Positions 1 through 64,000 of a DNA stretch of 64,000 bases are shown piece after piece. Made by a program: the position numbers and the translations under genes. The notes under the pieces were generated by a model, which ran no database searches, was not told where the DNA came from, and saw only the letters and a program-made list of their open reading frames with translations. Source of the stretch: Xanthobacter aminoxidans (GTDB lineage: Bacteria; Pseudomonadota; Alphaproteobacteria; Rhizobiales; Xanthobacteraceae); the NCBI RefSeq assembly GCF_023571765.1, contig NZ_JAMJXC010000002.1:62001-126000 (forward strand), read 5' to 3'. Within the stretch, counting starts at the first letter, position 1. Each line of letters begins with the position of its first letter.

Positions 1-850
1 GTTCCAATCCGATGAAGCCGCCGCCCACCACCGCGACCGTGCGCGCGGACGCCAGGGACGCCGCGATGGCCTCCGCATCCTCAAGGGTGCGCAGGTGGTG
101 AACACCCGGCAGATCATCGCCGGGAATACCGAGGCGCCGGGCCGTTCCGCCAGTGGCGATGAGTAGGGCGCCATAGGGAATTTGCGCGTTATCCGAGAGG
201 GTTGCGACCCGCGCCTCCGCATCGACAGCTGTGACGCGTACGCCCGGATGGAAGGTCACGCCCAGCGCCGCCACGTCGGCGGGCGGCAGGCGACAGGCGG
301 ACGCGCGATCGAAGGCGTCGCCAAGCGCTTCCTTGGAGAGCGGAGGCCGCTCATAGGGCAGATGCGGCTCGGCGCCGACGAGGTGGATGGGAGCCGAAAA
401 ACCGGCCGCCCGTGCTGCGCGGATGGCGGCGGCGGCGGCCTGTCCGGCCCCGGCGATGACCAGGGGCAGGGAGCTTCCGCCCGTGTTTTCAGCTACTTGA
501 ACCTCTTCCAGCGGTCCGGCATCAGAAGGGCTCTCGCTGGCGCTATCGAGGTCCACGAACACCGCGCCGCCCTCCACCTTGGCGGCATAGGTGGCGAGGT
601 CCTGGGTGAGAGGGGCGCACAGGGCGCGGCCGGTGCGGATGTCGAAGACGCCCTGGTGGAGGGGGCATTCGATGGTGCCGTCCTCCACATAGCCGTCCTT
701 CAGGAAGGCCAGCGCGTGGGTGCAGATACCATGGGTGGCGTGAACCTCATTTCCCATACGAAACAAGGCGATAGGGACACCATCCACCTCGACGCCGGTG
801 ACGCCGCCGTCGCGCAGCGCGTCGAGTTCCGCCACCTTTCTGAAACCCAT
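1..850 (-). CDS. Rieske ferredoxin / FAD-dependent ferredoxin reductase fusion, 3' end outside window
   Basis: The gene enters from the left edge; 283 N-terminal residues are visible from the ATG at 850. Residues 1-105 form a Rieske [2Fe-2S] domain with ligand pairs C43-T-H45 and C62-P-L-H65. After a short acidic linker, a first Rossmann motif GAGQAA (about 133-138) opens an FAD-dependent pyridine nucleotide-disulfide oxidoreductase domain. The second motif, GGGFIG for NAD(H), lies at the window edge. Such proteins pass electrons from NADH to oxygenases or hydroxylases. It lies downstream of the molybdenum hydroxylase genes on the same strand after an 86-bp gap and may accept or supply their electrons; that link is inferred from position. 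Confidence 0.85.
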   Translation of the reverse strand, partial: MGFRKVAELDALRDGGVTGVEVDGVPIALFRMGNEVHATHGICTHALAFLKDGYVEDGTIECPLHQGVFDIRTGRALCAPLTQDLATYAAKVEGGAVFVDLDSASESPSDAGPLEEVQVAENTGGSSLPLVIAGAGQAAAAAIRAARAAGFSAPIHLVGAEPHLPYERPPLSKEALGDAFDRASACRLPPADVAALGVTFHPGVRVTAVDAEARVATLSDNAQIPYGALLIATGGTARRLGIPGDDLPGVHHLRTLEDAEAIAASLASARTVAVVGGGFIGLE

Positions 851-877
851 CGCGTCCTCCCACCGTTTCCGGCGATT

Positions 878-890
878 TTAATCAGTATAC
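878..890 (-). promoter_or_regulatory. Candidate operator copy A (TTAATCAGTATAC)
   Basis: This AT-rich 13-mer lies in the 86-bp gap between the Rieske-reductase start and the end of the hydroxylase small-subunit gene. TTAATCAGTAT also occurs at 10480-10490 on the opposite strand and, with two changes, at 10348-10360. All three copies are in spacers that flank the catabolic gene set. It may be a regulator site or part of an internal promoter for the Rieske gene. Confidence 0.4.
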
Positions 891-936
891 TTTGCATTTT
901 CGGGCGACAAGACACCCGGCATTCGCACATTCCACA

Positions 937-2064
937 TCAGTTCAGGTGGCGTTCCACCCAGGTTTTCACCCGTTCACACCACGTTGCCAGTACCACTTTG
1001 AAAATGCCGGTTGCCGAGAGTCCCGTCGCAGCGGTCGGCGCCTCCCCCTTCAGGGCGGCGGCGAGATTGGCCGCAAACACCCCCGTCAGGTGTGAGACGA
1101 GATTTTGCACGAGCGCCCCCCGTGAAAACTGGGCGAGGGGGCCGGAGATGCGGTAGCGCAGCGCGAGGTCGATGGCGCTGCCCGTGCCGGCCGGCTTCAG
1201 GGCGAAGGTGATCTCGCCATGGGCTCTTGAGCCGGAGCCACCGTCCCGGCCGGAGCCGTTGACGAGGCCGGTCCGGGCGGCGTCGTCGAAGGTCACGGTG
1301 GCGTCGCCGCCGAAGGCCGCCTTGATGGGGCCGAAGGTGACGACCATGCGGCCCTCCAGCCGCTCCCCGTCGAAGGCCGTGACCTCGGCACCGGGCAGGC
1401 AGCGGGCGATGAGGTGGATGTCCTTCAGCGCCGGCCAGACGACCTCCGGCGCGGCATCCACCGTGAGGCTCTGGCGGATCTCGCTGCCGCCCGCGCCCAC
1501 CACCGCCGGCGCCGACGCGGCCTTCACAGCGGAAGCCGCAGCAGCCACCGGCGCGGGCGCGGCAGCAGCCGCGATGCCGGCCGCCTCCGCCTGTGCGCAC
1601 GGCGCCTTTCCGGCCGAGACGGCGCAGACGGCGTTCACGATGCCCACATAGCCGGTGCAGCGGCAGAGGTTGCCGCTCAGTTCCTCACGCACCGTGCGCT
1701 CGGAACTCTCCCCCAGGCGGCTCACGATGTCGCGGGAGGAGATGAGCATGCCCGGCGTGCAGAAGCCGCACTGGAGCGCATGATGGACGGAGAAGGCCTC
1801 GCGCAGCTCGCCCATCAGCGCATCGCCATCGAAGCCCTCGATGGTGCGGATGTCCGCCCCGTCGCAGGCGGCGGCGGAGGCGATGCAGGAGCGCTGCGGC
1901 TTGCCGTCGATGAGCACGGTGCAGGCGCCGCACACCCCCTGCTCGCAGCCGAGATGCGTGCCGGTGAGGTTCAGTTCCTCGCGCAGGAAATCGGCGAGAT
2001 GGGTGCGCGGCTCTACCTGTCGGGAGAGGCGCTGGCCGTTGACGGTGAGGGTGATGGCGTTCAT
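937..2064 (-). CDS. Molybdenum hydroxylase [2Fe-2S] small subunit fused to CoxG/SRPBCC domain
   Basis: A 375-residue protein. Residues 1-150 are a CoxS/xanthine-dehydrogenase type iron-sulfur subunit with a plant-ferredoxin cluster (C40, C45, C48, C60) and a second cluster (C99, C102, C134, C136). An Ala-rich linker (about 151-193) leads to a C-terminal SRPBCC/CoxG-like domain (about 195-350). CoxS alone is usually about 160 residues, so this is a fusion. CoxG-type proteins are known in CO dehydrogenase operons as membrane-recruitment or electron-transfer accessories. The ATG at 2064 overlaps the medium-subunit stop by 4 bp, implying translational coupling. A much longer open frame continues upstream but only in an overlap with the medium-subunit gene, so I reject that extension. 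Confidence 0.88.
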   Translation of the reverse strand: MNAITLTVNGQRLSRQVEPRTHLADFLREELNLTGTHLGCEQGVCGACTVLIDGKPQRSCIASAAACDGADIRTIEGFDGDALMGELREAFSVHHALQCGFCTPGMLISSRDIVSRLGESSERTVREELSGNLCRCTGYVGIVNAVCAVSAGKAPCAQAEAAGIAAAAAPAPVAAAASAVKAASAPAVVGAGGSEIRQSLTVDAAPEVVWPALKDIHLIARCLPGAEVTAFDGERLEGRMVVTFGPIKAAFGGDATVTFDDAARTGLVNGSGRDGGSGSRAHGEITFALKPAGTGSAIDLALRYRISGPLAQFSRGALVQNLVSHLTGVFAANLAAALKGEAPTAATGLSATGIFKVVLATWCERVKTWVERHLN

Positions 2065-2882
2065 GCGAGCCCCGCATCGCTGAAGGCGCGGTCCACGGCC
2101 ACCTGATGGAGCGCGCGGAACGCCTCCGGATGGCCCGCCAGCGCGGCCTCGATTTCTTCGTGAGCGGCGGCGCGTGCCCCCGCCATGTCCCCGGCCTTCA
2201 GCCGCTCCCCAGCCCCGGCCAGAACCAGCGGCGGGGCCTCCACGGCGCCCGCCACCACGCGGGCAAGACCGCGTCCGGCATCCACCACCACGGCGCCGAT
2301 GGCCTGGGCGAATTCGCCGGTCTTGCGGCACACCTTGTGGTAGCCCGTCTTCGCCCCGGCGGAGAGCACCGGCACGCGCACGGCGGTGATGATCTCGTCC
2401 GCCCCCAGCGTGGTCGTGTAGGCCGCCAGCATGAAGTCGGCCATGGCGCAGGCCCGGGTGCCGGAGCGGCCACGAATGAGCAGCGTCGCGTCCAGCACGG
2501 TCATGGTGCTGATCCAGTCCGCCGCCGGGTCCGCATGGGCGATGCTTCCGCCGATGGTGCCGCGATTGCGCACGGCGCGATAGGCGATGCCGTGGGCGAC
2601 GCGGCGCATGAGACCGCCGGTGACATCCGGCACCACGCCGTCCTCGATCTCCGCATGGGTCCAGCCGGCGCCGATGTCGAGATGGGCCGCGCTGCCTTCC
2701 AGCGTGCGCAACTCGCCGACGCGCCGCAGGTCTACCAGAGCGGCGGGGCGGGCAAGGCGCAGGTTCAGCATCGGCCCCAGCGAGCAGCCGCCGGATACGG
2801 GCTTTGCGCCCTCCCCCGCCAGCACGGAAAGCACCTGATCGAGGGAGGTCGCGAGGGTCAGGTCGAAGGCTGCGGGCTTCAT
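2061..2882 (-). CDS. Molybdenum hydroxylase FAD-binding medium subunit (CoxM-like)
   Basis: A 273-residue protein of the CO dehydrogenase/xanthine dehydrogenase FAD subunit family, close to the usual 270-290 residues. The two flavin-binding loops are visible: SGGCSLGP near residues 30-37 (family form AGGxSL) and TIGGS near 109-113. It carries electrons from the iron-sulfur subunit to the final acceptor. It overlaps the large-subunit stop region at its 5' end and the small-subunit start at its 3' end by 4 bp each, so the order large-medium-small is one translationally coupled block. Confidence 0.9.
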   Translation of the reverse strand: MKPAAFDLTLATSLDQVLSVLAGEGAKPVSGGCSLGPMLNLRLARPAALVDLRRVGELRTLEGSAAHLDIGAGWTHAEIEDGVVPDVTGGLMRRVAHGIAYRAVRNRGTIGGSIAHADPAADWISTMTVLDATLLIRGRSGTRACAMADFMLAAYTTTLGADEIITAVRVPVLSAGAKTGYHKVCRKTGEFAQAIGAVVVDAGRGLARVVAGAVEAPPLVLAGAGERLKAGDMAGARAAAHEEIEAALAGHPEAFRALHQVAVDRAFSDAGLA

Positions 2883-5281
2883 GCGGCGCTCCGTCCGTTA
2901 TTGGCGCGACGCGCCTCGGAGAGGGCCGCGAGCACACGCTCCGGTGTCGCGGGAATCTCGCACAGGGTGGCGCCAATATCCTTCAGCGCATCATTGATGG
3001 CGTTCACGATGGCCCCCGCCGGGGCGATGGCGCCGCCCTCTCCTACTCCCTTGATGCCGTGGGCGGAAAAGGGCGAGAGCGTTTCCGTGTGGGCGATGCG
3101 CACCTTGGGCAGCTCGGTGGGGCCGGGCAGCAGATAATCCACGAGGGTGGAGGCGAGCGGCTGGCCCTCGGAATCGTAGGTGCTTTCCTCGAACAGCGCG
3201 GTGCCGACGCCCTGGGCAACGCCGCCATAGGCCTGCCCCTCGACGATCATGGGGTTCACCATGCGCCCGCAATCCTCCACCACCACATAGTCGAGGATTT
3301 CCGTCGCGCCGGTCTTCACGTCCACCGCCACGAGGGCGGCGTGGGTGGCGTAGGAGAAGAGGCCCGTGTCCACGTCCGGCTTGTAGCCTTCGGTCACTTC
3401 GAGGCCGCCCGTGTCCACGCCGTCGGGCAGCACCTCGGGGGTCCGATACCAGGCGCGGGCGATCTCGGCGAAGGAGATGGAGCCGGTCGGACCGTGGATG
3501 GCGCCGCCCTCGAACCGCACCTGATCGGCCGCGCATTGCATGAGATGGGCGGCCAGCGCCTTCACCTTTTCCGCCAGCTTCTGCGCCGCCTTGGACACGG
3601 CCCCGCCGGCCATCACCATGCCGCGCGAGGCATAGGCACCGGTCGAGAACGGCGTGGTGGCGGTGTCGCCCAGCGTGACGCGGATCTGCGCGATGGGCAG
3701 CGTGAGGATTTCGCTCGCCACCTGCGCCAGCGTCGTCTCCAGCCCCTGGCCGATGGTGTGGATGCCGGCCTTCACGTCGGCGCTGCCGTCCGGGTTGAGG
3801 CGGATGGTGGCCTGCTCGTAGCCGGGCACCAGAGGCGTGCCCCAGGAGGCAAACACCTTGGTGCCGTGGGCGGACTGCTCCGTATAGGTGGAGAAGCCGA
3901 CGCCGATGCGCCGGCCGTCCATCTCGCCCATCTTCTGCCGGGCGCGGATGGCGTCGAAGCCGATCATCTCGCGGGCAGTGGCGAGCGAAGCGGGATAGTC
4001 GCCGCTGTCGTAGAATTTCTTGGTGATGTTGAGGTACGGCATGGCCGCGGCGGGCACGAGATTTTCCGCCCGCACGTCCACCGCCTCACGGCCTACGGCG
4101 GCAGCGACCGCATCGATGGTCAGCTCCATGGCGAAGCACACGCCCGGCCGCGCCACGCCGCGATAGGGCGCGAAGGGCGGCTTGTTGGTGGCCACCGAAT
4201 AGGTCTTGCAGCGATAGTGGGGCCAGATGTACGGCCCCGGCAGATTGCCGCCGGCCTGCGCCGCCTCAAGGCACGCGGTGAAGGGCCAGACCGAATAGGC
4301 GCCCACATTCACCGCCACTTCCGCGTCGAGGGCAAGCAGCTTGCCGCGCGCGTCCGCATAGGCGGTGATGACATATTCATGCTCGCGGGCATTGGCGCCG
4401 GCGGTGAGATGCTCGCGCCGGTCCTCGATCCAGCGGAAGGGACGCTTCAGCGTCATCGCCAGCCACGCCACCAGCACTTCCTCGGGCTGGAGCAGGCACT
4501 TGTAGCCGAAGCCGCCGCCCACATCCGGCGGGGCGATGCGGATCTGCGCCTCCGGCAGGCCGAGCGTCTCGGCGAGGCCGGCGCGGATCATGTGCGGCAC
4601 CTGGGTGGAGGTGTTCACCACCAGCGTGTCGTTCTGGAAATCCCACCACGCCACCAGCCCCTTGCCCTCCATGGGGTGCATGCACTGGCGGCCGGTGCGG
4701 AAGCGCTTCTCCACCTTCACAGCGGCGGTGCGGGCGACCTCCTCGATGCCGCCGGAATCGAAGCTGGTTTCGAGGAAGAGGTTGTCGCCCCACGCCTCGT
4801 GCAGCAGAGCGGCGCCGGGTGCGCGGCCGCTGTCGCAATCGACGATGGCAGGCAGCTCCTCATAGTCGAAGAGCGTGGCCTCGCAGAGGTCCTCCGCCTC
4901 CGCGCGGGTGGGCGCATAGGCCATGGCGACGATGTCGCCGACAAAGCGCACCTTGTCCCGCGCCAGCGGCGGGTGGGCGGAGAGCTTGTAGCCGGGGATG
5001 GTGGAGCGGGTGATGATGTCGGCGACATCAGCGCAATCCGCCGAGGTGAACACCTCCCCCTCATGCCCCTGCGGCTTGGTGACTGCGAGGATGCGCGCAT
5101 GGGCCACCGGACTGCGCAGGAAGGCCACGTCGCTCATGCCGGGCATGCGGATGTCGCCGGCGAAGCGGCCGCGGCCCATCAGGTGGCGCGCATCCTCCTT
5201 GCGGCGGACACGGGCGCCGATGCCTTCGCCGCTGACGGCGGGATGGGCTTCGTGATCCCGAGTCTGTTGGTCGATCGACAT
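2879..5281 (-). CDS. Molybdenum hydroxylase molybdopterin-binding large subunit (CoxL/xanthine dehydrogenase family)
   Basis: An 800-residue catalytic subunit. It has the aldehyde oxidase/xanthine dehydrogenase hammerhead domain in the N-terminal part (about 20-130), a GGGFGYK molybdopterin-binding loop near residue 255, and the active-site glutamate in the GVGEGG motif near residue 747. The active-site loop reads PYRGVARP near residue 370. Form I CO dehydrogenase has a cysteine in AYRCSFR, so this is not a classical CO dehydrogenase and more likely hydroxylates an aldehyde or heteroaromatic ring. The start at 5281 has GAGGGG five bases upstream. The substrate cannot be read from the sequence. 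Confidence 0.9.
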   Translation of the reverse strand: MSIDQQTRDHEAHPAVSGEGIGARVRRKEDARHLMGRGRFAGDIRMPGMSDVAFLRSPVAHARILAVTKPQGHEGEVFTSADCADVADIITRSTIPGYKLSAHPPLARDKVRFVGDIVAMAYAPTRAEAEDLCEATLFDYEELPAIVDCDSGRAPGAALLHEAWGDNLFLETSFDSGGIEEVARTAAVKVEKRFRTGRQCMHPMEGKGLVAWWDFQNDTLVVNTSTQVPHMIRAGLAETLGLPEAQIRIAPPDVGGGFGYKCLLQPEEVLVAWLAMTLKRPFRWIEDRREHLTAGANAREHEYVITAYADARGKLLALDAEVAVNVGAYSVWPFTACLEAAQAGGNLPGPYIWPHYRCKTYSVATNKPPFAPYRGVARPGVCFAMELTIDAVAAAVGREAVDVRAENLVPAAAMPYLNITKKFYDSGDYPASLATAREMIGFDAIRARQKMGEMDGRRIGVGFSTYTEQSAHGTKVFASWGTPLVPGYEQATIRLNPDGSADVKAGIHTIGQGLETTLAQVASEILTLPIAQIRVTLGDTATTPFSTGAYASRGMVMAGGAVSKAAQKLAEKVKALAAHLMQCAADQVRFEGGAIHGPTGSISFAEIARAWYRTPEVLPDGVDTGGLEVTEGYKPDVDTGLFSYATHAALVAVDVKTGATEILDYVVVEDCGRMVNPMIVEGQAYGGVAQGVGTALFEESTYDSEGQPLASTLVDYLLPGPTELPKVRIAHTETLSPFSAHGIKGVGEGGAIAPAGAIVNAINDALKDIGATLCEIPATPERVLAALSEARRANNGRSAA

Positions 5282-5304
5282 GGCATCCCCTCAATCTTGG
5301 GCTG

Positions 5305-5331
5305 GCGGGGCGGCAGAGGCCGCCGCCCCGC
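5305..5331 (-). other. Intercistronic stem-loop between dctP and the hydroxylase large subunit
   Basis: A perfect 10-bp GC-rich inverted repeat (GCGGGGCGGC, loop of 7) fills the 75-bp gap after the binding-protein stop. No T-tract follows. In many transporter operons such hairpins protect the binding-protein message and raise its level over downstream genes; partial termination is the alternative. Confidence 0.6.
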
Positions 5332-5356
5332 ATCGTTCAAATCGCGAGGCTTCCGC

Positions 5357-6445
5357 TCACGGCCACTTGGGCGCGGAGAAGCGGAAGGTGTCGAGGCGGA
5401 AGTCTGCCACGCGCATCCAGGAATTGGACTCGTTCAGGAAGGTCTTCCACGGCTCGTAGATCTTCTTGAAATCGGGGTTCGACGCGGCGAGTTCCGCGAA
5501 GGTCTCCAGCGTCGCCTTGTAGACGGCCTCCATCACCGGCTGCGGGAAGGCGCGCAGCTCGACGCCGGCGGCCAGCAGGCGACGCAGCGCCTCCGGGTTC
5601 TTGGTGTCGTAGTTCGCGAGCATCATCAGGTTCTGCTCGGTGGCGGCGGTCTCGAAGGCGGCCTTGAAGCCGGGCGGCAGCGCGTCCCAGGCGTCCTTGT
5701 TGGTCAGCGTGGTGATCTGGGCGCTGCCCTCCCACCAGCCGGGCGTGTAGTAATACTTCGCCACCTTGTTGAAGCCGAGCTTCTCGTCGTCATAAGGGCC
5801 GATCCACTCGGCGGCGTCGATGGTGCCGCGCTCCAGCGAGGGATAGATGTCGCCCGGCGCGATCTGCTGCGGCACCGCGCCGAGCTTGCTCAGGATGCGG
5901 CCGCCGAGGCCGGCGATGCGCATCTTCAGGCCCTGAAGATCCTCGACGGTTTTGATCTCCTTGCGATACCAGCCGCCCATCTGCACGCCGGTATTGCCAC
6001 AGGGGAAGGAGACCATGTTCTCCTTGCCGAACAGCTCCTGGATCAGCGCCTTGCCGCCGCCGTAGTAATACCAGGCATTCTGCTGGCGGGCATTGGTGCC
6101 GAAGGCGATGCCGCCGTCGAAGGCATAGGCCGGATTCTTGCCGGTGAAGAAGGAGGTGAGGGTGTGGGAGCACTCCACCGTCTTGTTCTTGGTGGCGTCG
6201 AACACCTGCGTCGCGCCGACGATCTCGCCGCCGGCAAACGGCATCACCTCGAACTTGCCCTCGGTCAGCTCGCCGATGCGCTGGCACATGGCCACCGCCG
6301 AGCCGTAGATGGTGTCGAGGCTCTTCGGCCAGCTGGTCGCCATGCGCCACTTCACCGTGGGCTGGCTCTGGGCGATGGCCGGCGCGGCCACCAGGGTGGC
6401 GGCGGAGCCGGCGGCGATGTTCGTCAGGAAAGTCCGTCTTTTCAT
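5357..6445 (-). CDS. dctP: TRAP transporter solute-binding protein, TakP/DctP-like
   Basis: A 362-residue periplasmic binding protein of a TRAP transporter. The first 26 residues form a signal peptide with a twin-arginine-like RRTFL motif, ending AAPAIAQ. The segment AAEWIGPYDDEKLGF near the middle is typical of the TakP group, which binds 2-oxo monocarboxylates. The start is chosen at 6445 because AAGGGG lies seven bases upstream; the ATG at 6451 sits on top of that site and a start at 6571 would overlap the permease gene. It follows dctM by 49 bp. Ligand assignment is inference only. Confidence 0.88.
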   Translation of the reverse strand: MKRRTFLTNIAAGSAATLVAAPAIAQSQPTVKWRMATSWPKSLDTIYGSAVAMCQRIGELTEGKFEVMPFAGGEIVGATQVFDATKNKTVECSHTLTSFFTGKNPAYAFDGGIAFGTNARQQNAWYYYGGGKALIQELFGKENMVSFPCGNTGVQMGGWYRKEIKTVEDLQGLKMRIAGLGGRILSKLGAVPQQIAPGDIYPSLERGTIDAAEWIGPYDDEKLGFNKVAKYYYTPGWWEGSAQITTLTNKDAWDALPPGFKAAFETAATEQNLMMLANYDTKNPEALRRLLAAGVELRAFPQPVMEAVYKATLETFAELAASNPDFKKIYEPWKTFLNESNSWMRVADFRLDTFRFSAPKWP

Positions 6446-6494
6446 TGTCATTCCCCTTATTTTTGACTGGTCGGCGTCTGTCGGCAAACGGGGG

Positions 6495-8384
<1,890 letters not shown>

Positions 8385-8442
8385 CGGGCGAGACCTTCAG
8401 CGAAGCGGGCGTCAGTGCGGGGCGACGAGCAAAGAGGCGCCC

Positions 8443-9051
8443 TCATGGCCGCATGCCCCCTTCCGAGATCCGCGGGTCCACCTTGGCGAGTTCATGGAGG
8501 ATGCGCTCCGCCTCGGCCTCATGCAGGTCTGCCCCGGCGGCCTCGGCAAGGTCGCCGCGCATGATGGCGATGCGCTTGATGAGCTCGCTCACCCCTTGCA
8601 GCAGCAGCAGCGCGAAGCCCACGAGGATGAGCGCCTTGGCCGGCCACAGGATGAGCCCGCCCGCATTGGTGGAGGTCTCGCCGGACTTCAGCGAGTCGAA
8701 CACGAACGGCACCGAGAGCCACACCATCAGCGTCGAAAACACCATCAGGAACAGGACGATGCAGGCGATCTCGATGATGTTGGTCACGCGCCGGCTCAGC
8801 CGGGAGGCCACGATGTCGATGCGGATGTGCTCGTTGAGCTGGAGCGTCCACGGCGCGCAGAGCATGAAGACCGCGCCGAACAGGTACCATTGCAGTTCCA
8901 GCCAGGCGTTGGACGACACGCCGAACATCTTGCGGACCACCGCATTGGCGGCCGAAACGAGGATGGCGACGAAGATGGCCCAGCAGGCCACGCGGCCAAC
9001 GAAAACATTGAGCGCGTCGATGGAACGCGAGATCGACAATAGAGCTTTCAT
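8443..9051 (-). CDS. dctQ: TRAP transporter small permease DctQ
   Basis: A 202-residue protein with four predicted membrane segments (about 18-40, 52-72, 93-118 and 135-160). It has the DctQ-type WLELQWYLFG segment after the second span and a charged cytoplasmic C-terminal tail. It is the small membrane subunit that works with DctM and the DctP binding protein. It is the first TRAP gene of the cluster. A 70-bp AT-rich gap separates it from the upstream glutathione transferase gene, which leaves room for an internal promoter. Confidence 0.88.
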   Translation of the reverse strand: MKALLSISRSIDALNVFVGRVACWAIFVAILVSAANAVVRKMFGVSSNAWLELQWYLFGAVFMLCAPWTLQLNEHIRIDIVASRLSRRVTNIIEIACIVLFLMVFSTLMVWLSVPFVFDSLKSGETSTNAGGLILWPAKALILVGFALLLLQGVSELIKRIAIMRGDLAEAAGADLHEAEAERILHELAKVDPRISEGGMRP

Positions 9052-9121
9052 GCCTCTACTCCCGGGGCAGGGGGACGTGAGTGGCGCGTAACTTTAGAAC
9101 TCGAAAAAGAACTATTCTAAA

Positions 9122-9757
9122 CTAGGCGGCATCCGCCTGATATTTGGGGTGCGTGGACTCGAAGCAATCGAGGGCCATGCAGTTCTCGTAAATGCCCATC
9201 ACCAGCGGATAGGGCGTCACGTCGCAATTGAAGCGCTGGGCGTTGAACACCTGCGGCACCAGGCAGATGTCCGCCATGCCGGGCGCATCCCCCAGCACGA
9301 ACCTGCCGCCGAGGCCCCGCGTCGCAAGCGTCGCCTCGAGGCTCTGAAAGCCTTCGGCGATCCAGTGGGCATACCAGGCATTGCGCGCGGCCTCGTCATG
9401 GCCGAGGCGATCGAGATGCTTGAGCACCCGCACATTGTTCAGCGGGTGGATGTCGCAGCAGATGGCCTGGCTGAAGGCACGCACATAGGCCCGCTCGATG
9501 GGGTCCTTCGGCAAAAGCGCCGGCTCGGGCCGCGTCTCCTCCAGATATTCCATGATGGCGAGCGACTGGGTGAGCACCAGCGCGCCATCCACGAGGGCGG
9601 GGACAAGGCCTTGCGGATTGAGGCGCACGAAGGCATCAGCCTTGTGCTCCATCTTCGGCAGGCTGATGGCACGCGGCGTCGCGGAGAGCCCCTTGAAGGC
9701 CAGCGCGATGCGCACCCTGTAGGAGGCGGACGACCGGAAGAAACCGTAGAGTTCCAT
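9122..9757 (-). CDS. Zeta-class glutathione S-transferase, maleylacetoacetate/maleylpyruvate isomerase-like
   Basis: A 211-residue protein with an N-terminal thioredoxin-like domain (1-80) and an all-alpha GST C-domain (88-205). The N-terminal motif reads SSASYRVRIAL; classical maleylacetoacetate isomerases have SSCSxRVRIAL, so the cysteine is Ala here. The conserved glutathione-binding run VPALVDGALVLTQSLAIMEY is present. These enzymes perform glutathione-dependent cis-trans isomerization of maleyl ring-cleavage products of homogentisate or gentisate. Which applies is uncertain. The start at 9757 matches the family; longer frames to 9820 add a basic, unrelated N-terminus. Confidence 0.82.
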   Translation of the reverse strand: MELYGFFRSSASYRVRIALAFKGLSATPRAISLPKMEHKADAFVRLNPQGLVPALVDGALVLTQSLAIMEYLEETRPEPALLPKDPIERAYVRAFSQAICCDIHPLNNVRVLKHLDRLGHDEAARNAWYAHWIAEGFQSLEATLATRGLGGRFVLGDAPGMADICLVPQVFNAQRFNCDVTPYPLVMGIYENCMALDCFESTHPKYQADAA

Positions 9758-9830
9758 TTGCGCACTCTGGAAGTTTTGTTTTTTCTTCACACGCAAGGAA
9801 CGGCGACGGCGCGAAGCCATCGCCGGAGAT

Positions 9831-9849
9831 GGGCGGCGCAGAGCCGCCC
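9831..9849 (-). other. Intercistronic hairpin before the GST gene
   Basis: GGGCGGC and GCCGCCC pair around a 5-base loop in the 116-bp gap between the small barrel protein and the GST gene. A second, imperfect hairpin follows at about 9795-9820 (CGGCGA/TCGCCG). No T-tract is present, so transcript processing or partial termination is more likely than full termination. Confidence 0.4.
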
Positions 9850-9873
9850 GGAAACGTCAGCCGCCAGAAGCTG

Positions 9874-10242
9874 TCAGCCGGCAGCCTTGGCGAGGATCTC
9901 GTCGGGCGTCGAAGACACGACCTTGGCGTAGCGCGGCACGAACTTGCCGCCGACGATATGGCGGATGAAGGAGGGCTTGATCTCCTCGGCCAGGATCTTG
10001 CGGATCTTGGCGTGCTCCTCGATGTCCTTCCACTCGGCGATCAGATAGAAGCGCAGTGGATTTTCTTCATCGCGAAGCAGAACGCCGTCCTTCACCTGCG
10101 CCCACGACTTGTGCATGGGATTTCCATCCGAATAGTCGAAGTCCTCGAACTCGCGGATGAACTCCTCCTCCACGCCGGGATTGATGGTGAAGTCGTAGAT
10201 GTGGAGGTAGTTGCCCTTGGTGGCGAGCGGCTCCTGAGCCAT
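9874..10242 (-). CDS. Small protein, probable dimeric alpha/beta-barrel (ABM-like) fold
   Basis: A 122-residue soluble protein. Alternating strands and helices (YLHIYDFTINPG, then FYLIAEWKDIEEHAKIRK) resemble ferredoxin-like dimeric barrel proteins such as antibiotic-biosynthesis monooxygenases or catabolic accessory proteins. I do not recognise a named family with certainty. The start at 10242 gives a family-like length and has AGGGAG and AGGA upstream; a longer frame reaches 10371 but its first 43 residues look non-coding. It is the promoter-proximal gene of the catabolic cluster, so it may be a ring-cleavage or quinol-handling enzyme. Confidence 0.6.
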   Translation of the reverse strand: MAQEPLATKGNYLHIYDFTINPGVEEEFIREFEDFDYSDGNPMHKSWAQVKDGVLLRDEENPLRFYLIAEWKDIEEHAKIRKILAEEIKPSFIRHIVGGKFVPRYAKVVSSTPDEILAKAAG

Positions 10243-10331
10243 TCCTGTCTCCCTATCGTTCCCTGGAGACGACGCACCCGATCGCAACACGACCTGACGG
10301 CGCTTGCTCCTGTGGCGCCCGCCTGCGGCGG

Positions 10332-10364
10332 ACTCCATTAATAGGAGTACACTGATTATTTCGG
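10332..10364 (-). promoter_or_regulatory. Candidate operator copy B with ACTCC-N7-GGAGT inverted repeat
   Basis: It lies 90 bp upstream of the first catabolic gene. The core ATAATCAGTGTAC is two changes from copies A and C. The overlapping inverted repeat gives it the look of a dimeric regulator site. Confidence 0.4.
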
Positions 10365-10467
10365 CCGTCAATGCGCCACGTCAGAATTCCTGCAAAATGG
10401 CGCTGATGTGAGCTTATTGCCGGGAAATCGCGCAGATTGCTGCCACTTTGGTGGTCGAAGGAAATCC

Positions 10468-10500
10468 ATAAATGAGGTGATACTGATTAATTCCGCCCAT
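10468..10500 (-). promoter_or_regulatory. Candidate operator copy C (TTAATCAGTAT)
   Basis: It is a second copy of the motif in the same orientation as copy B, about 136 bp further upstream. The core TTAATCAGTAT at 10480-10490 is identical over 11 bases to copy A at 878-888, which lies in the opposite orientation. Confidence 0.4.
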
Positions 10501-10643
10501 TTCGATGGTGCAGCGCAGCGCGCAGCAAAGCCGCGCCGGGACGGCCGGATCTGCGCGCAGCACCTTCGCGGGGGCGGATGGAATGAGCGGCAGTGCGGCG
10601 TTGCGGAATGCCCCCGATGGCCGCGGCGGCCGCGCGCAGGGCC

Positions 10644-12725
10644 TCAGACGGCCTGCGCCGCCGGCTTCTCCTCGAGCGCGGGAAGCTCGATGGTGAAGAC
10701 CGCGCCGCCCTCCCCGTTCTCGACGGAGAGCGCGCCGCCATGGTCGCGGATGATGCCGAAGCTCACGGACAGGCCGAGCCCCGTGCCCTTGCCGGGCGGC
10801 TTGGTGGTGAAGAAGGGCTGGAAGATGCGCTCCCGCACCTCGTCGGGGATGCCGCCGCCATTGTCTTCCACGCGGATGCGCAGCACGCGGCCCGTCTTGC
10901 CGGGCTCGGAACCGACGCTGAGCTGGATGAGGCCGGGGAAGTCCTCGCCGGTGCGGGTGCGACGCTCGACGATGGCGTCGCGGGCATTCTGGATCAGGTT
11001 GATGATGACCTGTTCCAGCTGGTCCTGCCGGCACAGCACCTGCGGGATGTCCGACCCCTGCGCGGTCCGGACCTCGACATTGTCGAGGCGCAGATGCGCC
11101 CCCACCACCTGCAGCGCGCCCTCCACCGCATCGAGCGGCCCGGAGGGCTGGAGGTGCTCGTCGCTCTTGCGGCCGAAGATGCGCATGTGGTCGATGATCC
11201 GGCTCATCCGCGTCGTCTGCTGCACGATGCGGTCGAGCTTGGAGACGAGGTGCTCGGGCGGCAGCCCCATCTTCATGCCGGTAAGCGCGTTGGACGCGGC
11301 AAGGCGGATGACGCCGAGGGGCTGGTTGATCTCGTGGGCAAGCCCGGTCGCCACCTCGCCCAGCGAGGCGAGCTTGGACATCTGGTAGAGCTTGTTCTCC
11401 TCCATCCGCCGCTGGGTCTGGTCGACCGCGACGACCACCACCTCCTGGCCACCGGAACCGCCCCTGTCCATGCCCTGCAGGGGTGCGACGACGATCTCCG
11501 CCTCCAGGTCGGTCCCGCCATCGGAGAGGTGCTCGGTGATGTGGCGGGGTTCCTTGATGTCGTCGACGAGGTTGCGGAAGCGTCGGCTGCCCAGATAGTT
11601 GTGCATGAGGCATCCGAGCGCGCCGTCGGGCGGCGAGCCGATCTCGGTGGCGCCGTCCGGCGTGACATGCATCACCGAGACACCGGGCACCCGGCTGATG
11701 GCATCGAGCACGTTGGCTTCGCGCAGGCGGGCGAGCGCCTGCACCTCCTGCGCCTCCAGCCGCTTCTGCAGGTTGAGGTAGCTGCCGCCCACCGCGACCA
11801 TCACCAGGAGGGCAATGGACAGGCCGGCCGCCGTGCTCCAGATCGCCGCCTTGAAGTCCGCGGTCTGGCCGCGGACAAAATCGGTTGAATAGGCGACGGA
11901 GACGAGGATCGGATATTTGCCGGATCGCACGGTGTAGCCAACCCGCTCCACGCCGTCGATGGTGCTCGCCTGGTGATAGGTTCCGCCACCATTCTGCATG
12001 GCGGCGATGAAGGCTGCGGATTTGGAGATGTCGTCGCCGAAGCTGGTCTTGCTGGTGGCACGGGCGCGGGCGATGCCGTCGGTGCCCATCAGGGCAATCA
12101 GCTCGCCCTCCTCGGTGCGCAGCTGCTTGTAGAAGTCGATGAAGTCGCTGATGGCATAGGAGGCGACCACCACGCCGGCGAACTCACCTTGGGCGTCGCT
12201 CAGCGGCCGGGTGAGCTGGATGGTCCATTTCTTGGAGACGCGGCCGAGCACCGGCTTGCTGATGAAGAGCTGCCCCTTCGCCGGGTCCTTGCCCATGTGC
12301 ACGCGGATATGCTCGCGATCGGAGAGATCCACCTTCTCCGGCCCGGGCGGCGCAAGGCTGGTCGCGACCATAATCCCGTTCTTATCCGTGACGGCGAGCT
12401 GGACCAGCGAGGCCGGGACGTTGAAATCCTTCAGCTGCTCGTAGATCTGGTAGGGTGAGGCGCTACTGTCGTGGCCGCTGGCGAAGTTCTGCAGCAGGGC
12501 GTCGATGGGCTCCACCGCCTGCTCGAAGCTGCGCATCAGCAGTGTCGCCATGCGGTGCGCCGAGATCTCCGCCTTCTCCATCTCGGCCTGGCTGTGCAGC
12601 TGGAACAGCACCAGCGCCGCGACGAGCGGAATGACGCCGACGAGGAAGACGAGCCCTCCCAGCATCAGCGTGACGCGGTTGAAGCCCCGGCCGTCCGGGC
12701 GCGAGGGGGCGTCAGGTGCGGGCAT
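10644..12725 (-). CDS. Membrane sensor histidine kinase with periplasmic Cache domain
   Basis: A 693-residue kinase. A first membrane span (about 20-42) is followed by a large periplasmic domain (about 43-305) of the double-Cache type, a second span (about 308-328), a PAS-like region, and the kinase core. The phospho-accepting histidine is in [10 protein letters not shown] near residue 464. The N box NLIQNARDA and the G boxes DNGGGIP and GKGTGLGLS complete an intact ATPase. The start at 12725 has GGAGGTG eight bases upstream and overlaps the upstream receiver gene by 14 bp, so the two are coupled. Cache domains usually bind small organic acids or amino acids. Confidence 0.9.
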
Positions 12726-13095
12726 CGGCGACACCTCCAAGCTCGACCAGGGCCTCGCACAGGGCATCAAAGGCCAGCGGCTTCGGGAAGCAGCGCAGCA
12801 CGCCGACCTCCCGGGCCCGCGCCATGTCGGCCTCGGCGGCATGGCCCGTCATCATCAGAAAGTGCAGATCACGGGTGGGGAATCGCCCGAGCATCGTTTC
12901 CACCAGGGCGACGCCGTCCATGTCCGGCATCCGCATGTCGGTGAGCACCACGCGGATATCGGGATCGCGGGCGAGCACGTCGAGAGCATCCACGCCGCGC
13001 CCCACGGAGCAGGTCGACAGGCCGCGAAAGCCAAGAGCCTCGACCAGTTCGTCGAGATATTCCGGTTCGTCATCGACAATGAGAACGTGATTCAT
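12712..13095 (-). CDS. Single-domain response regulator (receiver only)
   Basis: A 127-residue CheY-like receiver with a complete active site: acidic pair D8-D9, phospho-acceptor D53 in LTDMRMPD, threonine in MMTGH, and the lysine in FPKPL. There is no output domain. It is the first gene of a two-gene unit with the Cache histidine kinase and overlaps it by 14 bp. It probably acts as a phosphate shuttle or sink in a relay with the divergently encoded REC-EAL and REC-winged-helix proteins; this is inferred from position. Confidence 0.88.
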   Translation of the reverse strand: MNHVLIVDDEPEYLDELVEALGFRGLSTCSVGRGVDALDVLARDPDIRVVLTDMRMPDMDGVALVETMLGRFPTRDLHFLMMTGHAAEADMARAREVGVLRCFPKPLAFDALCEALVELGGVADART

Positions 13096-13159
13096 CTGCC
13101 GTCGGACCTATTCGGACGGTATCAATTGGCGGCTATCGGTGCTGCGCCGCACTCCACGC

Positions 13160-13185
13160 TTGGCCTGACTTTTCGTCAAGGCCAA
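13160..13185. promoter_or_regulatory. Inverted repeat between divergent two-component genes
   Basis: TTGGCCTGA and TCAAGGCCAA pair with one bulged base around a short AT-rich spacer. The repeat is in the 223-bp gap between the receiver-kinase pair (minus) and the REC-EAL pair (plus), where a shared operator would be expected. Confidence 0.4.
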
Positions 13186-13318
13186 CTCATTCCGTTTTGG
13201 AGCGAAATCCGGATCAGTTGCCGCCTTGCAATGTGACAACCGGAGTGAAATATAAAAGACAAGAGCGGAACGCCTTGGGCAATCTAAAAGATTCGGGCGC
13301 CGTGAAAAGAGGTGCTCC

Positions 13319-14614
13319 ATGTCGGCGGAACGCGATCCGGTCAATCATCGTGCCGGACGCGCAAATCTTCGGCGGATCCTCATCCTCGACGATGACGACG
13401 CTTTCCGGGAAGACTTAGCAGAATACCTCACGTTCGCCGGACACCAAGTGGATCATACCTCCCAACCGGAGACTTTGACCCCGGCCCGCATGTGCCAGAC
13501 CGACATTCTCCTGCTCGACTTGAACATGCCGGGAATCGACGGCGTGGACGTGCTGCGCAATCTCTGTCGCTGCGTGCTGAGCCCTCAAGTGGTCCTCATC
13601 AGCGGAAGTGACGTAGATGTGATTGCGGCCGCCGCGGAGGCCGGGCGCATGAGCAACATCCGCGTCCTTGGCACGCTGCACAAGCCGTTCGATCCCGAAG
13701 ACCTGCTGGCTCTCATCGGTGGCGATGCGGCCCAGGAGTTCGATCGCGGCGCCCCCGGCGGCGCGCCGTCCGAGGCGCAGGTGATTGCCTCGGTGGAAGC
13801 TTCTCTCGCCGCCGACACCGTGCCTGTGAAGTTCCAGCCCAAGTGCCACCCGGACCACCGCACCTTCGCGGGAGCCGAGGCGCTGCTCGGCGACGCGTGG
13901 CCCGGCCTCGGCCGGATCTCGCCGTCTGCCGTGATCGCGGCCGCATCAGTCAATCCCGATCTGATGCGGCGGCTCACGCTTCGCGTGGTCGAGACCGCCG
14001 CGCGGGGGGCCGCGGCGTGGCAGGCGGCCGGCCTTCGCGGCCCCGTCAGCATCAACATGCCGCTCGACGTACTCACCGAGCGCCAAGCGTCCAATCTGCT
14101 CGCCACCACGGTCCGCAATGCCGGCCTCACCCCCGCGGACGTCATCCTGGAACTGACGGAAGACGCGCTTTACGGCTCCTCCAGCGATGCGCTGATGGCA
14201 CTCGCCCAGATGCGCATGGCGGGATTTGGCATCGCCCTGGACGACGTGGGGCAGCGGCAGAGCGGCCTGCTCCAGCTGGCCCGCCTGCCCATCACCGAGC
14301 TGAAGGTCGACCGCGCGCTGATCGTGCAGTCCCGCGGCACCGAGAAGTCGCGCAGCATCCTTGAGGCGCTGATCCAGCTCGGCCATCGCCTCGGCCTCAA
14401 GGTGGTAGCCGAAGGCATTGAGACCGAAGAGGATTTGTCACGGGTCAAGGCGATGGGGGCCGATCTGGTCCAAGGTTTTCTGATATCGCGCAAACTTGCC
14501 CTTGCCGAACTGATTGCGATGTTCAAGGAATGGAACAAACCGGACGCCACAACCGGGGACGTCAAGGTCGAGGAAGCCAAACGCGAGGACGCCAAGCCAG
14601 ATAATGCGCAATGA
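13319..14614 (+). CDS. Response regulator with EAL (cyclic-di-GMP phosphodiesterase-like) output domain
   Basis: A 431-residue REC-EAL protein. The receiver (about 18-135) has acidic residues DDDD at 24-27, phospho-acceptor D67 in LLDLNMPG and a KPF lysine. The EAL domain (about 165-410) keeps the EAL glutamate (AEALL near 187), the Asn in SINMP, ELTED, LDDVG, ELKVDR, AEGIETEED and the Gln of LVQGF. Most metal ligands are therefore present. The substrate-contact Arg of EALLR is Gly and the DDFG motif reads DDVG, so activity may be altered. A hydrophilic acidic/lysine-rich tail follows. GAGGTG lies upstream of the ATG at 13319. Confidence 0.88.
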   Translation: MSAERDPVNHRAGRANLRRILILDDDDAFREDLAEYLTFAGHQVDHTSQPETLTPARMCQTDILLLDLNMPGIDGVDVLRNLCRCVLSPQVVLISGSDVDVIAAAAEAGRMSNIRVLGTLHKPFDPEDLLALIGGDAAQEFDRGAPGGAPSEAQVIASVEASLAADTVPVKFQPKCHPDHRTFAGAEALLGDAWPGLGRISPSAVIAAASVNPDLMRRLTLRVVETAARGAAAWQAAGLRGPVSINMPLDVLTERQASNLLATTVRNAGLTPADVILELTEDALYGSSSDALMALAQMRMAGFGIALDDVGQRQSGLLQLARLPITELKVDRALIVQSRGTEKSRSILEALIQLGHRLGLKVVAEGIETEEDLSRVKAMGADLVQGFLISRKLALAELIAMFKEWNKPDATTGDVKVEEAKREDAKPDNAQ

Positions 14615-15413
14615 CAGCCCCAAGCATGGCCCAGGCGAAATGGCCGAGCCGCAGGTGCTTCTGGTCGATGACGATCCCGACGTGCTGGAAGAACTGCACG
14701 ACGGCCTCTCGATGCTCGGCATTCCCTCGCTCACCGCGACCACAGCCGTGGAAGCGCTGGACCTCGTGCAGCGCAACGATCCCCTGAAGGTGATCGTCAC
14801 CGACCTGCAGATGCCGCGCATCGACGGCATCGAGCTGCTGCAGAAGCTCTCGGTGCGGCGCCGCAAGCATCCCATGGCCGCCATCGTCATCACCGGCCAT
14901 GCCTCCCTCGACCGCGCCGTGGGCGCGCTGCGCCTCCAGGCGGTGGACTTCCTCCAGAAGCCCCTCGCCGCCGAGGAGGTGGCCCATGCCATCCAGCGCG
15001 CGCTGGCCATCGTCGAGGACGAGGCGCTGACGGCGAACGGCGAGGACGATCCACCCGCCACCATCGCCCGGCCGAACTACATGAAGGCGCTCGTCGCCGC
15101 CCGCGCCGACCGCGACGCCATCTTTCAGGCCGGCCTGTTCTCCGATCCCGCGTGGGAGATGATGCTCGACCTCGCGGTGGCGGAGGCCAGCGCCCGCCCC
15201 ATCTCCGTCACCAGCCTGTGCATCGCCTCCGGCGCGCCCACCACCACGGCGCTGCGCCGCATCGACGATCTGGAGACGGCGGAGCTGGTGAAGCGCGTGC
15301 CGGACGCCCGCGACCGGCGGCGCATCCTGGTGGTGCTGACAGAGCAGGGCCGCGGCCGCATGGAGGCCTTCGTGCGGCGCCAGGCCGACCGCTTCGGCAT
15401 CAAGCTCGACTGA
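14604..15413 (+). CDS. Response regulator with MarR-like winged-helix output domain
   Basis: A 269-residue protein. The receiver (about 15-135) has DDD at 22-24, phospho-acceptor D67 in VTDLQMP, TGH and QKPL. After a linker, residues about 180-265 form a MarR-type winged helix: a helix-turn-helix TTALRRIDDLETAELVKRV, then the basic wing PDARDRRRILVVLT. The fusion is uncommon. The ATG at 14604 overlaps the REC-EAL stop by 11 bp; the ATG at 14640 (MAEPQVLLVDDD) is an equally plausible start. It ends just before a strong bidirectional terminator, so the pair is one unit. Confidence 0.85.
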   Translation: MRNDSPKHGPGEMAEPQVLLVDDDPDVLEELHDGLSMLGIPSLTATTAVEALDLVQRNDPLKVIVTDLQMPRIDGIELLQKLSVRRRKHPMAAIVITGHASLDRAVGALRLQAVDFLQKPLAAEEVAHAIQRALAIVEDEALTANGEDDPPATIARPNYMKALVAARADRDAIFQAGLFSDPAWEMMLDLAVAEASARPISVTSLCIASGAPTTTALRRIDDLETAELVKRVPDARDRRRILVVLTEQGRGRMEAFVRRQADRFGIKLD

Positions 15414-15432
15414 ACCAAATTCCGCAAATGAA

Positions 15433-15470
15433 AAGGGCCGGTGTCTCCCGACACCGGCCCTTGTTCTTGT
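15433..15470. terminator. Bidirectional rho-independent terminator
   Basis: A perfect 13-bp stem (AAGGGCCGGTGTC) with a TCCC loop lies between two convergent genes that end at 15413 and 15481. A-rich bases precede it and TTGTTCTTGT follows, so it can stop transcripts from both sides. Confidence 0.9.
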
Positions 15471-15480
15471 GCGGCGCGGA

Positions 15481-17157
15481 TCAGGCGGCGCGCAGGGTGG
15501 AGACGAAGCTCGTCACCTCGCGCTGGAGATCCTGCGACTGCTCGGAGAGGGCCGAGGACAGGCTCATGAGCTGGGTCGCGGCGGAGCCGGTCATGCCGGC
15601 GGCCTGGCCGACGCCGGACATGTTGTTCGTCACCTGGGTGGCACCCTGGGCTGCCCGGTGGGTGTTGGCGGCGATCTCGCTGGTGGCGGCCCGCTGCTCC
15701 TCCACCGCGCCGGCGATGATGGCGGTCAGATCACGCACGTTGTTGATGGTGGTCACGATGCTCTGGATCGAGGTCACCGTGGCCGAGGTCGCGTGCTGGA
15801 TCTCGCCGATCTTCATGGAGATTTCGTCGGTGGCCTTCGCCGTCTGGGCGGCGAGCTCCTTCACCTCGGAGGCGACCACCGCGAAGCCGCGGCCCGCATC
15901 GCCCGCCCGCGCCGCCTCGATGGTGGCGTTGAGGGCGAGGAGGTTGGTCTGCTCGGCGATCTCCTTGATGAGGTTCAGCACCTGCCCGATGGACTGGGCC
16001 GCCTCGGAGAGCTGGCGGATGTTGTCGTTGGTGCGCTCGGCCTCCTCGGCCGCCGAGCGGGCGATGACCGCCGAGTTCGAAACCTGGTCGCTCATCTCGC
16101 GGATGGAGGCGGACAGCTCCTCGGCGGAGGCGGCGACCGTCTGCACGTTGTCGGATGCCCCCTCGGCGGCGATCGTCACCGACTGCGCCTGGCGGGACGT
16201 TTCCTCCGCCGTGGCCGAGAGATTGCGGGCGGCGTCCGCCACCTCGCCGGACGAGCCGGAGAAGCGCTCGGCGAGGGCACCCATGCGGCTCTGGAAGGAA
16301 TTGGCGATGGAGACACGCTCGGCGACGAGCTGCTGCGCCATCTCCTCTTCCTTGCGCTTCTGCTCGGCGCGCAGGTTCTCGGTCTCGACGAGGCCGTCGC
16401 GGAACACCTCGAGGGTGCGGGCGATGTCGCCGATCTCGTTCTTGGTCTCGCGGTTCGGCACATCGGTCTCGAGGGCGCCGCCGGCGATCTTGCCCATGGC
16501 GTCGGTGACGCGGTTGAGCGGGCGGGTGATGCCGATGACGATGAAGGCGACGGCGGCAAGGCCGAGCACGATCTGGACGCCGATGGACACAAGCAGGACG
16601 AAGCGCGCCTCGTTGTAATCCGCAACAGAAGAGGCAGCGGCCGCCTCGGCGGACCGGTCGTTGAGTTCAACGTTCTTGTCGAGGCCGGTGACGACCGAAT
16701 CGAACAAGACAAGGGTCTTGCTCGCCAGTTCGACAGCCTCTTCCACCATGCCGGACTGGTGCTTGCCGAGGAATTCCGCCTGGGCCTGCGTGTAGTCAGC
16801 CCAGTGCACCATCACCGAGTTCCAGAGATTGCGCTCTTCCTGGCTGGAAATGAGCTTCTCATAGTCCGACATCGCCTTGCCGTTCTCGGCGAGGAGACGT
16901 GTCATGCGCGACTGAAGGGCCGCGCTTTCCTTGGGGTCCGTCACAAGGAGGATGCGCATGGCCGCGACGCGAACCCGGGTCATCGTATACTTGACCTCGC
17001 CCACGGCGCGCACGCTCGGGAGCCAGTTGGTGGTGATTTCCGTCGTATTGTCGTTGAGGTGGCTGAGCTTGGTGAGGGCCAGAACCCCCTGTCCGGCCGC
17101 CAGAGCGACCAGGACAAGATAGAGGCCGATCAATGTACTCTTGACGGTCAGACGCAT
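15481..17157 (-). CDS. Methyl-accepting chemotaxis protein
   Basis: A 558-residue transmembrane chemoreceptor. A first membrane span (about 6-28), a periplasmic four-helix-bundle type sensor (about 29-188), a second span (about 190-212) and a HAMP domain (about 213-265) lead to a long cytoplasmic coiled coil. The hairpin tip carries the invariant [18 protein letters not shown] near residue 410. The start at 17157 has GGGGAG upstream. No pentapeptide tether for CheR is visible at the C-terminus. It lies directly downstream of ftcR, 122 bp away, next to the che genes. Its ligand is unknown. Confidence 0.92.
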
Positions 17158-17279
17158 TTTTGTCTCCCCATTTTCGGGTTGTCTCGAACTTGTCTCGGAT
17201 TTGAAAGACAAAGATCCGTCCCGTCCTAGCCAATCAAGCTGGGTTGTAGCTTGCAATTCTGCGGGACTCTTTCGCCCGC

Positions 17280-17951
17280 TCAGCCGACGTACTGGTAGCC
17301 GAGATAGCGGCGGGCATCGATGACGTCGCGGCCGAGCTTCAGGCGCAGCTTCTTGCGCAGCTTGCTCATGTGGCCCTCGACCACGCTCTCGTCCACGTCT
17401 TCGTTGAAGATGCCGTAGATGGTGTTGAAGATCTGGGTCTTGGTGACCCGGCGCTTCGAATTCTTCACGAGATATTCGAGGATGTGCCGCTCGCGGCGCG
17501 GCAGGGCCAGGGGCTCTCCGTCCACTTCCGGGTCGCGGCCATCGAAGAACACGCGCAGGCGCTCGTCGAGCGGCATCTGGATGTCGCCCGAGCGCACCCG
17601 CCGCCACACCGCATCCGCGCGGGCCACGATCTCGCGCACATGGACGGGCTTGCGCACCACGTCGTCGATGCCGGCGGTGAAGAGTTCCAGCGTCTGGGTG
17701 AGGGACTTCACATCCTCCAGCGCGATGATGGGCGCCTTGCTGTGCGAGCGGATGAGGTCGGGATAGGTGATCCGCGCCTCGGACTCCCCGATCAGGAAGC
17801 TTTCGACCGCGCCGAGATCCTGGTCCGAGGTGGTCTCGATCCAGTCCCGGAACTCGTTACCCGAGAAGCTCTGCGAAGAAAAACCTTCGCGAGAGAACGC
17901 CGACACATAACTTTCCGCAACAGACGCACGCTCATCAACGACCACGTACAT
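17280..17951 (-). CDS. ftcR: Flagellar transcriptional regulator FtcR (OmpR family)
   Basis: A 223-residue regulator. The start [19 protein letters not shown] and the AVESFLIGE segment are characteristic of FtcR, the flagellar master regulator described in Brucella. The receiver-like half is atypical: the region that should hold the phospho-acceptor reads AVESFLIGE without an Asp-x-x-Met-Pro motif, while the VRKPVH lysine remains. The C-terminal half (about 125-223) is an OmpR/PhoB winged helix with [13 protein letters not shown] as recognition helix. GGAGG seven bases before the ATG at 17951 decides the start over 17966. It is the best candidate to bind the 11-bp direct repeats found across this window. 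Confidence 0.88.
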
Positions 17952-18274
17952 GATACCCTCCATCATGTCACAGCATTTCCGCGCGATCGGCGTCGATGTC
18001 TTACTGACTTATTGACGATCCGAACGACACAAAACCCCTATGACGCGGCGGTGGAGCGAGCAATCTGAAGAGAAACGGGTTTGGGAGCGAATTCATTGCC
18101 AAATCGGAGTGGCCGCGGGATCACCGGCCCCGGAAACGCCGAAGCCGGCGGCGGATGCTGGATCCGCGGCGCCGGCTTCGGATTGATCGACCCCTCTTGC
18201 TCCGGATTGCCTCCGATCCGGAATGATCCCTCAGCCGCCCGGCGCAAGCTCCGGGCCGCGGGGGCTGGCCCCTG
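17952..18274. other. 323-bp spacer between cheR end and ftcR start
   Basis: No gene is visible. The ftcR-proximal half (17952-18080) is AT-richer than its surroundings and should hold the ftcR promoter. The cheR-proximal half contains a 43-bp compound hairpin (18139-18181) and a smaller inverted repeat TCCGGAT-N8-ATCCGGA (18201-18222). No copy of the 16-bp flagellar motif was found here. Confidence 0.5.
18139..18181 (-). terminator. Long hairpin downstream of cheR
   Basis: Outer arms CCGAAGCCGGCG and CGCCGGCTTCGG are a perfect 12-bp pair, and GCGGAT/ATCCGC pair inside around GCTGG. It lies about 95 bp after the cheR stop. The downstream T content is weak, so it may end the flgE-to-cheR transcript or protect its 3' end. 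Confidence 0.55.
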
Positions 18275-19120
18275 CTACCGCCGGGCGGCGACGATGGTCG
18301 CCGGCGCGCGGGTGTGGACGTAGGTGCCGCGATGGTCCGGCAGCGGGCGGAAGGCATCGCAGATGCCGATGGCCGTCTCCGCCCCGCCGAGCTGGAGGAA
18401 GCCGTCGGGCGCGAGCTGGCGCGACATGCGCGCGAGGATGTCGGCCTTGGTGGGCACGTCGAAATAGATCAGCACGTTCCGGCACATGATGAGATCGAAC
18501 GTGCCGAGCCCGCCGAAGGGATCGAGCAGGTTGAACTTGCGATACTCGATCATGGCTTTCAGCTGCGGAACGACCTCCCACCAGTCCCCCGACTTCACGA
18601 AATACTTGAGCAATTGCTGCACCGAGAGCCCGCGCTGCACCTCGAACTGGTTGTAGCGCCCGGCCCGCGCCCGCTCCAGAACCTCGCTCGAGATGTCCGT
18701 GCCGATGATCTGCACCCGCCGCCCGCCTGTGAGTTCCGGCTTCTCGGCCAGCATCATGGCGATGGAATAGGGTTCCTGCCCCGTCGAGGCGGCGGCGCAC
18801 CAGATGCGCAGCGTGTGCGTCTTCAGCCGCGCCGCGCACAGCGCCGGCAGGAGCGAGCGGGCCATGTCCTCGAACGGCACCTTGTCGCGGAAGAACAAGG
18901 ACTCGTTCGTGGTCATCGCCTCCACCACCGCTTCCGCGATGATGGGGGCCTCGTTGCTCTTCAGGATCTCCGCCAGCCGCGCGAAATCGGGAATCGCGAA
19001 GCGGTTGAGCAGGGGAATGAGGCGGCTTTCCAGGAGATAATGCTTGTCGTCGGTGAGGATGAGCCCCGATCTCTCTTTCAGGAACCGGGCGAAGAAGTCG
19101 TAGTCCGCGGGGCGGATCAT
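18275..19120 (-). CDS. cheR: Chemotaxis receptor methyltransferase CheR
   Basis: A 281-residue SAM-dependent glutamate methyltransferase. The N-terminal helical domain (1-75) has the conserved TTNESLFFRD segment at its junction with the Rossmann domain (about 80-275). SAM-binding features include IWCAAASTGQEPYSIAM and IIGTDISSEVLERAR, followed by the beta-subdomain and DLIMCRNVLIYFD. It methylates receptor glutamates for adaptation, opposite to CheB. The start at 19120 overlaps the cheB stop by 4 bp (ATGA). It is the last gene of the che block. Confidence 0.95.
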   Translation of the reverse strand: MIRPADYDFFARFLKERSGLILTDDKHYLLESRLIPLLNRFAIPDFARLAEILKSNEAPIIAEAVVEAMTTNESLFFRDKVPFEDMARSLLPALCAARLKTHTLRIWCAAASTGQEPYSIAMMLAEKPELTGGRRVQIIGTDISSEVLERARAGRYNQFEVQRGLSVQQLLKYFVKSGDWWEVVPQLKAMIEYRKFNLLDPFGGLGTFDLIMCRNVLIYFDVPTKADILARMSRQLAPDGFLQLGGAETAIGICDAFRPLPDHRGTYVHTRAPATIVAARR

Positions 19121-20265
19121 CCGCGCCTCCTGGCAAGCATGGCGATGACCTTGGGACCGATGGCCTGGAGGGGGAGCACCTCGCTGGCGTTGCCTGCGCT
19201 GGCGGTGGCGCCGGGCATGCCCCACACCACGCTTGTCTCCTCGTCCTGCACGATGACGCTGCCACCCGCATCGGCGATGATGCCGGCCCCGCGCGCCCCG
19301 TCGCTGCCCATGCCGGTGAGCACGAGGGCCAACGCGTTGCGGCGGTAGATCTGCGCCACGGTGTCGAACATGGGGTCCACCGCCGGCTTGCAGAAATTCA
19401 CCGCCGGCCCGTCGGACAGGCGGATGACGGTGCGCGCCCCGTCGCGCTCCAGCAGCATGTGCTTGCCGCCGGGGGCGATATAGATGCGTCCGGCGCACAG
19501 CGCCTCGCCATCCTGCCCCTCCGCCGCCTGCCGCCCCGCGGCGCGGGTGACGTGCTCGGCGAGGAGCGCGGTGAAGGTCGGCGGCATGTGCTGGGTGATG
19601 ACCACCGGGATGCGGTCGATATAGGGCCCGAGCACTGCGAACAGGCGGGTCAGCGCCTGCGGCCCCCCGGTGGAGCTGCCCACGGCGATGAGCGAGACGT
19701 CGGACACGGAATAGGGTCGCAAGCGGATTGGCCCCCTCGGCTGGCTGGGCAATGCCGCCGCCTGCGGCTGCGTGGAGGGCGGCGGGAGGGCGGGCGCACG
19801 GCCGGCCTCCCGCAGCACCTTCAGGCCGAGGCTGCGCACCTTCTCCATCAGCTCGCGCTTGAAGTCGTCGGTGGCAAACGTGCCCTTGGTGGCGTCGGGC
19901 TTCGGCAGATAGTCCGCGGCGCCCAGCGTGAGCGCCTTGAGGCTGACCTCGGCGCCACGGCGGGAGAGCGCCGAGGCCACGATGACGGTGGTGTTTCGCC
20001 TTTGCCGCAGGATCAACGGCAGGGCGGTGAGCCCGTCCATCTCCGGCATCTCAAGGTCGAGGATGACCACGTCGGGCTGCACCCGGTCGAGATCGGCCAG
20101 CGCCGCCTTCCCGTTGGAGAAGGTGCCGACAAGCTCGAAGGCGGGGTCTTCCGACAGCCAGCGCGAGACGATGCCGCGCACGAACACGCTGTCGTCCACC
20201 ACCATCACGCGGATTCGGGCATCCGCGCCCGGCGCGGACGCGGCGGGGGCTGAGGATTGGGGCAT
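19117..20265 (-). CDS. cheB: Chemotaxis response regulator methylesterase CheB
   Basis: A 382-residue protein. The receiver domain (about 17-140) has D24-D25, phospho-acceptor D70 in ILDLEMPEMDG and the lysine in LPKPD. A Pro/Ala-rich linker (about 155-185) joins it to the CheB methylesterase domain, with catalytic Ser in VGSSTGGPQAL, His in ITQHMPP and Asp in TGMGSDGARG. Phosphorylation releases esterase activity that demethylates receptors. The ATG at 20265 shares one base with the stop of the upstream cheY; longer open frames upstream overlap that gene and are rejected. Confidence 0.95.
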   Translation of the reverse strand: MPQSSAPAASAPGADARIRVMVVDDSVFVRGIVSRWLSEDPAFELVGTFSNGKAALADLDRVQPDVVILDLEMPEMDGLTALPLILRQRRNTTVIVASALSRRGAEVSLKALTLGAADYLPKPDATKGTFATDDFKRELMEKVRSLGLKVLREAGRAPALPPPSTQPQAAALPSQPRGPIRLRPYSVSDVSLIAVGSSTGGPQALTRLFAVLGPYIDRIPVVITQHMPPTFTALLAEHVTRAAGRQAAEGQDGEALCAGRIYIAPGGKHMLLERDGARTVIRLSDGPAVNFCKPAVDPMFDTVAQIYRRNALALVLTGMGSDGARGAGIIADAGGSVIVQDEETSVVWGMPGATASAGNASEVLPLQAIGPKVIAMLARRRG

Positions 20266-20642
20266 CAGTCCACCCTGTCCAGGAGACCGACGGCCTCGAG
20301 CTTCTCGCGCAGGATTTCGGAATCGAAGGGCTTCATGATGTATTCGTCGGCCCCCAGTGAGACAGCGCGGGCGATATGCTCCATGTCGTTCTTGGCGGTG
20401 CAGAAGATGACCTTCGGCGTGCGCCCGGCCTCGCTCGACCTGAGCTGTTCGAGCACGGCGAGGCCGTCCGTCACCGGCATGGACCAGTCGAGCAGGATGG
20501 CGTCCGGCATGGCGCGGGCGCACATCTCCAGCGCCGGGGCGCCGTCTGCCGCCTCCTCCACGCAGAAGCCGAGATCTTCCAGGATGCCGCGGGCAACCTT
20601 GCGGACGACGCTGGAGTCGTCCACCACGAGACAGGTCTTCAT
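20265..20642 (-). CDS. cheY: Chemotaxis response regulator CheY (che-cluster copy)
   Basis: A 125-residue single receiver with D8-D9, phospho-acceptor D52 in ILLDWSMPVTDG, Thr in FCTAKND and K104 in IMKPF. It lies between cheW and cheB in the order cheA-cheW-cheY-cheB-cheR. In Azorhizobium the equivalent gene is called cheY2 and a second cheY is encoded with cheZ, as here. One of the two usually drives the motor while the other acts as a phosphate sink; sequence alone does not say which. Confidence 0.93.
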   Translation of the reverse strand: MKTCLVVDDSSVVRKVARGILEDLGFCVEEAADGAPALEMCARAMPDAILLDWSMPVTDGLAVLEQLRSSEAGRTPKVIFCTAKNDMEHIARAVSLGADEYIMKPFDSEILREKLEAVGLLDRVD

Positions 20643-21155
20643 TCAAAGCTCCGCGCGTTTGCCGGCATCCTGGCGGGCGACGGCCGAGCCGGCCCGATCG
20701 AGCACCAGGTCCACGTTGAGGATCAGCATCAGGTCGCCTGAGAGGCGATGGACGCCGGCGGCCACCTGCGCCCAGCGCGGGTCGAGGTTGGCCGGGTTGG
20801 CTTCGCGGCGGGCCGCATCGAGGGAAAGCACCTCGCCCACCTCGTCGATGATGAGGCCGAAGGCCTCGCCGTGGTGCTCGATGCCCACCGCCATGGGCGC
20901 GCCCTCCGCGTCCGGCAGCGACAGCAGGCGCCGCATGGCCACCATGGTGACAATGCGTCCCCGCAGGTTCAGCACGCCGGCGATTTCGCCGGGGGCGAGC
21001 GGCACGCGGGTGATGGATTCCGGCACGAACACCTCGTGCACGAGCGCGATGGGCAGGCCGAACAGCTGCGGCCCGATGCGCACCGTCACGTACTGGACCA
21101 CATCGTGCGCGGCGGCTTCGGCCGTATCCTTCGTGAGTGGCGTGTGGGCGTTCAT
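20643..21155 (-). CDS. cheW: Chemotaxis coupling protein CheW
   Basis: A 170-residue CheW. After an N-terminal stretch of about 18 residues it has the two-barrel SH3-like fold with typical segments FGLPIALVHEVF, ITRVPLAPGEIAGVLNLRGRI and FGLIIDEVGEVLSL. It links CheA to receptors in the signalling array. Its stop abuts the next ATG (TGAATG) and its start overlaps the cheA stop by 4 bp, so stoichiometric, coupled translation is expected. Confidence 0.95.
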   Translation of the reverse strand: MNAHTPLTKDTAEAAAHDVVQYVTVRIGPQLFGLPIALVHEVFVPESITRVPLAPGEIAGVLNLRGRIVTMVAMRRLLSLPDAEGAPMAVGIEHHGEAFGLIIDEVGEVLSLDAARREANPANLDPRWAQVAAGVHRLSGDLMLILNVDLVLDRAGSAVARQDAGKRAEL

Positions 21156-23836
21156 GCGGCAATTCCCTGTCGGCCGGTGAATTCCTTCAGCGCGGCGATG
21201 AGGCCGGAGCGGTCGAACTTGGCGACGCAGTCGGTGAAGCCGACAGCGCGGCCCCGCTCCAGCGCATCGCGGTCCTGCGCGGTGGCGAGCGCGATGATCG
21301 GCACCTCGCGGATGCGCGGGTCGCCACGCACCGCGGCGGCGAGGGCGAAGCCGTCCATGTCCGGCAGGTCCACGTCGCTGACGATGGCGTCGAAGCCGTC
21401 CTCCGTGCCGAGCCGCGCCAGCGCCTCACCACCGGAGGCACAGGCCGTGACCTCGTAGCCGTTGCCATTGAGCATGGGCGCCAAGAGGTCGCGGTGGAAC
21501 GGGCTCTCGTCCACCAGGAGCAGGCGCGGCCGCTCGGACGAACGGACCAGGTGGCGGAAGCGCTCGCCGAAGGCCACCTGCACGTAGAAGGCGACGTCGA
21601 GGATCTCGGTGGCCTGGCCCGACAACACCGCCGCGCCGAGCACCTCCGGCATGTTGGAGGGCGACAGCTCCAGGTCGAGCTCGGCCTCCACGATGTCGAC
21701 GATCTCGTCCACCACGAGGCCCATGACGCGCCCGCCATCGGCGAACACCAGCATGGGCTGGGTGCCGGCGGCCACGCGCTGGACCTCCTCGTTGGCGTAG
21801 AGCACCGGGATCAGCGCGCCGCGATACTGCAGCACCGGGTAGCCGTTGACGCGCTCGATGCGCGCCACCTCCAGTTCCTCGATGCGGGTGACGAGGCCGA
21901 GCGGCACCGCCTTGAGATCGCGCGAGCCGGCGCGGAACAGCAGCAGGGACGAGCGCTTCTGGCTGGCGCGCGCCTGCCGGCCGGCGCCGTGATGGCTGGT
22001 CTCCTCCGCGGCGCCGCCGCGCGCCGCCGCGTGCTGGGCGAGGCCCGCGGGATCGAGGATCATGATGACCCGCCCGTCGCCGAGGATGGTGCTGCCGGAG
22101 ACCATGGGCAGCTGGCGCAGGGCCGAGGCCATGGGCTTCACCACGATTTCCTCGGTGTGGGACACCGCCTCCACCACCACGCCGAACGTCTGGTGGCCCA
22201 CCTTCATCACCACGATGAGCGCCCGTTCCCACAGCGCCTCGTCGCGCCCGTCGCGCTCCGGCGACAGGCCGAGCAGGGCGCCGAGGCTGACGATGGGCAG
22301 GAGGCGATCGCGCAGGCCGAGCACCGGCGAGTTGTTCAGCCAGGTTATCTCGTGGTCCGACCCCGCCTGCACCCGCACCAGTTCCTCCACCGCGCTCTGC
22401 GGCAGGGCGAAGCGCTCGCCAGCGGCACGCACGATGAGGGCGGGGACGATGGCGAGCGTCAGCGGGATCTTGATGACGAAGGTGGAGCCCTCGCCCTGCC
22501 GCGAGCGCACATCGACGGTGCCGCCGATGGATTCGAGGTTGGAGCGCACCACATCCATGCCGACGCCCCGGCCGGAGACGTTTGTCACCTTCTGCGCAGT
22601 GGAAAGACCGGCGTGGAAAATGAAGCGGAACACCTGGGAGTCCGGCATCTTCGCCAGCTCGGCCTCGGTGGCGAGGCCATTCTCCAGCGCCTTCTGCTTG
22701 ATGCGCGCGACGTCGAGGCCGCGGCCATCGTCGGAAATCTCGACGATGACATGGCCGCCCTCGTGATAGGCGGAGAGGCGGATGAGGCCGCGCTCGGACT
22801 TGCCCGCGGCGCGGCGCTGTTCGGGCATCTCCAGGCCGTGGTCAGCGGAGTTGCGGACCATGTGGGTGAGGGGGTCCTTGATCTGGTCCAGCACCTGCCG
22901 GTCCAGCTCGGTGTCGGCCCCCACCTGCTCCAGCTCGATCTGCTTGCCCAGCTCCTGCGCGAGGTCACGCACGATGCGCGGCAGCTTCTGCCAGGCGTTG
23001 CCGATGGGCTGCATGCGCGTGCGCATCACCGCCTCCTGCAGCTCGCCCGTGACGTTGGACAGGCGCTGCAGGGAGACCTTGTATTCCGGCTCGTCGTGGC
23101 GACGGGCGATCTCCATCAGCTGGTTGCGGGTCAGCACCAGCTCGGAGACCATGGTCATCAGCTGTTCCAGCACCCCCACGTGGACGCGGATGGACTGGGC
23201 GGCGACGCCATGGGCCTCGCCCGCCTGAGCCGCGCCGTGGGCGGCCTCCACGTCGGCCTTGGGCATGGCCGGCGCCGGCTTGGGCGGGGCGGCCTTGGCG
23301 GCAGGCGGGGCGGCGGGCGGGGGCGTGATGGGGTCCACCTTGGTCTCGCGGAAGATGCGATCCAGCTCGTCCAGCGGCAGTTCGCCGGGCAGCAGCGGGC
23401 GTTCCAGCGTCGGCGCCGGCTGGGGCGGTGGCGCCGGTGGCGGAGTTGCGGGGGCGTCCACGGCCACCGCCATGGCTTCGAGGAGCGAGATGAGGTCGCG
23501 GTCCTCGCCCTCGGGCTCGGAGCCCTCGGTCTCCTCCACGTGCTGGAGCAGGAGCTTGATGCGATCGATGGTGGACAGTACCAGCCCCACCGCATCGGTG
23601 GTCACGGGCCGGCCCTCGCGGAAGCGGTCCATCAGCGTCTCGGCGGCGTGCGCGAGGGAAGCGAGGCGCGGCAGGCCGATGAAGCCGCAGGTGCCCTTGA
23701 TGGTGTGCACCAGGCGGAAGATGTTGTTGAGAATCTGCGCGTTGTTCGGGTCCTGCTCGAACTTCACGAGCTCCACGTCGGCGACGTCGAGGCTCTCGCT
23801 GGTCTCGGTCAGGAACTCGCGCAAGAGATCATCCAT
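21152..23836 (-). CDS. cheA: Hybrid chemotaxis histidine kinase CheA with C-terminal receiver
   Basis: An 894-residue CheA. The P1 Hpt domain has phospho-site H44 in LVHTIKGT. A Pro/Ala-rich linker (about 150-215) replaces an obvious P2 domain. P3 dimerization and P4 ATPase domains follow, with HMVRNSADHGLE, DDGRGLD and GRGVGMDVV. Two CheW-like regions come next (about 490-620 and 640-760). A C-terminal receiver (about 775-890) has DES, DVDLPDMDG and an AKF lysine. The start at 23836 fits the family. Hybrid CheA proteins with a receiver are common in alphaproteobacteria and may use it as an internal phosphate sink. Confidence 0.95.
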   Translation of the reverse strand: MDDLLREFLTETSESLDVADVELVKFEQDPNNAQILNNIFRLVHTIKGTCGFIGLPRLASLAHAAETLMDRFREGRPVTTDAVGLVLSTIDRIKLLLQHVEETEGSEPEGEDRDLISLLEAMAVAVDAPATPPPAPPPQPAPTLERPLLPGELPLDELDRIFRETKVDPITPPPAAPPAAKAAPPKPAPAMPKADVEAAHGAAQAGEAHGVAAQSIRVHVGVLEQLMTMVSELVLTRNQLMEIARRHDEPEYKVSLQRLSNVTGELQEAVMRTRMQPIGNAWQKLPRIVRDLAQELGKQIELEQVGADTELDRQVLDQIKDPLTHMVRNSADHGLEMPEQRRAAGKSERGLIRLSAYHEGGHVIVEISDDGRGLDVARIKQKALENGLATEAELAKMPDSQVFRFIFHAGLSTAQKVTNVSGRGVGMDVVRSNLESIGGTVDVRSRQGEGSTFVIKIPLTLAIVPALIVRAAGERFALPQSAVEELVRVQAGSDHEITWLNNSPVLGLRDRLLPIVSLGALLGLSPERDGRDEALWERALIVVMKVGHQTFGVVVEAVSHTEEIVVKPMASALRQLPMVSGSTILGDGRVIMILDPAGLAQHAAARGGAAEETSHHGAGRQARASQKRSSLLLFRAGSRDLKAVPLGLVTRIEELEVARIERVNGYPVLQYRGALIPVLYANEEVQRVAAGTQPMLVFADGGRVMGLVVDEIVDIVEAELDLELSPSNMPEVLGAAVLSGQATEILDVAFYVQVAFGERFRHLVRSSERPRLLLVDESPFHRDLLAPMLNGNGYEVTACASGGEALARLGTEDGFDAIVSDVDLPDMDGFALAAAVRGDPRIREVPIIALATAQDRDALERGRAVGFTDCVAKFDRSGLIAALKEFTGRQGIAA

Positions 23837-23908
23837 GATCCTGGCTCCGGGGCGATGCGGCGGGGCCGCGGCTGAGGTGGGAAAGGGCGAGGGGGAAGGC
23901 ACGCATGA

Positions 23909-24454
23909 TCAGTGCCCGCCCTTCGGCTTGGCGTCGCCCTCGCCGTGGCCGCCGGACTTGCCGGCTGGCTTCTCGCCCGAGGAGCTCGCGACATTGACGC
24001 CGACGCCGGTGCGCATATCGGTCTTGTCGATATAGTTGAGGGAATCCACGAGCACCTCGCGGACGACCTCGCCGTTGAGATACGTATTCGTGCTCGTCTT
24101 GATGCGGCCGAGCATCTCGGGAAGATTGTACTTGGTGATCTTGCCGCTCTCGATGCGGCCGTTGACATAGATCTCGCTGAAGGCGGCGTTCACCGCGAAC
24201 ACGGTGGGCTCCATGGGCAGCTTGCGCAGCTCGGCCGCGTCGGCGGTGATGACGAACTTCGCCAGCACGTAGCCCTGCAGCTTGCCGTCCACGATCATGG
24301 GCACGGTGATCGCGGGCAGGCGGCGATATTCGAGGCCGGCGAGATAGGGCTCCTCGCTCTTGCGCGGCGCGCCGGCCGCATACCAAGCGGCGGCATAGCT
24401 GGAGCCGAGCCCCACAAGGCAGGCCCACACGCCGATGATGACGAAGCGGATCAT
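23909..24454 (-). CDS. Single-pass membrane protein of the flagellar cluster, FliL-like features
   Basis: A 181-residue protein I cannot name. Residues 4-24 form an N-terminal membrane anchor. The rest should be periplasmic: beta-rich segments (ITVPMIVDGKLQGYVLAKFVI), then a helical part ending IDKTDMRTG, and a Gly/Lys-rich flexible tail. The layout resembles FliL-type proteins (anchor plus stomatin-like periplasmic domain), yet a true fliL is present at 47833. It overlaps the FlgN-like gene by 4 bp and precedes cheA by 72 bp. A role in motor or secretion control is possible. Confidence 0.7.
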   Translation of the reverse strand: MIRFVIIGVWACLVGLGSSYAAAWYAAGAPRKSEEPYLAGLEYRRLPAITVPMIVDGKLQGYVLAKFVITADAAELRKLPMEPTVFAVNAAFSEIYVNGRIESGKITKYNLPEMLGRIKTSTNTYLNGEVVREVLVDSLNYIDKTDMRTGVGVNVASSSGEKPAGKSGGHGEGDAKPKGGH

Positions 24455-24849
24455 GCCCCCGCCCCCGCTCGCGCGGACTGCGCGGACTGCGCCGAATAGG
24501 TGCCGTCCGACTCCGCCTCGGCCAGCGCCCGGTCGAGGATGGCGCCCACCTCGCGCGCGGCGGCGATGCGCAGGGCGATGACATACTGATTGCGGTCGAG
24601 CTTCGCCTTCAGCCGCGCGAGCCGCCCGGCTGTGGCGGCGTCCAATTGGTCCGGAAGACCACGGGCGACCCGGCTCAGTTCCAGCAAGGCGCGGCTCTTG
24701 CGCCGGTTGATCTCAACGAGATCGAGGGTGCCGCGCTCCTCGAACGCCGCATTCTCCATGTCGATTGTCTCTTCCAGCCGGTCGAGGGCGCTGATGAGGG
24801 CGACGACCGCCGGCGGGCGGGCGAAATTCAGCTCGCTGTCGAAGCTCAT
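24451..24849 (-). CDS. flgN: FlgN-like flagellar export chaperone
   Basis: A 132-residue, almost wholly helical and charged protein, with a heptad-rich region from about 14 to 115 that includes LEETIDMENAAFEERG. Length and composition match FlgN-type chaperones, which keep hook-junction proteins FlgK and FlgL export-competent. Similarity is weak, as usual for this family. It overlaps its two neighbours by 4 bp each and follows the cheL gene. The symbol is tentative. Confidence 0.65.
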   Translation of the reverse strand: MSFDSELNFARPPAVVALISALDRLEETIDMENAAFEERGTLDLVEINRRKSRALLELSRVARGLPDQLDAATAGRLARLKAKLDRNQYVIALRIAAAREVGAILDRALAEAESDGTYSAQSAQSARAGAGA

Positions 24850-25430
24850 GCGGCCCCTCCCTTCGCCCTGGCGAAGACGGCGGAGGATTGGCCGAGGCGC
24901 GCGGCGAGGCCGATGCCGCCGGCGCGGGCGGCCTCCTCGCCCACCTTCTGGGTGAGCAGCGATTTCCAGGTATCTCCGGCCGTGCCGGCGCCGAACATGG
25001 AGGATTTCGAGGAGGCGCCCTTGGTGGGCATCATGGTGTCGAGGAACTGGGAGAGCACCATGGCCTCGAACTTCTGGAGCGATGCGGCATCCGGCGTTCC
25101 AGCCAGCGGCGCGGCCCCGGTGGCGCCGCCCGCGTGGTGGGGGCCAAGGGCATGGGCGTTCTTCAGCCCCGTGAGGCTGGCGCCGGAGAAGGCGACGCCG
25201 GGTGGGATCAGCGCCGCAGCGGCGGCGGCCGCATCCTTGTCGCCTCGGGCCGCCAGTTTTTCAGTCCGCGCAACCGCTTTCGCCTCGGCCACCGTGTCCA
25301 GCTCGGTGCGGAACGCGCCGTCGGGCGCGGGGGTCAGCGCCTGAAGCTTGCCCATCACCTGCCGCGCGCGGGCGGCATCGGCGGCCTGCATCACGTCGAA
25401 GACGAGGTCGGTCGGCGGTGAGATGCCCAT
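24846..25430 (-). CDS. cheL: Rod-binding protein (FlgJ N-domain / CheL type)
   Basis: A 194-residue protein with the rod-binding FlgJ N-terminal domain at its C-terminal end: LQKFEAMVLSQFLDTMMP and MFGAGTAGDTWKSLLTQ (about 125-170). No muramidase domain follows, as in CheL of rhizobia and Caulobacter. It probably helps rod assembly through the peptidoglycan layer with a separate lytic enzyme. The ATG at 25430 (MGISPPTDLVFDV) matches CheL N-termini and has GGAAG seven bases upstream; an ATG at 25478 lacks such a site. Confidence 0.82.
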   Translation of the reverse strand: MGISPPTDLVFDVMQAADAARARQVMGKLQALTPAPDGAFRTELDTVAEAKAVARTEKLAARGDKDAAAAAAALIPPGVAFSGASLTGLKNAHALGPHHAGGATGAAPLAGTPDAASLQKFEAMVLSQFLDTMMPTKGASSKSSMFGAGTAGDTWKSLLTQKVGEEAARAGGIGLAARLGQSSAVFARAKGGAA

Positions 25431-25480
25431 GGTGCGGCTTCCATCGAGAACGGTTCGGACGCCACCCTGCCCCGCCATGC

Positions 25481-25882
25481 TTATGCGAGGCTTGCACGCC
25501 CGCTGGAGATGAGGCTCGCCTCGGCGATGGCGTCGGTGGCCGCGCGCTCATCCTCTGCGCGGGCGAGGCGGCCGGTCCGATCGGCATGGCGCTCGGCGCG
25601 CTTCAGGGTGAAGCTCTCGGCCTTCACCTGATCGGCGGCCGTTGCCTCGGCGGCATGGGCCTGCTGGCGGGCGAGCGCGACGCGCTCCAGCCGGCGCGCC
25701 ACGTTCTCCAGCATCAGCGGGGCGAAGCGGCCATCGTCGAGGGCGGCCATGAGGTCCGCCGTCTCGCCATCGAGCCTCACCCTCTCGCGCACCGCCTCCC
25801 CATGGCGGGTCTCGGCGGCGCGCTTCAACTGGCGCTGGACGGCAACGAGGCGCTCGGCCTTCCTGTGGCGCTCCTTCTCCAT
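25481..25882 (-). CDS. Coiled-coil protein, FliJ-like export chaperone candidate
   Basis: A 133-residue, highly charged Arg/Ala/Glu-rich protein predicted to be one long helix or coiled coil. Size, composition and position suggest a FliJ-type protein, which in flagellar export couples the FliI ATPase to FlhA. Sequence similarity to FliJ is too low for me to be sure. Here fliI lies elsewhere (34203). The ATG at 25882 begins two bases after the fliR stop; an alternative in-frame start at 25903 overlaps fliR. Confidence 0.6.
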   Translation of the reverse strand: MEKERHRKAERLVAVQRQLKRAAETRHGEAVRERVRLDGETADLMAALDDGRFAPLMLENVARRLERVALARQQAHAAEATAADQVKAESFTLKRAERHADRTGRLARAEDERAATDAIAEASLISSGRASLA

Positions 25883-25884
25883 GC

Positions 25885-26655
25885 TCAGCCCGCCTTCAGC
25901 CATTGGGAGAAGGCGACGAGGAAGGCCGAGAGCAGCGGCTCCACGCTCACATAGAGCAGCAGCAGCCCGCCGGCGGTTACGAAGGGCGTCGCCACGAAAT
26001 AGACCGGGATCTGCGGCGTGAACTTGTTGATGAGCCCCACGGCGAAATTCACCATCACCGAATAGAGGATGAACGGCCCGCAGAGCCGCACGGCCACCAG
26101 AAACACCGCCGACATCTGGTCCACGAGGTCCACCAGCGCCGGCCGCACGGCGAGAAGGCTGCCCGGCGGCACGCGGGCGAAGCTGTCCACTAGCCCCTTC
26201 ACCAGCTCCAGATGCAGGTCGGCGACGAAGATGAGGGCCGTGGCGGAGAAGACGATGAGCGTGGCGAGGATGGGCAGTTGCTCGTCCTCCTCCACCGACG
26301 CGCCGGGCATGGGAGAGACGCCCACCGCCTGGGCGATGAAGCTGGTGGCGAACTGCAGCGCCGTCACATAGAGCCGGGCCAAGAGGCCGATGAGGAGGCC
26401 GGTGAGAAGCTCCCCGGCGATCATGAACACGAAATCGCCGGAGCCCGCCGTCCGCACCTTCGGCGCCACCTGATCCAGCACCAGCGGCAGGAAGGCGAAG
26501 GACAGGGCGAGGGCCAGGAACACCCTGACGCGCATGGGAATGTGCCGGCCGCCGATGCCCGGCATCAGCATCAGCGCGCCGCCCACCCGGCAGAAGACGA
26601 GGAAGGCGGCGAGCACCGCCTCACGGGCGAGGAGGCTCACGGCGCCGGAGGTCAC
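25885..26655 (-). CDS. fliR: Flagellar export gate protein FliR
   Basis: A 256-residue, strongly hydrophobic membrane protein with about six spans. FliR features include [19 protein letters not shown] at the N-terminus, the [10 protein letters not shown] loop region and the Pro-containing [13 protein letters not shown] segment. It forms the export gate with FliP and FliQ at the MS-ring centre. The start overlaps the flhA stop by 4 bp. Confidence 0.95.
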
Positions 26656-28733
26656 GAGATCGCGCCCAGCGCCTTGATCTCCACCCCGCGGGCGATCTCC
26701 ACATGGGAGAGCACGGGCAGCGAGGGGAACATGCGCTCCACGATCATGCGCACATAGGGCCGCGCATCCGGCGCGGTGACGAGCACGAAGGGCGCGCCCG
26801 CCTTCATGCGCTCGCGCACCGCGGTGGCCGCCTCGGTGCCGAACTGCTCCACGAGGCGCGGGTCGATGTCGAACTCGATCACCTCGCCCTTGGCGTCGCG
26901 CTTGAGGCTCTGGTGGAAGGCGAGGTCCCAGCGGCTGCCGAGGCGCAGCACGTTCAGCACGCCGCCCTCGGCGAGATCACCGCAGATCTGCTGCGCCATG
27001 CGCATGCGCACATGCTCCGCCACCTGCTCGGAGCGGCGGGCATGGGGCACGATCTCGGCCACGGCCTCGAGGATGAGATGCAGGTTGCGGATGGAGACGC
27101 GCTCCGCCAGCAGGAGCTTCAGCACCGCCTGCAGGCCCGAATAGGAAATCTGCGCCGGGCAGATGTCCTCCACGAGGCGCTTGTATTCGGGATCGAGCCG
27201 GTCGATCAGCGACCGCATGCTCTTGTAGGAGAGAAGCTGCGGCAAATTATTGGCGATGGCCTCGGAGAGGTGGGTGAGGATGACGGTGAGGTTGTCCACC
27301 GGCGCGAAGCCCTCGCGCTTCACCTCGGTGGCGTAGGCCTCGGGAATCCACATGGCCTTCATGCCGAAGGCCGGCTCGCGCGCCTCGTCGCCGGGCACGT
27401 CCGGCGGCGGCCCGTCGCCCACCACGACCAGCAGTTCGCCGATGCGCATCTCCTGCGCCGCCAGCACCGTGCCGTGCATCTTGATCTGGTAGCCCTTGGG
27501 CGGCGCGGCGAGGCTCTCCGTCATGCGGATGTCCGGCACCACGAAACCATAGCGGAGGGCGAACTTGCGCCGCATCTTGCCGAGCCGATTGCCGAGTTCC
27601 GAGGGCGTGCGCAGCACCTGCGTCGCCAGCTGCTTGCCCACGCACACCTCGATCTCGGCGGTCTTCAGTTGCTCCTTCACGGACTCGCGCGCCTCGCGGT
27701 CCGCCTGCTGCTTCGCCTCGGCGTCGCGCGCGGCGGCGTCCGCCTTCTGTTTCGCGAGCTGACGCGGCACCGACCAGCCGACGAAGGCCATCATGCCACC
27801 GATGAGCGCGAAGGGCAGGAACGGTAGGCCGGGCACAAGCGCCAGGGCGAAGAGCAGCCCGGCGGCCACGAACAGCGCGCGGGGATAGGCGCCGAGCTGG
27901 CCCAGCACCGCCTTTTCCGCCCGCCCCCTTGTGCCGCCCTTGGAGACGAGGAGGCCGGCGGAGAGGGAGACGATGAGCGCGGGGATCTGCGAGACGAGGC
28001 CGTCGCCCACGGACAGGCGGGTGAAGATGTCCGCCGCGTCGCCGATGGGCATCTTGTGCCGGGTGACGCCGATGATGATGCCGCCGAAGATGTTCACCGC
28101 GATGGTGATGAGGCTCGCCACCGCCTCGCCGCGCACGAACTTGGAGGCGCCGTCCATGGAACCGAAGAAGGCGCTTTCCTCCTCCAGCTCGGCGCGGCGG
28201 CGCTGGGCCTGCTTGTCATCGATGAGGCCGGCGTTCAGGTCCGCGTCGATGGCCATCTGCTTGCCGGGGATGGCGTCCAGCGTGAAACGCGCGCCGACCT
28301 CGGCGATGCGGGTGGCGCCCTTGGTGATGACGAGGAAATTCACCGTCACCAGGATCAGGAACACCACGATGCCGATGACGAAATCGCCGCTCATGACGAG
28401 CTGCGAAAAGCCGTGGATGATGTGGCCCGCGGCGTTCACGCCGTCCGAGCCGTGGGCGAGGATGAGGCGCGTCGTCGCCACCCCGAGGCCGAGGCGCAGC
28501 AGCGTCGCGATGAGGAGGACAGTGGGAAAGGCGGAGAATTCGAGCGGCTTGTCGATCCACAGCGCCACCATCAGGATCAGCACCGACAGCGCGATGGAGA
28601 GCGCGAGGCCGATATCGATGAGCGCCGGCGGAATGGGCAGGAAGAGGATGGCGAGGATCGCCACCATGCCCATGGCGAAGCCGATGTCGCGGCGCGAGCC
28701 CTGCGCCGGATCGCGCACCGTGATGTCGGACAT
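26652..28733 (-). CDS. flhA: Flagellar export component FlhA
   Basis: A 693-residue FlhA. The N-terminal half (about 15-325) has eight membrane spans and the conserved FHIPEP-type region ([19 protein letters not shown]). The C-terminal half (about 345-690) is the cytoplasmic docking domain that forms a nine-membered ring and binds late chaperone-substrate complexes. Length matches the family. It lies 27 bp after fliQ and overlaps fliR by 4 bp, an arrangement typical of rhizobial flagellar loci. Confidence 0.97.
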
Positions 28734-28760
28734 GGATCAGGCTCCCCCGCAGACGTTGGC

Positions 28761-29027
28761 TCAGAAGCCGCTCGATATGCGGCCGTAGATTTCCTCGGTG
28801 AAGGCCATGATCTGGGCGCCCATGAAGGAGCCCGTCACCGCCGCCACCACCAGCACCGCGACGATCTTCGGCACGAAGGTGAGGGTGACTTCCTGGATCT
28901 GCGTCAGCGCCTGGAACAGCGCGACGAGAATGCCGATGAGCATGGCCGCGGCGACCGCCGGGCCGGCGGCGACGAGGATGGTCCAGATGGCTGAATGGAC
29001 GATGCCGAGCGCATCCGCCTCGTTCAT
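28761..29027 (-). CDS. fliQ: Flagellar export gate protein FliQ
   Basis: An 88-residue protein with two membrane hairpin spans (about 15-40 and 52-78). The segment LFQALTQIQEVTLTFVPKI between them is the FliQ signature. Four FliQ copies join the FliP/FliR gate. The gene begins two bases after the flgD stop. Confidence 0.95.
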   Translation of the reverse strand: MNEADALGIVHSAIWTILVAAGPAVAAAMLIGILVALFQALTQIQEVTLTFVPKIVAVLVVAAVTGSFMGAQIMAFTEEIYGRISSGF

Positions 29028-29029
29028 CG

Positions 29030-29437
29030 TCAGCTCACCGTCACGCCGGGGCCGATGAGCAGGCTCTTGCCGTTGGAGAGCTGCGCCAGAGGCCCGTCGC
29101 TGGTGATTTCCACCGAGGAGACCTTGCCGCTGATGCTGCCGTCTGCGGAGGTCACGGTGTGGCCCAGCGCGAGGTTGGCCGACTGCAAGGCGCTGGCAGC
29201 CAAAAGGGATTCCAGCTTCGCATTGCTCGCCACCTGCTGCTCCACCTGGGAGAAGGAGGCGAGCTGGGACATGTAGGCGGTGGAATCCATGGGCTGGGTC
29301 GGGTCCTGGTTCTGCAACTGCGCCACCAGGAGCTGGAGGAAGGCGTTGTAATCGATGCTGTTCGCCTTGCCGGCCGAGGCCGTCTTGCTCGTTGCGGCGC
29401 CGCCGGCTGCGGACGCGACGCTCTGGACCTGGGTCAT
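29030..29437 (-). CDS. flgD: Flagellar hook-capping scaffold FlgD (short form)
   Basis: A 135-residue FlgD. The conserved N-terminal region is clear: DYNAFLQLLVAQLQNQDPTQPMD and YMSQLASFSQVEQQ, followed by a short beta domain with GHTVTSADGS. Enteric FlgD is about 230 residues; alphaproteobacterial forms are shorter because the Ig-like C-domain is reduced. AAGGAG eight bases upstream decides the ATG at 29437 over one at 29458. Confidence 0.93.
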   Translation of the reverse strand: MTQVQSVASAAGGAATSKTASAGKANSIDYNAFLQLLVAQLQNQDPTQPMDSTAYMSQLASFSQVEQQVASNAKLESLLAASALQSANLALGHTVTSADGSISGKVSSVEITSDGPLAQLSNGKSLLIGPGVTVS

Positions 29438-29473
29438 GCTGCGATCTCCTTCTCGCACCCTTCTCGCCCGCGA

Positions 29474-29491
29474 GGATTGCGCGAGGCCGAC
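29474..29491 (-). promoter_or_regulatory. Weak FtcR-box candidate before flgD
   Basis: GTCGGCCTCGCGCAAT matches 12 of 16 positions of the flagellar motif. It lies 36 bp upstream of flgD in the only sizeable gap (91 bp) between flaF-flbT and fliR. CGAG follows nine bases after the second half-site, as at fliF. Confidence 0.35.
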
Positions 29492-29528
29492 CTTGCGGGC
29501 GGCCTTGCCGGCAACCGCGCGGAACGCG

Positions 29529-29939
29529 TCAGGCGACTTTCGGCGGCACGGCGCAGTTCAGGATCGCCTCCTCCAGCGGGAACATGCCCCTGAGCGCCTT
29601 CAGCGCCTCGAACGTGCGCCCCTCGCCGACGAGGCGGCCCGCGTCGTCGAGGTTCATCAGGATCGCGGGCTTGGTGAAGGTGGTCATCAGCGACGCCAGC
29701 TGACGGAAGAACAGCCCGCGTGCGGCATCGGCATTCGCCGGGTCCACCAGCAGCGACTGCGCCACGAAATAGAGCTGGCGCAGCGGCGTGGTGGTGTCTT
29801 CCGGCTGCATCACGTGGCTCTCCAGCAGGAAGGTCGCGTCGTTGAGCAGTTCCAGCGTCACCTTGCGGTCCACCTGGAAGACGGCGCCGTTGAGAAACAG
29901 CTTTTCGCCGGCCTTGAGGGAGATGTGCATGGACTTCAT
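29529..29939 (-). CDS. flbT: Flagellin synthesis repressor FlbT
   Basis: A 136-residue FlbT with the typical start MKSMHISLKAGEKLFLNGAV, then VDRKVTLELLNDATFLLE and QLYFVAQ. In Caulobacter, FlbT binds the 5' leader of flagellin mRNA and limits its stability until the hook is complete. Its target here may be the hairpin-rich leader of fliC at 49247-49299. The second of two adjacent ATG codons (29939) is preferred from family alignments; the first, at 29942, overlaps the flaF stop. Confidence 0.93.
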   Translation of the reverse strand: MKSMHISLKAGEKLFLNGAVFQVDRKVTLELLNDATFLLESHVMQPEDTTTPLRQLYFVAQSLLVDPANADAARGLFFRQLASLMTTFTKPAILMNLDDAGRLVGEGRTFEALKALRGMFPLEEAILNCAVPPKVA

Positions 29940-30286
29940 CATTTCAGGCCATCCCGGATCGCGCGATTGACGTCGATGAGCATGGGAATGTCGCCGCCCG
30001 TGCCGGAGATCAGGCGGTCGCACTCCTGGATCACCCACAGGCCGAGGGAGGCGAGCGTCCCGCGCAGCTCGCGCGGCAGCTCGTTGTTGGCATCGGCAAG
30101 ATCGCTGATGAAGAAGCCCCAGAGCTTCTGCAGATAGGCGACCGCCGCCAGCACCTCGCGCGAGCCGGGCTCCGCCTTGGCCGCGAGGGTGAGCAGATTC
30201 ACCGCTTGGTCGAGGGCGAGGCGCTCACGCTCGCGGTTGAGCGTCGCGGACTCGTCAAGTATTTCCGCGTAGGAGAATCGGTACAT
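29939..30286 (-). CDS. flaF: Flagellin biosynthesis regulator FlaF
   Basis: A 115-residue helical protein with FlaF features: SYAEILDESATLNRERERLALDQAV at the start and LQKLWGFFISDL in the middle. FlaF is needed for flagellin secretion or translation and acts opposite to FlbT, with which it forms an adjacent pair in alphaproteobacteria. The ATG at 30286 has GAGG upstream; a GTG three bases earlier is the alternative. It begins 14 bp after the flgL stop codon. Confidence 0.93.
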   Translation of the reverse strand: MYRFSYAEILDESATLNRERERLALDQAVNLLTLAAKAEPGSREVLAAVAYLQKLWGFFISDLADANNELPRELRGTLASLGLWVIQECDRLISGTGGDIPMLIDVNRAIRDGLK

Positions 30287-30300
30287 CACGCACCCTCATG

Positions 30301-31350
30301 TCAGATGTAGTTCAGGATGCTCAGCTGCATCACCTTTGACGTGGTCGCGTAGGACATCTGCAACTGCGTCGTCAGGGTGTCGAGGCGGGTCTTCGCCTCG
30401 GCGGGGTCGACCCCTTCGAGGACGTTGATCCTCCGGTCGACGAGATCGGACACCTTGGCCAGCGCCTCGTCCGCCGCGTCCACCCGGGACTTGGACACCC
30501 CGAGCTGCGCGGACAGCGCAACGACGCCGCTCACGCCCGCGCCGGCAACAGTGACGGCCTTGTCCAGTACCACCTTGCGGGTCGCTTCCGAGAGGGAGGC
30601 TGTGCCAAGCTCCGACACCATGGTGAATGCCATGGCAAGGTTGCGCATGGCTGTCGTGTTGGCGGTGGTGGTGACGGGAACGCGCGCGGTGTCGGAGATC
30701 TGGCTGGTCAGCGCCTCGTCGGACGCGCCGGACCAGTTCGCGCCCCACGCGGGATCGGCGAACAGGTCCTTGAAGGCGCCGTCGAGGAAGGACGACATGT
30801 CGGCGGCGGAGATATCCGCCACCTGCGGGTCCGCCTGCGGGTTCGCGGGATCAAGCCCGAACGCGCCGGCGAACGCCGCATTCACCACCGCCTTGGGGCC
30901 GGTCGCGTAATCGGCCATGGGCTTTTCGGCGCTGTTGATGCCGGCGAACAGGTAGCGCTGCCCGTCCGTGGCGTTCAAATGCGCGGTGAAGGCATCGAGC
31001 GCCGATTTCGCCTGATCCGCGAGGATGGCGCCGGAGGCGTTGCCCGCCTGCCCGGCGAGGATGTCCTTCAGGAACTGGTTGGCGTCGTCCGAGATCTGCG
31101 AGAGCGCCACCTGGCTGTGGCCGAGCAGGCTCGAAGCCAGCGCATTGCCCTGCTTCTGCGACAGGATCGCGCCGCGCGCCAGATGCAGCGCCACGCTCTC
31201 CCCCGTCGCGATGCCCAGCGTCAGGCCCACGTCCGCCTGCCGGCCGGTGGCGATTTCGGTGGTGGCCTTCGAGATGTCCGATTGCAGCTTCGGCAGCGCC
31301 GCGCGGGACGGGGAGGTCCAGGCGAGGGTGGAGATGTAGGTGCTGCGCAT
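30301..31350 (-). CDS. flgL: Hook-filament junction protein FlgL (HAP3)
   Basis: A 349-residue flagellin-like junction protein. The N-terminal coiled-coil region (about 15-150) includes LQSDISKATTEIATGRQADVGL and the C-terminal helix ends LQMSYATTSKVMQLSILNYI, the family signature. It links FlgK to the filament. It starts three bases after the flgK stop, so flgE-flgK-flgL-flaF-flbT form one transcription unit. Confidence 0.95.
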   Translation of the reverse strand: MRSTYISTLAWTSPSRAALPKLQSDISKATTEIATGRQADVGLTLGIATGESVALHLARGAILSQKQGNALASSLLGHSQVALSQISDDANQFLKDILAGQAGNASGAILADQAKSALDAFTAHLNATDGQRYLFAGINSAEKPMADYATGPKAVVNAAFAGAFGLDPANPQADPQVADISAADMSSFLDGAFKDLFADPAWGANWSGASDEALTSQISDTARVPVTTTANTTAMRNLAMAFTMVSELGTASLSEATRKVVLDKAVTVAGAGVSGVVALSAQLGVSKSRVDAADEALAKVSDLVDRRINVLEGVDPAEAKTRLDTLTTQLQMSYATTSKVMQLSILNYI

Positions 31351-31353
31351 GGC

Positions 31354-32808
31354 TTAGCCGATCATCTGGAAGAGGCTGTCGTAGAGCTGGTTCACCACGC
31401 CCATCAGCTTGGACGTGGCCTGATAGCCGCGCTCCAGTTCGAGCTGGCTGGCATATTCGTCGTCGAGGTTCACGCCGGTGGCGGCGGAAAGCGCGTTGGA
31501 GGCCTGCGCCAGCACCGTCTTCTGGGAATCGAGCCGGGTGTCCGCCGCCTTGCGGGCGCCTTCCAGCCAACTCACCGAGGCAGTGCCGAAGGAGACGAGG
31601 CTCTGGTTGTCGGAGAGTTGCGCCGCACCGTCATAGGAGCGGGGCGCGTCGAGCGCGGCGGACAGCGCCTTCAGCCGGCCGGCGAAGCTCGCCGCGCCTG
31701 AGGTGTTGGCGGCGAAGGGCGCGCCGTTCATGCCGCCGTCGCGCAGCAGGCGGATGTCGCCGCCCTGCCCTACGTCCACGGCCGCGTTCACCGCGAGCGT
31801 TCCGGCGAGGCCGGGCGAAAGACCGCCGGGCACCGTGGCGCTGCCCGCGGCGGGCACGAACAGGCCGGCGCGCGTGTTGCCCGCGCCGTCGGTCTCCTTG
31901 AACGCGTCGGTGAGGCCGCGCGCCAGTTCGTCCAGCTGGGTCTGGTAGGTGCTCGCGGCGTCGTCGCGCAACTGGGTGAGACCGGCGATGCGGCCGGTGC
32001 GCACCGGCATGGTGGCGTCGCGCCCCGTCACCGACACGCCGTCCACGAACACGCTGCCGCCCTGCGTGTTCGCATCGAGCGTGTGGGCGGGGGTGAAGCC
32101 CACCGTGCGGGCGGTGGTCTCGAACAGGGTCGCGCCGCCCTCGGTGTAGATGACGATGTCGTTATTGGCCCGCGTCACCGTGGAGATGCCGATCTCCTCG
32201 GAAAGTCTGGCGAGGATGGAATCGCGGCGGTCCAGCGCATCGGTCATGTCGGCGCCGGCGGCGCTGCCCTTCACGATGGCGCTGTTCTCCGCCTCGAACT
32301 GGTGGAGCAGGTCGTTGACGGTCCCGACCGACGTGGCAATCGCCGCATCCGCATCCGTGCGCACCTGCTGCACCGTGTCCGTGGCGGTGTTGAGGGAGGA
32401 GGCGAGGTCCTGCGCGGCGGTCACGGCCGCCTGGGCGAGGGTCATGTCGTCCGGCGTGTCGGCGGCGCGCGCGAGCGCATCCTTCAGCGTGCCGAGGCGG
32501 GCGACGGGGGAGGTCGGGTCCTGCGGGTCGCCTACGGTCTGGGCGAGGCGGCCGAGGCCATCGGCGAGGGCCTGCTGCGCGGCGCTGTCCGAGGTCGCGC
32601 CCAGCATCCGCTCGAACAGGGCGCTGCCCGTGGCGCGGGTGATGGAGACCACCCGCACCGAGCCGTCCGCCGCCGTGGTGGTGACGGCGATCTTGCGCGA
32701 GGCGGAAGCCTCGCCCGCCCCCGCCACGTTGCGGCTGGACAAGGCGATCTTCGCCGAATTGGCGGCGAGCGAGGACTGCGCCGTGTTGAAGGCGAGGGAG
32801 AGGCTCAT
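31354..32808 (-). CDS. flgK: Hook-filament junction protein FlgK (HAP1)
   Basis: A 484-residue FlgK. It begins MSLSLAFNTAQSSLAANSAK, a HAP1-type N-terminal helix, and contains the DALDRRDSILARLSEEIGI segment conserved in FlgK. It ends with a coiled coil YASQLELERGYQATSKLMGV and NQLYDSLFQMIG. It forms the first junction layer on the hook. It lies 32 bp after flgE. Confidence 0.95.
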   Translation of the reverse strand: MSLSLAFNTAQSSLAANSAKIALSSRNVAGAGEASASRKIAVTTTAADGSVRVVSITRATGSALFERMLGATSDSAAQQALADGLGRLAQTVGDPQDPTSPVARLGTLKDALARAADTPDDMTLAQAAVTAAQDLASSLNTATDTVQQVRTDADAAIATSVGTVNDLLHQFEAENSAIVKGSAAGADMTDALDRRDSILARLSEEIGISTVTRANNDIVIYTEGGATLFETTARTVGFTPAHTLDANTQGGSVFVDGVSVTGRDATMPVRTGRIAGLTQLRDDAASTYQTQLDELARGLTDAFKETDGAGNTRAGLFVPAAGSATVPGGLSPGLAGTLAVNAAVDVGQGGDIRLLRDGGMNGAPFAANTSGAASFAGRLKALSAALDAPRSYDGAAQLSDNQSLVSFGTASVSWLEGARKAADTRLDSQKTVLAQASNALSAATGVNLDDEYASQLELERGYQATSKLMGVVNQLYDSLFQMIG

Positions 32809-32840
32809 GATGCACCCGTGCGCGGCGCGGCGGCGTCAGG

Positions 32841-34097
32841 TCAGCGCTTCAGGTTCATCAGCACGTCGAGCAGCTCGGTGCCGGTCTGGAACACCTTGGA
32901 ATTGGCGGTGTAGTCGCGCTGCGCCACGATCATGCGGGTGAGTTCGGAGGCCATGTCCACGTTGGACTGCTCGGTGGCGCCGGAGAGCAGCGAACCGACG
33001 CCGCCCTCGTTGGGAAAGCCGATCTGGATGGCGCCGGAATCCAGCGTGGTGCTGTAGGCGTTGCCCGTCAAAGGCTCCAGCCGATCCGGGCTCTGCACGG
33101 TGCCCAGCGGAATGCGGTAGATGGCGGATTTCCGGCCGTTGGCATCGGTGGCGTAGACGGTGCCGTCCTTGGCGATGGAGAAGTCGGAGATGGGGCTCGG
33201 CGCATTGCCGTTCACGCTGGCGGTGAAGGGCGTGTAGGGCGCCGCGAGCTGGGACATGCCGGCGAGATCGAGCGTCAGCGTCGCCCCGTTCGGCACGGCA
33301 AGCGAGATGCTGCCGCCGGAGGTGAGCTTGCCGCTGGCGTCGAAGGTCAGCGTCTGGGTGGAAAGCGGGCCGGACGCATAGGGGAAGGTGCCGTTGGCGG
33401 GGGCGGCGGCCTGGTCGTAGACCGCAAGCTCCCACACGCCCGGATTCTCGGCGGTCTTGGTCATGTAGAGATCGAGCGTCACCGCATTGCCGAGGTTGTC
33501 GTAGGCGACCAGCGAGGACTTGTCGGTGAAGCTCGCGCCCGCAACGTTGGCGCCGGCGGTGGGGGCGGTGGCGACCGCCGCATTGGACGGCAGGTTCGCC
33601 GCGAACGTGCCCTCGGTGGAGGGCGTCGCCGCCAGCTTGGTGTTCTGGAGGTTGATGGGCACGAGGCCGGCCGTGCCGTTCAGCACCACGTTGGGATCAC
33701 CCGCGGAGACATCGTAGCCCATCAGGGTGAGGCCGGCGCTGTTCACGAGGTTGCCGGTGCTGGCATCCACCTGGAACGAGCCCGCGCGGGTCAGCTGGGT
33801 CTGGCCGGACGGGTCGTTGACGAGGAAGAAGCCCGAGCCCTGCACCGCGAGATCGGTGGAGGACGAGGTGTAGTTCAGCGCGCCCTGCTGGCTGATGGCG
33901 TAGCGCACGTCCGTATTGACCGAGCCGGACTGATATTCCGTGCCGCCGGTCTCCAGCAGCAGCGAGGAGAATTGGGTGTCGGCGCGCTTGTAGCCCGCGG
34001 TACCGGCATTGGCGATGTTGTCGGAGACCGTGCCGAGCAGGTTGGATTGCGCGGTCATCCCCGACACGCTGGTGCGCAGCATTCCGTAAAGGCTCAT
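32841..34097 (-). CDS. flgE: Flagellar hook protein FlgE
   Basis: A 418-residue hook protein. The N-terminal rod motif SDNIANAGTAGYKRADTQF and the C-terminal motif MASELTRMIVAQRDYTANSKVFQ mark it, with the hook-specific central beta domains (GLVPINLQ, SFTDKSSLVAYDNLGN) between. GAGGA eight bases before the ATG at 34097 supports this start over one at 34163. It is preceded by a 105-bp gap that contains a candidate FtcR box, so a promoter for the flgE-to-cheR gene series is likely here. Confidence 0.96.
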   Translation of the reverse strand: MSLYGMLRTSVSGMTAQSNLLGTVSDNIANAGTAGYKRADTQFSSLLLETGGTEYQSGSVNTDVRYAISQQGALNYTSSSTDLAVQGSGFFLVNDPSGQTQLTRAGSFQVDASTGNLVNSAGLTLMGYDVSAGDPNVVLNGTAGLVPINLQNTKLAATPSTEGTFAANLPSNAAVATAPTAGANVAGASFTDKSSLVAYDNLGNAVTLDLYMTKTAENPGVWELAVYDQAAAPANGTFPYASGPLSTQTLTFDASGKLTSGGSISLAVPNGATLTLDLAGMSQLAAPYTPFTASVNGNAPSPISDFSIAKDGTVYATDANGRKSAIYRIPLGTVQSPDRLEPLTGNAYSTTLDSGAIQIGFPNEGGVGSLLSGATEQSNVDMASELTRMIVAQRDYTANSKVFQTGTELLDVLMNLKR

Positions 34098-34183
34098 GGC
34101 TCGGTCCTCGTCGCGGTCTGAAAGGGCGCGCCCGCCGGAAGGAGGAGCCTGCGCCAGTGTCATCGCCGCATCTGAGGGCGGAT

Positions 34184-34201
34184 GGCTTGCGCGGGGCTGG
34201 A
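34184..34201 (-). promoter_or_regulatory. Candidate FtcR box upstream of flgE
   Basis: TCCAGCCCCGCGCAAG matches 13 of 16 positions of the motif and is followed nine bases later by CTCA. It lies 86 bp before the flgE start in the fliI-flgE gap. This would give the hook, export and chemotaxis genes a promoter separate from DUF1217-flgF-fliI. Confidence 0.55.
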
Positions 34202-34202
34202 C

Positions 34203-35540
34203 TCAGCTCTTCAGCGCGGCCGCGAGATCGGAAAAGGCGGCAAGGCTCGGCGGATCGCCGGGGTCCTGCCGCAGGGCGTCGTAGATGCGCGGCACGATGG
34301 CCACGGCCTGATCCAGCTCGCCGTCGGCGCCGGGCTGGTAGCCGCCCATCAGGCGCAGGTCGCGCGTGTCCTCGAAGCGGGCGATCATGGCCTTCAGCCG
34401 CCGCACCAGATCGCGCTCCGGCTCGCTCCACACCTCGCCGGCCAGCCGCGAGATCGAGCCGAGCAGATTGATGGCGGGAAAGCGCCCCTGGTCCGCGATG
34501 GCGCGGTCGAGCACGATGTGGCCGTCCAGCGTGCCGCGGATGGCATCCGCCACGGGATCGTTGTGGTCGTCGCCATCCACCAGCACGGAGAAGATGCCGG
34601 TGATGGCCCCCTCCCCCTCCATCCCCGGCCCGGCCCGCTCCAGCAGCTTCGGCAGCGTCGAGAAGACGCTGGGCGCATAGCCCCGCGCCACCGCCGGCTC
34701 CCCCGCCGCCAGCGCCACGTCGCGCGCGGCATGGGCGTAGCGGGTGACGGAATCGACGATGAGCAGCACGCTCTCCCCGGCATCGCGGAAATATTCCGCC
34801 ACCGCCAGCGCCGCCTGCGGCGCGAGCCGGCGCATCATGGGGCTCTGATCGGACGTGGAGACGATGACCACCGCCCGGTCACGGCTGGCGGCGAGCGGGC
34901 CTTCCAGAAACTCCCGTACCTCGCGCCCGCGCTCCCCCACCAGCGCCACCACCACGGTATCGAAACCGGCCGAGCGCGCGAACATGGAGAGCAGCGTGGA
35001 CTTGCCCACGCCCGAGCCGGCGAAGATGCCGATGCGCTGGCCCTCGCATATGGGGGTGAAGATATCCACCGCGCGCACCCCGGTGACGAGCGGCCGATGC
35101 ACACGCCCGCGCGCCATGGCGGGCGGCGGCTCGGCATCAAGCGGCATCCGGCACGGGCCATGGGCCAGCGGCTCGGACCGGTCCAGCGGGCGACCCAGCG
35201 CATCGATGACGCGCCCCTTCCAGGAACGATCCGGACGGAGCGCGAGGGGGCCGATGCGGAAGGCCGGCGTGCCGATGCCCACCGACACCCGCTCGTCGAA
35301 CGGCTTCACCACCGCGCCCGCCGGATCGATGCGCACCACCTCGCCGATGCTGGTGCCTGACGCCTGCTCGAAGCCCACGCGCTCGCCGAGCGTGACGAAG
35401 CTGGAGAGGCCGGAGACCCGCACATGGGTCGGCGCCACCTCCCGCACGATGCCGCCGACGCGGACGATGGGATTTTCCTCGAGGCCACTTTCTACGGCGT
35501 GGCGCAGGCGCTGGAGCGCGTTGACCGGGGGCGCGCTCAT
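34203..35540 (-). CDS. fliI: Flagellar export ATPase FliI
   Basis: A 445-residue ATPase related to the F1 beta subunit. The Walker A motif GSGVGKST lies near residue 174 and Walker B is in SVLLIVDSVTRYAHA. Other conserved runs are LVGERGREVREFLE and YAPSVFSTLPKLLERAG. It dissociates export substrates from chaperones at the base of the export gate, regulated by FliH (52547). The start overlaps the flgF stop by 4 bp. Confidence 0.97.
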   Translation of the reverse strand: MSAPPVNALQRLRHAVESGLEENPIVRVGGIVREVAPTHVRVSGLSSFVTLGERVGFEQASGTSIGEVVRIDPAGAVVKPFDERVSVGIGTPAFRIGPLALRPDRSWKGRVIDALGRPLDRSEPLAHGPCRMPLDAEPPPAMARGRVHRPLVTGVRAVDIFTPICEGQRIGIFAGSGVGKSTLLSMFARSAGFDTVVVALVGERGREVREFLEGPLAASRDRAVVIVSTSDQSPMMRRLAPQAALAVAEYFRDAGESVLLIVDSVTRYAHAARDVALAAGEPAVARGYAPSVFSTLPKLLERAGPGMEGEGAITGIFSVLVDGDDHNDPVADAIRGTLDGHIVLDRAIADQGRFPAINLLGSISRLAGEVWSEPERDLVRRLKAMIARFEDTRDLRLMGGYQPGADGELDQAVAIVPRIYDALRQDPGDPPSLAAFSDLAAALKS

Positions 35541-36259
35541 CCCGGACCAAGCTCGCGAATGGTCTGCGAGGTGGAATCTTCGGTCTGCGACACGGCGGAG
35601 GCGGCCATCTCGAAGGCGCGCTGGAGGGCGATGAGGCGCGTCATCTCGGTGACGGCATCCACGTTCGCGCCTTCCACGAAGCCCTGCCGCACCACGTTGC
35701 GGGTGTAGTCCTGCACCAGCGCGGCGGACTTGTCCGGCACCACCAGCGCACCGTCGCGGCGCGCAAGCTTCGCGTCCTCCGGGATCAGGAACAGGCCGAC
35801 ACGGCCGATGGGGCGGCGGTTCTGGGAAATGGAGCCGTCGGTGCCGATGCGCACGGTGCCGCCGGTGGGATCGATGACCACCGGCGCGCCGGAGGCATCG
35901 AGGATGGGCCGGCCGGAGAGCGTGCGCAATTCGCCCTCCGGGCTCATGCTCATCCGCCCATCGCGGGTATAGGCGGTGGTCGCGCCGTCGCGCACCGCGA
36001 ACCAGCCCTTGCCCTCCACCGCGATGTCCAGCGGATTGCCGGTGGGGTTGATCGGCCCCGACTTGCGCGAGGTGTAGGTCTCGCCGGTGGAGGTGAAGGA
36101 CACGCCCTGCCCCCCGGCCCTGGAGACCATCTCCTCGAACCGCACCTCTTCCGCCCGGTAGCCGGCGGTGTTGAGATTGGCCACGTTGTTGGCGATGGTG
36201 GTCAGGCGCTTGTCGGCGGCCAGCTGCGCCGAGAGCGAGACGTAGAGACCTGAGCCCAT
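35537..36259 (-). CDS. flgF: Flagellar basal-body rod protein FlgF
   Basis: A 240-residue rod protein with the N-terminal motif IANNVANLNTAGYRAEEVRFEE, the central NPLDIAVEGKGWFAV segment, and the C-terminal MTRLIALQRAFEMAASAVSQ helix. FlgF is the proximal rod subunit that stacks with FlgB, FlgC and FlgG. It starts one base after the DUF1217 gene stop and overlaps fliI by 4 bp. Confidence 0.93.
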   Translation of the reverse strand: MGSGLYVSLSAQLAADKRLTTIANNVANLNTAGYRAEEVRFEEMVSRAGGQGVSFTSTGETYTSRKSGPINPTGNPLDIAVEGKGWFAVRDGATTAYTRDGRMSMSPEGELRTLSGRPILDASGAPVVIDPTGGTVRIGTDGSISQNRRPIGRVGLFLIPEDAKLARRDGALVVPDKSAALVQDYTRNVVRQGFVEGANVDAVTEMTRLIALQRAFEMAASAVSQTEDSTSQTIRELGPG

Positions 36260-36260
36260 C

Positions 36261-37025
36261 TCAGCCTCCGTATTTCAGGTTGAGGATAGAAAAGGAGGCC
36301 GCGCTCGACGTGCGGACAGAGAAAAGATCGAGCACCGGGGCGGCATCCACGCCCTGCGCCACGTCCCACTTGGCGCTGAAGCGGCGCAGCAGCGCATCGA
36401 GCTTCGCCGGCTCCTTCAGGTCCGCGATGTTGAGCTGCGCCTTCACCGCCTTGGCCTGCTTCTCGATGGGGGCGGCCGCCATGGCGTCGGGAAAGTCGTA
36501 GATGGTCTTCACCACCTTCCAGAGCGCGGGATCGGCCAGCAGGCCGTAGACGGATTTCACGGCGGGGGCCTGGCGCTGGAAATAGAGCGCGAGCTGCACG
36601 CCCTCGTTGCTGGCGCCCTGGTCCGCCTCCAGCGCCTGGCGCACGTAGCGGTCCACCACCTTCTGCCCCGCCTCGGGCGATTGGGTGGCGGCGGCGCCGA
36701 GGCCCTTGAAATCGAACACCTTGGCGAAGGCCTTGAAGCGATCGTCGTTGAGCTTGTTGGCGAAGCTCTTGGGATCGGTCACGCCCTCCTTCAGCACCTT
36801 GCGCATGTAGCCCTTGGCATAGGCCATGTCCTCGAGGCCGAACGCCTTCATGGCATAGGTGAAGAGCCGGGTATCCTTCAGAAAGCCGTCGATGCTCGTC
36901 ACCTTGCCGATGTGCTTGAGGTAGTAGCCCGATTCGAGCGCCACCGGCTTCTCGGCCGCCTTGGTCGACAAGGAGCGCGTCATGTCGCGCGCCAGCAGGC
37001 GGTAGGTGAGGAGCGTGCTTTCCAT
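36261..37025 (-). CDS. DUF1217-family flagellar-cluster protein
   Basis: A 254-residue protein of the DUF1217 family, found next to flagellar genes in rhizobia but of unknown molecular function. It has no signal peptide or membrane span and is mostly helical. Recognisable segments are KVTSIDGFLKDTRLFTYAMKAFGLED, YAKGYMRKVLKEGV and the C-terminal VLDLFSVRTSSAASFSILNL. It is the promoter-proximal gene of the DUF1217-flgF-fliI unit, with a strong FtcR-box candidate 67 bp upstream. Confidence 0.8.
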   Translation of the reverse strand: MESTLLTYRLLARDMTRSLSTKAAEKPVALESGYYLKHIGKVTSIDGFLKDTRLFTYAMKAFGLEDMAYAKGYMRKVLKEGVTDPKSFANKLNDDRFKAFAKVFDFKGLGAAATQSPEAGQKVVDRYVRQALEADQGASNEGVQLALYFQRQAPAVKSVYGLLADPALWKVVKTIYDFPDAMAAAPIEKQAKAVKAQLNIADLKEPAKLDALLRRFSAKWDVAQGVDAAPVLDLFSVRTSSAASFSILNLKYGG

Positions 37026-37092
37026 GGGAGCATCCGCGGGGAACAGGGCGCGCGCGGCGGGAGGCCGGCGGCCGGCCTATTCCGCATGCCCT

Positions 37093-37110
37093 GCCTTGCG
37101 TGAGCCTTGC
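37093..37110 (-). promoter_or_regulatory. Candidate FtcR box upstream of DUF1217-flgF-fliI
   Basis: GCAAGGCTCACGCAAG matches 15 of 16 motif positions with both half-sites intact. It lies 67 bp before the start of the DUF1217 gene. Confidence 0.65.
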
Positions 37111-37385
37111 GGGCTTAAGGCGCTCAATATGTGAGGATTTTCGGGATCAGCCCAGCGCGGACCGGAAGACGTCATCTCTGACACCCCCCGGTCCGGCCAC
37201 CCCGTGCCGGTCAGGGCTAGGCACGGGATATCGAAGGCTTCGCAACGGCCGAACATGCAACCAGAAAGGCCGGCGAGCCAAGACGCGAGTTGTGTAGCAT
37301 GCACAACCCAAAGAGGGCAGAACAATCCATTCCATTTTGGCGGTGATTATGGAGTGAACGCGGGTCATTGCAAGGATCGACAGAG

Positions 37386-37403
37386 CACAGCCTCGCACAA
37401 TCC
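37386..37403 (+). promoter_or_regulatory. Candidate FtcR box upstream of motA
   Basis: CACAGCCTCGCACAAT matches 12 of 16 positions. The second half-site is followed nine bases later by CTAC, as CTAG follows at flgB and motE. It lies 41 bp before the motA start. Confidence 0.5.
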
Positions 37404-37444
37404 TCGCCCCCTACCACCGGACACTGGACAGAACGGGGGAAGCC

Positions 37445-38332
37445 GTGGCCGTCATCATCGGAATCATTTTGGGGTTGGCCGCTACCTTTGGTGGCTTCAT
37501 GGCCATGGGCGGACACCCAGAGGTGGTGTGGCAGCCGTTCGAGTTCCTCATCATCGGCGGCATCGCCTTTTCCACCTTCATCATCGCCAACCCCTTCTCG
37601 GTCATAAAGGACACGGGCTCCGGCATCATGCAGGCGGCCATGGGGACCGGGCCGAAGCGCAAGGATTTCCTCGCCCTCCTCAGCCTCCTCTACGCGCTGA
37701 TGCGCGACATGCGCCAGAAGCCGCGCAACGAGATCGAAGCGCATATCGACGACCCGGCAAGCTCCGCGCTGTTCGGCCATTTCCCAAGCCTGCTCAAGGA
37801 CAAGGAACTGACCCAGTACATCTGCGACTACGCCCGCCTCATCCTCATCGGCAACGCCAAGTCGCACGAGATCGAGGCGCTGATGGAGCAGGAGATCTCC
37901 ACCATCAAGAAGCACAAGACCAAGGCCGCCGGCGCCCTCAGCACGGTGGCGGAAGCGCTGCCCGCGCTCGGCATCTGCGCCGCGGTGCTCGGCATCGTGA
38001 AGGCCATGGGCGCCATCGACCAGTCGCCGGAAATCCTCGGCCACTATATCGGCTCGGCGCTCATCGGCACCTTCGTCGGCATCTACTCGTCCTACGCCAT
38101 CATCTCGCCCCTCGCCGCCAAGGTGAAGAGCACGCGCGAGAAGCAATGCCAGCCCTTCATCATCACCAAGCAGGCGCTCATCGCCTTCATGAACGGCGCG
38201 CTGCCGCCCATCGCGCTGGAGCACGGCCGCAAGACCATTTCCGCCGGCGAACGCCCCACCATCGACGAGGTGGAGAGCGAGGCCATCCAGGCCGCGCCGT
38301 CTGCCAACGGCACCGTGCAGCAGGCGGCCTGA
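37445..38332 (+). CDS. motA: Flagellar motor stator protein MotA
   Basis: A 295-residue MotA with four membrane spans (about 4-22, 33-52, 170-190 and 202-224). Conserved parts include MGGHPEVVWQPFEFLIIGG, the large cytoplasmic loop with charged residues for rotor contact, and PALGICAAVLGIVKAMGAID before the third span. It starts with GTG at 37445, preceded by GGGGGAA. Its partner motB is 16 kb away at 53225. It heads the motA-fliM-fliN-fliG-flhB unit; fliM follows after three bases. Confidence 0.96.
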   Translation: MAVIIGIILGLAATFGGFMAMGGHPEVVWQPFEFLIIGGIAFSTFIIANPFSVIKDTGSGIMQAAMGTGPKRKDFLALLSLLYALMRDMRQKPRNEIEAHIDDPASSALFGHFPSLLKDKELTQYICDYARLILIGNAKSHEIEALMEQEISTIKKHKTKAAGALSTVAEALPALGICAAVLGIVKAMGAIDQSPEILGHYIGSALIGTFVGIYSSYAIISPLAAKVKSTREKQCQPFIITKQALIAFMNGALPPIALEHGRKTISAGERPTIDEVESEAIQAAPSANGTVQQAA

Positions 38333-38335
38333 GCC

Positions 38336-39283
38336 ATGAACGCCAAATCCGCCGCCAAATCCGCCTCCAAGCACCACGACATCCGCGACATGCTTTTGGA
38401 TGCCGCCGGCCTCTCGCTGGACCGGCTGCCCATGCTGCACGTGCTGTTCGACCGCATGGCCACCTTCTGCGCCGACGGGCTCCGGCAGGTGGCGGCCTCG
38501 CAGGCCTATTACTCGCTCTCCAGCGTGGAGAGCGGGCGCATCGGCGACGTGCTGGAAGCCTATGAGGGCATGGCTATTGCCGGCATCTTCAATGCCCCCT
38601 CGTGGGACAGCCAGCTCATCGTCGGCTTCGACCGCGATTTCATCTTCACCATGATCGAGGTGCTGTTCGGCGCCGACGGGTCCGAGCCGCCGGTGGAGGA
38701 CGAGCGCTCCTTCTCCAACATCGAGGGCCGCGTGGCGCAGTTGCTGTTCGAGCAGATGACGAAGGCGCTGAAATCCGCCTTCGCCCTCGTCAGCGACACC
38801 AGCTTCCAGTTCGAGCGGCAGGAAACCCGCATGGACTTCGCCGTGATCGGCCGGCGCAACAATCTGGCGGTCACAGCGAAATTCCTGCTCCAGGCGCTGA
38901 ACCGGGGCGGCGAGATGTTCGTCACCATCCCGCAATCGGCCCTCACGCCGCTGCGCCGCGCGCTCGCCAGCACCAGCCAGGCGGAGACCGGCGGGCGGGA
39001 CCCGAAATGGGCGCAGAAGATCCGCGACGAGGTGAACCGCACCGAGGTCGAGTTGCGTGCCGTGCTGGACGAGCACGAGGTGACGCTCGGCGACATCGCC
39101 GCCCTCAAGGTGGGCCAGATCCTCAAGCTCGACGCCACCCCCGCCAGCCGGGTGAAGCTGGAGAGCGCCGCCCAGCCGCTCTTCTGGTGTCATCTCGGCC
39201 AGTCGGACGGCGGCTACGTGGTGCGCCTCGATGAGCAGATCAACCAGCATCAGGACTTCATCGATGACATCCTTCCCCGCTGA
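38336..39283 (+). CDS. fliM: Flagellar motor switch protein FliM
   Basis: A 315-residue C-ring protein. It has the middle CheC-like domain (about 45-225) and the C-terminal SpoA domain (about 240-315; DIAALKVGQILKLD). The enteric N-terminal CheY-binding peptide LSQxEIDALL is not obvious; the N-terminus reads HHDIRDMLLDAAG, only loosely similar. It receives CheY-phosphate and transmits direction change to FliG. It lies three bases after motA and overlaps the next small gene by 20 bp. Confidence 0.93.
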   Translation: MNAKSAAKSASKHHDIRDMLLDAAGLSLDRLPMLHVLFDRMATFCADGLRQVAASQAYYSLSSVESGRIGDVLEAYEGMAIAGIFNAPSWDSQLIVGFDRDFIFTMIEVLFGADGSEPPVEDERSFSNIEGRVAQLLFEQMTKALKSAFALVSDTSFQFERQETRMDFAVIGRRNNLAVTAKFLLQALNRGGEMFVTIPQSALTPLRRALASTSQAETGGRDPKWAQKIRDEVNRTEVELRAVLDEHEVTLGDIAALKVGQILKLDATPASRVKLESAAQPLFWCHLGQSDGGYVVRLDEQINQHQDFIDDILPR

Positions 39284-39566
39284 TCTCATCCTGCTCGCGG
39301 CGCTGGTCGTGACCACCGCTTCCGTCGCCCTGCTCAACCGCCGGCTCAAGGCGGTGGACCGGCTGAACGCCGACTACGGCAAGGCGCTGGCGGAGGCCTC
39401 CGCCGCCCTCGTCTGCGCCCGCGACGCCCTCGACACCTTCGGCCGCGACGGGCGCGAGGTGCTGGTGCTGCTCGCCGGCCGCATCGACACCGCCCACGAG
39501 CTGATCGCCGAGATCGACGCGCGGAAATCCCCTGCGTCCCTGGCCCCTGAACTCAGCGACCGCTGA
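39264..39566 (+). CDS. Small single-pass membrane protein between fliM and fliN
   Basis: A 100-residue protein of unknown function. Residues 5-24 are a hydrophobic span (LILLAALVVTTASVALL); the rest is hydrophilic and helical (LKAVDRLNADYGKALAEAS), with heptad character. The ATG at 39264 lies inside the fliM 3' end (20-bp overlap), and fliN follows after 27 bp. Position in the C-ring operon suggests a motor or stator accessory role, but I recognise no family. Confidence 0.65.
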   Translation: MTSFPADLILLAALVVTTASVALLNRRLKAVDRLNADYGKALAEASAALVCARDALDTFGRDGREVLVLLAGRIDTAHELIAEIDARKSPASLAPELSDR

Positions 39567-39593
39567 CCGCCCTCTGGAATCCGGATCAAAGCC

Positions 39594-39944
39594 ATGCCCG
39601 CTCCCGACATCGAAACCATGACCCCCTCCAGCGCGCTGGACGAAGCGCTGCTCGCCAAGGCCGGCGAGACGCTCGGCTCCGGCGCGGGGCTCGAGACCGT
39701 GAAGCGCATCCCCGTGCTGCTGCAGGTGGTGCTCGGCTCGGCCTCCATGCCGGTGTCGAGCCTCCTGAAGCTCAATCGCGGCACCGTCGTGCCCCTCGAC
39801 CACCGGGTAGGCGAGCCGGTGGACGTGGTGGTGAACGGCCGCGTCATCGCCCGCGGCGAGGTGATGGTGGTGGAGGACGACAATTCCCGCTTCGGCGTCT
39901 CCCTGACCGAGATCGTCGGCCCCAACGACGCCGACGCCGGCTGA
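39594..39944 (+). CDS. fliN: Flagellar motor switch protein FliN
   Basis: A 116-residue protein consisting of a short N-terminal extension and a SpoA/FliN domain (about 35-110). Typical segments are RIPVLLQVVLGSASMPVSSLLKLNRGTVVPLDHRVGEPVDVVVNGRVIARGEVMVV in essence, with the final FGVSLTEIV. It forms the bottom of the C-ring and docks FliH. It precedes fliG by seven bases. Confidence 0.94.
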   Translation: MPAPDIETMTPSSALDEALLAKAGETLGSGAGLETVKRIPVLLQVVLGSASMPVSSLLKLNRGTVVPLDHRVGEPVDVVVNGRVIARGEVMVVEDDNSRFGVSLTEIVGPNDADAG

Positions 39945-39951
39945 GGCGGCC

Positions 39952-40974
39952 ATGGCGGCTGCGAGCGCGGCGAAGCCGCGTCCCCTCCAGGGCATAGACC
40001 GCGTGGCGGCCCTGCTGATGGCCATGGGCACGCCCGCGGCCAACCGCGTGATGAAGCATTTCGAGGCGGACGAAATCCGCCTCATCACCCGCTCCATCGC
40101 GTCGCTGAAGCCGGTCAGCACGGCCCAGATCGAAAGCCTCGTCGAGGACTTCGCCAGCAATTTCGCCGGCGGGGCGAACCTCGTCGGCACCGTCGCCGAC
40201 GTGGAGCGGCTGCTGCAGGGCGTTCTGCCGCCCGAGCAGATCGCCGACATCATGAACGACATCATGGGTGCGGCGAACCAGTCCATCTGGGACCGCATCT
40301 CCACGGTCAACGAGAACGTGCTCGCCACCTACGTCGCCAAGGAGCACCCGCAGACCGCGGCGCTGATGCTCTCCAAGGTGAAGCCCGCCTGCGCCGCCAA
40401 GGTGCTGAGCTTCATCCCGGAGGACAAGCGCAACGGCATCATGCGGCGGATGCTCACCTTCAAGCCCATCGTGGACGCCACCATGCAGGTCATCGAGCGC
40501 ACGGTGCACGAGGACTTCATGATGAACTTCTCGCGCAATGCCGGTGCCGACCCGCACGCGCGCATGGCCGACATCATCAACAAGATGGACCGCGACGCCA
40601 TGGAGACGGTGCTCGCGAGCCTCGCCTCGACGCGCCCGAAATCGGCGGAAATCCTGAAGGGCCTGCTCTTCACCTTCGACGACATCGTGAAGCTGACGCC
40701 GCGCGCCCGCACCGCGCTGTTCGACCAGGTGCCCACCGACAAACTGGTGCTGGCGCTGAAGGGCACCGATCCCGAATTCCGCGAGATCATCCTCCAGTCC
40801 CTTGGCGCCCGCGTGCGCCGCATGGTGGAGCAGGAGATGGCCGGCAGCGAGCCGGCCCCGGCCAAGGACGTGATGGAGGCCCGCCGCACCGTCACCGACC
40901 TCGCCCTCGACATGGCGGGGCGCGGCGAGATCGAGATTTCCTCCGGCACGGAGGAAGATGCCTATGTGCGCTGA
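39952..40974 (+). CDS. fliG: Flagellar motor switch protein FliG
   Basis: A 340-residue FliG with N-terminal (about 10-105), middle (about 110-195, with the EHPQ motif KEHPQTAALMLS) and C-terminal torque domains (about 205-335). The charged torque helix reads FDDIVKLTPRARTALFDQV and the conserved EFREIILQSLGARV follows. It couples MotA to the rotor. Gene order fliM-fliN-fliG differs from enteric fliFGHIJ and is typical of Hyphomicrobiales. Confidence 0.96.
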   Translation: MAAASAAKPRPLQGIDRVAALLMAMGTPAANRVMKHFEADEIRLITRSIASLKPVSTAQIESLVEDFASNFAGGANLVGTVADVERLLQGVLPPEQIADIMNDIMGAANQSIWDRISTVNENVLATYVAKEHPQTAALMLSKVKPACAAKVLSFIPEDKRNGIMRRMLTFKPIVDATMQVIERTVHEDFMMNFSRNAGADPHARMADIINKMDRDAMETVLASLASTRPKSAEILKGLLFTFDDIVKLTPRARTALFDQVPTDKLVLALKGTDPEFREIILQSLGARVRRMVEQEMAGSEPAPAKDVMEARRTVTDLALDMAGRGEIEISSGTEEDAYVR

Positions 40975-41012
40975 GCGCCATGCCCTTCTGACCCCGCCGC
41001 TGCGGGGGCGCC

Positions 41013-42089
41013 ATGTCTGAGGAACAGGACAAGGAGAGCAAGACAGAAGAGGCGAGCGAGAAGAAGATTTCCGACGCCGTGGAGAAGGGCAACGTGCCGT
41101 TCTCGCGGGAGGCGACGCTGTTCGCCTCGCTCCTCGGCATCCTCGCCATCCTCGCCTTCTTCGTCGCGTCCCCGGTGCGGCTGCTGACCGCCGACCTCTC
41201 CCGCCTCATCGACGATCCCGCTGGCTTTCCCATCGCCACCGGCAACGATGCGGTGTCCATCCTGTGGGGGGCGCTGGCGGGGGCCGGGCGCTTCCTGATG
41301 CCCATGGTGATCGTGCTGATGCTCGCCGGCCTCGTCGCCTCGGGCTTCCAGAACGTGCCGTCTCTGGTGACCGAGCGCATCCGTCCGCAATGGTCGCGGG
41401 TGTCTCCGTCAGCCGGCTTCAAGCGCATCTTCGGGGCGCAGGGTCACATCGAGTTCGGGAAGGCGCTGTTCAAGCTCTTCGCCATCGGCGTCGTCGCGGC
41501 CCTCGTGCTCTATGCGCAGGAACATGAGGTGGTGAATGCCATGTTCACCGATCCGCTGCGCCTGCCGGCCGTGCTCCTCGCCCTTGCCATGCGGCTCGTC
41601 GCCACCGTGTGCGTCGTCACCATCGGGCTGGTGGCCGCCGACATCGTGTGGTCGCGGGTGAGCTGGAAGACCAACCTGCGCATGACGAAGCAGGAGGTGA
41701 AGGACGAGTTCAAGCAGGCCGAGGGCGATCCCATGGTGAAGGCGCGCATCCGCGCCGTCGCCCGCGAGCGCGCCCGCCAGCGCATGATGAACGCCGTGCC
41801 CAAGGCCACCGTCGTCATCGCCAACCCGACCCACTACGCCGTCGCCCTGCAATACGACCGGCAGACCGGCGGCGCACCGCTGGTGGTGGCCAAGGGGGTG
41901 GACCTCATCGCCCTCAAGATCCGCGAGATCGCGGAGCGCCACGGCGTGCCGGTGATCGAGGACCGTCCGCTCGCCCGCGCCCTGTTCGCGGCGGTGGAGG
42001 TGGACCAGTGGATTCCGCAGGACTTCTACCGGCCGGTGGCGAAGATCCTGCACTACATCTATGCGAGGCCGGGCCATGGCGCGAAATGA
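41013..42089 (+). CDS. flhB: Flagellar export switch protein FlhB
   Basis: A 358-residue FlhB. Four membrane spans lie in residues about 30-215, followed by a cytoplasmic domain with the autocleavage motif N271-P-T-H274. The N-terminus is charged (EEQDKESKTEEASEKK). Autocleavage changes export specificity from rod/hook to filament substrates, together with FliK (56682). It starts 38 bp after fliG and overlaps the following small gene by 14 bp. Confidence 0.97.
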   Translation: MSEEQDKESKTEEASEKKISDAVEKGNVPFSREATLFASLLGILAILAFFVASPVRLLTADLSRLIDDPAGFPIATGNDAVSILWGALAGAGRFLMPMVIVLMLAGLVASGFQNVPSLVTERIRPQWSRVSPSAGFKRIFGAQGHIEFGKALFKLFAIGVVAALVLYAQEHEVVNAMFTDPLRLPAVLLALAMRLVATVCVVTIGLVAADIVWSRVSWKTNLRMTKQEVKDEFKQAEGDPMVKARIRAVARERARQRMMNAVPKATVVIANPTHYAVALQYDRQTGGAPLVVAKGVDLIALKIREIAERHGVPVIEDRPLARALFAAVEVDQWIPQDFYRPVAKILHYIYARPGHGAK

Positions 42090-42531
42090 GTTCCTCCGCC
42101 TGCAGCGTCTCGCCGCCCGGCCGAAGATGGAGCGGCTCGCCTGCGAGCGCGTTCTGGCCGGCGCGCTGCGCGAGGTGATGACCGAATTGTTCTTCACCAA
42201 TGCCGGCCTGCTCATGGCCTATATCCATGCCGGACAGACCAACATCATCGACGACATCGTCGCCTCCTGCGCCGAGCGCTCCCTGAAGCCGGGCGCGCTG
42301 CGCTATGGCGGGCAGGCCATGATCCAGGCCGACTGGGGCGTCGCCCCCACCGTCGCCATGGACATGGAGCTCGGCTGTGCCGACTGCTCGCTCTACTTCC
42401 GCATCATCTTCGATGCGGGCACCGTGGGCGTGGAGATGGACAGCATCCTCTACCACGGCGATGAGCCCGCGCCCGATGCCCTCCTCGAACACCTCACGGC
42501 GACGCTGGAGGGCGTGCGGCTGAGTGCGTGA
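42076..42531 (+). CDS. Conserved-looking hypothetical protein after flhB
   Basis: A 151-residue cytosolic protein I cannot assign. A basic N-terminal helix (RLQRLAARPKMERLACERV) is followed by a mixed region with CADC cysteines (GCADCSLYFRII) and acidic segments. It overlaps flhB by 14 bp and is the last gene before the flgB promoter region. The ATG at 42076 (MARNEF) has GAGGCCGGG upstream. Codon use matches the neighbours, so it is very likely a real gene with a role linked to flagella. Confidence 0.65.
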   Translation: MARNEFLRLQRLAARPKMERLACERVLAGALREVMTELFFTNAGLLMAYIHAGQTNIIDDIVASCAERSLKPGALRYGGQAMIQADWGVAPTVAMDMELGCADCSLYFRIIFDAGTVGVEMDSILYHGDEPAPDALLEHLTATLEGVRLSA

Positions 42532-42538
42532 GAGGGCG

Positions 42539-42554
42539 GCCAGCCTCGGGCAAG
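42539..42554 (+). promoter_or_regulatory. Candidate FtcR box upstream of flgB
   Basis: GCCAGCCTCGGGCAAG matches 14 of 16 motif positions and is followed nine bases later by CTAGGA, a -10-like element. It lies 69 bp before the flgB start, in the 92-bp gap. Confidence 0.6.
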
Positions 42555-42623
42555 GTTCGCGCGCTAGGAAACGGTCATCCCTCGCCCCTTCCGAAGGCGC
42601 GCGAACCATCCGGGGAATGTGCC

Positions 42624-43004
42624 ATGGAGCCCCTGTTCCTGTTCAATCTCGCCTCGCGGCACGCCCAGTGGGCCACGGTGCGGCAGACGGCCATCGCGGG
42701 GAACATCGCGAACGCCAACACCCCCGGCTACAAGGCGGTGGACGCCGAGCCCTTCGCCGCCATCCTCGACCGCACGCGCCTCGCCGTCGCCCGCACCTCG
42801 GGCAGCCACATGGACGTGGCGGCGGGCGGCATCGGCGCCGCCAAGGTCGCACCGCGCGACGGCTGGGATACGTCCCATTCCGGCAACAGCGTGAGCCTTG
42901 AGCAGGAGATGCTGAAGGCCGACGAGGTGAACCGCGCCTATTCGCTCAACACCTCCATCGTCCGCTCCTTCCACCGCATGATCCTCGCGAGCGTGAAGTC
43001 ATGA
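42624..43004 (+). CDS. flgB: Flagellar basal-body rod protein FlgB
   Basis: A 126-residue proximal rod protein with the N-terminal motif [21 protein letters not shown] and a C-terminal helix [19 protein letters not shown]. FlgB, FlgC, FlgF, FlgG and FliE build the rod. The ATG at 42624 fits the family; frames to 42528 give an unrelated N-terminus. It overlaps flgC by 4 bp and begins the flgB-flgC-fliE-flgG-flgA-flgI unit. Confidence 0.94.
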
Positions 43005-43423
43005 TCGGCGATCCCTTCAAGACCATCACCGGCATCGCCTCGAGCGGCCTCGCGGCGCAGACCCAGCGCATGCGCATCGTCGCCGAGAACATTGCCAACG
43101 CGCGCTCCACCGGCACGACGCCGGGCGCCGATCCCTATCGCCGCAAGACGGTGGAGTTCATCCAGGAGCCGGACCGCGCCCTCGGCGCATCGCGGGTGAA
43201 AGTGAAGGCGACGAGCGTGGACCGCAGCGCCTTTTCCGTGGAGTTCGACCCCGGCAACCCCGCCGCCGACGCCGAAGGGCGGGTGAAGGTGCCGAACGTC
43301 AATCCGCTCGCCGAAATGGCGGATCTGAGGGAGGCCGGCCGCAGCTACCAGGCCAACCTCCAGATGATCAAGCAGGCGCGCTCCATGGTCGCCATGACCA
43401 TCGATCTGTTGAGGACGCCGTGA
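43001..43423 (+). CDS. flgC: Flagellar basal-body rod protein FlgC
   Basis: A 140-residue rod protein. The rod motif is [22 protein letters not shown], with the conserved YRRKTVEF, then [25 protein letters not shown] at the C-terminus. Its start overlaps the flgB stop (ATGA) and its stop shares one base with the fliE ATG (TGATG). Confidence 0.96.
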
Positions 43424-43749
43424 TGATCGATGCCGTTTCCCTCAATGTGCTGAGCCGCACCACCGCCACGAGCGCCACCACCTCCGCCCGCGCCACCGAG
43501 GCGGCGAGCGCGACCCAGAGCGCGGGCAGCATCTCCGACTTCTCCACCATGCTCGCCCGCATGTCGTCGGACGCAGTGGATCAGGTGAAGACGGCGGAGG
43601 TGAGCGCCATCTCCGGCATCCACGGAAAGGTCTCCGTGCAGCAGGTGGTGGAGGCGGTGATGTCGGCCGAGCAGACGCTCCAGACCGCCATTGCGGTGCG
43701 CGACAAGGTGGTCGCCGCCTATCAGGAAATCAGCCGTATGGCCATCTGA
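43423..43749 (+). CDS. fliE: Flagellar hook-basal body protein FliE
   Basis: A 108-residue FliE, which joins the MS ring to the rod. A Thr/Ala/Ser-rich N-terminus precedes the conserved helical part: [33 protein letters not shown] in outline, ending [10 protein letters not shown]. The ATG at 43423 is chosen; a GTG one codon upstream is in frame. It lies 10 bp before flgG. Confidence 0.92.
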
Positions 43750-43759
43750 GGAGAGTGAC

Positions 43760-44548
43760 ATGAGAGCCTTGGCCATCGCCGCGACCGGCATGTCGGCCCA
43801 GCAGACCAATGTGGAGGTGATCGCGAACAACATCGCGAACATCAACACCACCGGCTTCAAGCGCGCCCGCGCTGAGTTCACGGACCTGCTCTATCAGGCC
43901 GAGCGCGCCCAGGGCGTGCCCAATCAGGACGGCGCCGAGCCGGTGCCGGAGGGCGCCCTCGTCGGCCTCGGCGTGCGCACCATCGGCATCCGCAACCTGC
44001 ATCTGCAAGGCCCGCTGGCGCAGACCGGGAACCCGCTCGACCTCGCGCTCAACGGGCGCGGCTGGTTCCAGATCACCAGCCCCTCGGGCGACACGCTCTA
44101 TACCCGCGCCGGCTCGTTCAACAAGGGCCCGACCGGCCAGCTCGTGACCGCCGACGGCTATGCGCTGAACCCCGCGCTGACCCTGCCGCAGGATGCCAGC
44201 AGCATCGTCATCAACGAGAGCGGACAGGTCTATGCGCAGATCGCCAACCAGACGTCCCCAACGCTGGTGGGCCAGCTCACCCTTGCCACCTTCGCCAACG
44301 ATTCCGGCCTCGAGCCGCTGGGCGACAATCTCTATCGCGAGACCTCCGCCTCCGGCCAGCCGGTGACGGGCGTGGCCGGCACCACCGGCTTCGGCGCCGT
44401 GGTGCAGGGATATCTGGAAGGCTCCAACGTGGACCCCATCAAGGAGATCACCCAGCTCATCCAGGCGCAGCGGGCCTATGAGATGAACTCCAAGGTGATC
44501 CAGGCCGCCGACGACATGGCCGGCGTGGTTTCCAAGGGCATCCGGTGA
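43760..44548 (+). CDS. flgG: Flagellar distal rod protein FlgG
   Basis: A 262-residue distal rod protein with [20 protein letters not shown] at the N-terminus, [15 protein letters not shown] in the middle and [19 protein letters not shown] at the C-terminus. Length equals that of enteric FlgG. GGAGAG lies before the ATG at 43760. The stop overlaps the GTG start proposed for flgA. Confidence 0.97.
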
Positions 44549-45159
44549 ACGGGGTTGCGGAGATGACTCATCCGCAGCGGCGGGCCGCCCGTAGGAGGGC
44601 GTGGTTGCGGGCCGGCATCGCTGCCGGCATTTCGACCATGCTCTGCGCCGTGGCCGCCCCTGCGACGGCGCAGAGCATTTCCTCCCTCGCCCAGCAGGCC
44701 GCCGCCGGCCGCGAGGAGGTCGAGCCGCCGCGCGCCGCGCCCGTACGCCCGCCGGCTGAGGCCGTACCGATGGCGCGCATTCCGGTCGCCGCCGTCACCC
44801 TCTATCCCGGCGATGTCATCTCCGCCGGCATGCTCGCCCAGCGCGAGGTGTCCGACGCCGTGCTCGACCGCGGCGGCATCGCGCTCCAGTCCTCCGCCGT
44901 GGTGGGCAAGTCGGCCCGGCGGGTCATCGCCGCCGGCCAGCCGGTGCCGCTCAATGCGCTGGTGGATGTGACCCTCGTCACCAAGGGCGTCGCCACCCGC
45001 ATCCAGCTGAAGGACGGCGGGCTCGCCATCTCCGGATACGGCATGCCGCTCGATTCCGGGGCGGCCGGCGCCACCATCCGGCTCAAGAACATGGATTCCG
45101 GCCAGATCATCGTCGGCGAGGTTGCCGGCGACGGCACGGTCTGGGTGAGGACGCGATGA
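44545..45159 (+). CDS. flgA: Flagellar P-ring assembly chaperone FlgA
   Basis: A 204-residue periplasmic protein. A basic N-region and hydrophobic core ending PATAQS form a signal peptide. The SAF domain (about 80-140) has [19 protein letters not shown], and the C-terminal part ends [16 protein letters not shown], typical of FlgA. It helps FlgI assemble into the P ring. The GTG at 44545 overlaps the flgG stop by 4 bp; the ATG at 44563 is an alternative that leaves the signal peptide intact. Confidence 0.92.
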
Positions 45160-46274
45160 TCCGCCTCGCGCTCGCGGCGCTCGCCGCGCTCCTTGCCGCC
45201 CTCCTGGCGTTCGCCGGCCCCGCCGCCGCGCAGGCGACGACGCGGATCAAGGACATCTCCTCCATTCAGGGCGTGCGCGACAACCAGCTTGTCGGCTACG
45301 GCCTCATCATCGGCCTTCAGGGCACCGGCGACACGCTGCGCAACTCGCCCTTCACCGAGCAGGCCATGCAATCCATGCTCGACCGCATGGGCATCAACGT
45401 GCAGGGCCTGTCGCTGCGCGCCAAGAACGTGGCGGCCGTGGCCGTCACCGCGAACCTGCCCGCCTTCGCCGGCCTCGGCACGCGGATCGACGTGACCATC
45501 GCTTCGCTCGGTGATGCGACGTCCCTGCGCGGCGGCACGCTGCTCGTCACCCCGCTCAACGGCGCGGACGGCGTGACCTATGCGGTGGCACAGGGCCAGA
45601 TCGTGTCCGGCATCCAGATCACCGGGCAGGCGGAAACGCTGAGCCAGGGCGTGCCCACCGCCGGGCGCATCGCCAATGGCGCGCTGGTGGAGCGGCAGAT
45701 CCCCGGCCAGCTGTCCGAGCTTCCGGAAATCCTCATCGACCTCACCAATCCCGATTTCCGCACCGCCGCTTTGATGGCCGACGTGATCAACGCCTATACC
45801 CACGCCCGCTACGGCAAGCGCCTCGCCCGCGAGCGCGATCTGCGCACGGTGGTGGTGCAGCGCCCGCCCCATTCCGGCACCGCCCGCTTCATCGCCGAGA
45901 TCGGCGAGCTGCGCATCACGCCTGACACGCCGGCCAAGGTGGTGGTGGACCAGCGCACGGGCACGGTGGTCATCGGCCGCAACGTGCAGGTCTCCACCTT
46001 CGCCGTCACTCAGGGCAATCTCACCGTGCAGGTGACGGAGACGCCCGAGGTGTCGCAGCCCGAGCCCTACACCTTCGGTGAAACGGTGGTGGTGCCGCGC
46101 ACCAACATTCAGGCGGACGAGAGTGGCGGCCCCATCGGCATCGTCCGCGGCACCAATCTCCAGCAATTGGTGAACGGCCTCAACCGCTTCGGGCTGAAGC
46201 CCTCGGACATCATCTCCATCCTCCAGGCGGTGAAGACCTCCGGCGCGCTGCAGGCCGAGCTGGTGTTCCAGTGA
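45156..46274 (+). CDS. flgI: Flagellar P-ring protein FlgI
   Basis: A 372-residue periplasmic protein with a signal peptide (residues 1-26, ending AAAQA). The mature start has IKDISSIQGVRDNQLVGYGL and IGLQGTGD, the FlgI signature; the C-terminus ends LILQAVKTSGALQAELV in outline. It forms the ring around the rod in the peptidoglycan layer. Its start overlaps flgA by 4 bp. A 121-bp gap with an FtcR-box candidate separates it from motE. Confidence 0.96.
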   Translation: MIRLALAALAALLAALLAFAGPAAAQATTRIKDISSIQGVRDNQLVGYGLIIGLQGTGDTLRNSPFTEQAMQSMLDRMGINVQGLSLRAKNVAAVAVTANLPAFAGLGTRIDVTIASLGDATSLRGGTLLVTPLNGADGVTYAVAQGQIVSGIQITGQAETLSQGVPTAGRIANGALVERQIPGQLSELPEILIDLTNPDFRTAALMADVINAYTHARYGKRLARERDLRTVVVQRPPHSGTARFIAEIGELRITPDTPAKVVVDQRTGTVVIGRNVQVSTFAVTQGNLTVQVTETPEVSQPEPYTFGETVVVPRTNIQADESGGPIGIVRGTNLQQLVNGLNRFGLKPSDIISILQAVKTSGALQAELVFQ

Positions 46275-46299
46275 CCAGCGGCGCTGGCCGCCATCTCCC

Positions 46300-46315
46300 G
46301 CAAGCGTCGCGCAAG
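46300..46315 (+). promoter_or_regulatory. Candidate FtcR box upstream of motE-flgH-fliL-fliP
   Basis: GCAAGCGTCGCGCAAG matches 15 of 16 positions. CTAGAC follows nine bases after the second half-site. It lies 80 bp before the motE start, just after the flgI stop. Confidence 0.65.
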
Positions 46316-46395
46316 TCTCTCCCCCTAGACCTCGACCATCCAAGGCGCCCGTGCCCCCGCCCGGCGCCGCCCCTCGGGGAAGAGGAGGAGGTTCC

Positions 46396-47088
46396 ATGTC
46401 CGTCTCGACGGTCCTCATCGACGCCGCCATCATCTATGCGATCGTCTCGGTCTCGTGCTCGCTGCTCGTGGGCGTTGCCGCGCTCCGGCGCGTGACCTGC
46501 ACGCGACTTCGCATCCTCGTCGTCTCAGCCCGCCGCCGCAGGGCCGCCCGGGCCAGGAGCAGCACCGCGCTGGCGCTCGCCGCGCTCTGCGGCACCGTCC
46601 TGATGCTCCCGGCTGAGGGCCGCGCCGAACCCGCCCCCGCGCCCGATGCCGCCGCCGGCGAGAATGCGGCGCTCTACTGCCGCAACATCGCCGATGCCGC
46701 CGCCGACGCCCGCTTCACCCGCCAGCAGGCCGCGCTCACCGCCATGGAGAAGGAGATCGAGGCCCGCCTCGCCCAGCTCGAGGCCAAGCGTGCCGAATAC
46801 CAGGAGTGGCTGGCGCGCCGCGAGGCGTTCCTGAAGAAGGCCGACGACAGCCTCATCGCGGTCGTCTCCCAGATGCGCCCGGACGCCGCCGCCGCCCAGC
46901 TCGCGGCCATGAACGAGGACATGGCGGCCGCCGTGCTGGCGCGGCTCTCGCCCCGCGTCGCCAGCGCCATCCTCAACGAGAGCGAGCCGGCCCGCGCGGC
47001 GCGCCTCACCTCCACCATGGTGGGCATGGCCCGCCGCGCGCAGGACGCGCGGCCGGATGCCCCCCGCACCGCCGGGCGGCCGGGCTGA
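46396..47088 (+). CDS. motE: MotE-like periplasmic motility protein
   Basis: A 230-residue protein. The C-terminal two-thirds match MotE of rhizobia: YCRNIADAAADARFTRQQAALTAMEKEIE, a coiled coil (about 105-160), then an MgtE-N-like helical domain with AAAQLAAMNEDMAAAVLARLSP. In Sinorhizobium, MotE is a chaperone for the periplasmic motor protein MotC. The N-terminus is unusual: a first hydrophobic segment (5-30), a basic stretch with many Arg, and a second hydrophobic segment (55-72) that looks like the real signal sequence. GAGGAGG upstream supports the ATG at 46396. Confidence 0.8.
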   Translation: MSVSTVLIDAAIIYAIVSVSCSLLVGVAALRRVTCTRLRILVVSARRRRAARARSSTALALAALCGTVLMLPAEGRAEPAPAPDAAAGENAALYCRNIADAAADARFTRQQAALTAMEKEIEARLAQLEAKRAEYQEWLARREAFLKKADDSLIAVVSQMRPDAAAAQLAAMNEDMAAAVLARLSPRVASAILNESEPARAARLTSTMVGMARRAQDARPDAPRTAGRPG

Positions 47089-47828
47089 TGCGCGCCATGT
47101 TCCATTCCCCGCAGATCGCCCTCGCGGCGCTCGCCTGCCTCGCTCTCGCCGGCTGCAAGAGCACCTATGACAACCTCGCCACCGGGCCGACGCTGACGCC
47201 CGTGGGCTACGGCCTCGACACCGCCAAGCGCGACCCGCTGCCGATGACCTTCCAGCAGCCGCAGAAGACCACCTTCCGCTCCACCTGGGACCTCAACCGC
47301 TCCCAGAGCATGTATCGCGACCTGCGCGCGGCCAAGGTGGGCGACGTGATCCGCGTGGCCATCGCCATCGACGACAAGGCGCAGTTCGACAACGCCACCG
47401 ACCGCTCGCGGGAATCGAAAAGCAATCTCGGCTTCGACGCGGCGCTGACCCTCTCCGGCTTCGGCAAGGGCGCCAACGCGGGGGCGGGCTCCGGCAATCT
47501 CGACATCAACGGCGACACCAAGACCAAGGGCAAGGGCAACATCGACCGCTCCGAGAAGCTGCGCCTCTCCGTGGCGGTGGTGGTGACGGAGATCCTGCCC
47601 GACGGCAATTTCGTCATCCGCGGCTCGCAGGAGATCCTCGTCAATTACGAGGTGCGCGAACTGACCATCGCCGGCATCGTCAACCCGCTGGACGTGTCGT
47701 CGACCAACATCATTCCCTACGACAAGATCGCCGAGGCCCGCATCTCCTATGGCGGACGCGGCCGGCTCACGGATGTGCAGCAGCCCGCCTGGGGCCAGCG
47801 CATCTATGATGTCGTGACGCCCTGGTGA
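47088..47828 (+). CDS. flgH: Flagellar L-ring lipoprotein FlgH
   Basis: A 246-residue outer-membrane lipoprotein. The lipobox LALAGC puts the lipidated cysteine at C23. Conserved FlgH parts are RDLRAAKVGDVIRVAIAI, NLGFDAAL, KGKGNIDRSEKLRLSVAVVV and GNFVIRGSQEILVNYEVREL. It forms the L ring around the distal rod. The ATG at 47088 shares one base with the motE stop (TGATG). Confidence 0.96.
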   Translation: MRAMFHSPQIALAALACLALAGCKSTYDNLATGPTLTPVGYGLDTAKRDPLPMTFQQPQKTTFRSTWDLNRSQSMYRDLRAAKVGDVIRVAIAIDDKAQFDNATDRSRESKSNLGFDAALTLSGFGKGANAGAGSGNLDINGDTKTKGKGNIDRSEKLRLSVAVVVTEILPDGNFVIRGSQEILVNYEVRELTIAGIVNPLDVSSTNIIPYDKIAEARISYGGRGRLTDVQQPAWGQRIYDVVTPW

Positions 47829-47832
47829 CGTG

Positions 47833-48342
47833 ATGGCCACCGCAGCCCCCGCCAAAGCCCTCGGCCCGAACGGAGCGCCGGAGAAGAAGCCCGGCCTCCT
47901 CGTGCCCCTCCTCATCGTCACGCTGCTGGCGCTCGCCGCCGGGGCGGGGCTCGGGCTCCAGCTCGCCGGCACGGTGGAGCAGGCGGTGACGAAGAAGGTC
48001 GCCGCCGAGCCGGAGAAGAAGCCGGCGCCGCCGCTGCGCCATTCCGGCGATCTGGTGCTGAAGGATCTCAAACCGGTGGTGGTGAACCTGTCCGCACCCT
48101 CCTCCACCTTCATCCGGATCGAGACGGCCATCGTGTTCAAGAACGGCGCGCTGGTGAACCCGGACGTGACCGCCGCCGAGCTGCGCGAGGACATCATGGC
48201 CTACATGCGCACCCTGGCGCTCAGCCAGCTCGAAGGCCCGAGCGCGCTCCAGCACCTGCGCGAGGACCTCAACGAGCGCGCCCGCGCCCGCTCCGACGGC
48301 AAGGTGGACGAACTGATCCTCTCCACGCTGGTGGTGCAGTGA
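47833..48342 (+). CDS. fliL: Flagellar basal-body associated protein FliL
   Basis: A 169-residue FliL. One membrane span (about 22-45) follows a short cytoplasmic N-terminus. The periplasmic domain (about 70-169) has LKDLKPVVVNLSAPSSTFIRIETAIVF and a C-terminal helix ending DELILSTLVVQ. FliL encircles the stator and raises torque. An in-frame GTG lies one codon upstream. It overlaps fliP by 4 bp. Confidence 0.93.
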   Translation: MATAAPAKALGPNGAPEKKPGLLVPLLIVTLLALAAGAGLGLQLAGTVEQAVTKKVAAEPEKKPAPPLRHSGDLVLKDLKPVVVNLSAPSSTFIRIETAIVFKNGALVNPDVTAAELREDIMAYMRTLALSQLEGPSALQHLREDLNERARARSDGKVDELILSTLVVQ

Positions 48343-49142
48343 GGGCGCCCGCGCGCCTGTCGGCGCTGATGTGCGCGCTCGTCGCCGGCCTGCTCCTGTC
48401 CGCCGCGCCGGCCCTTGCGCAGGGCGCCGCGCAGTTGCCGTCGCTGGAGCAGCTTCTGCCCGAGAGCGGCGGCAGCACGGCGGGGCGGCTCATCCAGATG
48501 GTGGCTCTGCTCACGGTGCTGTCCGTGGCGCCGGGGCTGCTCATCATGGTCACGAGCTTCACCCGCTTCGTGATCGCCTTCTCCTTCCTGCGCTCGGGCC
48601 TCGGCCTGCCCTCCACGCCGGCCAACCTCGTGCTGGTCTCGCTCTCCCTGTTCATGACCTTCTACGTGATGGGGCCGACCTTCGACCGCGCCTGGCAGGA
48701 CGGGGTGAAGCCCCTCACCGAGAACCGCATGGGCGAGGAAGAGGCGCTGCAACGCATCGCCGACCCGTTCCGGGACTTCATGCTCACCCATGTGCGCGGC
48801 AAGGACCTGAAGCTGTTCGCCGACATCGCCTCCCGCGACAAGCCTGCGGAGGAGGCCGCGAATGCCCCGGCAGCGCCGGAGAAGGCAAGCGAAGAGAAAG
48901 TGCCCATGCGGGTGCTCATCCCCGCCTTCATGATCTCGGAGCTGCGGCGCGGGTTCGAGATCGGCTTTCTCATCGTCCTGCCGTTCCTCATCATCGACAT
49001 GATCGTCGCGACGCTCGTCATGTCCATGGGTATGATGATGATGCCGCCGGCGGTCATCTCCCTGCCGTTCAAGATCCTGTTCTTCATCCTCATCGACGGC
49101 TGGAACCTGCTGGTCGGCGGGCTGATCCGCTCGTTTTTCTGA
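48339..49142 (+). CDS. fliP: Flagellar export gate protein FliP
   Basis: A 267-residue gate protein with a cleavable signal peptide (ending PALAQG) and four membrane spans. Conserved parts are LLIMVTSFTRFVIAFSFLRSGLG, LIPAFMISELRRGFEIGFLI and MSMGMMMMPPAVISLPFKIL. It forms the core of the export gate with FliQ and FliR. It starts with GTG overlapping the fliL stop and is the last gene before the flagellin promoter. Confidence 0.97.
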   Translation: MRAPARLSALMCALVAGLLLSAAPALAQGAAQLPSLEQLLPESGGSTAGRLIQMVALLTVLSVAPGLLIMVTSFTRFVIAFSFLRSGLGLPSTPANLVLVSLSLFMTFYVMGPTFDRAWQDGVKPLTENRMGEEEALQRIADPFRDFMLTHVRGKDLKLFADIASRDKPAEEAANAPAAPEKASEEKVPMRVLIPAFMISELRRGFEIGFLIVLPFLIIDMIVATLVMSMGMMMMPPAVISLPFKILFFILIDGWNLLVGGLIRSFF

Positions 49143-49156
49143 GGGCATCAGCCAGC

Positions 49157-49172
49157 GCAAGCCTCGCGCAAG
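49157..49172 (+). promoter_or_regulatory. Candidate FtcR box upstream of fliC
   Basis: GCAAGCCTCGCGCAAG is a 16 of 16 match to the motif. It lies 220 bp before the flagellin start, leaving a leader of roughly 190 nt if transcription starts just downstream. Confidence 0.65.
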
Positions 49173-49246
49173 CTTGCGCGTTTAACGTTTCTCCCATGGC
49201 AGGTTGACCGGCTCCGCAAGGGCCGGGTGCTGGACCCCTAGAGCGA

Positions 49247-49299
49247 AGAGAACGCGTCATCCGATCTGATTGCGGTGCAATCAGATCGGCGCGTGCTCT
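49247..49299 (+). repeat. Nested palindrome in the flagellin leader
   Basis: CCGATCTGATTG and CAATCAGATCGG form a perfect 12-bp stem around CGGTG. Outer arms AGAGAACGCG and CGCGTGCTCT match at nine of ten positions. Similar GATCTGATTG palindromes are dispersed intergenic repeats in Hyphomicrobiales genomes. Here it would fold in the fliC 5' leader and could be a site for FlbT or a transcript stabiliser. Confidence 0.7.
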
Positions 49300-49392
49300 G
49301 CGGGCCGGCCACCAAAGGCATGATGCCGCCCTGCCATGCCGGTGCGAGCCCGGCATGTCCCCCTTCATTCCAAGTCACAGAGGGACATTCCC

Positions 49393-50436
49393 ATGACCAG
49401 CCTGATCACCAACAACTCCGCCATGGTCGCCCTGCAGACCCTGCGGACGATCAATTCCAACCTCGACACCACCAACGCCCACGTCTCCACCGGCAAGCGG
49501 ATCAACTCCGCCAACGACGGCGCGGCCTACTGGTCCATCGCCACCACCCTGACCTCCGACAACGGGGCGCTGGGCGCGGTGAAGGATGCCATGAGCCTCG
49601 ACAAGAACTCGGTGGATGCGGCCTCCAGCGGCGTCAACGCGGTGGTCGCCTCGCTGGCGAAGATCAAGAACAACCTGACGGCCGCCCTCTCGCCGAACGT
49701 CGACCGGGCCAAGCTGCAGACGGAAATCTCGTCCTACGTCAGCGAGATCAAGACCACCGCCGACAACACCGTGATGAACGGCAGCAACTGGCTGTCGGTG
49801 GATACCAGCGCCTCGGGCTTCAACGGCACCAAGAACCTGCTGTCGTCCTTCTCGCGGACCGGCTCGACCGTGACGGTGGGCTCCACCGCCATCGATACCG
49901 GCACGTTCACCGTCTATGACGCCTCCACCGCCGGCACCTCCACCGGCACGTCCACCACCCTCGACAAGGCCGTCACGGCCGTGGCGACGGCGGCGAACGT
50001 CACCGGCGGCGCCACCGTGACCGTGGACACGACCGCGGGCAGCCTCAAGGGCTTCATGGACACCAAGTACGTCATCGGCGGCACCGCCACGGCCGGCACG
50101 GAGTCCATCACGGACTTCGACGTGTCCAGCCTCGGCAACACCGACGCCGATCTCGCGAAGATCCAGGCCTATGTGAAGGTCGTGGACGCCACCATGCAGC
50201 AGCTGCAGAACGGCGCCACCACGCTCGGCACCACCTCGACCCGGCTCGACTCGCAGCAGACCTTCGCCCAGAGCCTGATCGACCTCAACACCTCGTCCAT
50301 CGGCACCCTCGTGGATGCCAACATGGAAGAGGAATCGACCAAGCTGAAGGCCCTGCAGACGCAGCAGCAGCTCGCGGTGCAGTCCCTGTCCATCGCGAAC
50401 AGCTCTTCGCAGAACGTGATGACCCTGTTCCGCTGA
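49393..50436 (+). CDS. fliC: Flagellin
   Basis: A 347-residue flagellin. The N-terminal D0/D1 region (1-140) has NNSAMVALQTLRTIN, STGKRINSANDGAAYWSIA and the C-terminal region (about 265-347) ends SLSIANSSSQNVMTLFR. The central variable part is short and Thr/Ala/Gly-rich. No cysteine is present. It starts at 49393 with GAGGGA eight bases upstream. The gene has its own promoter motif and terminator, so it is monocistronic. It is the only flagellin in the window. Confidence 0.97.
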   Translation: MTSLITNNSAMVALQTLRTINSNLDTTNAHVSTGKRINSANDGAAYWSIATTLTSDNGALGAVKDAMSLDKNSVDAASSGVNAVVASLAKIKNNLTAALSPNVDRAKLQTEISSYVSEIKTTADNTVMNGSNWLSVDTSASGFNGTKNLLSSFSRTGSTVTVGSTAIDTGTFTVYDASTAGTSTGTSTTLDKAVTAVATAANVTGGATVTVDTTAGSLKGFMDTKYVIGGTATAGTESITDFDVSSLGNTDADLAKIQAYVKVVDATMQQLQNGATTLGTTSTRLDSQQTFAQSLIDLNTSSIGTLVDANMEEESTKLKALQTQQQLAVQSLSIANSSSQNVMTLFR

Positions 50437-50445
50437 TCGCGTCCG

Positions 50446-50469
50446 CCGCCGCGCCTCCGGGCGCGGCGG
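50446..50469 (+). other. GC hairpin just after the flagellin stop
   Basis: CCGCCGCGCC and GGCGCGGCGG form a perfect 10-bp stem with a TCCG tetraloop, nine bases after the stop codon. There is no T-tract; it may protect the abundant fliC mRNA from 3' exonucleases. Confidence 0.6.
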
Positions 50470-50545
50470 TCCGCGCGCCGGCGCCGCTCCCTCCCGCGGC
50501 TCTCCGGCGCGCCCTGAGTTTCTGCGTCCCCCCGACGCCCCCCTC

Positions 50546-50580
50546 GGCCACCTCCGCCCCCGGAGCGTGGCCATTTTTTT
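50546..50580 (+). terminator. Flagellin rho-independent terminator
   Basis: GGCCACCTCCG pairs with CGGAGCGTGGCC (11 bp with one bulged C, CCCC loop). It is followed by A and seven T, then GTCTTTT. It ends the fliC transcript about 140 nt after the stop codon. Confidence 0.88.
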
Positions 50581-50587
50581 GTCTTTT

Positions 50588-50727
50588 CCCCTCTCCCCTC
50601 GCGGGAGAGGGTGGATCGCGGCAAAGCCGCGAGACGGGTGAGGGGGCTGGCGCAGCACGAGCGAACGCCCGGATGGCGCCCGGCCTCACCCCTCACCCCC
50701 GGCCCCTCTCCCGCAAGGGGAGAGGGG
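50588..50727. repeat. REPIN-like doublet of inverted palindromic repeats
   Basis: Two hairpins (CCCTCTCCC/GGGAGAGGG at 50589-50611 and CCCCTCTCCC/GGGAGAGGGG at 50703-50727) face each other in inverted orientation. GGGTGAGGGG and CCCCTCACCC tracts lie between them. This is the form of a REP doublet mobilised by RAYT-type transposases; no such gene is in the window. Confidence 0.65.
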
Positions 50728-50742
50728 AGACGCAGAGCCCCC

Positions 50743-50758
50743 GCAACGCCCATGCAAG
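50743..50758 (+). promoter_or_regulatory. Weak FtcR-box candidate upstream of fliF
   Basis: GCAACGCCCATGCAAG matches 12 of 16 positions with GCAAC and GCAAG exactly 11 bp apart. CGAG follows nine bases later. FtcR is known to act on the fliF promoter in Brucella, which supports this weak site. Confidence 0.45.
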
Positions 50759-50882
50759 TTTGACCGTCGAGATTGCCGCCCGAGGCACATGAGCGCGACC
50801 GGATCTTCCGGTTGGCGCGTGCCCGGTCCCTGTTCCCGGCCGCGCCCCGCGCGCGCCGGCCGCAATCAGACGAGATCCGCCG

Positions 50883-52550
50883 ATGATCGGCAAAGAGCAG
50901 TTGGAGCAACTCTGGCGCAATCTGCGCGATCTCGGCGCGCGCCGCCTGATCGCACTGGCGCTGATCGCCCTCACCGCGGTGGCGGCCGTCGCGCTTGGCG
51001 CCTGGTATCTCGGCCAGCCCGAGCGCGAGCCGCTCTATGCCAACCTCACCCGCGAGGACGTGAACCGCATCGGCGGCGCGCTGAAGGACGCGGGCATCCC
51101 GTTCGACGTGAATGCGGACGGCACCACCGTCCTCGTCTCCCATTCCGACACCGCCCGCGCCCGCATGCTGCTGGCGGTGAAGGGCCTGCCGCAGAGCGGC
51201 AACACCGGCTACGAATTGTTCAACGACGTCCGCGCCTTCGGCCTCACCTCCTTCATGCAGGAGGTGACGCGGGTGCGCGCGCTGGAGGGCGAGCTCGCCC
51301 GCACCATCCAGACCATGAAGGGCATCAAGGCGGCGCGCGTCCACATCGTCCTGCCCGAACGTGGCTCGTTCCGCCGCGACCAGCAGAGCGCCTCCGCCTC
51401 CGTCGTCATCCGCACCGAGACGGCGGAGGACGCCTCCACCGCGCAGGCCATCCGCCACCTCGTCGCCGCCGCCATTCCCGGCCTGAAGATGGACCAGGTG
51501 ACGGTGCTCAGCACCGAGGGCGCGGTGCTCTCCTCCAGCGAGGACGGTGCCAGCGCCGCCGCCGGCAAGAAGGCCATGCTCCAGCAGCAGGTGAGCCGCG
51601 AGACCGAGGAAAAGGTCCGCCGCACGCTCGCCCCCTATCTCGGTCTCGGCAATTTCGAGGTGCAGGTGTCGGCCCGCCTCGACACCGATCGCGTCACCAC
51701 CTCCGAGACCACGTTCGATCCCGCATCCAAGGTAGAGCGCTCCGTGCGGGTGGTGAAGGAGCTGGGCCAGAGCCAGAACAAGACCAAGCAGCCCAATACG
51801 TCGGTTCAGCAGAACATCCCCGGCCAGCAGCAGCAGGGCGACGGCGGTACCGATTCCAACGAGAACTCCTCCCGCCGCGAGGAGCTGACCAATTTCGAGG
51901 TCTCCACCCGCACCGTGCAGACCGTGCGCGAGGCCTTCGTGGTGCGCGGCCTCTCCATCGCCGTGCTGGTGAACAAGGAGCGCCTCGTGGGCGCGGCCGG
52001 CGGCGCCGATGCCATCCCCGTGGAGCAGCAGCTCTACGAGGTGGAGCAGCTCGTCGCCTCCGCCTCCGGCTTCGAGAAGGAACGCGGCGACAAGCTGAAG
52101 GTCGCGGCGGTCTCCTTCGCCAATGGCGGGGCGGCGCTGGAGCCGGTGCCGCCGCTGCCGTGGTCCGAGCTGCTGCTGCGGCAGGCCGGCACCATGATCA
52201 ATGCCGCCACCATCCTCATCGTCGCCGGCCTGGTGATCTGGTTCGGCCTCAGGCCCGCCGTGCGCGCCATCCTCGCCCGCCCCGAGCGCGACGAGGTGGA
52301 GGATGCCGAGGCCATCGAGGCCGCCATGCTGGCGGGCGGCGCCCCGCTCGCTGCCGTCGCCGGCCCGTCCATGGTGCCGGGCGACCCCGCCGCCGGAGAG
52401 CCGGCGCCGGGCGCGCTGAGCCTGATCGAGGATCTCACCAGCCGGCTCAACCGCTCGCCGCAGAAGCGGCTGGAGCAGATCGTCGAGTTCGATGAGGAGC
52501 AGGTCGCCGCGATCCTGCGCCAGTGGCTGCATCAGGATGCCCGCGTATGA
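50883..52550 (+). CDS. fliF: Flagellar MS-ring protein FliF
   Basis: A 555-residue MS-ring protein. Two membrane spans (about 22-45 and 435-455) flank the periplasmic ring-building motifs, including EPLYANLTREDVNRIGGALKDAGIPF and ARVHIVLPERGSFRRDQQSASASVVI. The C-terminal cytoplasmic tail (about 500-555) ends in the FliG-binding region EEQVAAILRQWLHQD. It is the first structure built in flagellar assembly. A long spacer with its own motif precedes it. It overlaps fliH by 4 bp. Confidence 0.97.
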   Translation: MIGKEQLEQLWRNLRDLGARRLIALALIALTAVAAVALGAWYLGQPEREPLYANLTREDVNRIGGALKDAGIPFDVNADGTTVLVSHSDTARARMLLAVKGLPQSGNTGYELFNDVRAFGLTSFMQEVTRVRALEGELARTIQTMKGIKAARVHIVLPERGSFRRDQQSASASVVIRTETAEDASTAQAIRHLVAAAIPGLKMDQVTVLSTEGAVLSSSEDGASAAAGKKAMLQQQVSRETEEKVRRTLAPYLGLGNFEVQVSARLDTDRVTTSETTFDPASKVERSVRVVKELGQSQNKTKQPNTSVQQNIPGQQQQGDGGTDSNENSSRREELTNFEVSTRTVQTVREAFVVRGLSIAVLVNKERLVGAAGGADAIPVEQQLYEVEQLVASASGFEKERGDKLKVAAVSFANGGAALEPVPPLPWSELLLRQAGTMINAATILIVAGLVIWFGLRPAVRAILARPERDEVEDAEAIEAAMLAGGAPLAAVAGPSMVPGDPAAGEPAPGALSLIEDLTSRLNRSPQKRLEQIVEFDEEQVAAILRQWLHQDARV

Positions 52551-53212
52551 GCACCACCGCGCTTCTCAACCACCTGCCCCATTTCGGCGTCGCGCCGCGC
52601 GGACAAGCCAAAGGCTCCGCCCCGGTGAGCGCCGTGCCGCCCGTTCCCGCGATCACGCCCACGCCCGCCTTGCGGCCGCACGAGCAACCTGGCGCCGAGG
52701 CCCTCCGCGCGGCGGCCGAGGAGGCCCGCCGTGTGGCGCTGGAGGAGGCGGCCATCGCCCTCGCCGCCTGCGAGCAGCAGCTCGCCGATGCCGAGGCCGC
52801 CTTCGCCGCGCGCCTCGAAGAGGAGATCGGCGAGGCCCGCGCCCGCTGGTGCGCCGAGGAAAGCGCGCGGCTGGCCTACCTCATCGGCACCGGCCTCGAC
52901 ACAGTGGAGGCGCGCCTCTCCGAAGCGATCGCAGCCGTGCTGCGCCCCTTCGTGGGCGGCGCCGCCCGCGCCCGCGCGCTCGACGAACTGGCCCGGCGGG
53001 TGCGCGAGCTTCTGCGCGGCGGGGCGGCTGGCCCGTCCATCACCATCACAGGCTCGGGCGACCTCGCTGCGGCACTATCCGCGCGGCTCTCGGACGTGCA
53101 GGGCATCGTTCTCGCGGAAGGACCGGCGAGCGACCTTCGCATCACCTGCGACGACAGCGTGCTGGAAACCCAGCTCTCCGGCTGGGCGGCCGCTGCCGCC
53201 CGCGGCAACTGA
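52547..53212 (+). CDS. fliH: FliH-like regulator of the export ATPase
   Basis: A 221-residue protein. A Pro-rich N-terminus (about 15-50) is followed by an Ala/Glu-rich coiled coil (about 55-125) and a C-terminal domain with a DAALSARLSDVQGIV-type segment. This is the FliH/V-ATPase stalk layout; sequence similarity is low, as usual in alphaproteobacteria. It would hold FliI at the C-ring through FliN. The ATG at 52547 overlaps the fliF stop, and motB follows after 12 bp. Confidence 0.78.
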   Translation: MSTTALLNHLPHFGVAPRGQAKGSAPVSAVPPVPAITPTPALRPHEQPGAEALRAAAEEARRVALEEAAIALAACEQQLADAEAAFAARLEEEIGEARARWCAEESARLAYLIGTGLDTVEARLSEAIAAVLRPFVGGAARARALDELARRVRELLRGGAAGPSITITGSGDLAAALSARLSDVQGIVLAEGPASDLRITCDDSVLETQLSGWAAAAARGN

Positions 53213-53224
53213 CGGGAGCGCGCC

Positions 53225-54376
53225 ATGTCCGGCAAGGAGCCCCACGGCGAGATCATCATCGTCAAGCGCCACGATGACGAGGAGCACGAGCACCATTCGA
53301 GCGCCTGGAAGGTCGCGCACGCCGACTTCATGACGGCGATGATGGCCTTCTTCCTCATCATGTGGCTCATCAACGTCACCGACAAGGATACACGCAAGGC
53401 CATCGCCAACTACTTCAACCCGGTGGACCTCGCCTCCAGCATCACCGACGTGCGCGGGCTGAACGATCCCGAGGACACCAAGGCCAAAGGCACGTCTTCC
53501 GACGGCGACAAACAATCCAGCCTCAAGAACACCACGGGGCGCGAGACCGGCGCCGGCGACGACCGCCAGCAGGGCGACAAGGAGCGCGCCGCGTTCCGCG
53601 ATCCCTATGCGGTGCTGAACAAGCTGGCCGGCGATGCCGACGCGCGGGCGGGCGGCACGCCCGACGCCGCCGTCGGCGATACCGGCTCGCCCGGCACGGG
53701 CGCCGGCGACGTGAACCGCGATCCGTTCGATCCCACCTATTGGCAGATGTCCAGCGGCCGACAAGCGCGCAACCCGCAGGCCAAGCCCTCCAAGGTGGAC
53801 CAGCCCTCCGGCCGCCCGGACGCCACCACCGGCGCCGCGAAGCCGGGGGAGGCGGAGAAGGCTCAGGCCGAGAAGGCGCAAGCGGCCGCGGCGCAGGCCG
53901 CGGCAGCCGGCAAGGCGGCACGCGATCTGGAAAGCGAGCTGAAGCAGGTGGTCGCCGCCACCGTGGGCACGCCCGGCGCAGCACCGCGCGTGGACGTGCG
54001 GGCGACGAAGGAAGGTCTCATCGTCGATCTCACCGACGATCTCGACTTCACCATGTTCCCGGTGGGCTCGGCGGTGCCGGACGCCCGCTTCGTACGGGCC
54101 ATGGGTGAGATCGCCAAGAAGCTCGGCGCGCGGCCGGGCGAGATCGTCATTCGCGGCCACACCGATGCGCGGCCGTTCCGCTCCGACACCTACGACAACT
54201 GGCGGCTCTCCAGCGCGCGGGCGCACATGGCGCTCTACATGCTGGTGCGCGGCGGCCTCGACGAGAAGCGCGTGACCGCCATCGAGGGCCTCGCCGACCG
54301 CAATCTGAAGAACACTGCCGATCCCAACGCGCCGCAGAACCGGCGCATCGAAATCCTGCTGAAGGCGCCCTCATGA
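53225..54376 (+). CDS. motB: Flagellar motor stator protein MotB
   Basis: A 383-residue stator protein. A charged N-terminus precedes one membrane span (about 35-53) with the proton-binding D34 in HADFMTAMMAF. A long Ala/Gly-rich periplasmic linker (about 85-240) leads to an OmpA/MotB peptidoglycan-binding domain (about 250-383) with VIRGHTDARPF, NWRLSSARA and PQNRRIEI. The linker is longer than in enteric MotB (308 residues). It overlaps motC by 4 bp; motA is encoded far away at 37445. Confidence 0.95.
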   Translation: MSGKEPHGEIIIVKRHDDEEHEHHSSAWKVAHADFMTAMMAFFLIMWLINVTDKDTRKAIANYFNPVDLASSITDVRGLNDPEDTKAKGTSSDGDKQSSLKNTTGRETGAGDDRQQGDKERAAFRDPYAVLNKLAGDADARAGGTPDAAVGDTGSPGTGAGDVNRDPFDPTYWQMSSGRQARNPQAKPSKVDQPSGRPDATTGAAKPGEAEKAQAEKAQAAAAQAAAAGKAARDLESELKQVVAATVGTPGAAPRVDVRATKEGLIVDLTDDLDFTMFPVGSAVPDARFVRAMGEIAKKLGARPGEIVIRGHTDARPFRSDTYDNWRLSSARAHMALYMLVRGGLDEKRVTAIEGLADRNLKNTADPNAPQNRRIEILLKAPS

Positions 54377-56685
54377 CCCGGCCCGGCCTTCTCCTCCTCT
54401 TCGCCGGCGCCCTGCTGCTGCCCGGCGCCGCCCGCGCCGAGGACGACGCGGACCCATGGGACGGCCTGCGTGGCGAGACCGCCGCCCCCGCACGCCCCGC
54501 CACGGCCAGACCGGCGCCGACGAAGCCGGCCGCACCCAAGCCGGCCACACCGAAGCCCGCGACGACGACCTCCGGGACCGCGACCCCGGGCACGCCAGCA
54601 GCTGCGGCGGCCAACGCCGACAAGCCGGCGCCAAAGCCTGTCGCGCCCAACACGGTCGCACCGAAGCCGGCACCGACGGCGGCCGCCCCCGCGCCAGCGC
54701 CGCCTGCCGCAGCTGCCGCCCCGCCCAAGCCCAACGCGACGCAGAACGCGGCAGCCCCCTCCGGCACCGTGCCGAGGCCCCCCGCAGCCGAAGCAATGAA
54801 CGCCGCCGCCCCGAAACCCGCTGCGCCGCCGCCGGCGCCCAAGCCCGTGGCATCCCCGGCACCGGCCGCGCGTCTACCGGGCGCAACGTCCCCAGCGCCC
54901 CCGGTTGCGTCGGGAACATCCGTCCCGGCTGCGGCACCCAAGCCCACAGCAGCAACCCAACCGGCGGCGACAAAACCTTCAGTCCCATCGAATCCCGTCG
55001 CGGCAACCAAACCCGCGACGCTTCCCGTGACACCGCCCGCGACGCCACCTCAGCCCGCGCCCAGACGGACGCCCGACACGGCGCCCGGACCGGCCCCACG
55101 TCCCGCCGTGGCGCCGTCCGTGTCCGCATCGGCGGTCTCCGCCTATGCCCCCCTTGGGCCTTTCCCTATGCCGCTGCCGCCCCGCCGTCCCCTGCCGTCC
55201 GAGCCAGCGGTGCCGATGGCACCTGCGCGGGCTCCGGCCGCTGCGCCGGCTCTAGCGCCGCCCCCAGTCGCGGCGGAGGCGGGCGGAATCCCGGCCGGGA
55301 CGACGGCTCTCCCCCTCGCCGAGACGACCGGGGCCGGCACGCCCCCGGCTTCCGAGCCCATGGCGCCCATTCCCGAGCCCGTCCCGACCGCCGCTCCCGC
55401 CGCCCAAGCCGCAGCGGAATTGGCCGATGACGCCCATCCCGCGCCCGCGCCGGATCAGCCGGCTACCCACGCGGACGCATCCGCGCCCCACGCCACGTCC
55501 GCCGAGGCCGCCCCGCCCGCCGGCCGCACCGATATCTATCCCGTCACGCTGGTGCGCCGTCTCCAGCGGTTGCAGGATCTCATCGCCTCCGGCTCCACCG
55601 CCGGCATCGCCCAGCAGCGGGCGATGATCACCGAGATGGACGCAGCCTTCGGCGATGCCGATGCCTCCGTCTGGCAGGACCCGGCCAATGCCCGCGCGCT
55701 GGTGATGTATTTCCTCGGCGGCGGCAATCCGGCGGTGCTGCGCGGCATCATCCAGCGTGAGCCGAAGCCGAACATCGACGAGAAGCTGCTCACCGGCAGC
55801 CTGCTCTATCTGGAGGGCCGGGAGGAACCGGCCCTGCGCCAGCTCGGCGAGATCGACGCCCGCAAGTTGCCCAACGGCATCGGCGGGCAGATCGCCCTCG
55901 CCCAGGCGGCGCTCACCGTGCGTAGCGACCCGGCCAAGGCTTCGCGGCTGCTGGAGGTGGCGCGCCTCCTCATGCCCGGCACGCTGGTGGACGAGGCGGC
56001 CCTGCGCCGGGCCGTGCTGGTGGCGGCGCAGGCCGGCGACCTCGACCAGTTCGAGCGTCTGTCGGGGCAGTATTTCAGCCGCTTTCGCCATTCCGCCTAT
56101 GCCGGCAACTTCCGCCAGCGCTTCGCCGCCGCCTTGAGCCGCATGAACGTGCTGGCGACGCCGGACGGCCTCGCGCGCCTCGACGCCCTGCTCGCGCCCC
56201 TCGACGAGGAAGCCCGGCGCGAGGTGTTCCTGCTGGTGTCGCGCTCGGCCATCGTGGAGGGCAAGACCGCGCTCGCCACCACCGCCGCCGAGCGCGCCAT
56301 GCTGCTGGCACCGGCGGCGAGCCGCGATGCCGAGCGCGCCCGCGTCTATCTGAGCGCCGCGCAGGCGGCGACGCCGGATCGCTACCAGGCGGCAGAGGCG
56401 GCGCTGAAGGCCATCGACCGCGCCCGCCTCGACCCCTCCGACCAGGCGCTGCTGGAGGCCGCGAGCCGCACCGCCGAGCTGATCCGCCGCGCCGATGAGG
56501 CGCCTTCTCCGGCGCCTTCCCCGGCTCCTGCCCCCTCCTCCGCGGCAGCCCCGTCCGCTCCGGAGGTCGTCGCCAGCGCCCAGCCGGTGCGGACGGCGGG
56601 AAACGAGAAGCCCTCGGCCGCACTGGCGAAGGCGCAGGTGAAGCTCGGGGAGATCGATACCCTGCTGAAGGATGCGCCGCGATGA
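54373..56685 (+). CDS. motC: Periplasmic motility protein MotC with long Pro/Ala-rich region
   Basis: A 770-residue secreted protein. The signal peptide ends ARAEDD near residue 24. Residues about 30-385 are extreme in composition (mostly Pro, Ala, Lys, Thr with PKPA-type repeats). The folded part starts at TDIYPVTLVRRLQRLQDLI and is helical, solenoid-like, with MotC-type segments such as NARALVMYFLGGGNPAVLR. MotC in Sinorhizobium binds MotB and keeps the stator open; that protein is near 430 residues, so the insert nearly doubles the length. It overlaps motB and fliK by 4 bp each. Confidence 0.85.
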   Translation: MTRPGLLLLFAGALLLPGAARAEDDADPWDGLRGETAAPARPATARPAPTKPAAPKPATPKPATTTSGTATPGTPAAAAANADKPAPKPVAPNTVAPKPAPTAAAPAPAPPAAAAAPPKPNATQNAAAPSGTVPRPPAAEAMNAAAPKPAAPPPAPKPVASPAPAARLPGATSPAPPVASGTSVPAAAPKPTAATQPAATKPSVPSNPVAATKPATLPVTPPATPPQPAPRRTPDTAPGPAPRPAVAPSVSASAVSAYAPLGPFPMPLPPRRPLPSEPAVPMAPARAPAAAPALAPPPVAAEAGGIPAGTTALPLAETTGAGTPPASEPMAPIPEPVPTAAPAAQAAAELADDAHPAPAPDQPATHADASAPHATSAEAAPPAGRTDIYPVTLVRRLQRLQDLIASGSTAGIAQQRAMITEMDAAFGDADASVWQDPANARALVMYFLGGGNPAVLRGIIQREPKPNIDEKLLTGSLLYLEGREEPALRQLGEIDARKLPNGIGGQIALAQAALTVRSDPAKASRLLEVARLLMPGTLVDEAALRRAVLVAAQAGDLDQFERLSGQYFSRFRHSAYAGNFRQRFAAALSRMNVLATPDGLARLDALLAPLDEEARREVFLLVSRSAIVEGKTALATTAAERAMLLAPAASRDAERARVYLSAAQAATPDRYQAAEAALKAIDRARLDPSDQALLEAASRTAELIRRADEAPSPAPSPAPAPSSAAAPSAPEVVASAQPVRTAGNEKPSAALAKAQVKLGEIDTLLKDAPR

Positions 56686-58121
56686 GGACCGCCGACCTCG
56701 CCTTGGCGGCCTTCGCCCTGAACCCCGATACCGCCGCCGGCCGCGAGCCCCTGCCGCAGGACGGCCCGCCCTTCGGCGACCTGCTTAGCCTGATGGAGGA
56801 TGCCCGCCCGGCGCCCCGCCGCGAGGGGGAGGCGCTCCGCGACGATGCAACGGAGCCGCTCCCCGCCGAGCCCCTGCCCCGCCTCCCGGCGGCGAGCCTC
56901 GACCGGCTGCTAGCGCGCTGCGAACGCCCCGCCCCGGAGCGCGGCGGGATCGACACCGCCCCCGCTCCGCGCGCCGCGCTGGTCCTGCCGCCGCAGGACA
57001 CACGCCCCATCGACGCCGCCGAGACCGAGGCCGAGCCGCCCACCGACACGCCCGCGCCCGACACACCTCTCCAGCCGGCCGCCATGCCGCTCGTCGCGAT
57101 ATCGCCCGCGCCAGTCATGGACGCGAGGCACACGCCGGCGGCGGACGTCGCGCCCCGCGCTCAGACGATGCCGGCGCCCGTTCCACTGGCGGCGCCGGCG
57201 GGGTCGGCGGACGCTCCGCCGCCGATGCAACTCGTGGTGCTGCGGCAGGAAACGCATTTCGCGCCGGTGCGCACCTTCACCCAGCCCGCAGCGGCGCCCC
57301 TGCCCGTGGCGCGGGCCGACACGCAACGCGCAGCGTCCACGCGCGAAGCGACAGGCGCGCCGGCAGCGGACGCCCCTTCCCCGGACCTCGACCCACAGGA
57401 AAACCGGATGCCGGTCCGGCCGCTCCCCCCGCGCGCCGCGCCCGACGAGACCCAGGGCGACCCGCCCCAACTCCGTCGCCTCGCCCCGGACCCGAGCCAG
57501 GCGCCCGCCCGGCCCACCGTGCCCGTGGCGGAACCGCCGAAGCTCCAGCCCGCCCTCAAGCCGGAGGCATCCCCCGCGCTGCCCTTCGCCAGCCTTGCGC
57601 AGGTCGGCCGCGCCATCGCGGCGGAGGTGGCGCAGATCGATCCCGCCGCGGCGGGCGCCCCGGCCGGGGGCGCGATCGAGGTCCCGGAGAGCGGTGCCCC
57701 GACCGGCCCGGTGCGCGTGCTCGACATCGCGCTTTCACCGGAAACGCTGGGGCGGGTGGTGGTGCACATGCGCCTCACCCCGCACGGCCTCACCGTGCGC
57801 CTCAAGGCGGACAACCCGGCCACCGCCGAACTGCTCGCGGCCGACAAGGACCATCTCTCCGCCCTCCTCGGCTCGGCCGGGCTCACCGACGTGGAGCTGG
57901 ACGTCGGCGGCCCCGTCCTGTCGCAACTCGATGCGCCGGTGCGCAGCCTTGCCGCGATGGAGAACCTGCCTCCGCAGGAGAGCGCGGACGAGGGGCAAGG
58001 CGGCGGGCGCGGCAGCACCGACCCCGGCCGGCAGGGTCGCAACGGCCGGCAGGACAGGACATTTCCCGATGACGACGCTGCGCCTTCTTTTGCTGACGAG
58101 CCTCGCGCTGGCGCCGGTTGA
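56682..58121 (+). CDS. fliK: Flagellar hook-length control protein FliK
   Basis: A 479-residue protein. The first 330 residues are Pro/Ala-rich and disordered, as expected for the ruler part of FliK. The conserved C-terminal domain (about 345-425) has LDIALSPETLGRVVVHMRL, GLTVRLKADNPATAELL and LSALLGSAGL. It measures hook length and switches FlhB export specificity. It overlaps motC by 4 bp and the next gene by 53 bp. Confidence 0.9.
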   Translation: MRTADLALAAFALNPDTAAGREPLPQDGPPFGDLLSLMEDARPAPRREGEALRDDATEPLPAEPLPRLPAASLDRLLARCERPAPERGGIDTAPAPRAALVLPPQDTRPIDAAETEAEPPTDTPAPDTPLQPAAMPLVAISPAPVMDARHTPAADVAPRAQTMPAPVPLAAPAGSADAPPPMQLVVLRQETHFAPVRTFTQPAAAPLPVARADTQRAASTREATGAPAADAPSPDLDPQENRMPVRPLPPRAAPDETQGDPPQLRRLAPDPSQAPARPTVPVAEPPKLQPALKPEASPALPFASLAQVGRAIAAEVAQIDPAAAGAPAGGAIEVPESGAPTGPVRVLDIALSPETLGRVVVHMRLTPHGLTVRLKADNPATAELLAADKDHLSALLGSAGLTDVELDVGGPVLSQLDAPVRSLAAMENLPPQESADEGQGGGRGSTDPGRQGRNGRQDRTFPDDDAAPSFADEPRAGAG

Positions 58122-58890
58122 GGCGCGCTGCGGCGACGCATCCGCCGCGTTCGGCCCCCCCGTCGCCGGCGAGACGGAGGATGTGGCGGCCGAACCTCAG
58201 CTTCCGATTTCCGCTCCCCCTGCCCCCACACGGCCCATCTGGGGGGAGCGACGCCCGTCTGAGCCGCGGCAAACCGTGCCCCAGAAGGTGGAGCCGGCGA
58301 CGCCCGTCTCCGGCCAGGCGGTGGCTTCACCCCCGAAGAAGGACGCCGGCCGAAAGCCTGTCCCACACGGCATCTGCGAGCGCGAGCTGGCGCGGGCGGC
58401 GGCGAAGTATCAGATTCCGTTGCAGATCCTTTACGCCGTCGCGCTCACCGAGAGCGGCACCGGCAGCGGCCTCCAGCCGCTGATGCTGCACATCGAGGGC
58501 AAGGACCATCTGCCCGCTTCGCTGCCCGAGGCCCTCGCCATGTTCCGTGCCGCCAACGATCGCGGCGTGAAGCTCATCGACATCGGCTGCATGCAGGTGA
58601 ACTGGTACTGGCACCGGGAGGAGTTCCGGACGCTGGAGGAGATTTTCGATCCGCGTCTCAACGTGGAACAGGGCGCGCGCTTCCTGAAGGAGCTGCGCCA
58701 GCGGCACGGCAGCTGGACCATGGCGGTCGCCCGCTACAATGCCGGGCCGAAGAACACCGCAGGGCAGCATCGTTATGCCTGCAAGGTGATGAAGAATCTC
58801 GTGGCCGCCGGGGTGGGGGAATGGACCGCCACCTCCGAGGCCTTCTGCGCCGCGCCGCCCGTGCCGCCGGAGGCTGCGCGCGCGGAGTGA
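58069..58890 (+). CDS. Periplasmic lytic transglycosylase (SLT domain)
   Basis: A 273-residue protein with a signal peptide (residues 1-21), a Pro-rich linker (about 30-95) and an SLT goose-lysozyme-like domain (about 100-250). The catalytic glutamate is E128 in VALTESGTGSG; GCMQVNWYWH and AVARYNAGPKN are the other conserved motifs. It cleaves peptidoglycan without water. It overlaps fliK by 53 bp in another frame. Because the CheL/FlgJ protein here lacks a muramidase domain, this enzyme probably opens the wall for the rod; that is an inference. Confidence 0.88.
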   Translation: MTTLRLLLLTSLALAPVEARCGDASAAFGPPVAGETEDVAAEPQLPISAPPAPTRPIWGERRPSEPRQTVPQKVEPATPVSGQAVASPPKKDAGRKPVPHGICERELARAAAKYQIPLQILYAVALTESGTGSGLQPLMLHIEGKDHLPASLPEALAMFRAANDRGVKLIDIGCMQVNWYWHREEFRTLEEIFDPRLNVEQGARFLKELRQRHGSWTMAVARYNAGPKNTAGQHRYACKVMKNLVAAGVGEWTATSEAFCAAPPVPPEAARAE

Positions 58891-58944
58891 GGTCTGGCCG
58901 GGAGCAGGCGGGATGCGGACCGCACCCCGACTGCTCCACGCCCC

Positions 58945-59643
58945 TCAGGCGAACAGGCTGTCGATGTCGTCCTGAGAGACCACACCCACGTCGTGAGCCA
59001 GCGCCGGCCCGTTGAGGAGGGCCTCGTCGCCCTCACGGGGGATGATGCGGGCGCCCTGGGCCACGAGATCGGCCCCGCCCCAGATGTCGGTCATGCGCGC
59101 CACCCGTTCCTCGATGAACAGCAGGAGCTTCACCACCTTGCGGATGCGCTGGCCGGTGATGTCCTGGAAATTGCAGGCCTCGAAGATCTTGGTCGTCTCG
59201 TTCTGCATTTCGGTGGCGAGGTCCGCCGCATCGCCGGTGAGCAGGGCGTGCATCTGGATCATCAAGGCATCGACCCGCTCGGCGGAGGTGAGGATGGCTT
59301 CGGTCGCCTCCTCCGTGTCGGTGACGACCGCCTCCAGCTCGCTGGTGGCGCGCAGCAGCTTCTCGCCCCGCGCGCCTTCGGCGTGCAGGCTCGCGATCTC
59401 GTGCTTGGTGTGCTGGATGGCGTCCTGGATGGTCTCGATGCCGGCCCACAGCACGTTGCGGTCGCGCTCGCGATCGACAGCGGGATCGCGCGTCTTGAAG
59501 CGCGCGATCTCCTCGCGCACCTCGGCGAGCTCGCCGAAAATGCGACGCAGATGGTCGTCGAGGCCATCCATCGCGAAGAGGTCGACGGCGGCGCCGGCGG
59601 AACTCGGGGTCTCAATCCTGAAGGGTCGCCGGGCAGCCGACAT
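58945..59643 (-). CDS. cheZ: Chemotaxis protein phosphatase CheZ
   Basis: A 232-residue helical protein of the alphaproteobacterial CheZ family. The long helical hairpin (about 25-190) contains the active-site motif ACNFQDITGQRIRKVV, where the glutamine attacks CheY-phosphate. After a flexible region, the C-terminus ends SQDDIDSLFA, like the CheY-binding tail of enteric CheZ. GGAGG six bases before the ATG at 59643 decides the start. It is divergent from cheY (59827). In Azorhizobium, cheZ and cheY1 are likewise outside the main che cluster. Confidence 0.88.
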   Translation of the reverse strand: MSAARRPFRIETPSSAGAAVDLFAMDGLDDHLRRIFGELAEVREEIARFKTRDPAVDRERDRNVLWAGIETIQDAIQHTKHEIASLHAEGARGEKLLRATSELEAVVTDTEEATEAILTSAERVDALMIQMHALLTGDAADLATEMQNETTKIFEACNFQDITGQRIRKVVKLLLFIEERVARMTDIWGGADLVAQGARIIPREGDEALLNGPALAHDVGVVSQDDIDSLFA

Positions 59644-59726
59644 TAGGGCCTCCTGAAACACGCTATGCTTTCCACTCTCCTATAAATCGTCCCAGATGAT
59701 TGAGGAAGATGACCCCAATTCTTGGT

Positions 59727-59742
59727 GCAAGCCTCACACAAG
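59727..59742 (+). promoter_or_regulatory. Candidate FtcR box in the cheZ-cheY divergent region
   Basis: GCAAGCCTCACACAAG is a 16 of 16 match to the motif, oriented toward cheY and 84 bp from its start. It lies 83 bp from the cheZ start and may also act on it. Confidence 0.65.
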
Positions 59743-59826
59743 CCCGGGACATCAGAACATCATTCGTCGTTGCGCTCGCCAAACATGGATGGAGCGTGTT
59801 CATCGTCCCCGTTTCTGGAGTGTGTC

Positions 59827-60234
59827 ATGGGGGTTGATCTTGGGATGCCCGTCCTTGTGGTGGACGACTACAAGACCATGGTGCGCATCATCCGAAACCT
59901 TCTGAAGCAGATCGGCTTCGAGGATGTGGACGAGGCCTCCGATGGCACCGAGGCGCTGGCCAAGCTGAAGGAACGCAGCTACGGCCTCGTCATATCGGAC
60001 TGGAACATGGAGCCTATGACCGGCTACGAGCTTCTGAAGCAGGTGCGCGCCGACGGCGCCCTCGGCCAGATCCCGTTCATCATGGTGACCGCGGAAGCCA
60101 AATCCGAGAACGTGATCGCCGCCAAGAAGGCCGGCGTCAGCAACTACATCGTCAAGCCATTCAACGCCCAGACGCTGAAGGGCAAGATCGACGCGGTGTT
60201 CGAGAACCTTGGGGCCGAGGTGGCGGTCGACTGA
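59827..60234 (+). CDS. cheY: Chemotaxis response regulator CheY (cheZ-linked copy)
   Basis: A 135-residue receiver with D13-D14, phospho-acceptor D58 in ISDWNMEPMTGYELL, T88 in MVTAEAK, the adjacent aromatic Y107 and K110 in IVKPF. The WNME motif is that of enteric motor-binding CheY, so this copy is the better candidate for the motor-acting CheY. GGAG lies upstream of the ATG at 59827. It is monocistronic; its partner phosphatase cheZ is divergent. Confidence 0.95.
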   Translation: MGVDLGMPVLVVDDYKTMVRIIRNLLKQIGFEDVDEASDGTEALAKLKERSYGLVISDWNMEPMTGYELLKQVRADGALGQIPFIMVTAEAKSENVIAAKKAGVSNYIVKPFNAQTLKGKIDAVFENLGAEVAVD

Positions 60235-60435
60235 GCCTTTTAGGCTCCCGATCCGGTCCGCCGGCCGCGCCGCGACGACAATGGTCGCGGCCGGGATGGC
60301 CCCGGAGGTCGTTCACCACCGCGAAGGGATCGTCGACGACCACCAGGAGGGCCGACGGGCCTGAAGCGCGCTCCTTGCGGCAGACTGCGCGCGCCATGCA
60401 ATCCGGTCCATGAGACCCGCCGGCGACCTGTCCTG
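60235..60435. other. Convergent spacer after cheY with hairpins
   Basis: No gene is supported. A weak GAGCC/GGCTC hairpin sits at the cheY stop. GCCGCGAC/GTCGCGGC (60269-60291) pair around 7 bases. GACCTGTC/GACAGGTC (60425-60448) pair around the stop codon of the first CVNH gene. None has a clear T-tract. Confidence 0.4.
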
Positions 60436-61566
60436 CTACCGACAGGTCAGCCGGCCATTGTCGTTGGCGATGTCGCGGCCGGGGCTGCACCAGGAAACGG
60501 CGGTGGTGGCTTCGGACCAGCGGCCGTTGCGGTCCTGGCAGGAGGCCTTCAGCCATCCGGCCACCACGCGGATCTCGCGGCAGCTGGCCATGTATGAGCC
60601 CGGCGGGGGACGGTCGCTGAAGCCGGACGAGCCGCCGCGCGAGCAGCGCAGGTCGCTGTTGTCGTTGTAGATGTCTGCCCCCTGCAGGCATTGCGAGAGC
60701 TGGAGCGGCACCGAGGTGCGCCACGTGCCGCCACGGTCCTGGCACATGGCGCGCAGGAAGCCGCCGCTCACCGTCACGTCCCGGCAGGTGGAGCGATAGG
60801 AGCCGTAGGGCGCGGGCGTGGTGTTCCAGCCCGATCCGGACGACGCGGAGGACGCGGAGGAGGCGCAGCGCAGGATGCCGTCGTCATTCACCACCTCGCG
60901 ATTGCTGCACCAGGAGAGATAAAGCGAGGACGAGAGCCACGCGCCACGGCGGCTGAGGCAATTGCCGCGCAGGGTGCCGGAATCGAGCGAGATGTCCCGG
61001 CAGGTCTCCTGATAGGAGCCCGGCGGGGGATAGTCGCCCGCATGCTGGGAGGTGAAGGAGCGGCAGGCGAGCCGGCCTTCCACATTGGCGATATCGGCGC
61101 CCAGCGGGCAGCCGGTGAGGGAGAGGCCGGCCTCGCGCCAGTTGCCCCAGCCATCGCGGCAGGTGGCGGAGAGCCAGCTGCCTTCGAGCCGCAGGTCGCG
61201 GCAAGAAGAGGTGTAGGTGCCGGCCGGCGGGCGCTGGACCACGGGCGGCGGGGCCGGCGGCTGGGGCCGGGGCGGCGGCGCCGGGGCCAGCGTGCCGTAG
61301 AGCGATCCCGGCGCGGGCGTGTCCTTGCAGATGAGCTGGCCGTTGCGGTTGGCGATGTCGCCATCGCAGGAGGGGAAGTCGTCGAGGCGCGCCACCACCC
61401 ATTCCCCCGCGCGGGTGGCGCAGAAGGCGGCGAGATCGCGCCCCCAGCGCACCTGCACCTGCCGGCAGCTCTCGAGATAGCTGCCGACCGGAATGTCGCC
61501 CGCCGCCGCGGCCGGCGTGGCGGACAGGCACAGCAGCGCTGCCGCCCAAACCCGGAAGTTCATCAT
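60436..61566 (-). CDS. Secreted protein with five cyanovirin-N-like (CVNH) repeats
   Basis: A 376-residue secreted protein. The signal peptide ends at about residue 22 (ATPAAAAG). Five repeats of about 53 residues follow (28-80, 115-168, 182-234, 255-308, 321-375). Each has the pattern GSYxxSCRxI, LxAxC, a GxW turn, a third Cys, DIxNxxGxLxC, so four cysteines per repeat. This is the CVNH half-domain pattern (cyanovirin-N has two such halves and binds mannose-rich glycans); here one extra Cys pair is present. Pro-rich and Ser-rich linkers separate repeats. It is the last of three tandem paralogs on this strand. Sugar binding is inferred. Confidence 0.85.
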   Translation of the reverse strand: MMNFRVWAAALLCLSATPAAAAGDIPVGSYLESCRQVQVRWGRDLAAFCATRAGEWVVARLDDFPSCDGDIANRNGQLICKDTPAPGSLYGTLAPAPPPRPQPPAPPPVVQRPPAGTYTSSCRDLRLEGSWLSATCRDGWGNWREAGLSLTGCPLGADIANVEGRLACRSFTSQHAGDYPPPGSYQETCRDISLDSGTLRGNCLSRRGAWLSSSLYLSWCSNREVVNDDGILRCASSASSASSGSGWNTTPAPYGSYRSTCRDVTVSGGFLRAMCQDRGGTWRTSVPLQLSQCLQGADIYNDNSDLRCSRGGSSGFSDRPPPGSYMASCREIRVVAGWLKASCQDRNGRWSEATTAVSWCSPGRDIANDNGRLTCR

Positions 61567-61637
61567 GCGGCATCCTTCGCACGAGGATTGAGGATGAGGC
61601 GCGGCCCCGTGGGCGGCACCGAATTACCGCATCGAAC

Positions 61638-62609
61638 CTAACGGCATGTCAGGCGCCCGTCCACATTGGCAATGTCGTGGGAGCCGCCCGAGCACCAGCT
61701 GGCGAAGGTGCTGCTGTCTTTCCACGTGCCCGATGTACTCTTGCACGAGGCCTTCAGCCAACCGGCGGACATGCTGATATTGCGGCAGGTGGCGCGGTAG
61801 GAGCCGGAGGGCAAGGCACTGCCACCACCACTGCCGCCACCGCTGCCGCCGTTTCCACCCCAGCTTCCGCCGCCCCATTTGTGGTCATCCGGCACGGGCG
61901 AGCCTTCCGGCCGGCAGGTGAGGCTGCCGCCCTCATTGCGGATGTCGCGACCGTGGCCGCACCAGGATGTGGCGAGCGTGGTGGGCACCCAGCTGCCGAA
62001 GCTGTTGCGGCAGGTGGCCCGGATGAGCCCGGCGGAATAGCTGATGTCGCGGCAGGACGCGCGGTAGGAGCCCGCCGGGGGCCGATCGCCGCTGAAGCCG
62101 GAGCCGCCGCAGGAGAGCCGTCCGTCCTCATAGACGATGCCCTTGCCGGGAATGCAGCCGGCCGGCATCAGGCTCGCATCCCGCCAGCCGCCCCAGTCGT
62201 CCCGGCAGGAGGCGCGCAGCCACGGGCCATCCATGCGGATGTTGCGGCAGGAGGCCTTATAGGGGCCTGCGGGCACTTGCTGGAACGACGGCGTGGGCGA
62301 GGGGGCGATGCCGCCGGGGCCGAGGATGCCCCCGCCGCCGCCGGCCGCGCAGGTCAGCCGCCCGTCCACATTGGCGATATCGCCGCGGCAGGCGGGGAAA
62401 TTGTCGAGGCGGGTCACCACATCCCGGCCGGCTCGGTTCGGGCAGAAGGCCGCGAGGTCGTGCCCGAACCGCACCTGAACCTGCCGGCAGCTGCTGAGAT
62501 AGCTGCCCGGAGGCACCGACTGCGCCGCGGCGGGCGAGAGGCCCGCCGCCAGCATCCATCCCAGCACCGCCAGCGCCCCGCTCAGCAGCCTGTCACGCGC
62601 CCCCGCCAT
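61638..62609 (-). CDS. Secreted protein with four cyanovirin-N-like (CVNH) repeats
   Basis: A 323-residue paralog. Signal peptide to about residue 30 (SPAAAQS). Repeats lie at 33-87, 113-167, 177-232 and 266-322, each with four cysteines. A Gly/Ser-rich flexible linker (about 246-264) precedes the last repeat. Repeat 1 is most like repeat 1 of its two neighbours (SCRQVQVRFGHDLAAFC), while the inner repeats resemble each other (SYRASCRDIS), which points to gene duplication followed by internal repeat gain or loss. It lies 71 bp upstream of the five-repeat gene. Confidence 0.85.
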   Translation of the reverse strand: MAGARDRLLSGALAVLGWMLAAGLSPAAAQSVPPGSYLSSCRQVQVRFGHDLAAFCPNRAGRDVVTRLDNFPACRGDIANVDGRLTCAAGGGGGILGPGGIAPSPTPSFQQVPAGPYKASCRNIRMDGPWLRASCRDDWGGWRDASLMPAGCIPGKGIVYEDGRLSCGGSGFSGDRPPAGSYRASCRDISYSAGLIRATCRNSFGSWVPTTLATSWCGHGRDIRNEGGSLTCRPEGSPVPDDHKWGGGSWGGNGGSGGGSGGGSALPSGSYRATCRNISMSAGWLKASCKSTSGTWKDSSTFASWCSGGSHDIANVDGRLTCR

Positions 62610-62687
62610 GGCATCACTCCCCGACCGAATCGATCGGGGCGATGATACCAGTGACGCAGGGTTGGCTCACCTAGCGGTACACGAACG

Positions 62688-63344
62688 TCAGAAGCAGGCG
62701 AGGTTGCCGTTCTGGTTGGAGATGTCGCGGTAATTGCCGCAATTGTTCATGTTGAGCGCGGTCGGGTTCCACGAGCCGTTCACCCGCTGGCACTGGGCGC
62801 GCAACACGCCGCCGAGGCCCATGGAGATGTTGCGGCAGGTGCGCATGTAGGAGCCCGGAGGCGGCTGGAGCCGCTGGCGCGAGGGGCAGAACAGCTGGCC
62901 GTTCTGGTTCGAGATGTCCGAGCCGGGCTGGCAGGTCAGCGTGTTCAGCACGGAGGGCTGGTAGTTGCCGCCGCGGGTGAGGCAGAAGGCGCTCAGCACG
63001 CCGTTGCGGAATTCCACGCGGGTGCAGGTCTGGCGATAGGAGCCGCGCGGACCCACCGCCGGCGGCGGGGGCACCGGGCGGCGCTGGCACCAGAGCTGGC
63101 CGTCCTGGTTGGAGATGTCGCCCCGGCAGGACGGGAAATCGTTGAGCCGCGTCACCACCCATTGGCCGTTGCGGGTGGCGCAGAAGGCGGCGAGGTCGGC
63201 GCCGTCGCGCACCTGCGCGTCACGGCAGGAGCGCAGGTAGCTGCCGGGCGGCACCGACCGCGCCTCGGCCGCCGTGCCGGCCATCAGGCCAAGCGCCAGA
63301 ATGAGGCCCGCAAGGCGCAGGCCTGTCGCCAGAAACGAACGCAT
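62688..63344 (-). CDS. Secreted protein with three cyanovirin-N-like (CVNH) repeats
   Basis: A 218-residue paralog, the first gene of the three. Signal peptide to about residue 29 (TAAEARS). Repeats lie at 31-86, 99-153 and 161-217, each ending with a DISNQxGxLxC motif and holding four cysteines. The ATG at 63344 has GGGGGGAA immediately upstream, which decides it over a frame extending to 63413. The next gene follows after 78 bp, so the three may be cotranscribed. The 188-bp region upstream should contain their promoter. Confidence 0.85.
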   Translation of the reverse strand: MRSFLATGLRLAGLILALGLMAGTAAEARSVPPGSYLRSCRDAQVRDGADLAAFCATRNGQWVVTRLNDFPSCRGDISNQDGQLWCQRRPVPPPPAVGPRGSYRQTCTRVEFRNGVLSAFCLTRGGNYQPSVLNTLTCQPGSDISNQNGQLFCPSRQRLQPPPGSYMRTCRNISMGLGGVLRAQCQRVNGSWNPTALNMNNCGNYRDISNQNGNLACF

Positions 63345-63486
63345 CTTCTTCCCCCCAGGCTTTCGTAACGTCGAAACGGCGCCGCTTCTAGCACGGCGGA
63401 CCGCGGCGCGCACCGGGCACGCCGCAGCATCGACAAGGGCCCAACCCGTGGCCTGACAAGGTAAAAAGCGGCCGATGACGCCTCGC

Positions 63487-63502
63487 GGTCCGTGCGCGGA
63501 CC
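63487..63502 (-). other. Small hairpin after the acyltransferase gene
   Basis: GGTCCG and CGGACC pair around TGCG, 30 bp after the acyltransferase stop. Five T follow on the minus strand about 20 bases later. It could be a weak terminator upstream of the CVNH genes. Confidence 0.3.
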
Positions 63503-63532
63503 CAGGAGGAGCGCCTCAGGCCGGTCGCGCCG

Positions 63533-64000
63533 TCACTCGGCAGCGGCGCTCGGCTTGAGCACGCGCCCGAGCCGGCGGGCCACGCCCCGTCCATATTCAC
63601 GCCAGGGATGCTCGATGAAGCGATAGGTGACATCGGCAAGGGCAACGACTACGGCAGCCAAGACAAGGGCGATGCCCGTGCCGATCGCCAGCGAGGTCGC
63701 GCCGTCCACATGGGCCGTGAGCGAACCCAGCACGCGCTTGAGGACGGAATCGGTCATAAGCAGAATGAACATGTGGATCATGTAAATGGAGTAGGAGGTC
63801 TTCCCCAGATACTGGAACACCCGCGTGTTCAGGATGGTGCAGCCCATGCCCCGATCCAGATGCAGGGACAGGATCAGGAAAACCAGCGGCACCACGGCAA
63901 TCACGATGGCCGGCCCGCGCAAATAGTGCAGCACAACGAGGAAGGCCAGCACGGCGCAGAACTGGATCGCGGTCAAAGTGCGATCGGACATCTTCTGCAT
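63533..64000 (-). CDS. Acyltransferase-3 family membrane protein, N-terminal part outside window
   Basis: The C-terminal 155 residues of a membrane acyltransferase are visible; the gene runs off the right edge. Hydrophobic spans alternate with short loops. The segment FQYLGKTSYSIYMIHMF is the conserved late motif of the acyltransferase-3 family (OafA/NodX type), followed by a C-terminal FIEHPWREYGR motif. Such enzymes O-acylate surface polysaccharides. It precedes the CVNH genes on the same strand after 188 bp, so a shared link to surface glycans is possible but unproven. Confidence 0.85.
   Translation of the reverse strand: MQKMSDRTLTAIQFCAVLAFLVVLHYLRGPAIVIAVVPLVFLILSLHLDRGMGCTILNTRVFQYLGKTSYSIYMIHMFILLMTDSVLKRVLGSLTAHVDGATSLAIGTGIALVLAAVVVALADVTYRFIEHPWREYGRGVARRLGRVLKPSAAAE

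What the first reader, a model, noticed from the sequence alone, without database searches (positions are those of the whole stretch)
29474..59742. A 16-bp direct-repeat motif marks at least eight flagellar and chemotaxis promoters: proposed FtcR box
GCAAGCCTCRCRCAAG, two GCAAG-type half-sites 11 bp apart, recurs in gaps before fliC (49157, 16/16), cheY (59727, 16/16), motE-flgH (46300, 15/16), DUF1217-flgF-fliI (37093 minus, 15/16), flgB (42539, 14/16), flgE (34184 minus, 13/16), motA (37386, 12/16), fliF (50743, 12/16) and weakly flgD (29474 minus, 12/16). All copies point toward the gene. Nine bases after the second half-site comes CTAG, CTAG, CTAC or TTAA at flgB, motE, motA and fliC, a fixed-distance -10-like element. 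Direct repeats with 11-bp period are the known geometry of OmpR/PhoB winged-helix regulators, and ftcR, an OmpR-family flagellar master regulator, lies in the window. The pairing of motif and FtcR is inference.
Basis: partly seen in the sequence, partly recalled or inferred. Interest (0 to 1): 0.88.

Follow-up and report, generated by a model that had tools for sequence, protein, structure and literature searches.

The report
Flagellar master-regulator promoter box (FtcR)
A short repeated DNA signal sits in front of many flagellar and chemotaxis operons of this Xanthobacter-like bacterium and of many related bacteria, very probably where one master regulator (FtcR) docks to switch swimming on.

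Summary
An unseeded motif search on 34 relatives' motA promoters (window excluded) rediscovered the box and its fixed-distance -10. A matrix from 233 non-window sites puts nine window sites above every position of a 400-kb own-genome background. Its flgD site is unsupported. The weakest (DUF1217, fliF) rest on conservation, since stray sites elsewhere in the genome score as high.

The element is a whole promoter: head-to-tail half-sites, period 11 bp, ten bases, then TAnnnT, a PhoB-like layout. It precedes motA in 75 of 78 named genomes, follows FtcR rather than flagella in general, and in Sinorhizobium meliloti marks mainly the class II genes attributed to the FtcR orthologue Rem. The one FtcR motif in papers I could read (TGTGGGCA) is absent from these promoters. 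FtcR binding is inferred, not shown.

New lead: flagellin promoters carry this box and rarely a CtrA-like site in the window's group of families; elsewhere mostly the reverse.

The parts
49157..49172 (+). FtcR box of fliC; -10 hexamer TAACGT at 49183-49188
   Evidence: score 32.4, rank 1 in window, 400-kb background max 12.1; box at -187 to -199 of fliC in most relatives of its group
42539..42554 (+). FtcR box of flgB operon; -10 TAGGAA at 42565-42570
   Evidence: score 29.2; flgB box in 25 of 29 relatives' loci and 47 of 51 named loci
34186..34201 (-). FtcR box of flgE operon; -10 TCAGAT at 34175-34170
   Evidence: score 24.6; flgE box in 9 of 26 and 14 of 64 loci, counts blurred by paralogue hits
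59727..59742 (+). FtcR box of cheY; poor -10 CAGAAC
   Evidence: score 23.4; box at -90 to -104 of cheY in G066, G137, G116, G039 (weak, 9.2), G111 and G073 (10.5)
46300..46315 (+). FtcR box of motE-flgH-fliL-fliP; -10 TAGACC at 46326-46331
   Evidence: score 22.1; seldom found in relatives (1 of 23; 9 of 49; motE starts are uncertain there)
37386..37401 (+). FtcR box of motA operon; -10 TACCAC at 37412-37417
   Evidence: score 18.7; motA box in 75 of 78 non-duplicate named genomes
25480..25495 (-).
   Evidence: score 18.5; box at -12 to -26 of the same gene in G066, G116, two Ancylobacter and three further loci
37095..37110 (-). FtcR box of DUF1217-flgF-fliI; poor -10 CGGAAT
   Evidence: score 14.8, reached by stray genome sites; box in 11 of 26 and 35 of 57 relatives' loci
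50743..50758 (+). FtcR box of fliF operon (GCAAC variant first half-site)
   Evidence: score 14.0, reached by stray genome sites; same GCAA[CT] variant before fliF in several relatives
29476..29491 (-). doubtful site before flgD
   Evidence: score 10.7, below background max 12.1; not seen in less close relatives
17239..17254 (-). possible weak box before the chemoreceptor gene 15481-17157 (minus); -10 TAGGAC at 17228-17223
   Evidence: score 7.5, 4 background positions at least as high
17280..17966 (-). ftcR, 228 aa, winged-helix (Trans_reg_C) with receiver lacking the phosphoacceptor Asp
   Evidence: orthologue in 40 of 149 genomes of the order

Best explanation
The motif is the operator of the orphan OmpR/PhoB-type regulator FtcR (orthologue of Rem, LafR and ActR). 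Two FtcR winged-helix domains bind head to tail on the half-sites [G/T]C[C/A]AG and GCAAG, 11 bp apart. The box lies at about -38 to -23, takes the place of the -35 element, and lets FtcR hold the housekeeping RNA polymerase on a TAnnnT -10 ten bases downstream. One regulator without a phosphoacceptor Asp thereby turns on most flagellar operons of the cluster, plus flagellin, cheY and some chemoreceptors. Shown: the box, its layout, conservation, orientation and co-occurrence with FtcR. Inferred: binding by FtcR, activation, start sites and sigma-70 use.
For: Unseeded EM on 34 motA promoters of other genomes gives gcCAGCcTCGCGCAAG...CTAg (log-likelihood 445.5 against 92-96 for 3 shuffled sets). 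A model from 233 non-window sites ranks 9 window sites above all ~0.8 million background positions. Box before motA in 75 of 78 non-duplicate named genomes, with FtcR in 40 of the 40 of those genomes tested. Pattern with -10: 125 matches in 39 FtcR+ genomes (reversed control 64) against 13 in 32 FtcR- genomes (control 53); exact matches in 17 of 39 against 0 of 32. The pattern came from motA promoters: by my reading, 18 of the 125 are motA sites; without them 107, exact in 12 of 39 against 0 of 32 (p 3e-4). 24 of the 32 FtcR- genomes still encode an FlhA homologue. TA at fixed offset 10. In S. meliloti, boxes before motA, DUF1217-flgF, fliF, flgB, flgE, orf38 and the stretch where flhA is expected, none facing flagellins, che genes, visNR or rem; Rem is reported to activate the class II set including orf38 (PMC8429497, passages). 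Box 65-66 bp before fliF in two environmental Brucella species; FtcR is reported to bind upstream of fliF in B. melitensis (PMC9456535, passages). Azorhizobium actR deletion loses flagella and lowers eight flagellar transcripts (PMC8639532, section 20). Recognition helix nearly invariant in 30 aligned orthologues. No FliA over cut-off in 26 of 26 genomes.
Against: No binding experiment with this sequence. FtcR and its flagellar cluster are inherited together, so co-occurrence cannot separate FtcR from another co-inherited factor; the genomes are not independent. The Brucella FtcR study reports a different motif, TGTGGGCA (118 of 363 ChIP peaks), with gel shifts on ftcR and betI fragments lost on motif mutation, and autoregulation of ftcR (PMC9456535, passages); I see no box before ftcR. 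cheY and DUF1217 have poor -10s. The whole genome holds strays above the 400-kb background maximum, the highest 22.6 inside long open frames. Two FtcR- loci each have one hit at or above 10. Three of 78 named motA promoters lack a good box. Some S. meliloti hits lie inside genes.
Confidence: 0.86

Rival explanations
1. The box is bound by a different regulator that is inherited together with this flagellar cluster; FtcR acts upstream or elsewhere.
For: Co-inheritance cannot exclude it; the published Brucella FtcR ChIP motif TGTGGGCA, backed by gel shifts, differs. A receiver-MarR regulator gene lies near ftcR in the window (14640-15413) and in G066, G137, G116 and G111.
Against: 11-bp direct repeats fit OmpR/PhoB winged helices, and FtcR is the only Trans_reg_C match in the window; no receiver-MarR gene is annotated in the S. 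meliloti region that carries the boxes. TGTGGGCA occurs in 0 of 116 motA, 0 of 81 flgB, 0 of 83 DUF1217, 0 of 95 flgE, 0 of 24 fliC and 0 of 10 fliF upstreams, nor around the three Brucella-group fliF boxes.
Confidence: 0.1
2. It is the promoter of an alternative sigma factor (box as -35, TAnnnT as -10), not an activator site.
For: Box and -10 have a fixed spacing, as sigma promoters do.
Against: No FliA over the curated cut-off in 26 of 26 genomes; a tandem 11-bp repeat is not a usual -35 form; TAnnnT is the housekeeping -10 (recalled). Sigma-54 was not tested.
Confidence: 0.03
3. Chance or composition: GC-rich intergenic sequence matched by a hand-made consensus.
For: At 3 mismatches the bare 16-mer is common (228 against 165 control), and strays score up to 22.6 inside unrelated frames.
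Against: Recovered without seeding from other genomes; nine window sites above all sampled background; antisense 0 in 80 flgB upstreams; density before flagellar gene starts about 22-fold that elsewhere, motA excluded.
Confidence: 0.01

Closest known systems
PhoB/PhoP pho box (OmpR/PhoB family, class II activation)
   Same: [quoted passage not shown] the regulator contacts sigma-70 (PMC4415409, passages); box in place of the -35, ten bases before the -10 (that pho boxes sit likewise is recalled)
   Different: Sequence GCAAG-type instead of CTGTCAT; regulator without phosphoacceptor Asp; targets flagellar genes
FtcR (Brucella), Rem (Sinorhizobium, Agrobacterium), LafR (Bradyrhizobium), ActR (Azorhizobium)
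   Same: Same or homologous regulator tied to flagellar genes (PMC8429497, PMC9456535, PMC8639532 passages)
   Different: No operator like this one was seen in the passages I read; the one published motif (TGTGGGCA) does not occur in these promoters
CtrA-controlled flagellin promoters (S. meliloti flaA, flaB, flaC; PMC4433202 passages)
   Same: Response-regulator control of flagellin
   Different: CtrA site TTAA-N7-TTAA (recalled consensus) is missing at the window's fliC (best 3 mismatches), which carries the FtcR box instead

Membership tests
OmpR/PhoB-type direct-repeat operator, class II | two head-to-tail half-sites, 11-bp period | tested here: met
   NCAAG at columns 11-15 in 93% of 230 sites, AG at 3-4 in nearly all; sites were picked by the 16-mer, but that matrix came from an unseeded search
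OmpR/PhoB-type direct-repeat operator, class II | fixed distance to a sigma-70 -10, no -35 | tested here: met
   TA at offset 10 in 66%; 55% with motA left out; columns 3-8 read AGCYTC
OmpR/PhoB-type direct-repeat operator, class II | one orientation towards the gene | tested here: met
   (the model was trained partly on these promoters): flgB 80 sense / 0 antisense of 80; flgE 24/1 of 94; fliC 9/0 of 24; fliF 7/0 of 10; motE 14/0 of 72
OmpR/PhoB-type direct-repeat operator, class II | bound by a winged-helix response regulator | not testable with these tools
   no binding assay
FtcR/Rem regulator | Trans_reg_C domain, clear orthology | tested here: met
   E 1.5e-13; 40 of 149 genomes at E<1e-40, next best 1e-18
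FtcR/Rem regulator | receiver without phosphoacceptor Asp | tested here: met
   Asp of three window receivers aligns with Gly; no Pfam Response_reg hit
FtcR/Rem regulator | needed for flagellar gene expression | not testable with these tools
   published for Azorhizobium ActR (PMC8639532)
sigma-28 (FliA) promoter | FliA encoded | tested here: not met
   0 of 26 genomes over cut-off; all 26 have weaker sigma-factor matches
CtrA site | TTAA-N7-TTAA (recalled) | tested here: not met
   within 1 mismatch in 0 of 11 motA, 0 of 11 flgB, 0 of 11 flgE upstreams of the window's group; outside it 1 of 23, 5 of 18, 0 of 19
sigma-54 promoter | -24/-12 element | not tested
   -

The most novel reading that the evidence does not exclude
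The flagellin promoter has changed master regulator during the evolution of the Hyphomicrobiales. In the window's group of families (its own genus and close genera, and families f15, f24, f39) flagellin and cheY carry an FtcR box, so early and late flagellar genes share one switch. In most other lineages looked at, flagellin is left to the cell-cycle regulator CtrA and FtcR/Rem runs only the class II genes.
Probability: 0.5. Interest if true: 0.7.

Novelty: new member of a known kind. Interest (0 to 1): 0.56.

Why it matters
FtcR/Rem/LafR/ActR is a flagellar master regulator in plant-associated, soil and animal-associated bacteria, yet the passages I could read offer no operator for it except a Brucella ChIP motif that these promoters do not contain. 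A position-exact box with its -10 lets the regulon be predicted in other genomes, points to specific point mutations as tests, and exposes a possible change of control at flagellin promoters.

Tried and rejected
Rejected: flgD as a genuine site; FliA promoter; composition or chance for the set as a whole. Own-genome matches at up to 2 mismatches to CAGCCTCGCGCAAG-N9-CTA: 7, of which 5 in the flagellar cluster, 1 before a PAS-chemoreceptor, 1 inside overlapping long frames. Of 13 extra-cluster sites and 18 (one shared), re-examined, most lie inside long open frames. Besides the chemoreceptor (26.5) five exceed the 400-kb background maximum: 22.6, 16.2, 14.5, 13.6, 12.9. The 16.2 one lies 69 bp before a reading frame that begins like an exported protein; not followed. 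These lists come from pattern searches and are not a full genome scan.

Limits: motE and flgE tallies are rough, because gene starts were placed by tblastn and flgE can hit paralogues. Rotter 2006 (PMC1595514) and Mongiardini 2017 are not held, and RhizoBindingSites (paper passages only) may hold such a motif in its database, so an earlier description cannot be excluded; searches whose listings or opened passages showed none. Names f1, f15 and so on are tool labels. Not every locus outside the window's group had its FtcR helix aligned.

Dropped rows: G103 (FtcR fragment at a contig edge) was left out; G058 (partial FtcR) was kept as FtcR+; only 32 of 109 FtcR- genomes were used; 2 of 80 named loci were excluded as duplicates of training promoters but entered the 230 sites, and repeats that without them and without L197 (220 sites, 66%); L197 was excluded from the model; one search filtered fliC hits at 100 bits and repeats without; 40 of 80 named genomes were sent to the FtcR search. 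One search looked on the wrong strand for minus-strand sites; one search replaces it.
Full report
CHECK. All nine sites exist with the stated match scores, minus-strand coordinates being 2 bp off. Up to 3 mismatches gives 11 window matches against 3.98 +/- 2.00 expected, 0 of 100 shuffles reaching 11. In the whole genome (5,823,613 bp; window = contig C26:62001-126000) 5 of 6 sites with up to 1 mismatch fall in the window. At 3 mismatches the bare 16-mer is common (228; reversed control 165), and so is the form with CTA (26; control 21).

INDEPENDENT REDISCOVERY. FtcR (window 17280-17966 minus) has clear orthologues in 40 of 149 genomes of the order, with a gap from E 2.8e-43 to 1e-18. The window's MotA was found in 34 of 38 FtcR+ and 3 of 32 FtcR- genomes searched, one of the three only weakly. 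Unseeded EM on 34 motA upstreams, window excluded, returned gcCAGCcTCGCGCAAGcCA....gcCTAg, log-likelihood 445.5 against 92.5-96.1 in three shuffles. Scanning the window with it put fliC, flgB, motA, cheY, flgE, motE and (14.5) flgD on top, against a maximum of 14.4 in 400 kb of own-genome background. A 32-column model from 233 sites of other genomes (window and a near-identical Xanthobacter excluded) ranks nine window sites above every background position (maximum 12.1): fliC 32.4, flgB 29.2, flgE 24.6, cheY 23.4, motE 22.1, motA 18.7, a FlgJ-like gene at 25495 minus 18.5, DUF1217 14.8, fliF 14.0. flgD falls to 10.7 and a chemoreceptor next to ftcR scores 7.5. Outside the cluster a site scoring 26.5 ends 90 bp before a PAS-chemoreceptor gene. 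Five other pattern-found genome sites exceed 12.1 (22.6, 16.2, 14.5, 13.6, 12.9), at least three of them inside long frames. So the 400-kb sample understates strays, and DUF1217 and fliF rest on conservation.

ANATOMY. In 230 non-redundant sites located by the 16-mer alone, TA stands at offset 10 in 66% (0-7% at the other 27 offsets) and T in 54% at the sixth hexamer position. With duplicates of training promoters removed it is 66% of 220; with motA removed, 55% of 146 (at most 10% elsewhere) and T in 74%. So the element is [G/T]C[C/A]AG-N6-GCAAG-N10-TAnnnT, about -38 to -23 if TAnnnT is the -10, with no -35. It faces the gene: flgB 80 sense, 0 antisense of 80; flgE 24/1 of 94. Hits at or above 10 lie before flagellar gene starts at about 22-fold the density elsewhere, motA excluded (63 against 31 hits), and not before genes inside operons (fliM, fliG, flhB, flgC, flgG, flgI, fliP: 0 of 24-34 each). 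Other tallies: flgB 25 of 29, DUF1217 11 of 26, flgE 9 of 26, fliC 7 of 19, fliF 3 of 9, motE 1 of 23.

DISTRIBUTION. motA has the box in 75 of 78 non-duplicate named genomes, among them Ancylobacter, Bradyrhizobium, Mesorhizobium, Methylobacterium and Phyllobacterium; in the same loci flgB 47 of 51, DUF1217 35 of 57, flgE 14 of 64, motE 9 of 49, fliC 0 of 5. FtcR was found in all 40 of these genomes that were tested. The pattern with -10 gives 125 matches in 39 FtcR+ genomes (control 64) and 13 in 32 FtcR- genomes (control 53); exact matches in 17 of 39 against 0 of 32. Eighteen of the 125 are the motA promoters the pattern was drawn from (my reading); without them 107, and exact in 12 of 39. 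24 of the 32 FtcR- genomes encode an FlhA homologue, 22 at 42-47% identity, so lack of a flagellum does not explain the difference. The two FtcR- loci with a good MotA had no box at motA, though each had one hit at or above 10 elsewhere in 20 kb. Genomes are related, so these numbers are not independent.

LINK TO FtcR. In S. meliloti (L173, L174) the model finds boxes before motA, DUF1217-flgF, fliF, flgB, flgE, orf38 (319 bp before), the unannotated stretch where flhA is expected, and weakly (8.9) a rod-binding gene. None faces flagellins, che genes, visNR or rem. At or above 10 there are also hits inside motC (17.5) and flhB (10.7) and one antisense hit (15.0) after flaD (several gene names are recalled). 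Rem is reported to activate class II genes including orf38 (PMC8429497, passages), while CtrA directly controls flaA, flaB and flaC (PMC4433202, passages). In two environmental Brucella species and a Falsochrobactrum the box stands 65-66 bp before fliF, the region FtcR is reported to bind in B. melitensis (PMC9456535, passages). Against this, that paper derives TGTGGGCA from its ChIP peaks, supports it by gel shifts on ftcR and betI fragments with a mutated control, and reports autoregulation. TGTGGGCA is in none of the 116 motA, 81 flgB, 83 DUF1217, 95 flgE, 24 fliC or 10 fliF upstreams, nor near the three Brucella-group fliF boxes. In Azorhizobium, ActR deletion abolishes flagella and lowers eight flagellar transcripts (PMC8639532, section 20 read). 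The receiver of FtcR has Gly where three other window receivers have Asp, in line with the reported phosphorylation-independence of Rem and LafR (PMC9812332, PMC8429497, passages). The recognition helix is nearly invariant in 30 orthologues. FliA is absent.

FLAGELLIN. In the window's group the fliC box is present in all 8 unfiltered relatives' loci (weakest 11.9), in the window, and before the one N-terminal fliC start in each of L190, L192, L284 and L286; in L194 it precedes one of two full-length copies: 14 of 15. A CtrA-like site within 1 mismatch occurs in 1 of the 13 tested (L194 not tested). In the other FtcR+ loci, 1 of 11 has a box and 7 of 11 a CtrA-like site, one having both. S. meliloti flagellins: 0 of 4 and 4 of 4. 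Random 300-bp chunks hold such a CtrA-like site in 0-7 of 100 per locus; control promoters in 0 of 11 each (motA, flgB, flgE) in the window's group, but in 5 of 18 flgB upstreams outside it. Direction of the change and actual control are not shown.

VERDICT.

Noticed in passing
window 14640-15413 (+): Receiver plus MarR-type winged-helix regulator near ftcR; its gene also lies near ftcR in several relatives (G066, G137, G116, G111), and a weak box precedes a homologue in G137 and G073.
   Followed up: partly
genome contig C15:378908-378933 (locus L148): Strong box with -10 before a PAS-domain chemoreceptor gene far from the flagellar cluster: a predicted regulon member.
   Followed up: partly
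genome contig C37:347359-347374 (locus L015): Box-like site (16.2) 69 bp before a reading frame that begins like an exported protein.
   Followed up: no
L176 (Microvirga sp. VF16 plasmid pMVF16-3): An FtcR homologue (50% identity) on a plasmid with no annotated flagellar genes within 20 kb on either side.
   Followed up: no
window 24846-25478 (-): The first ATG of the FlgJ-like gene lies inside the promoter element, so the true start is probably further in.
   Followed up: no
genomes G039, G073 and several Methylobacterium: Two FtcR-like copies per genome in some lineages; whether their boxes differ was not tested.
   Followed up: no
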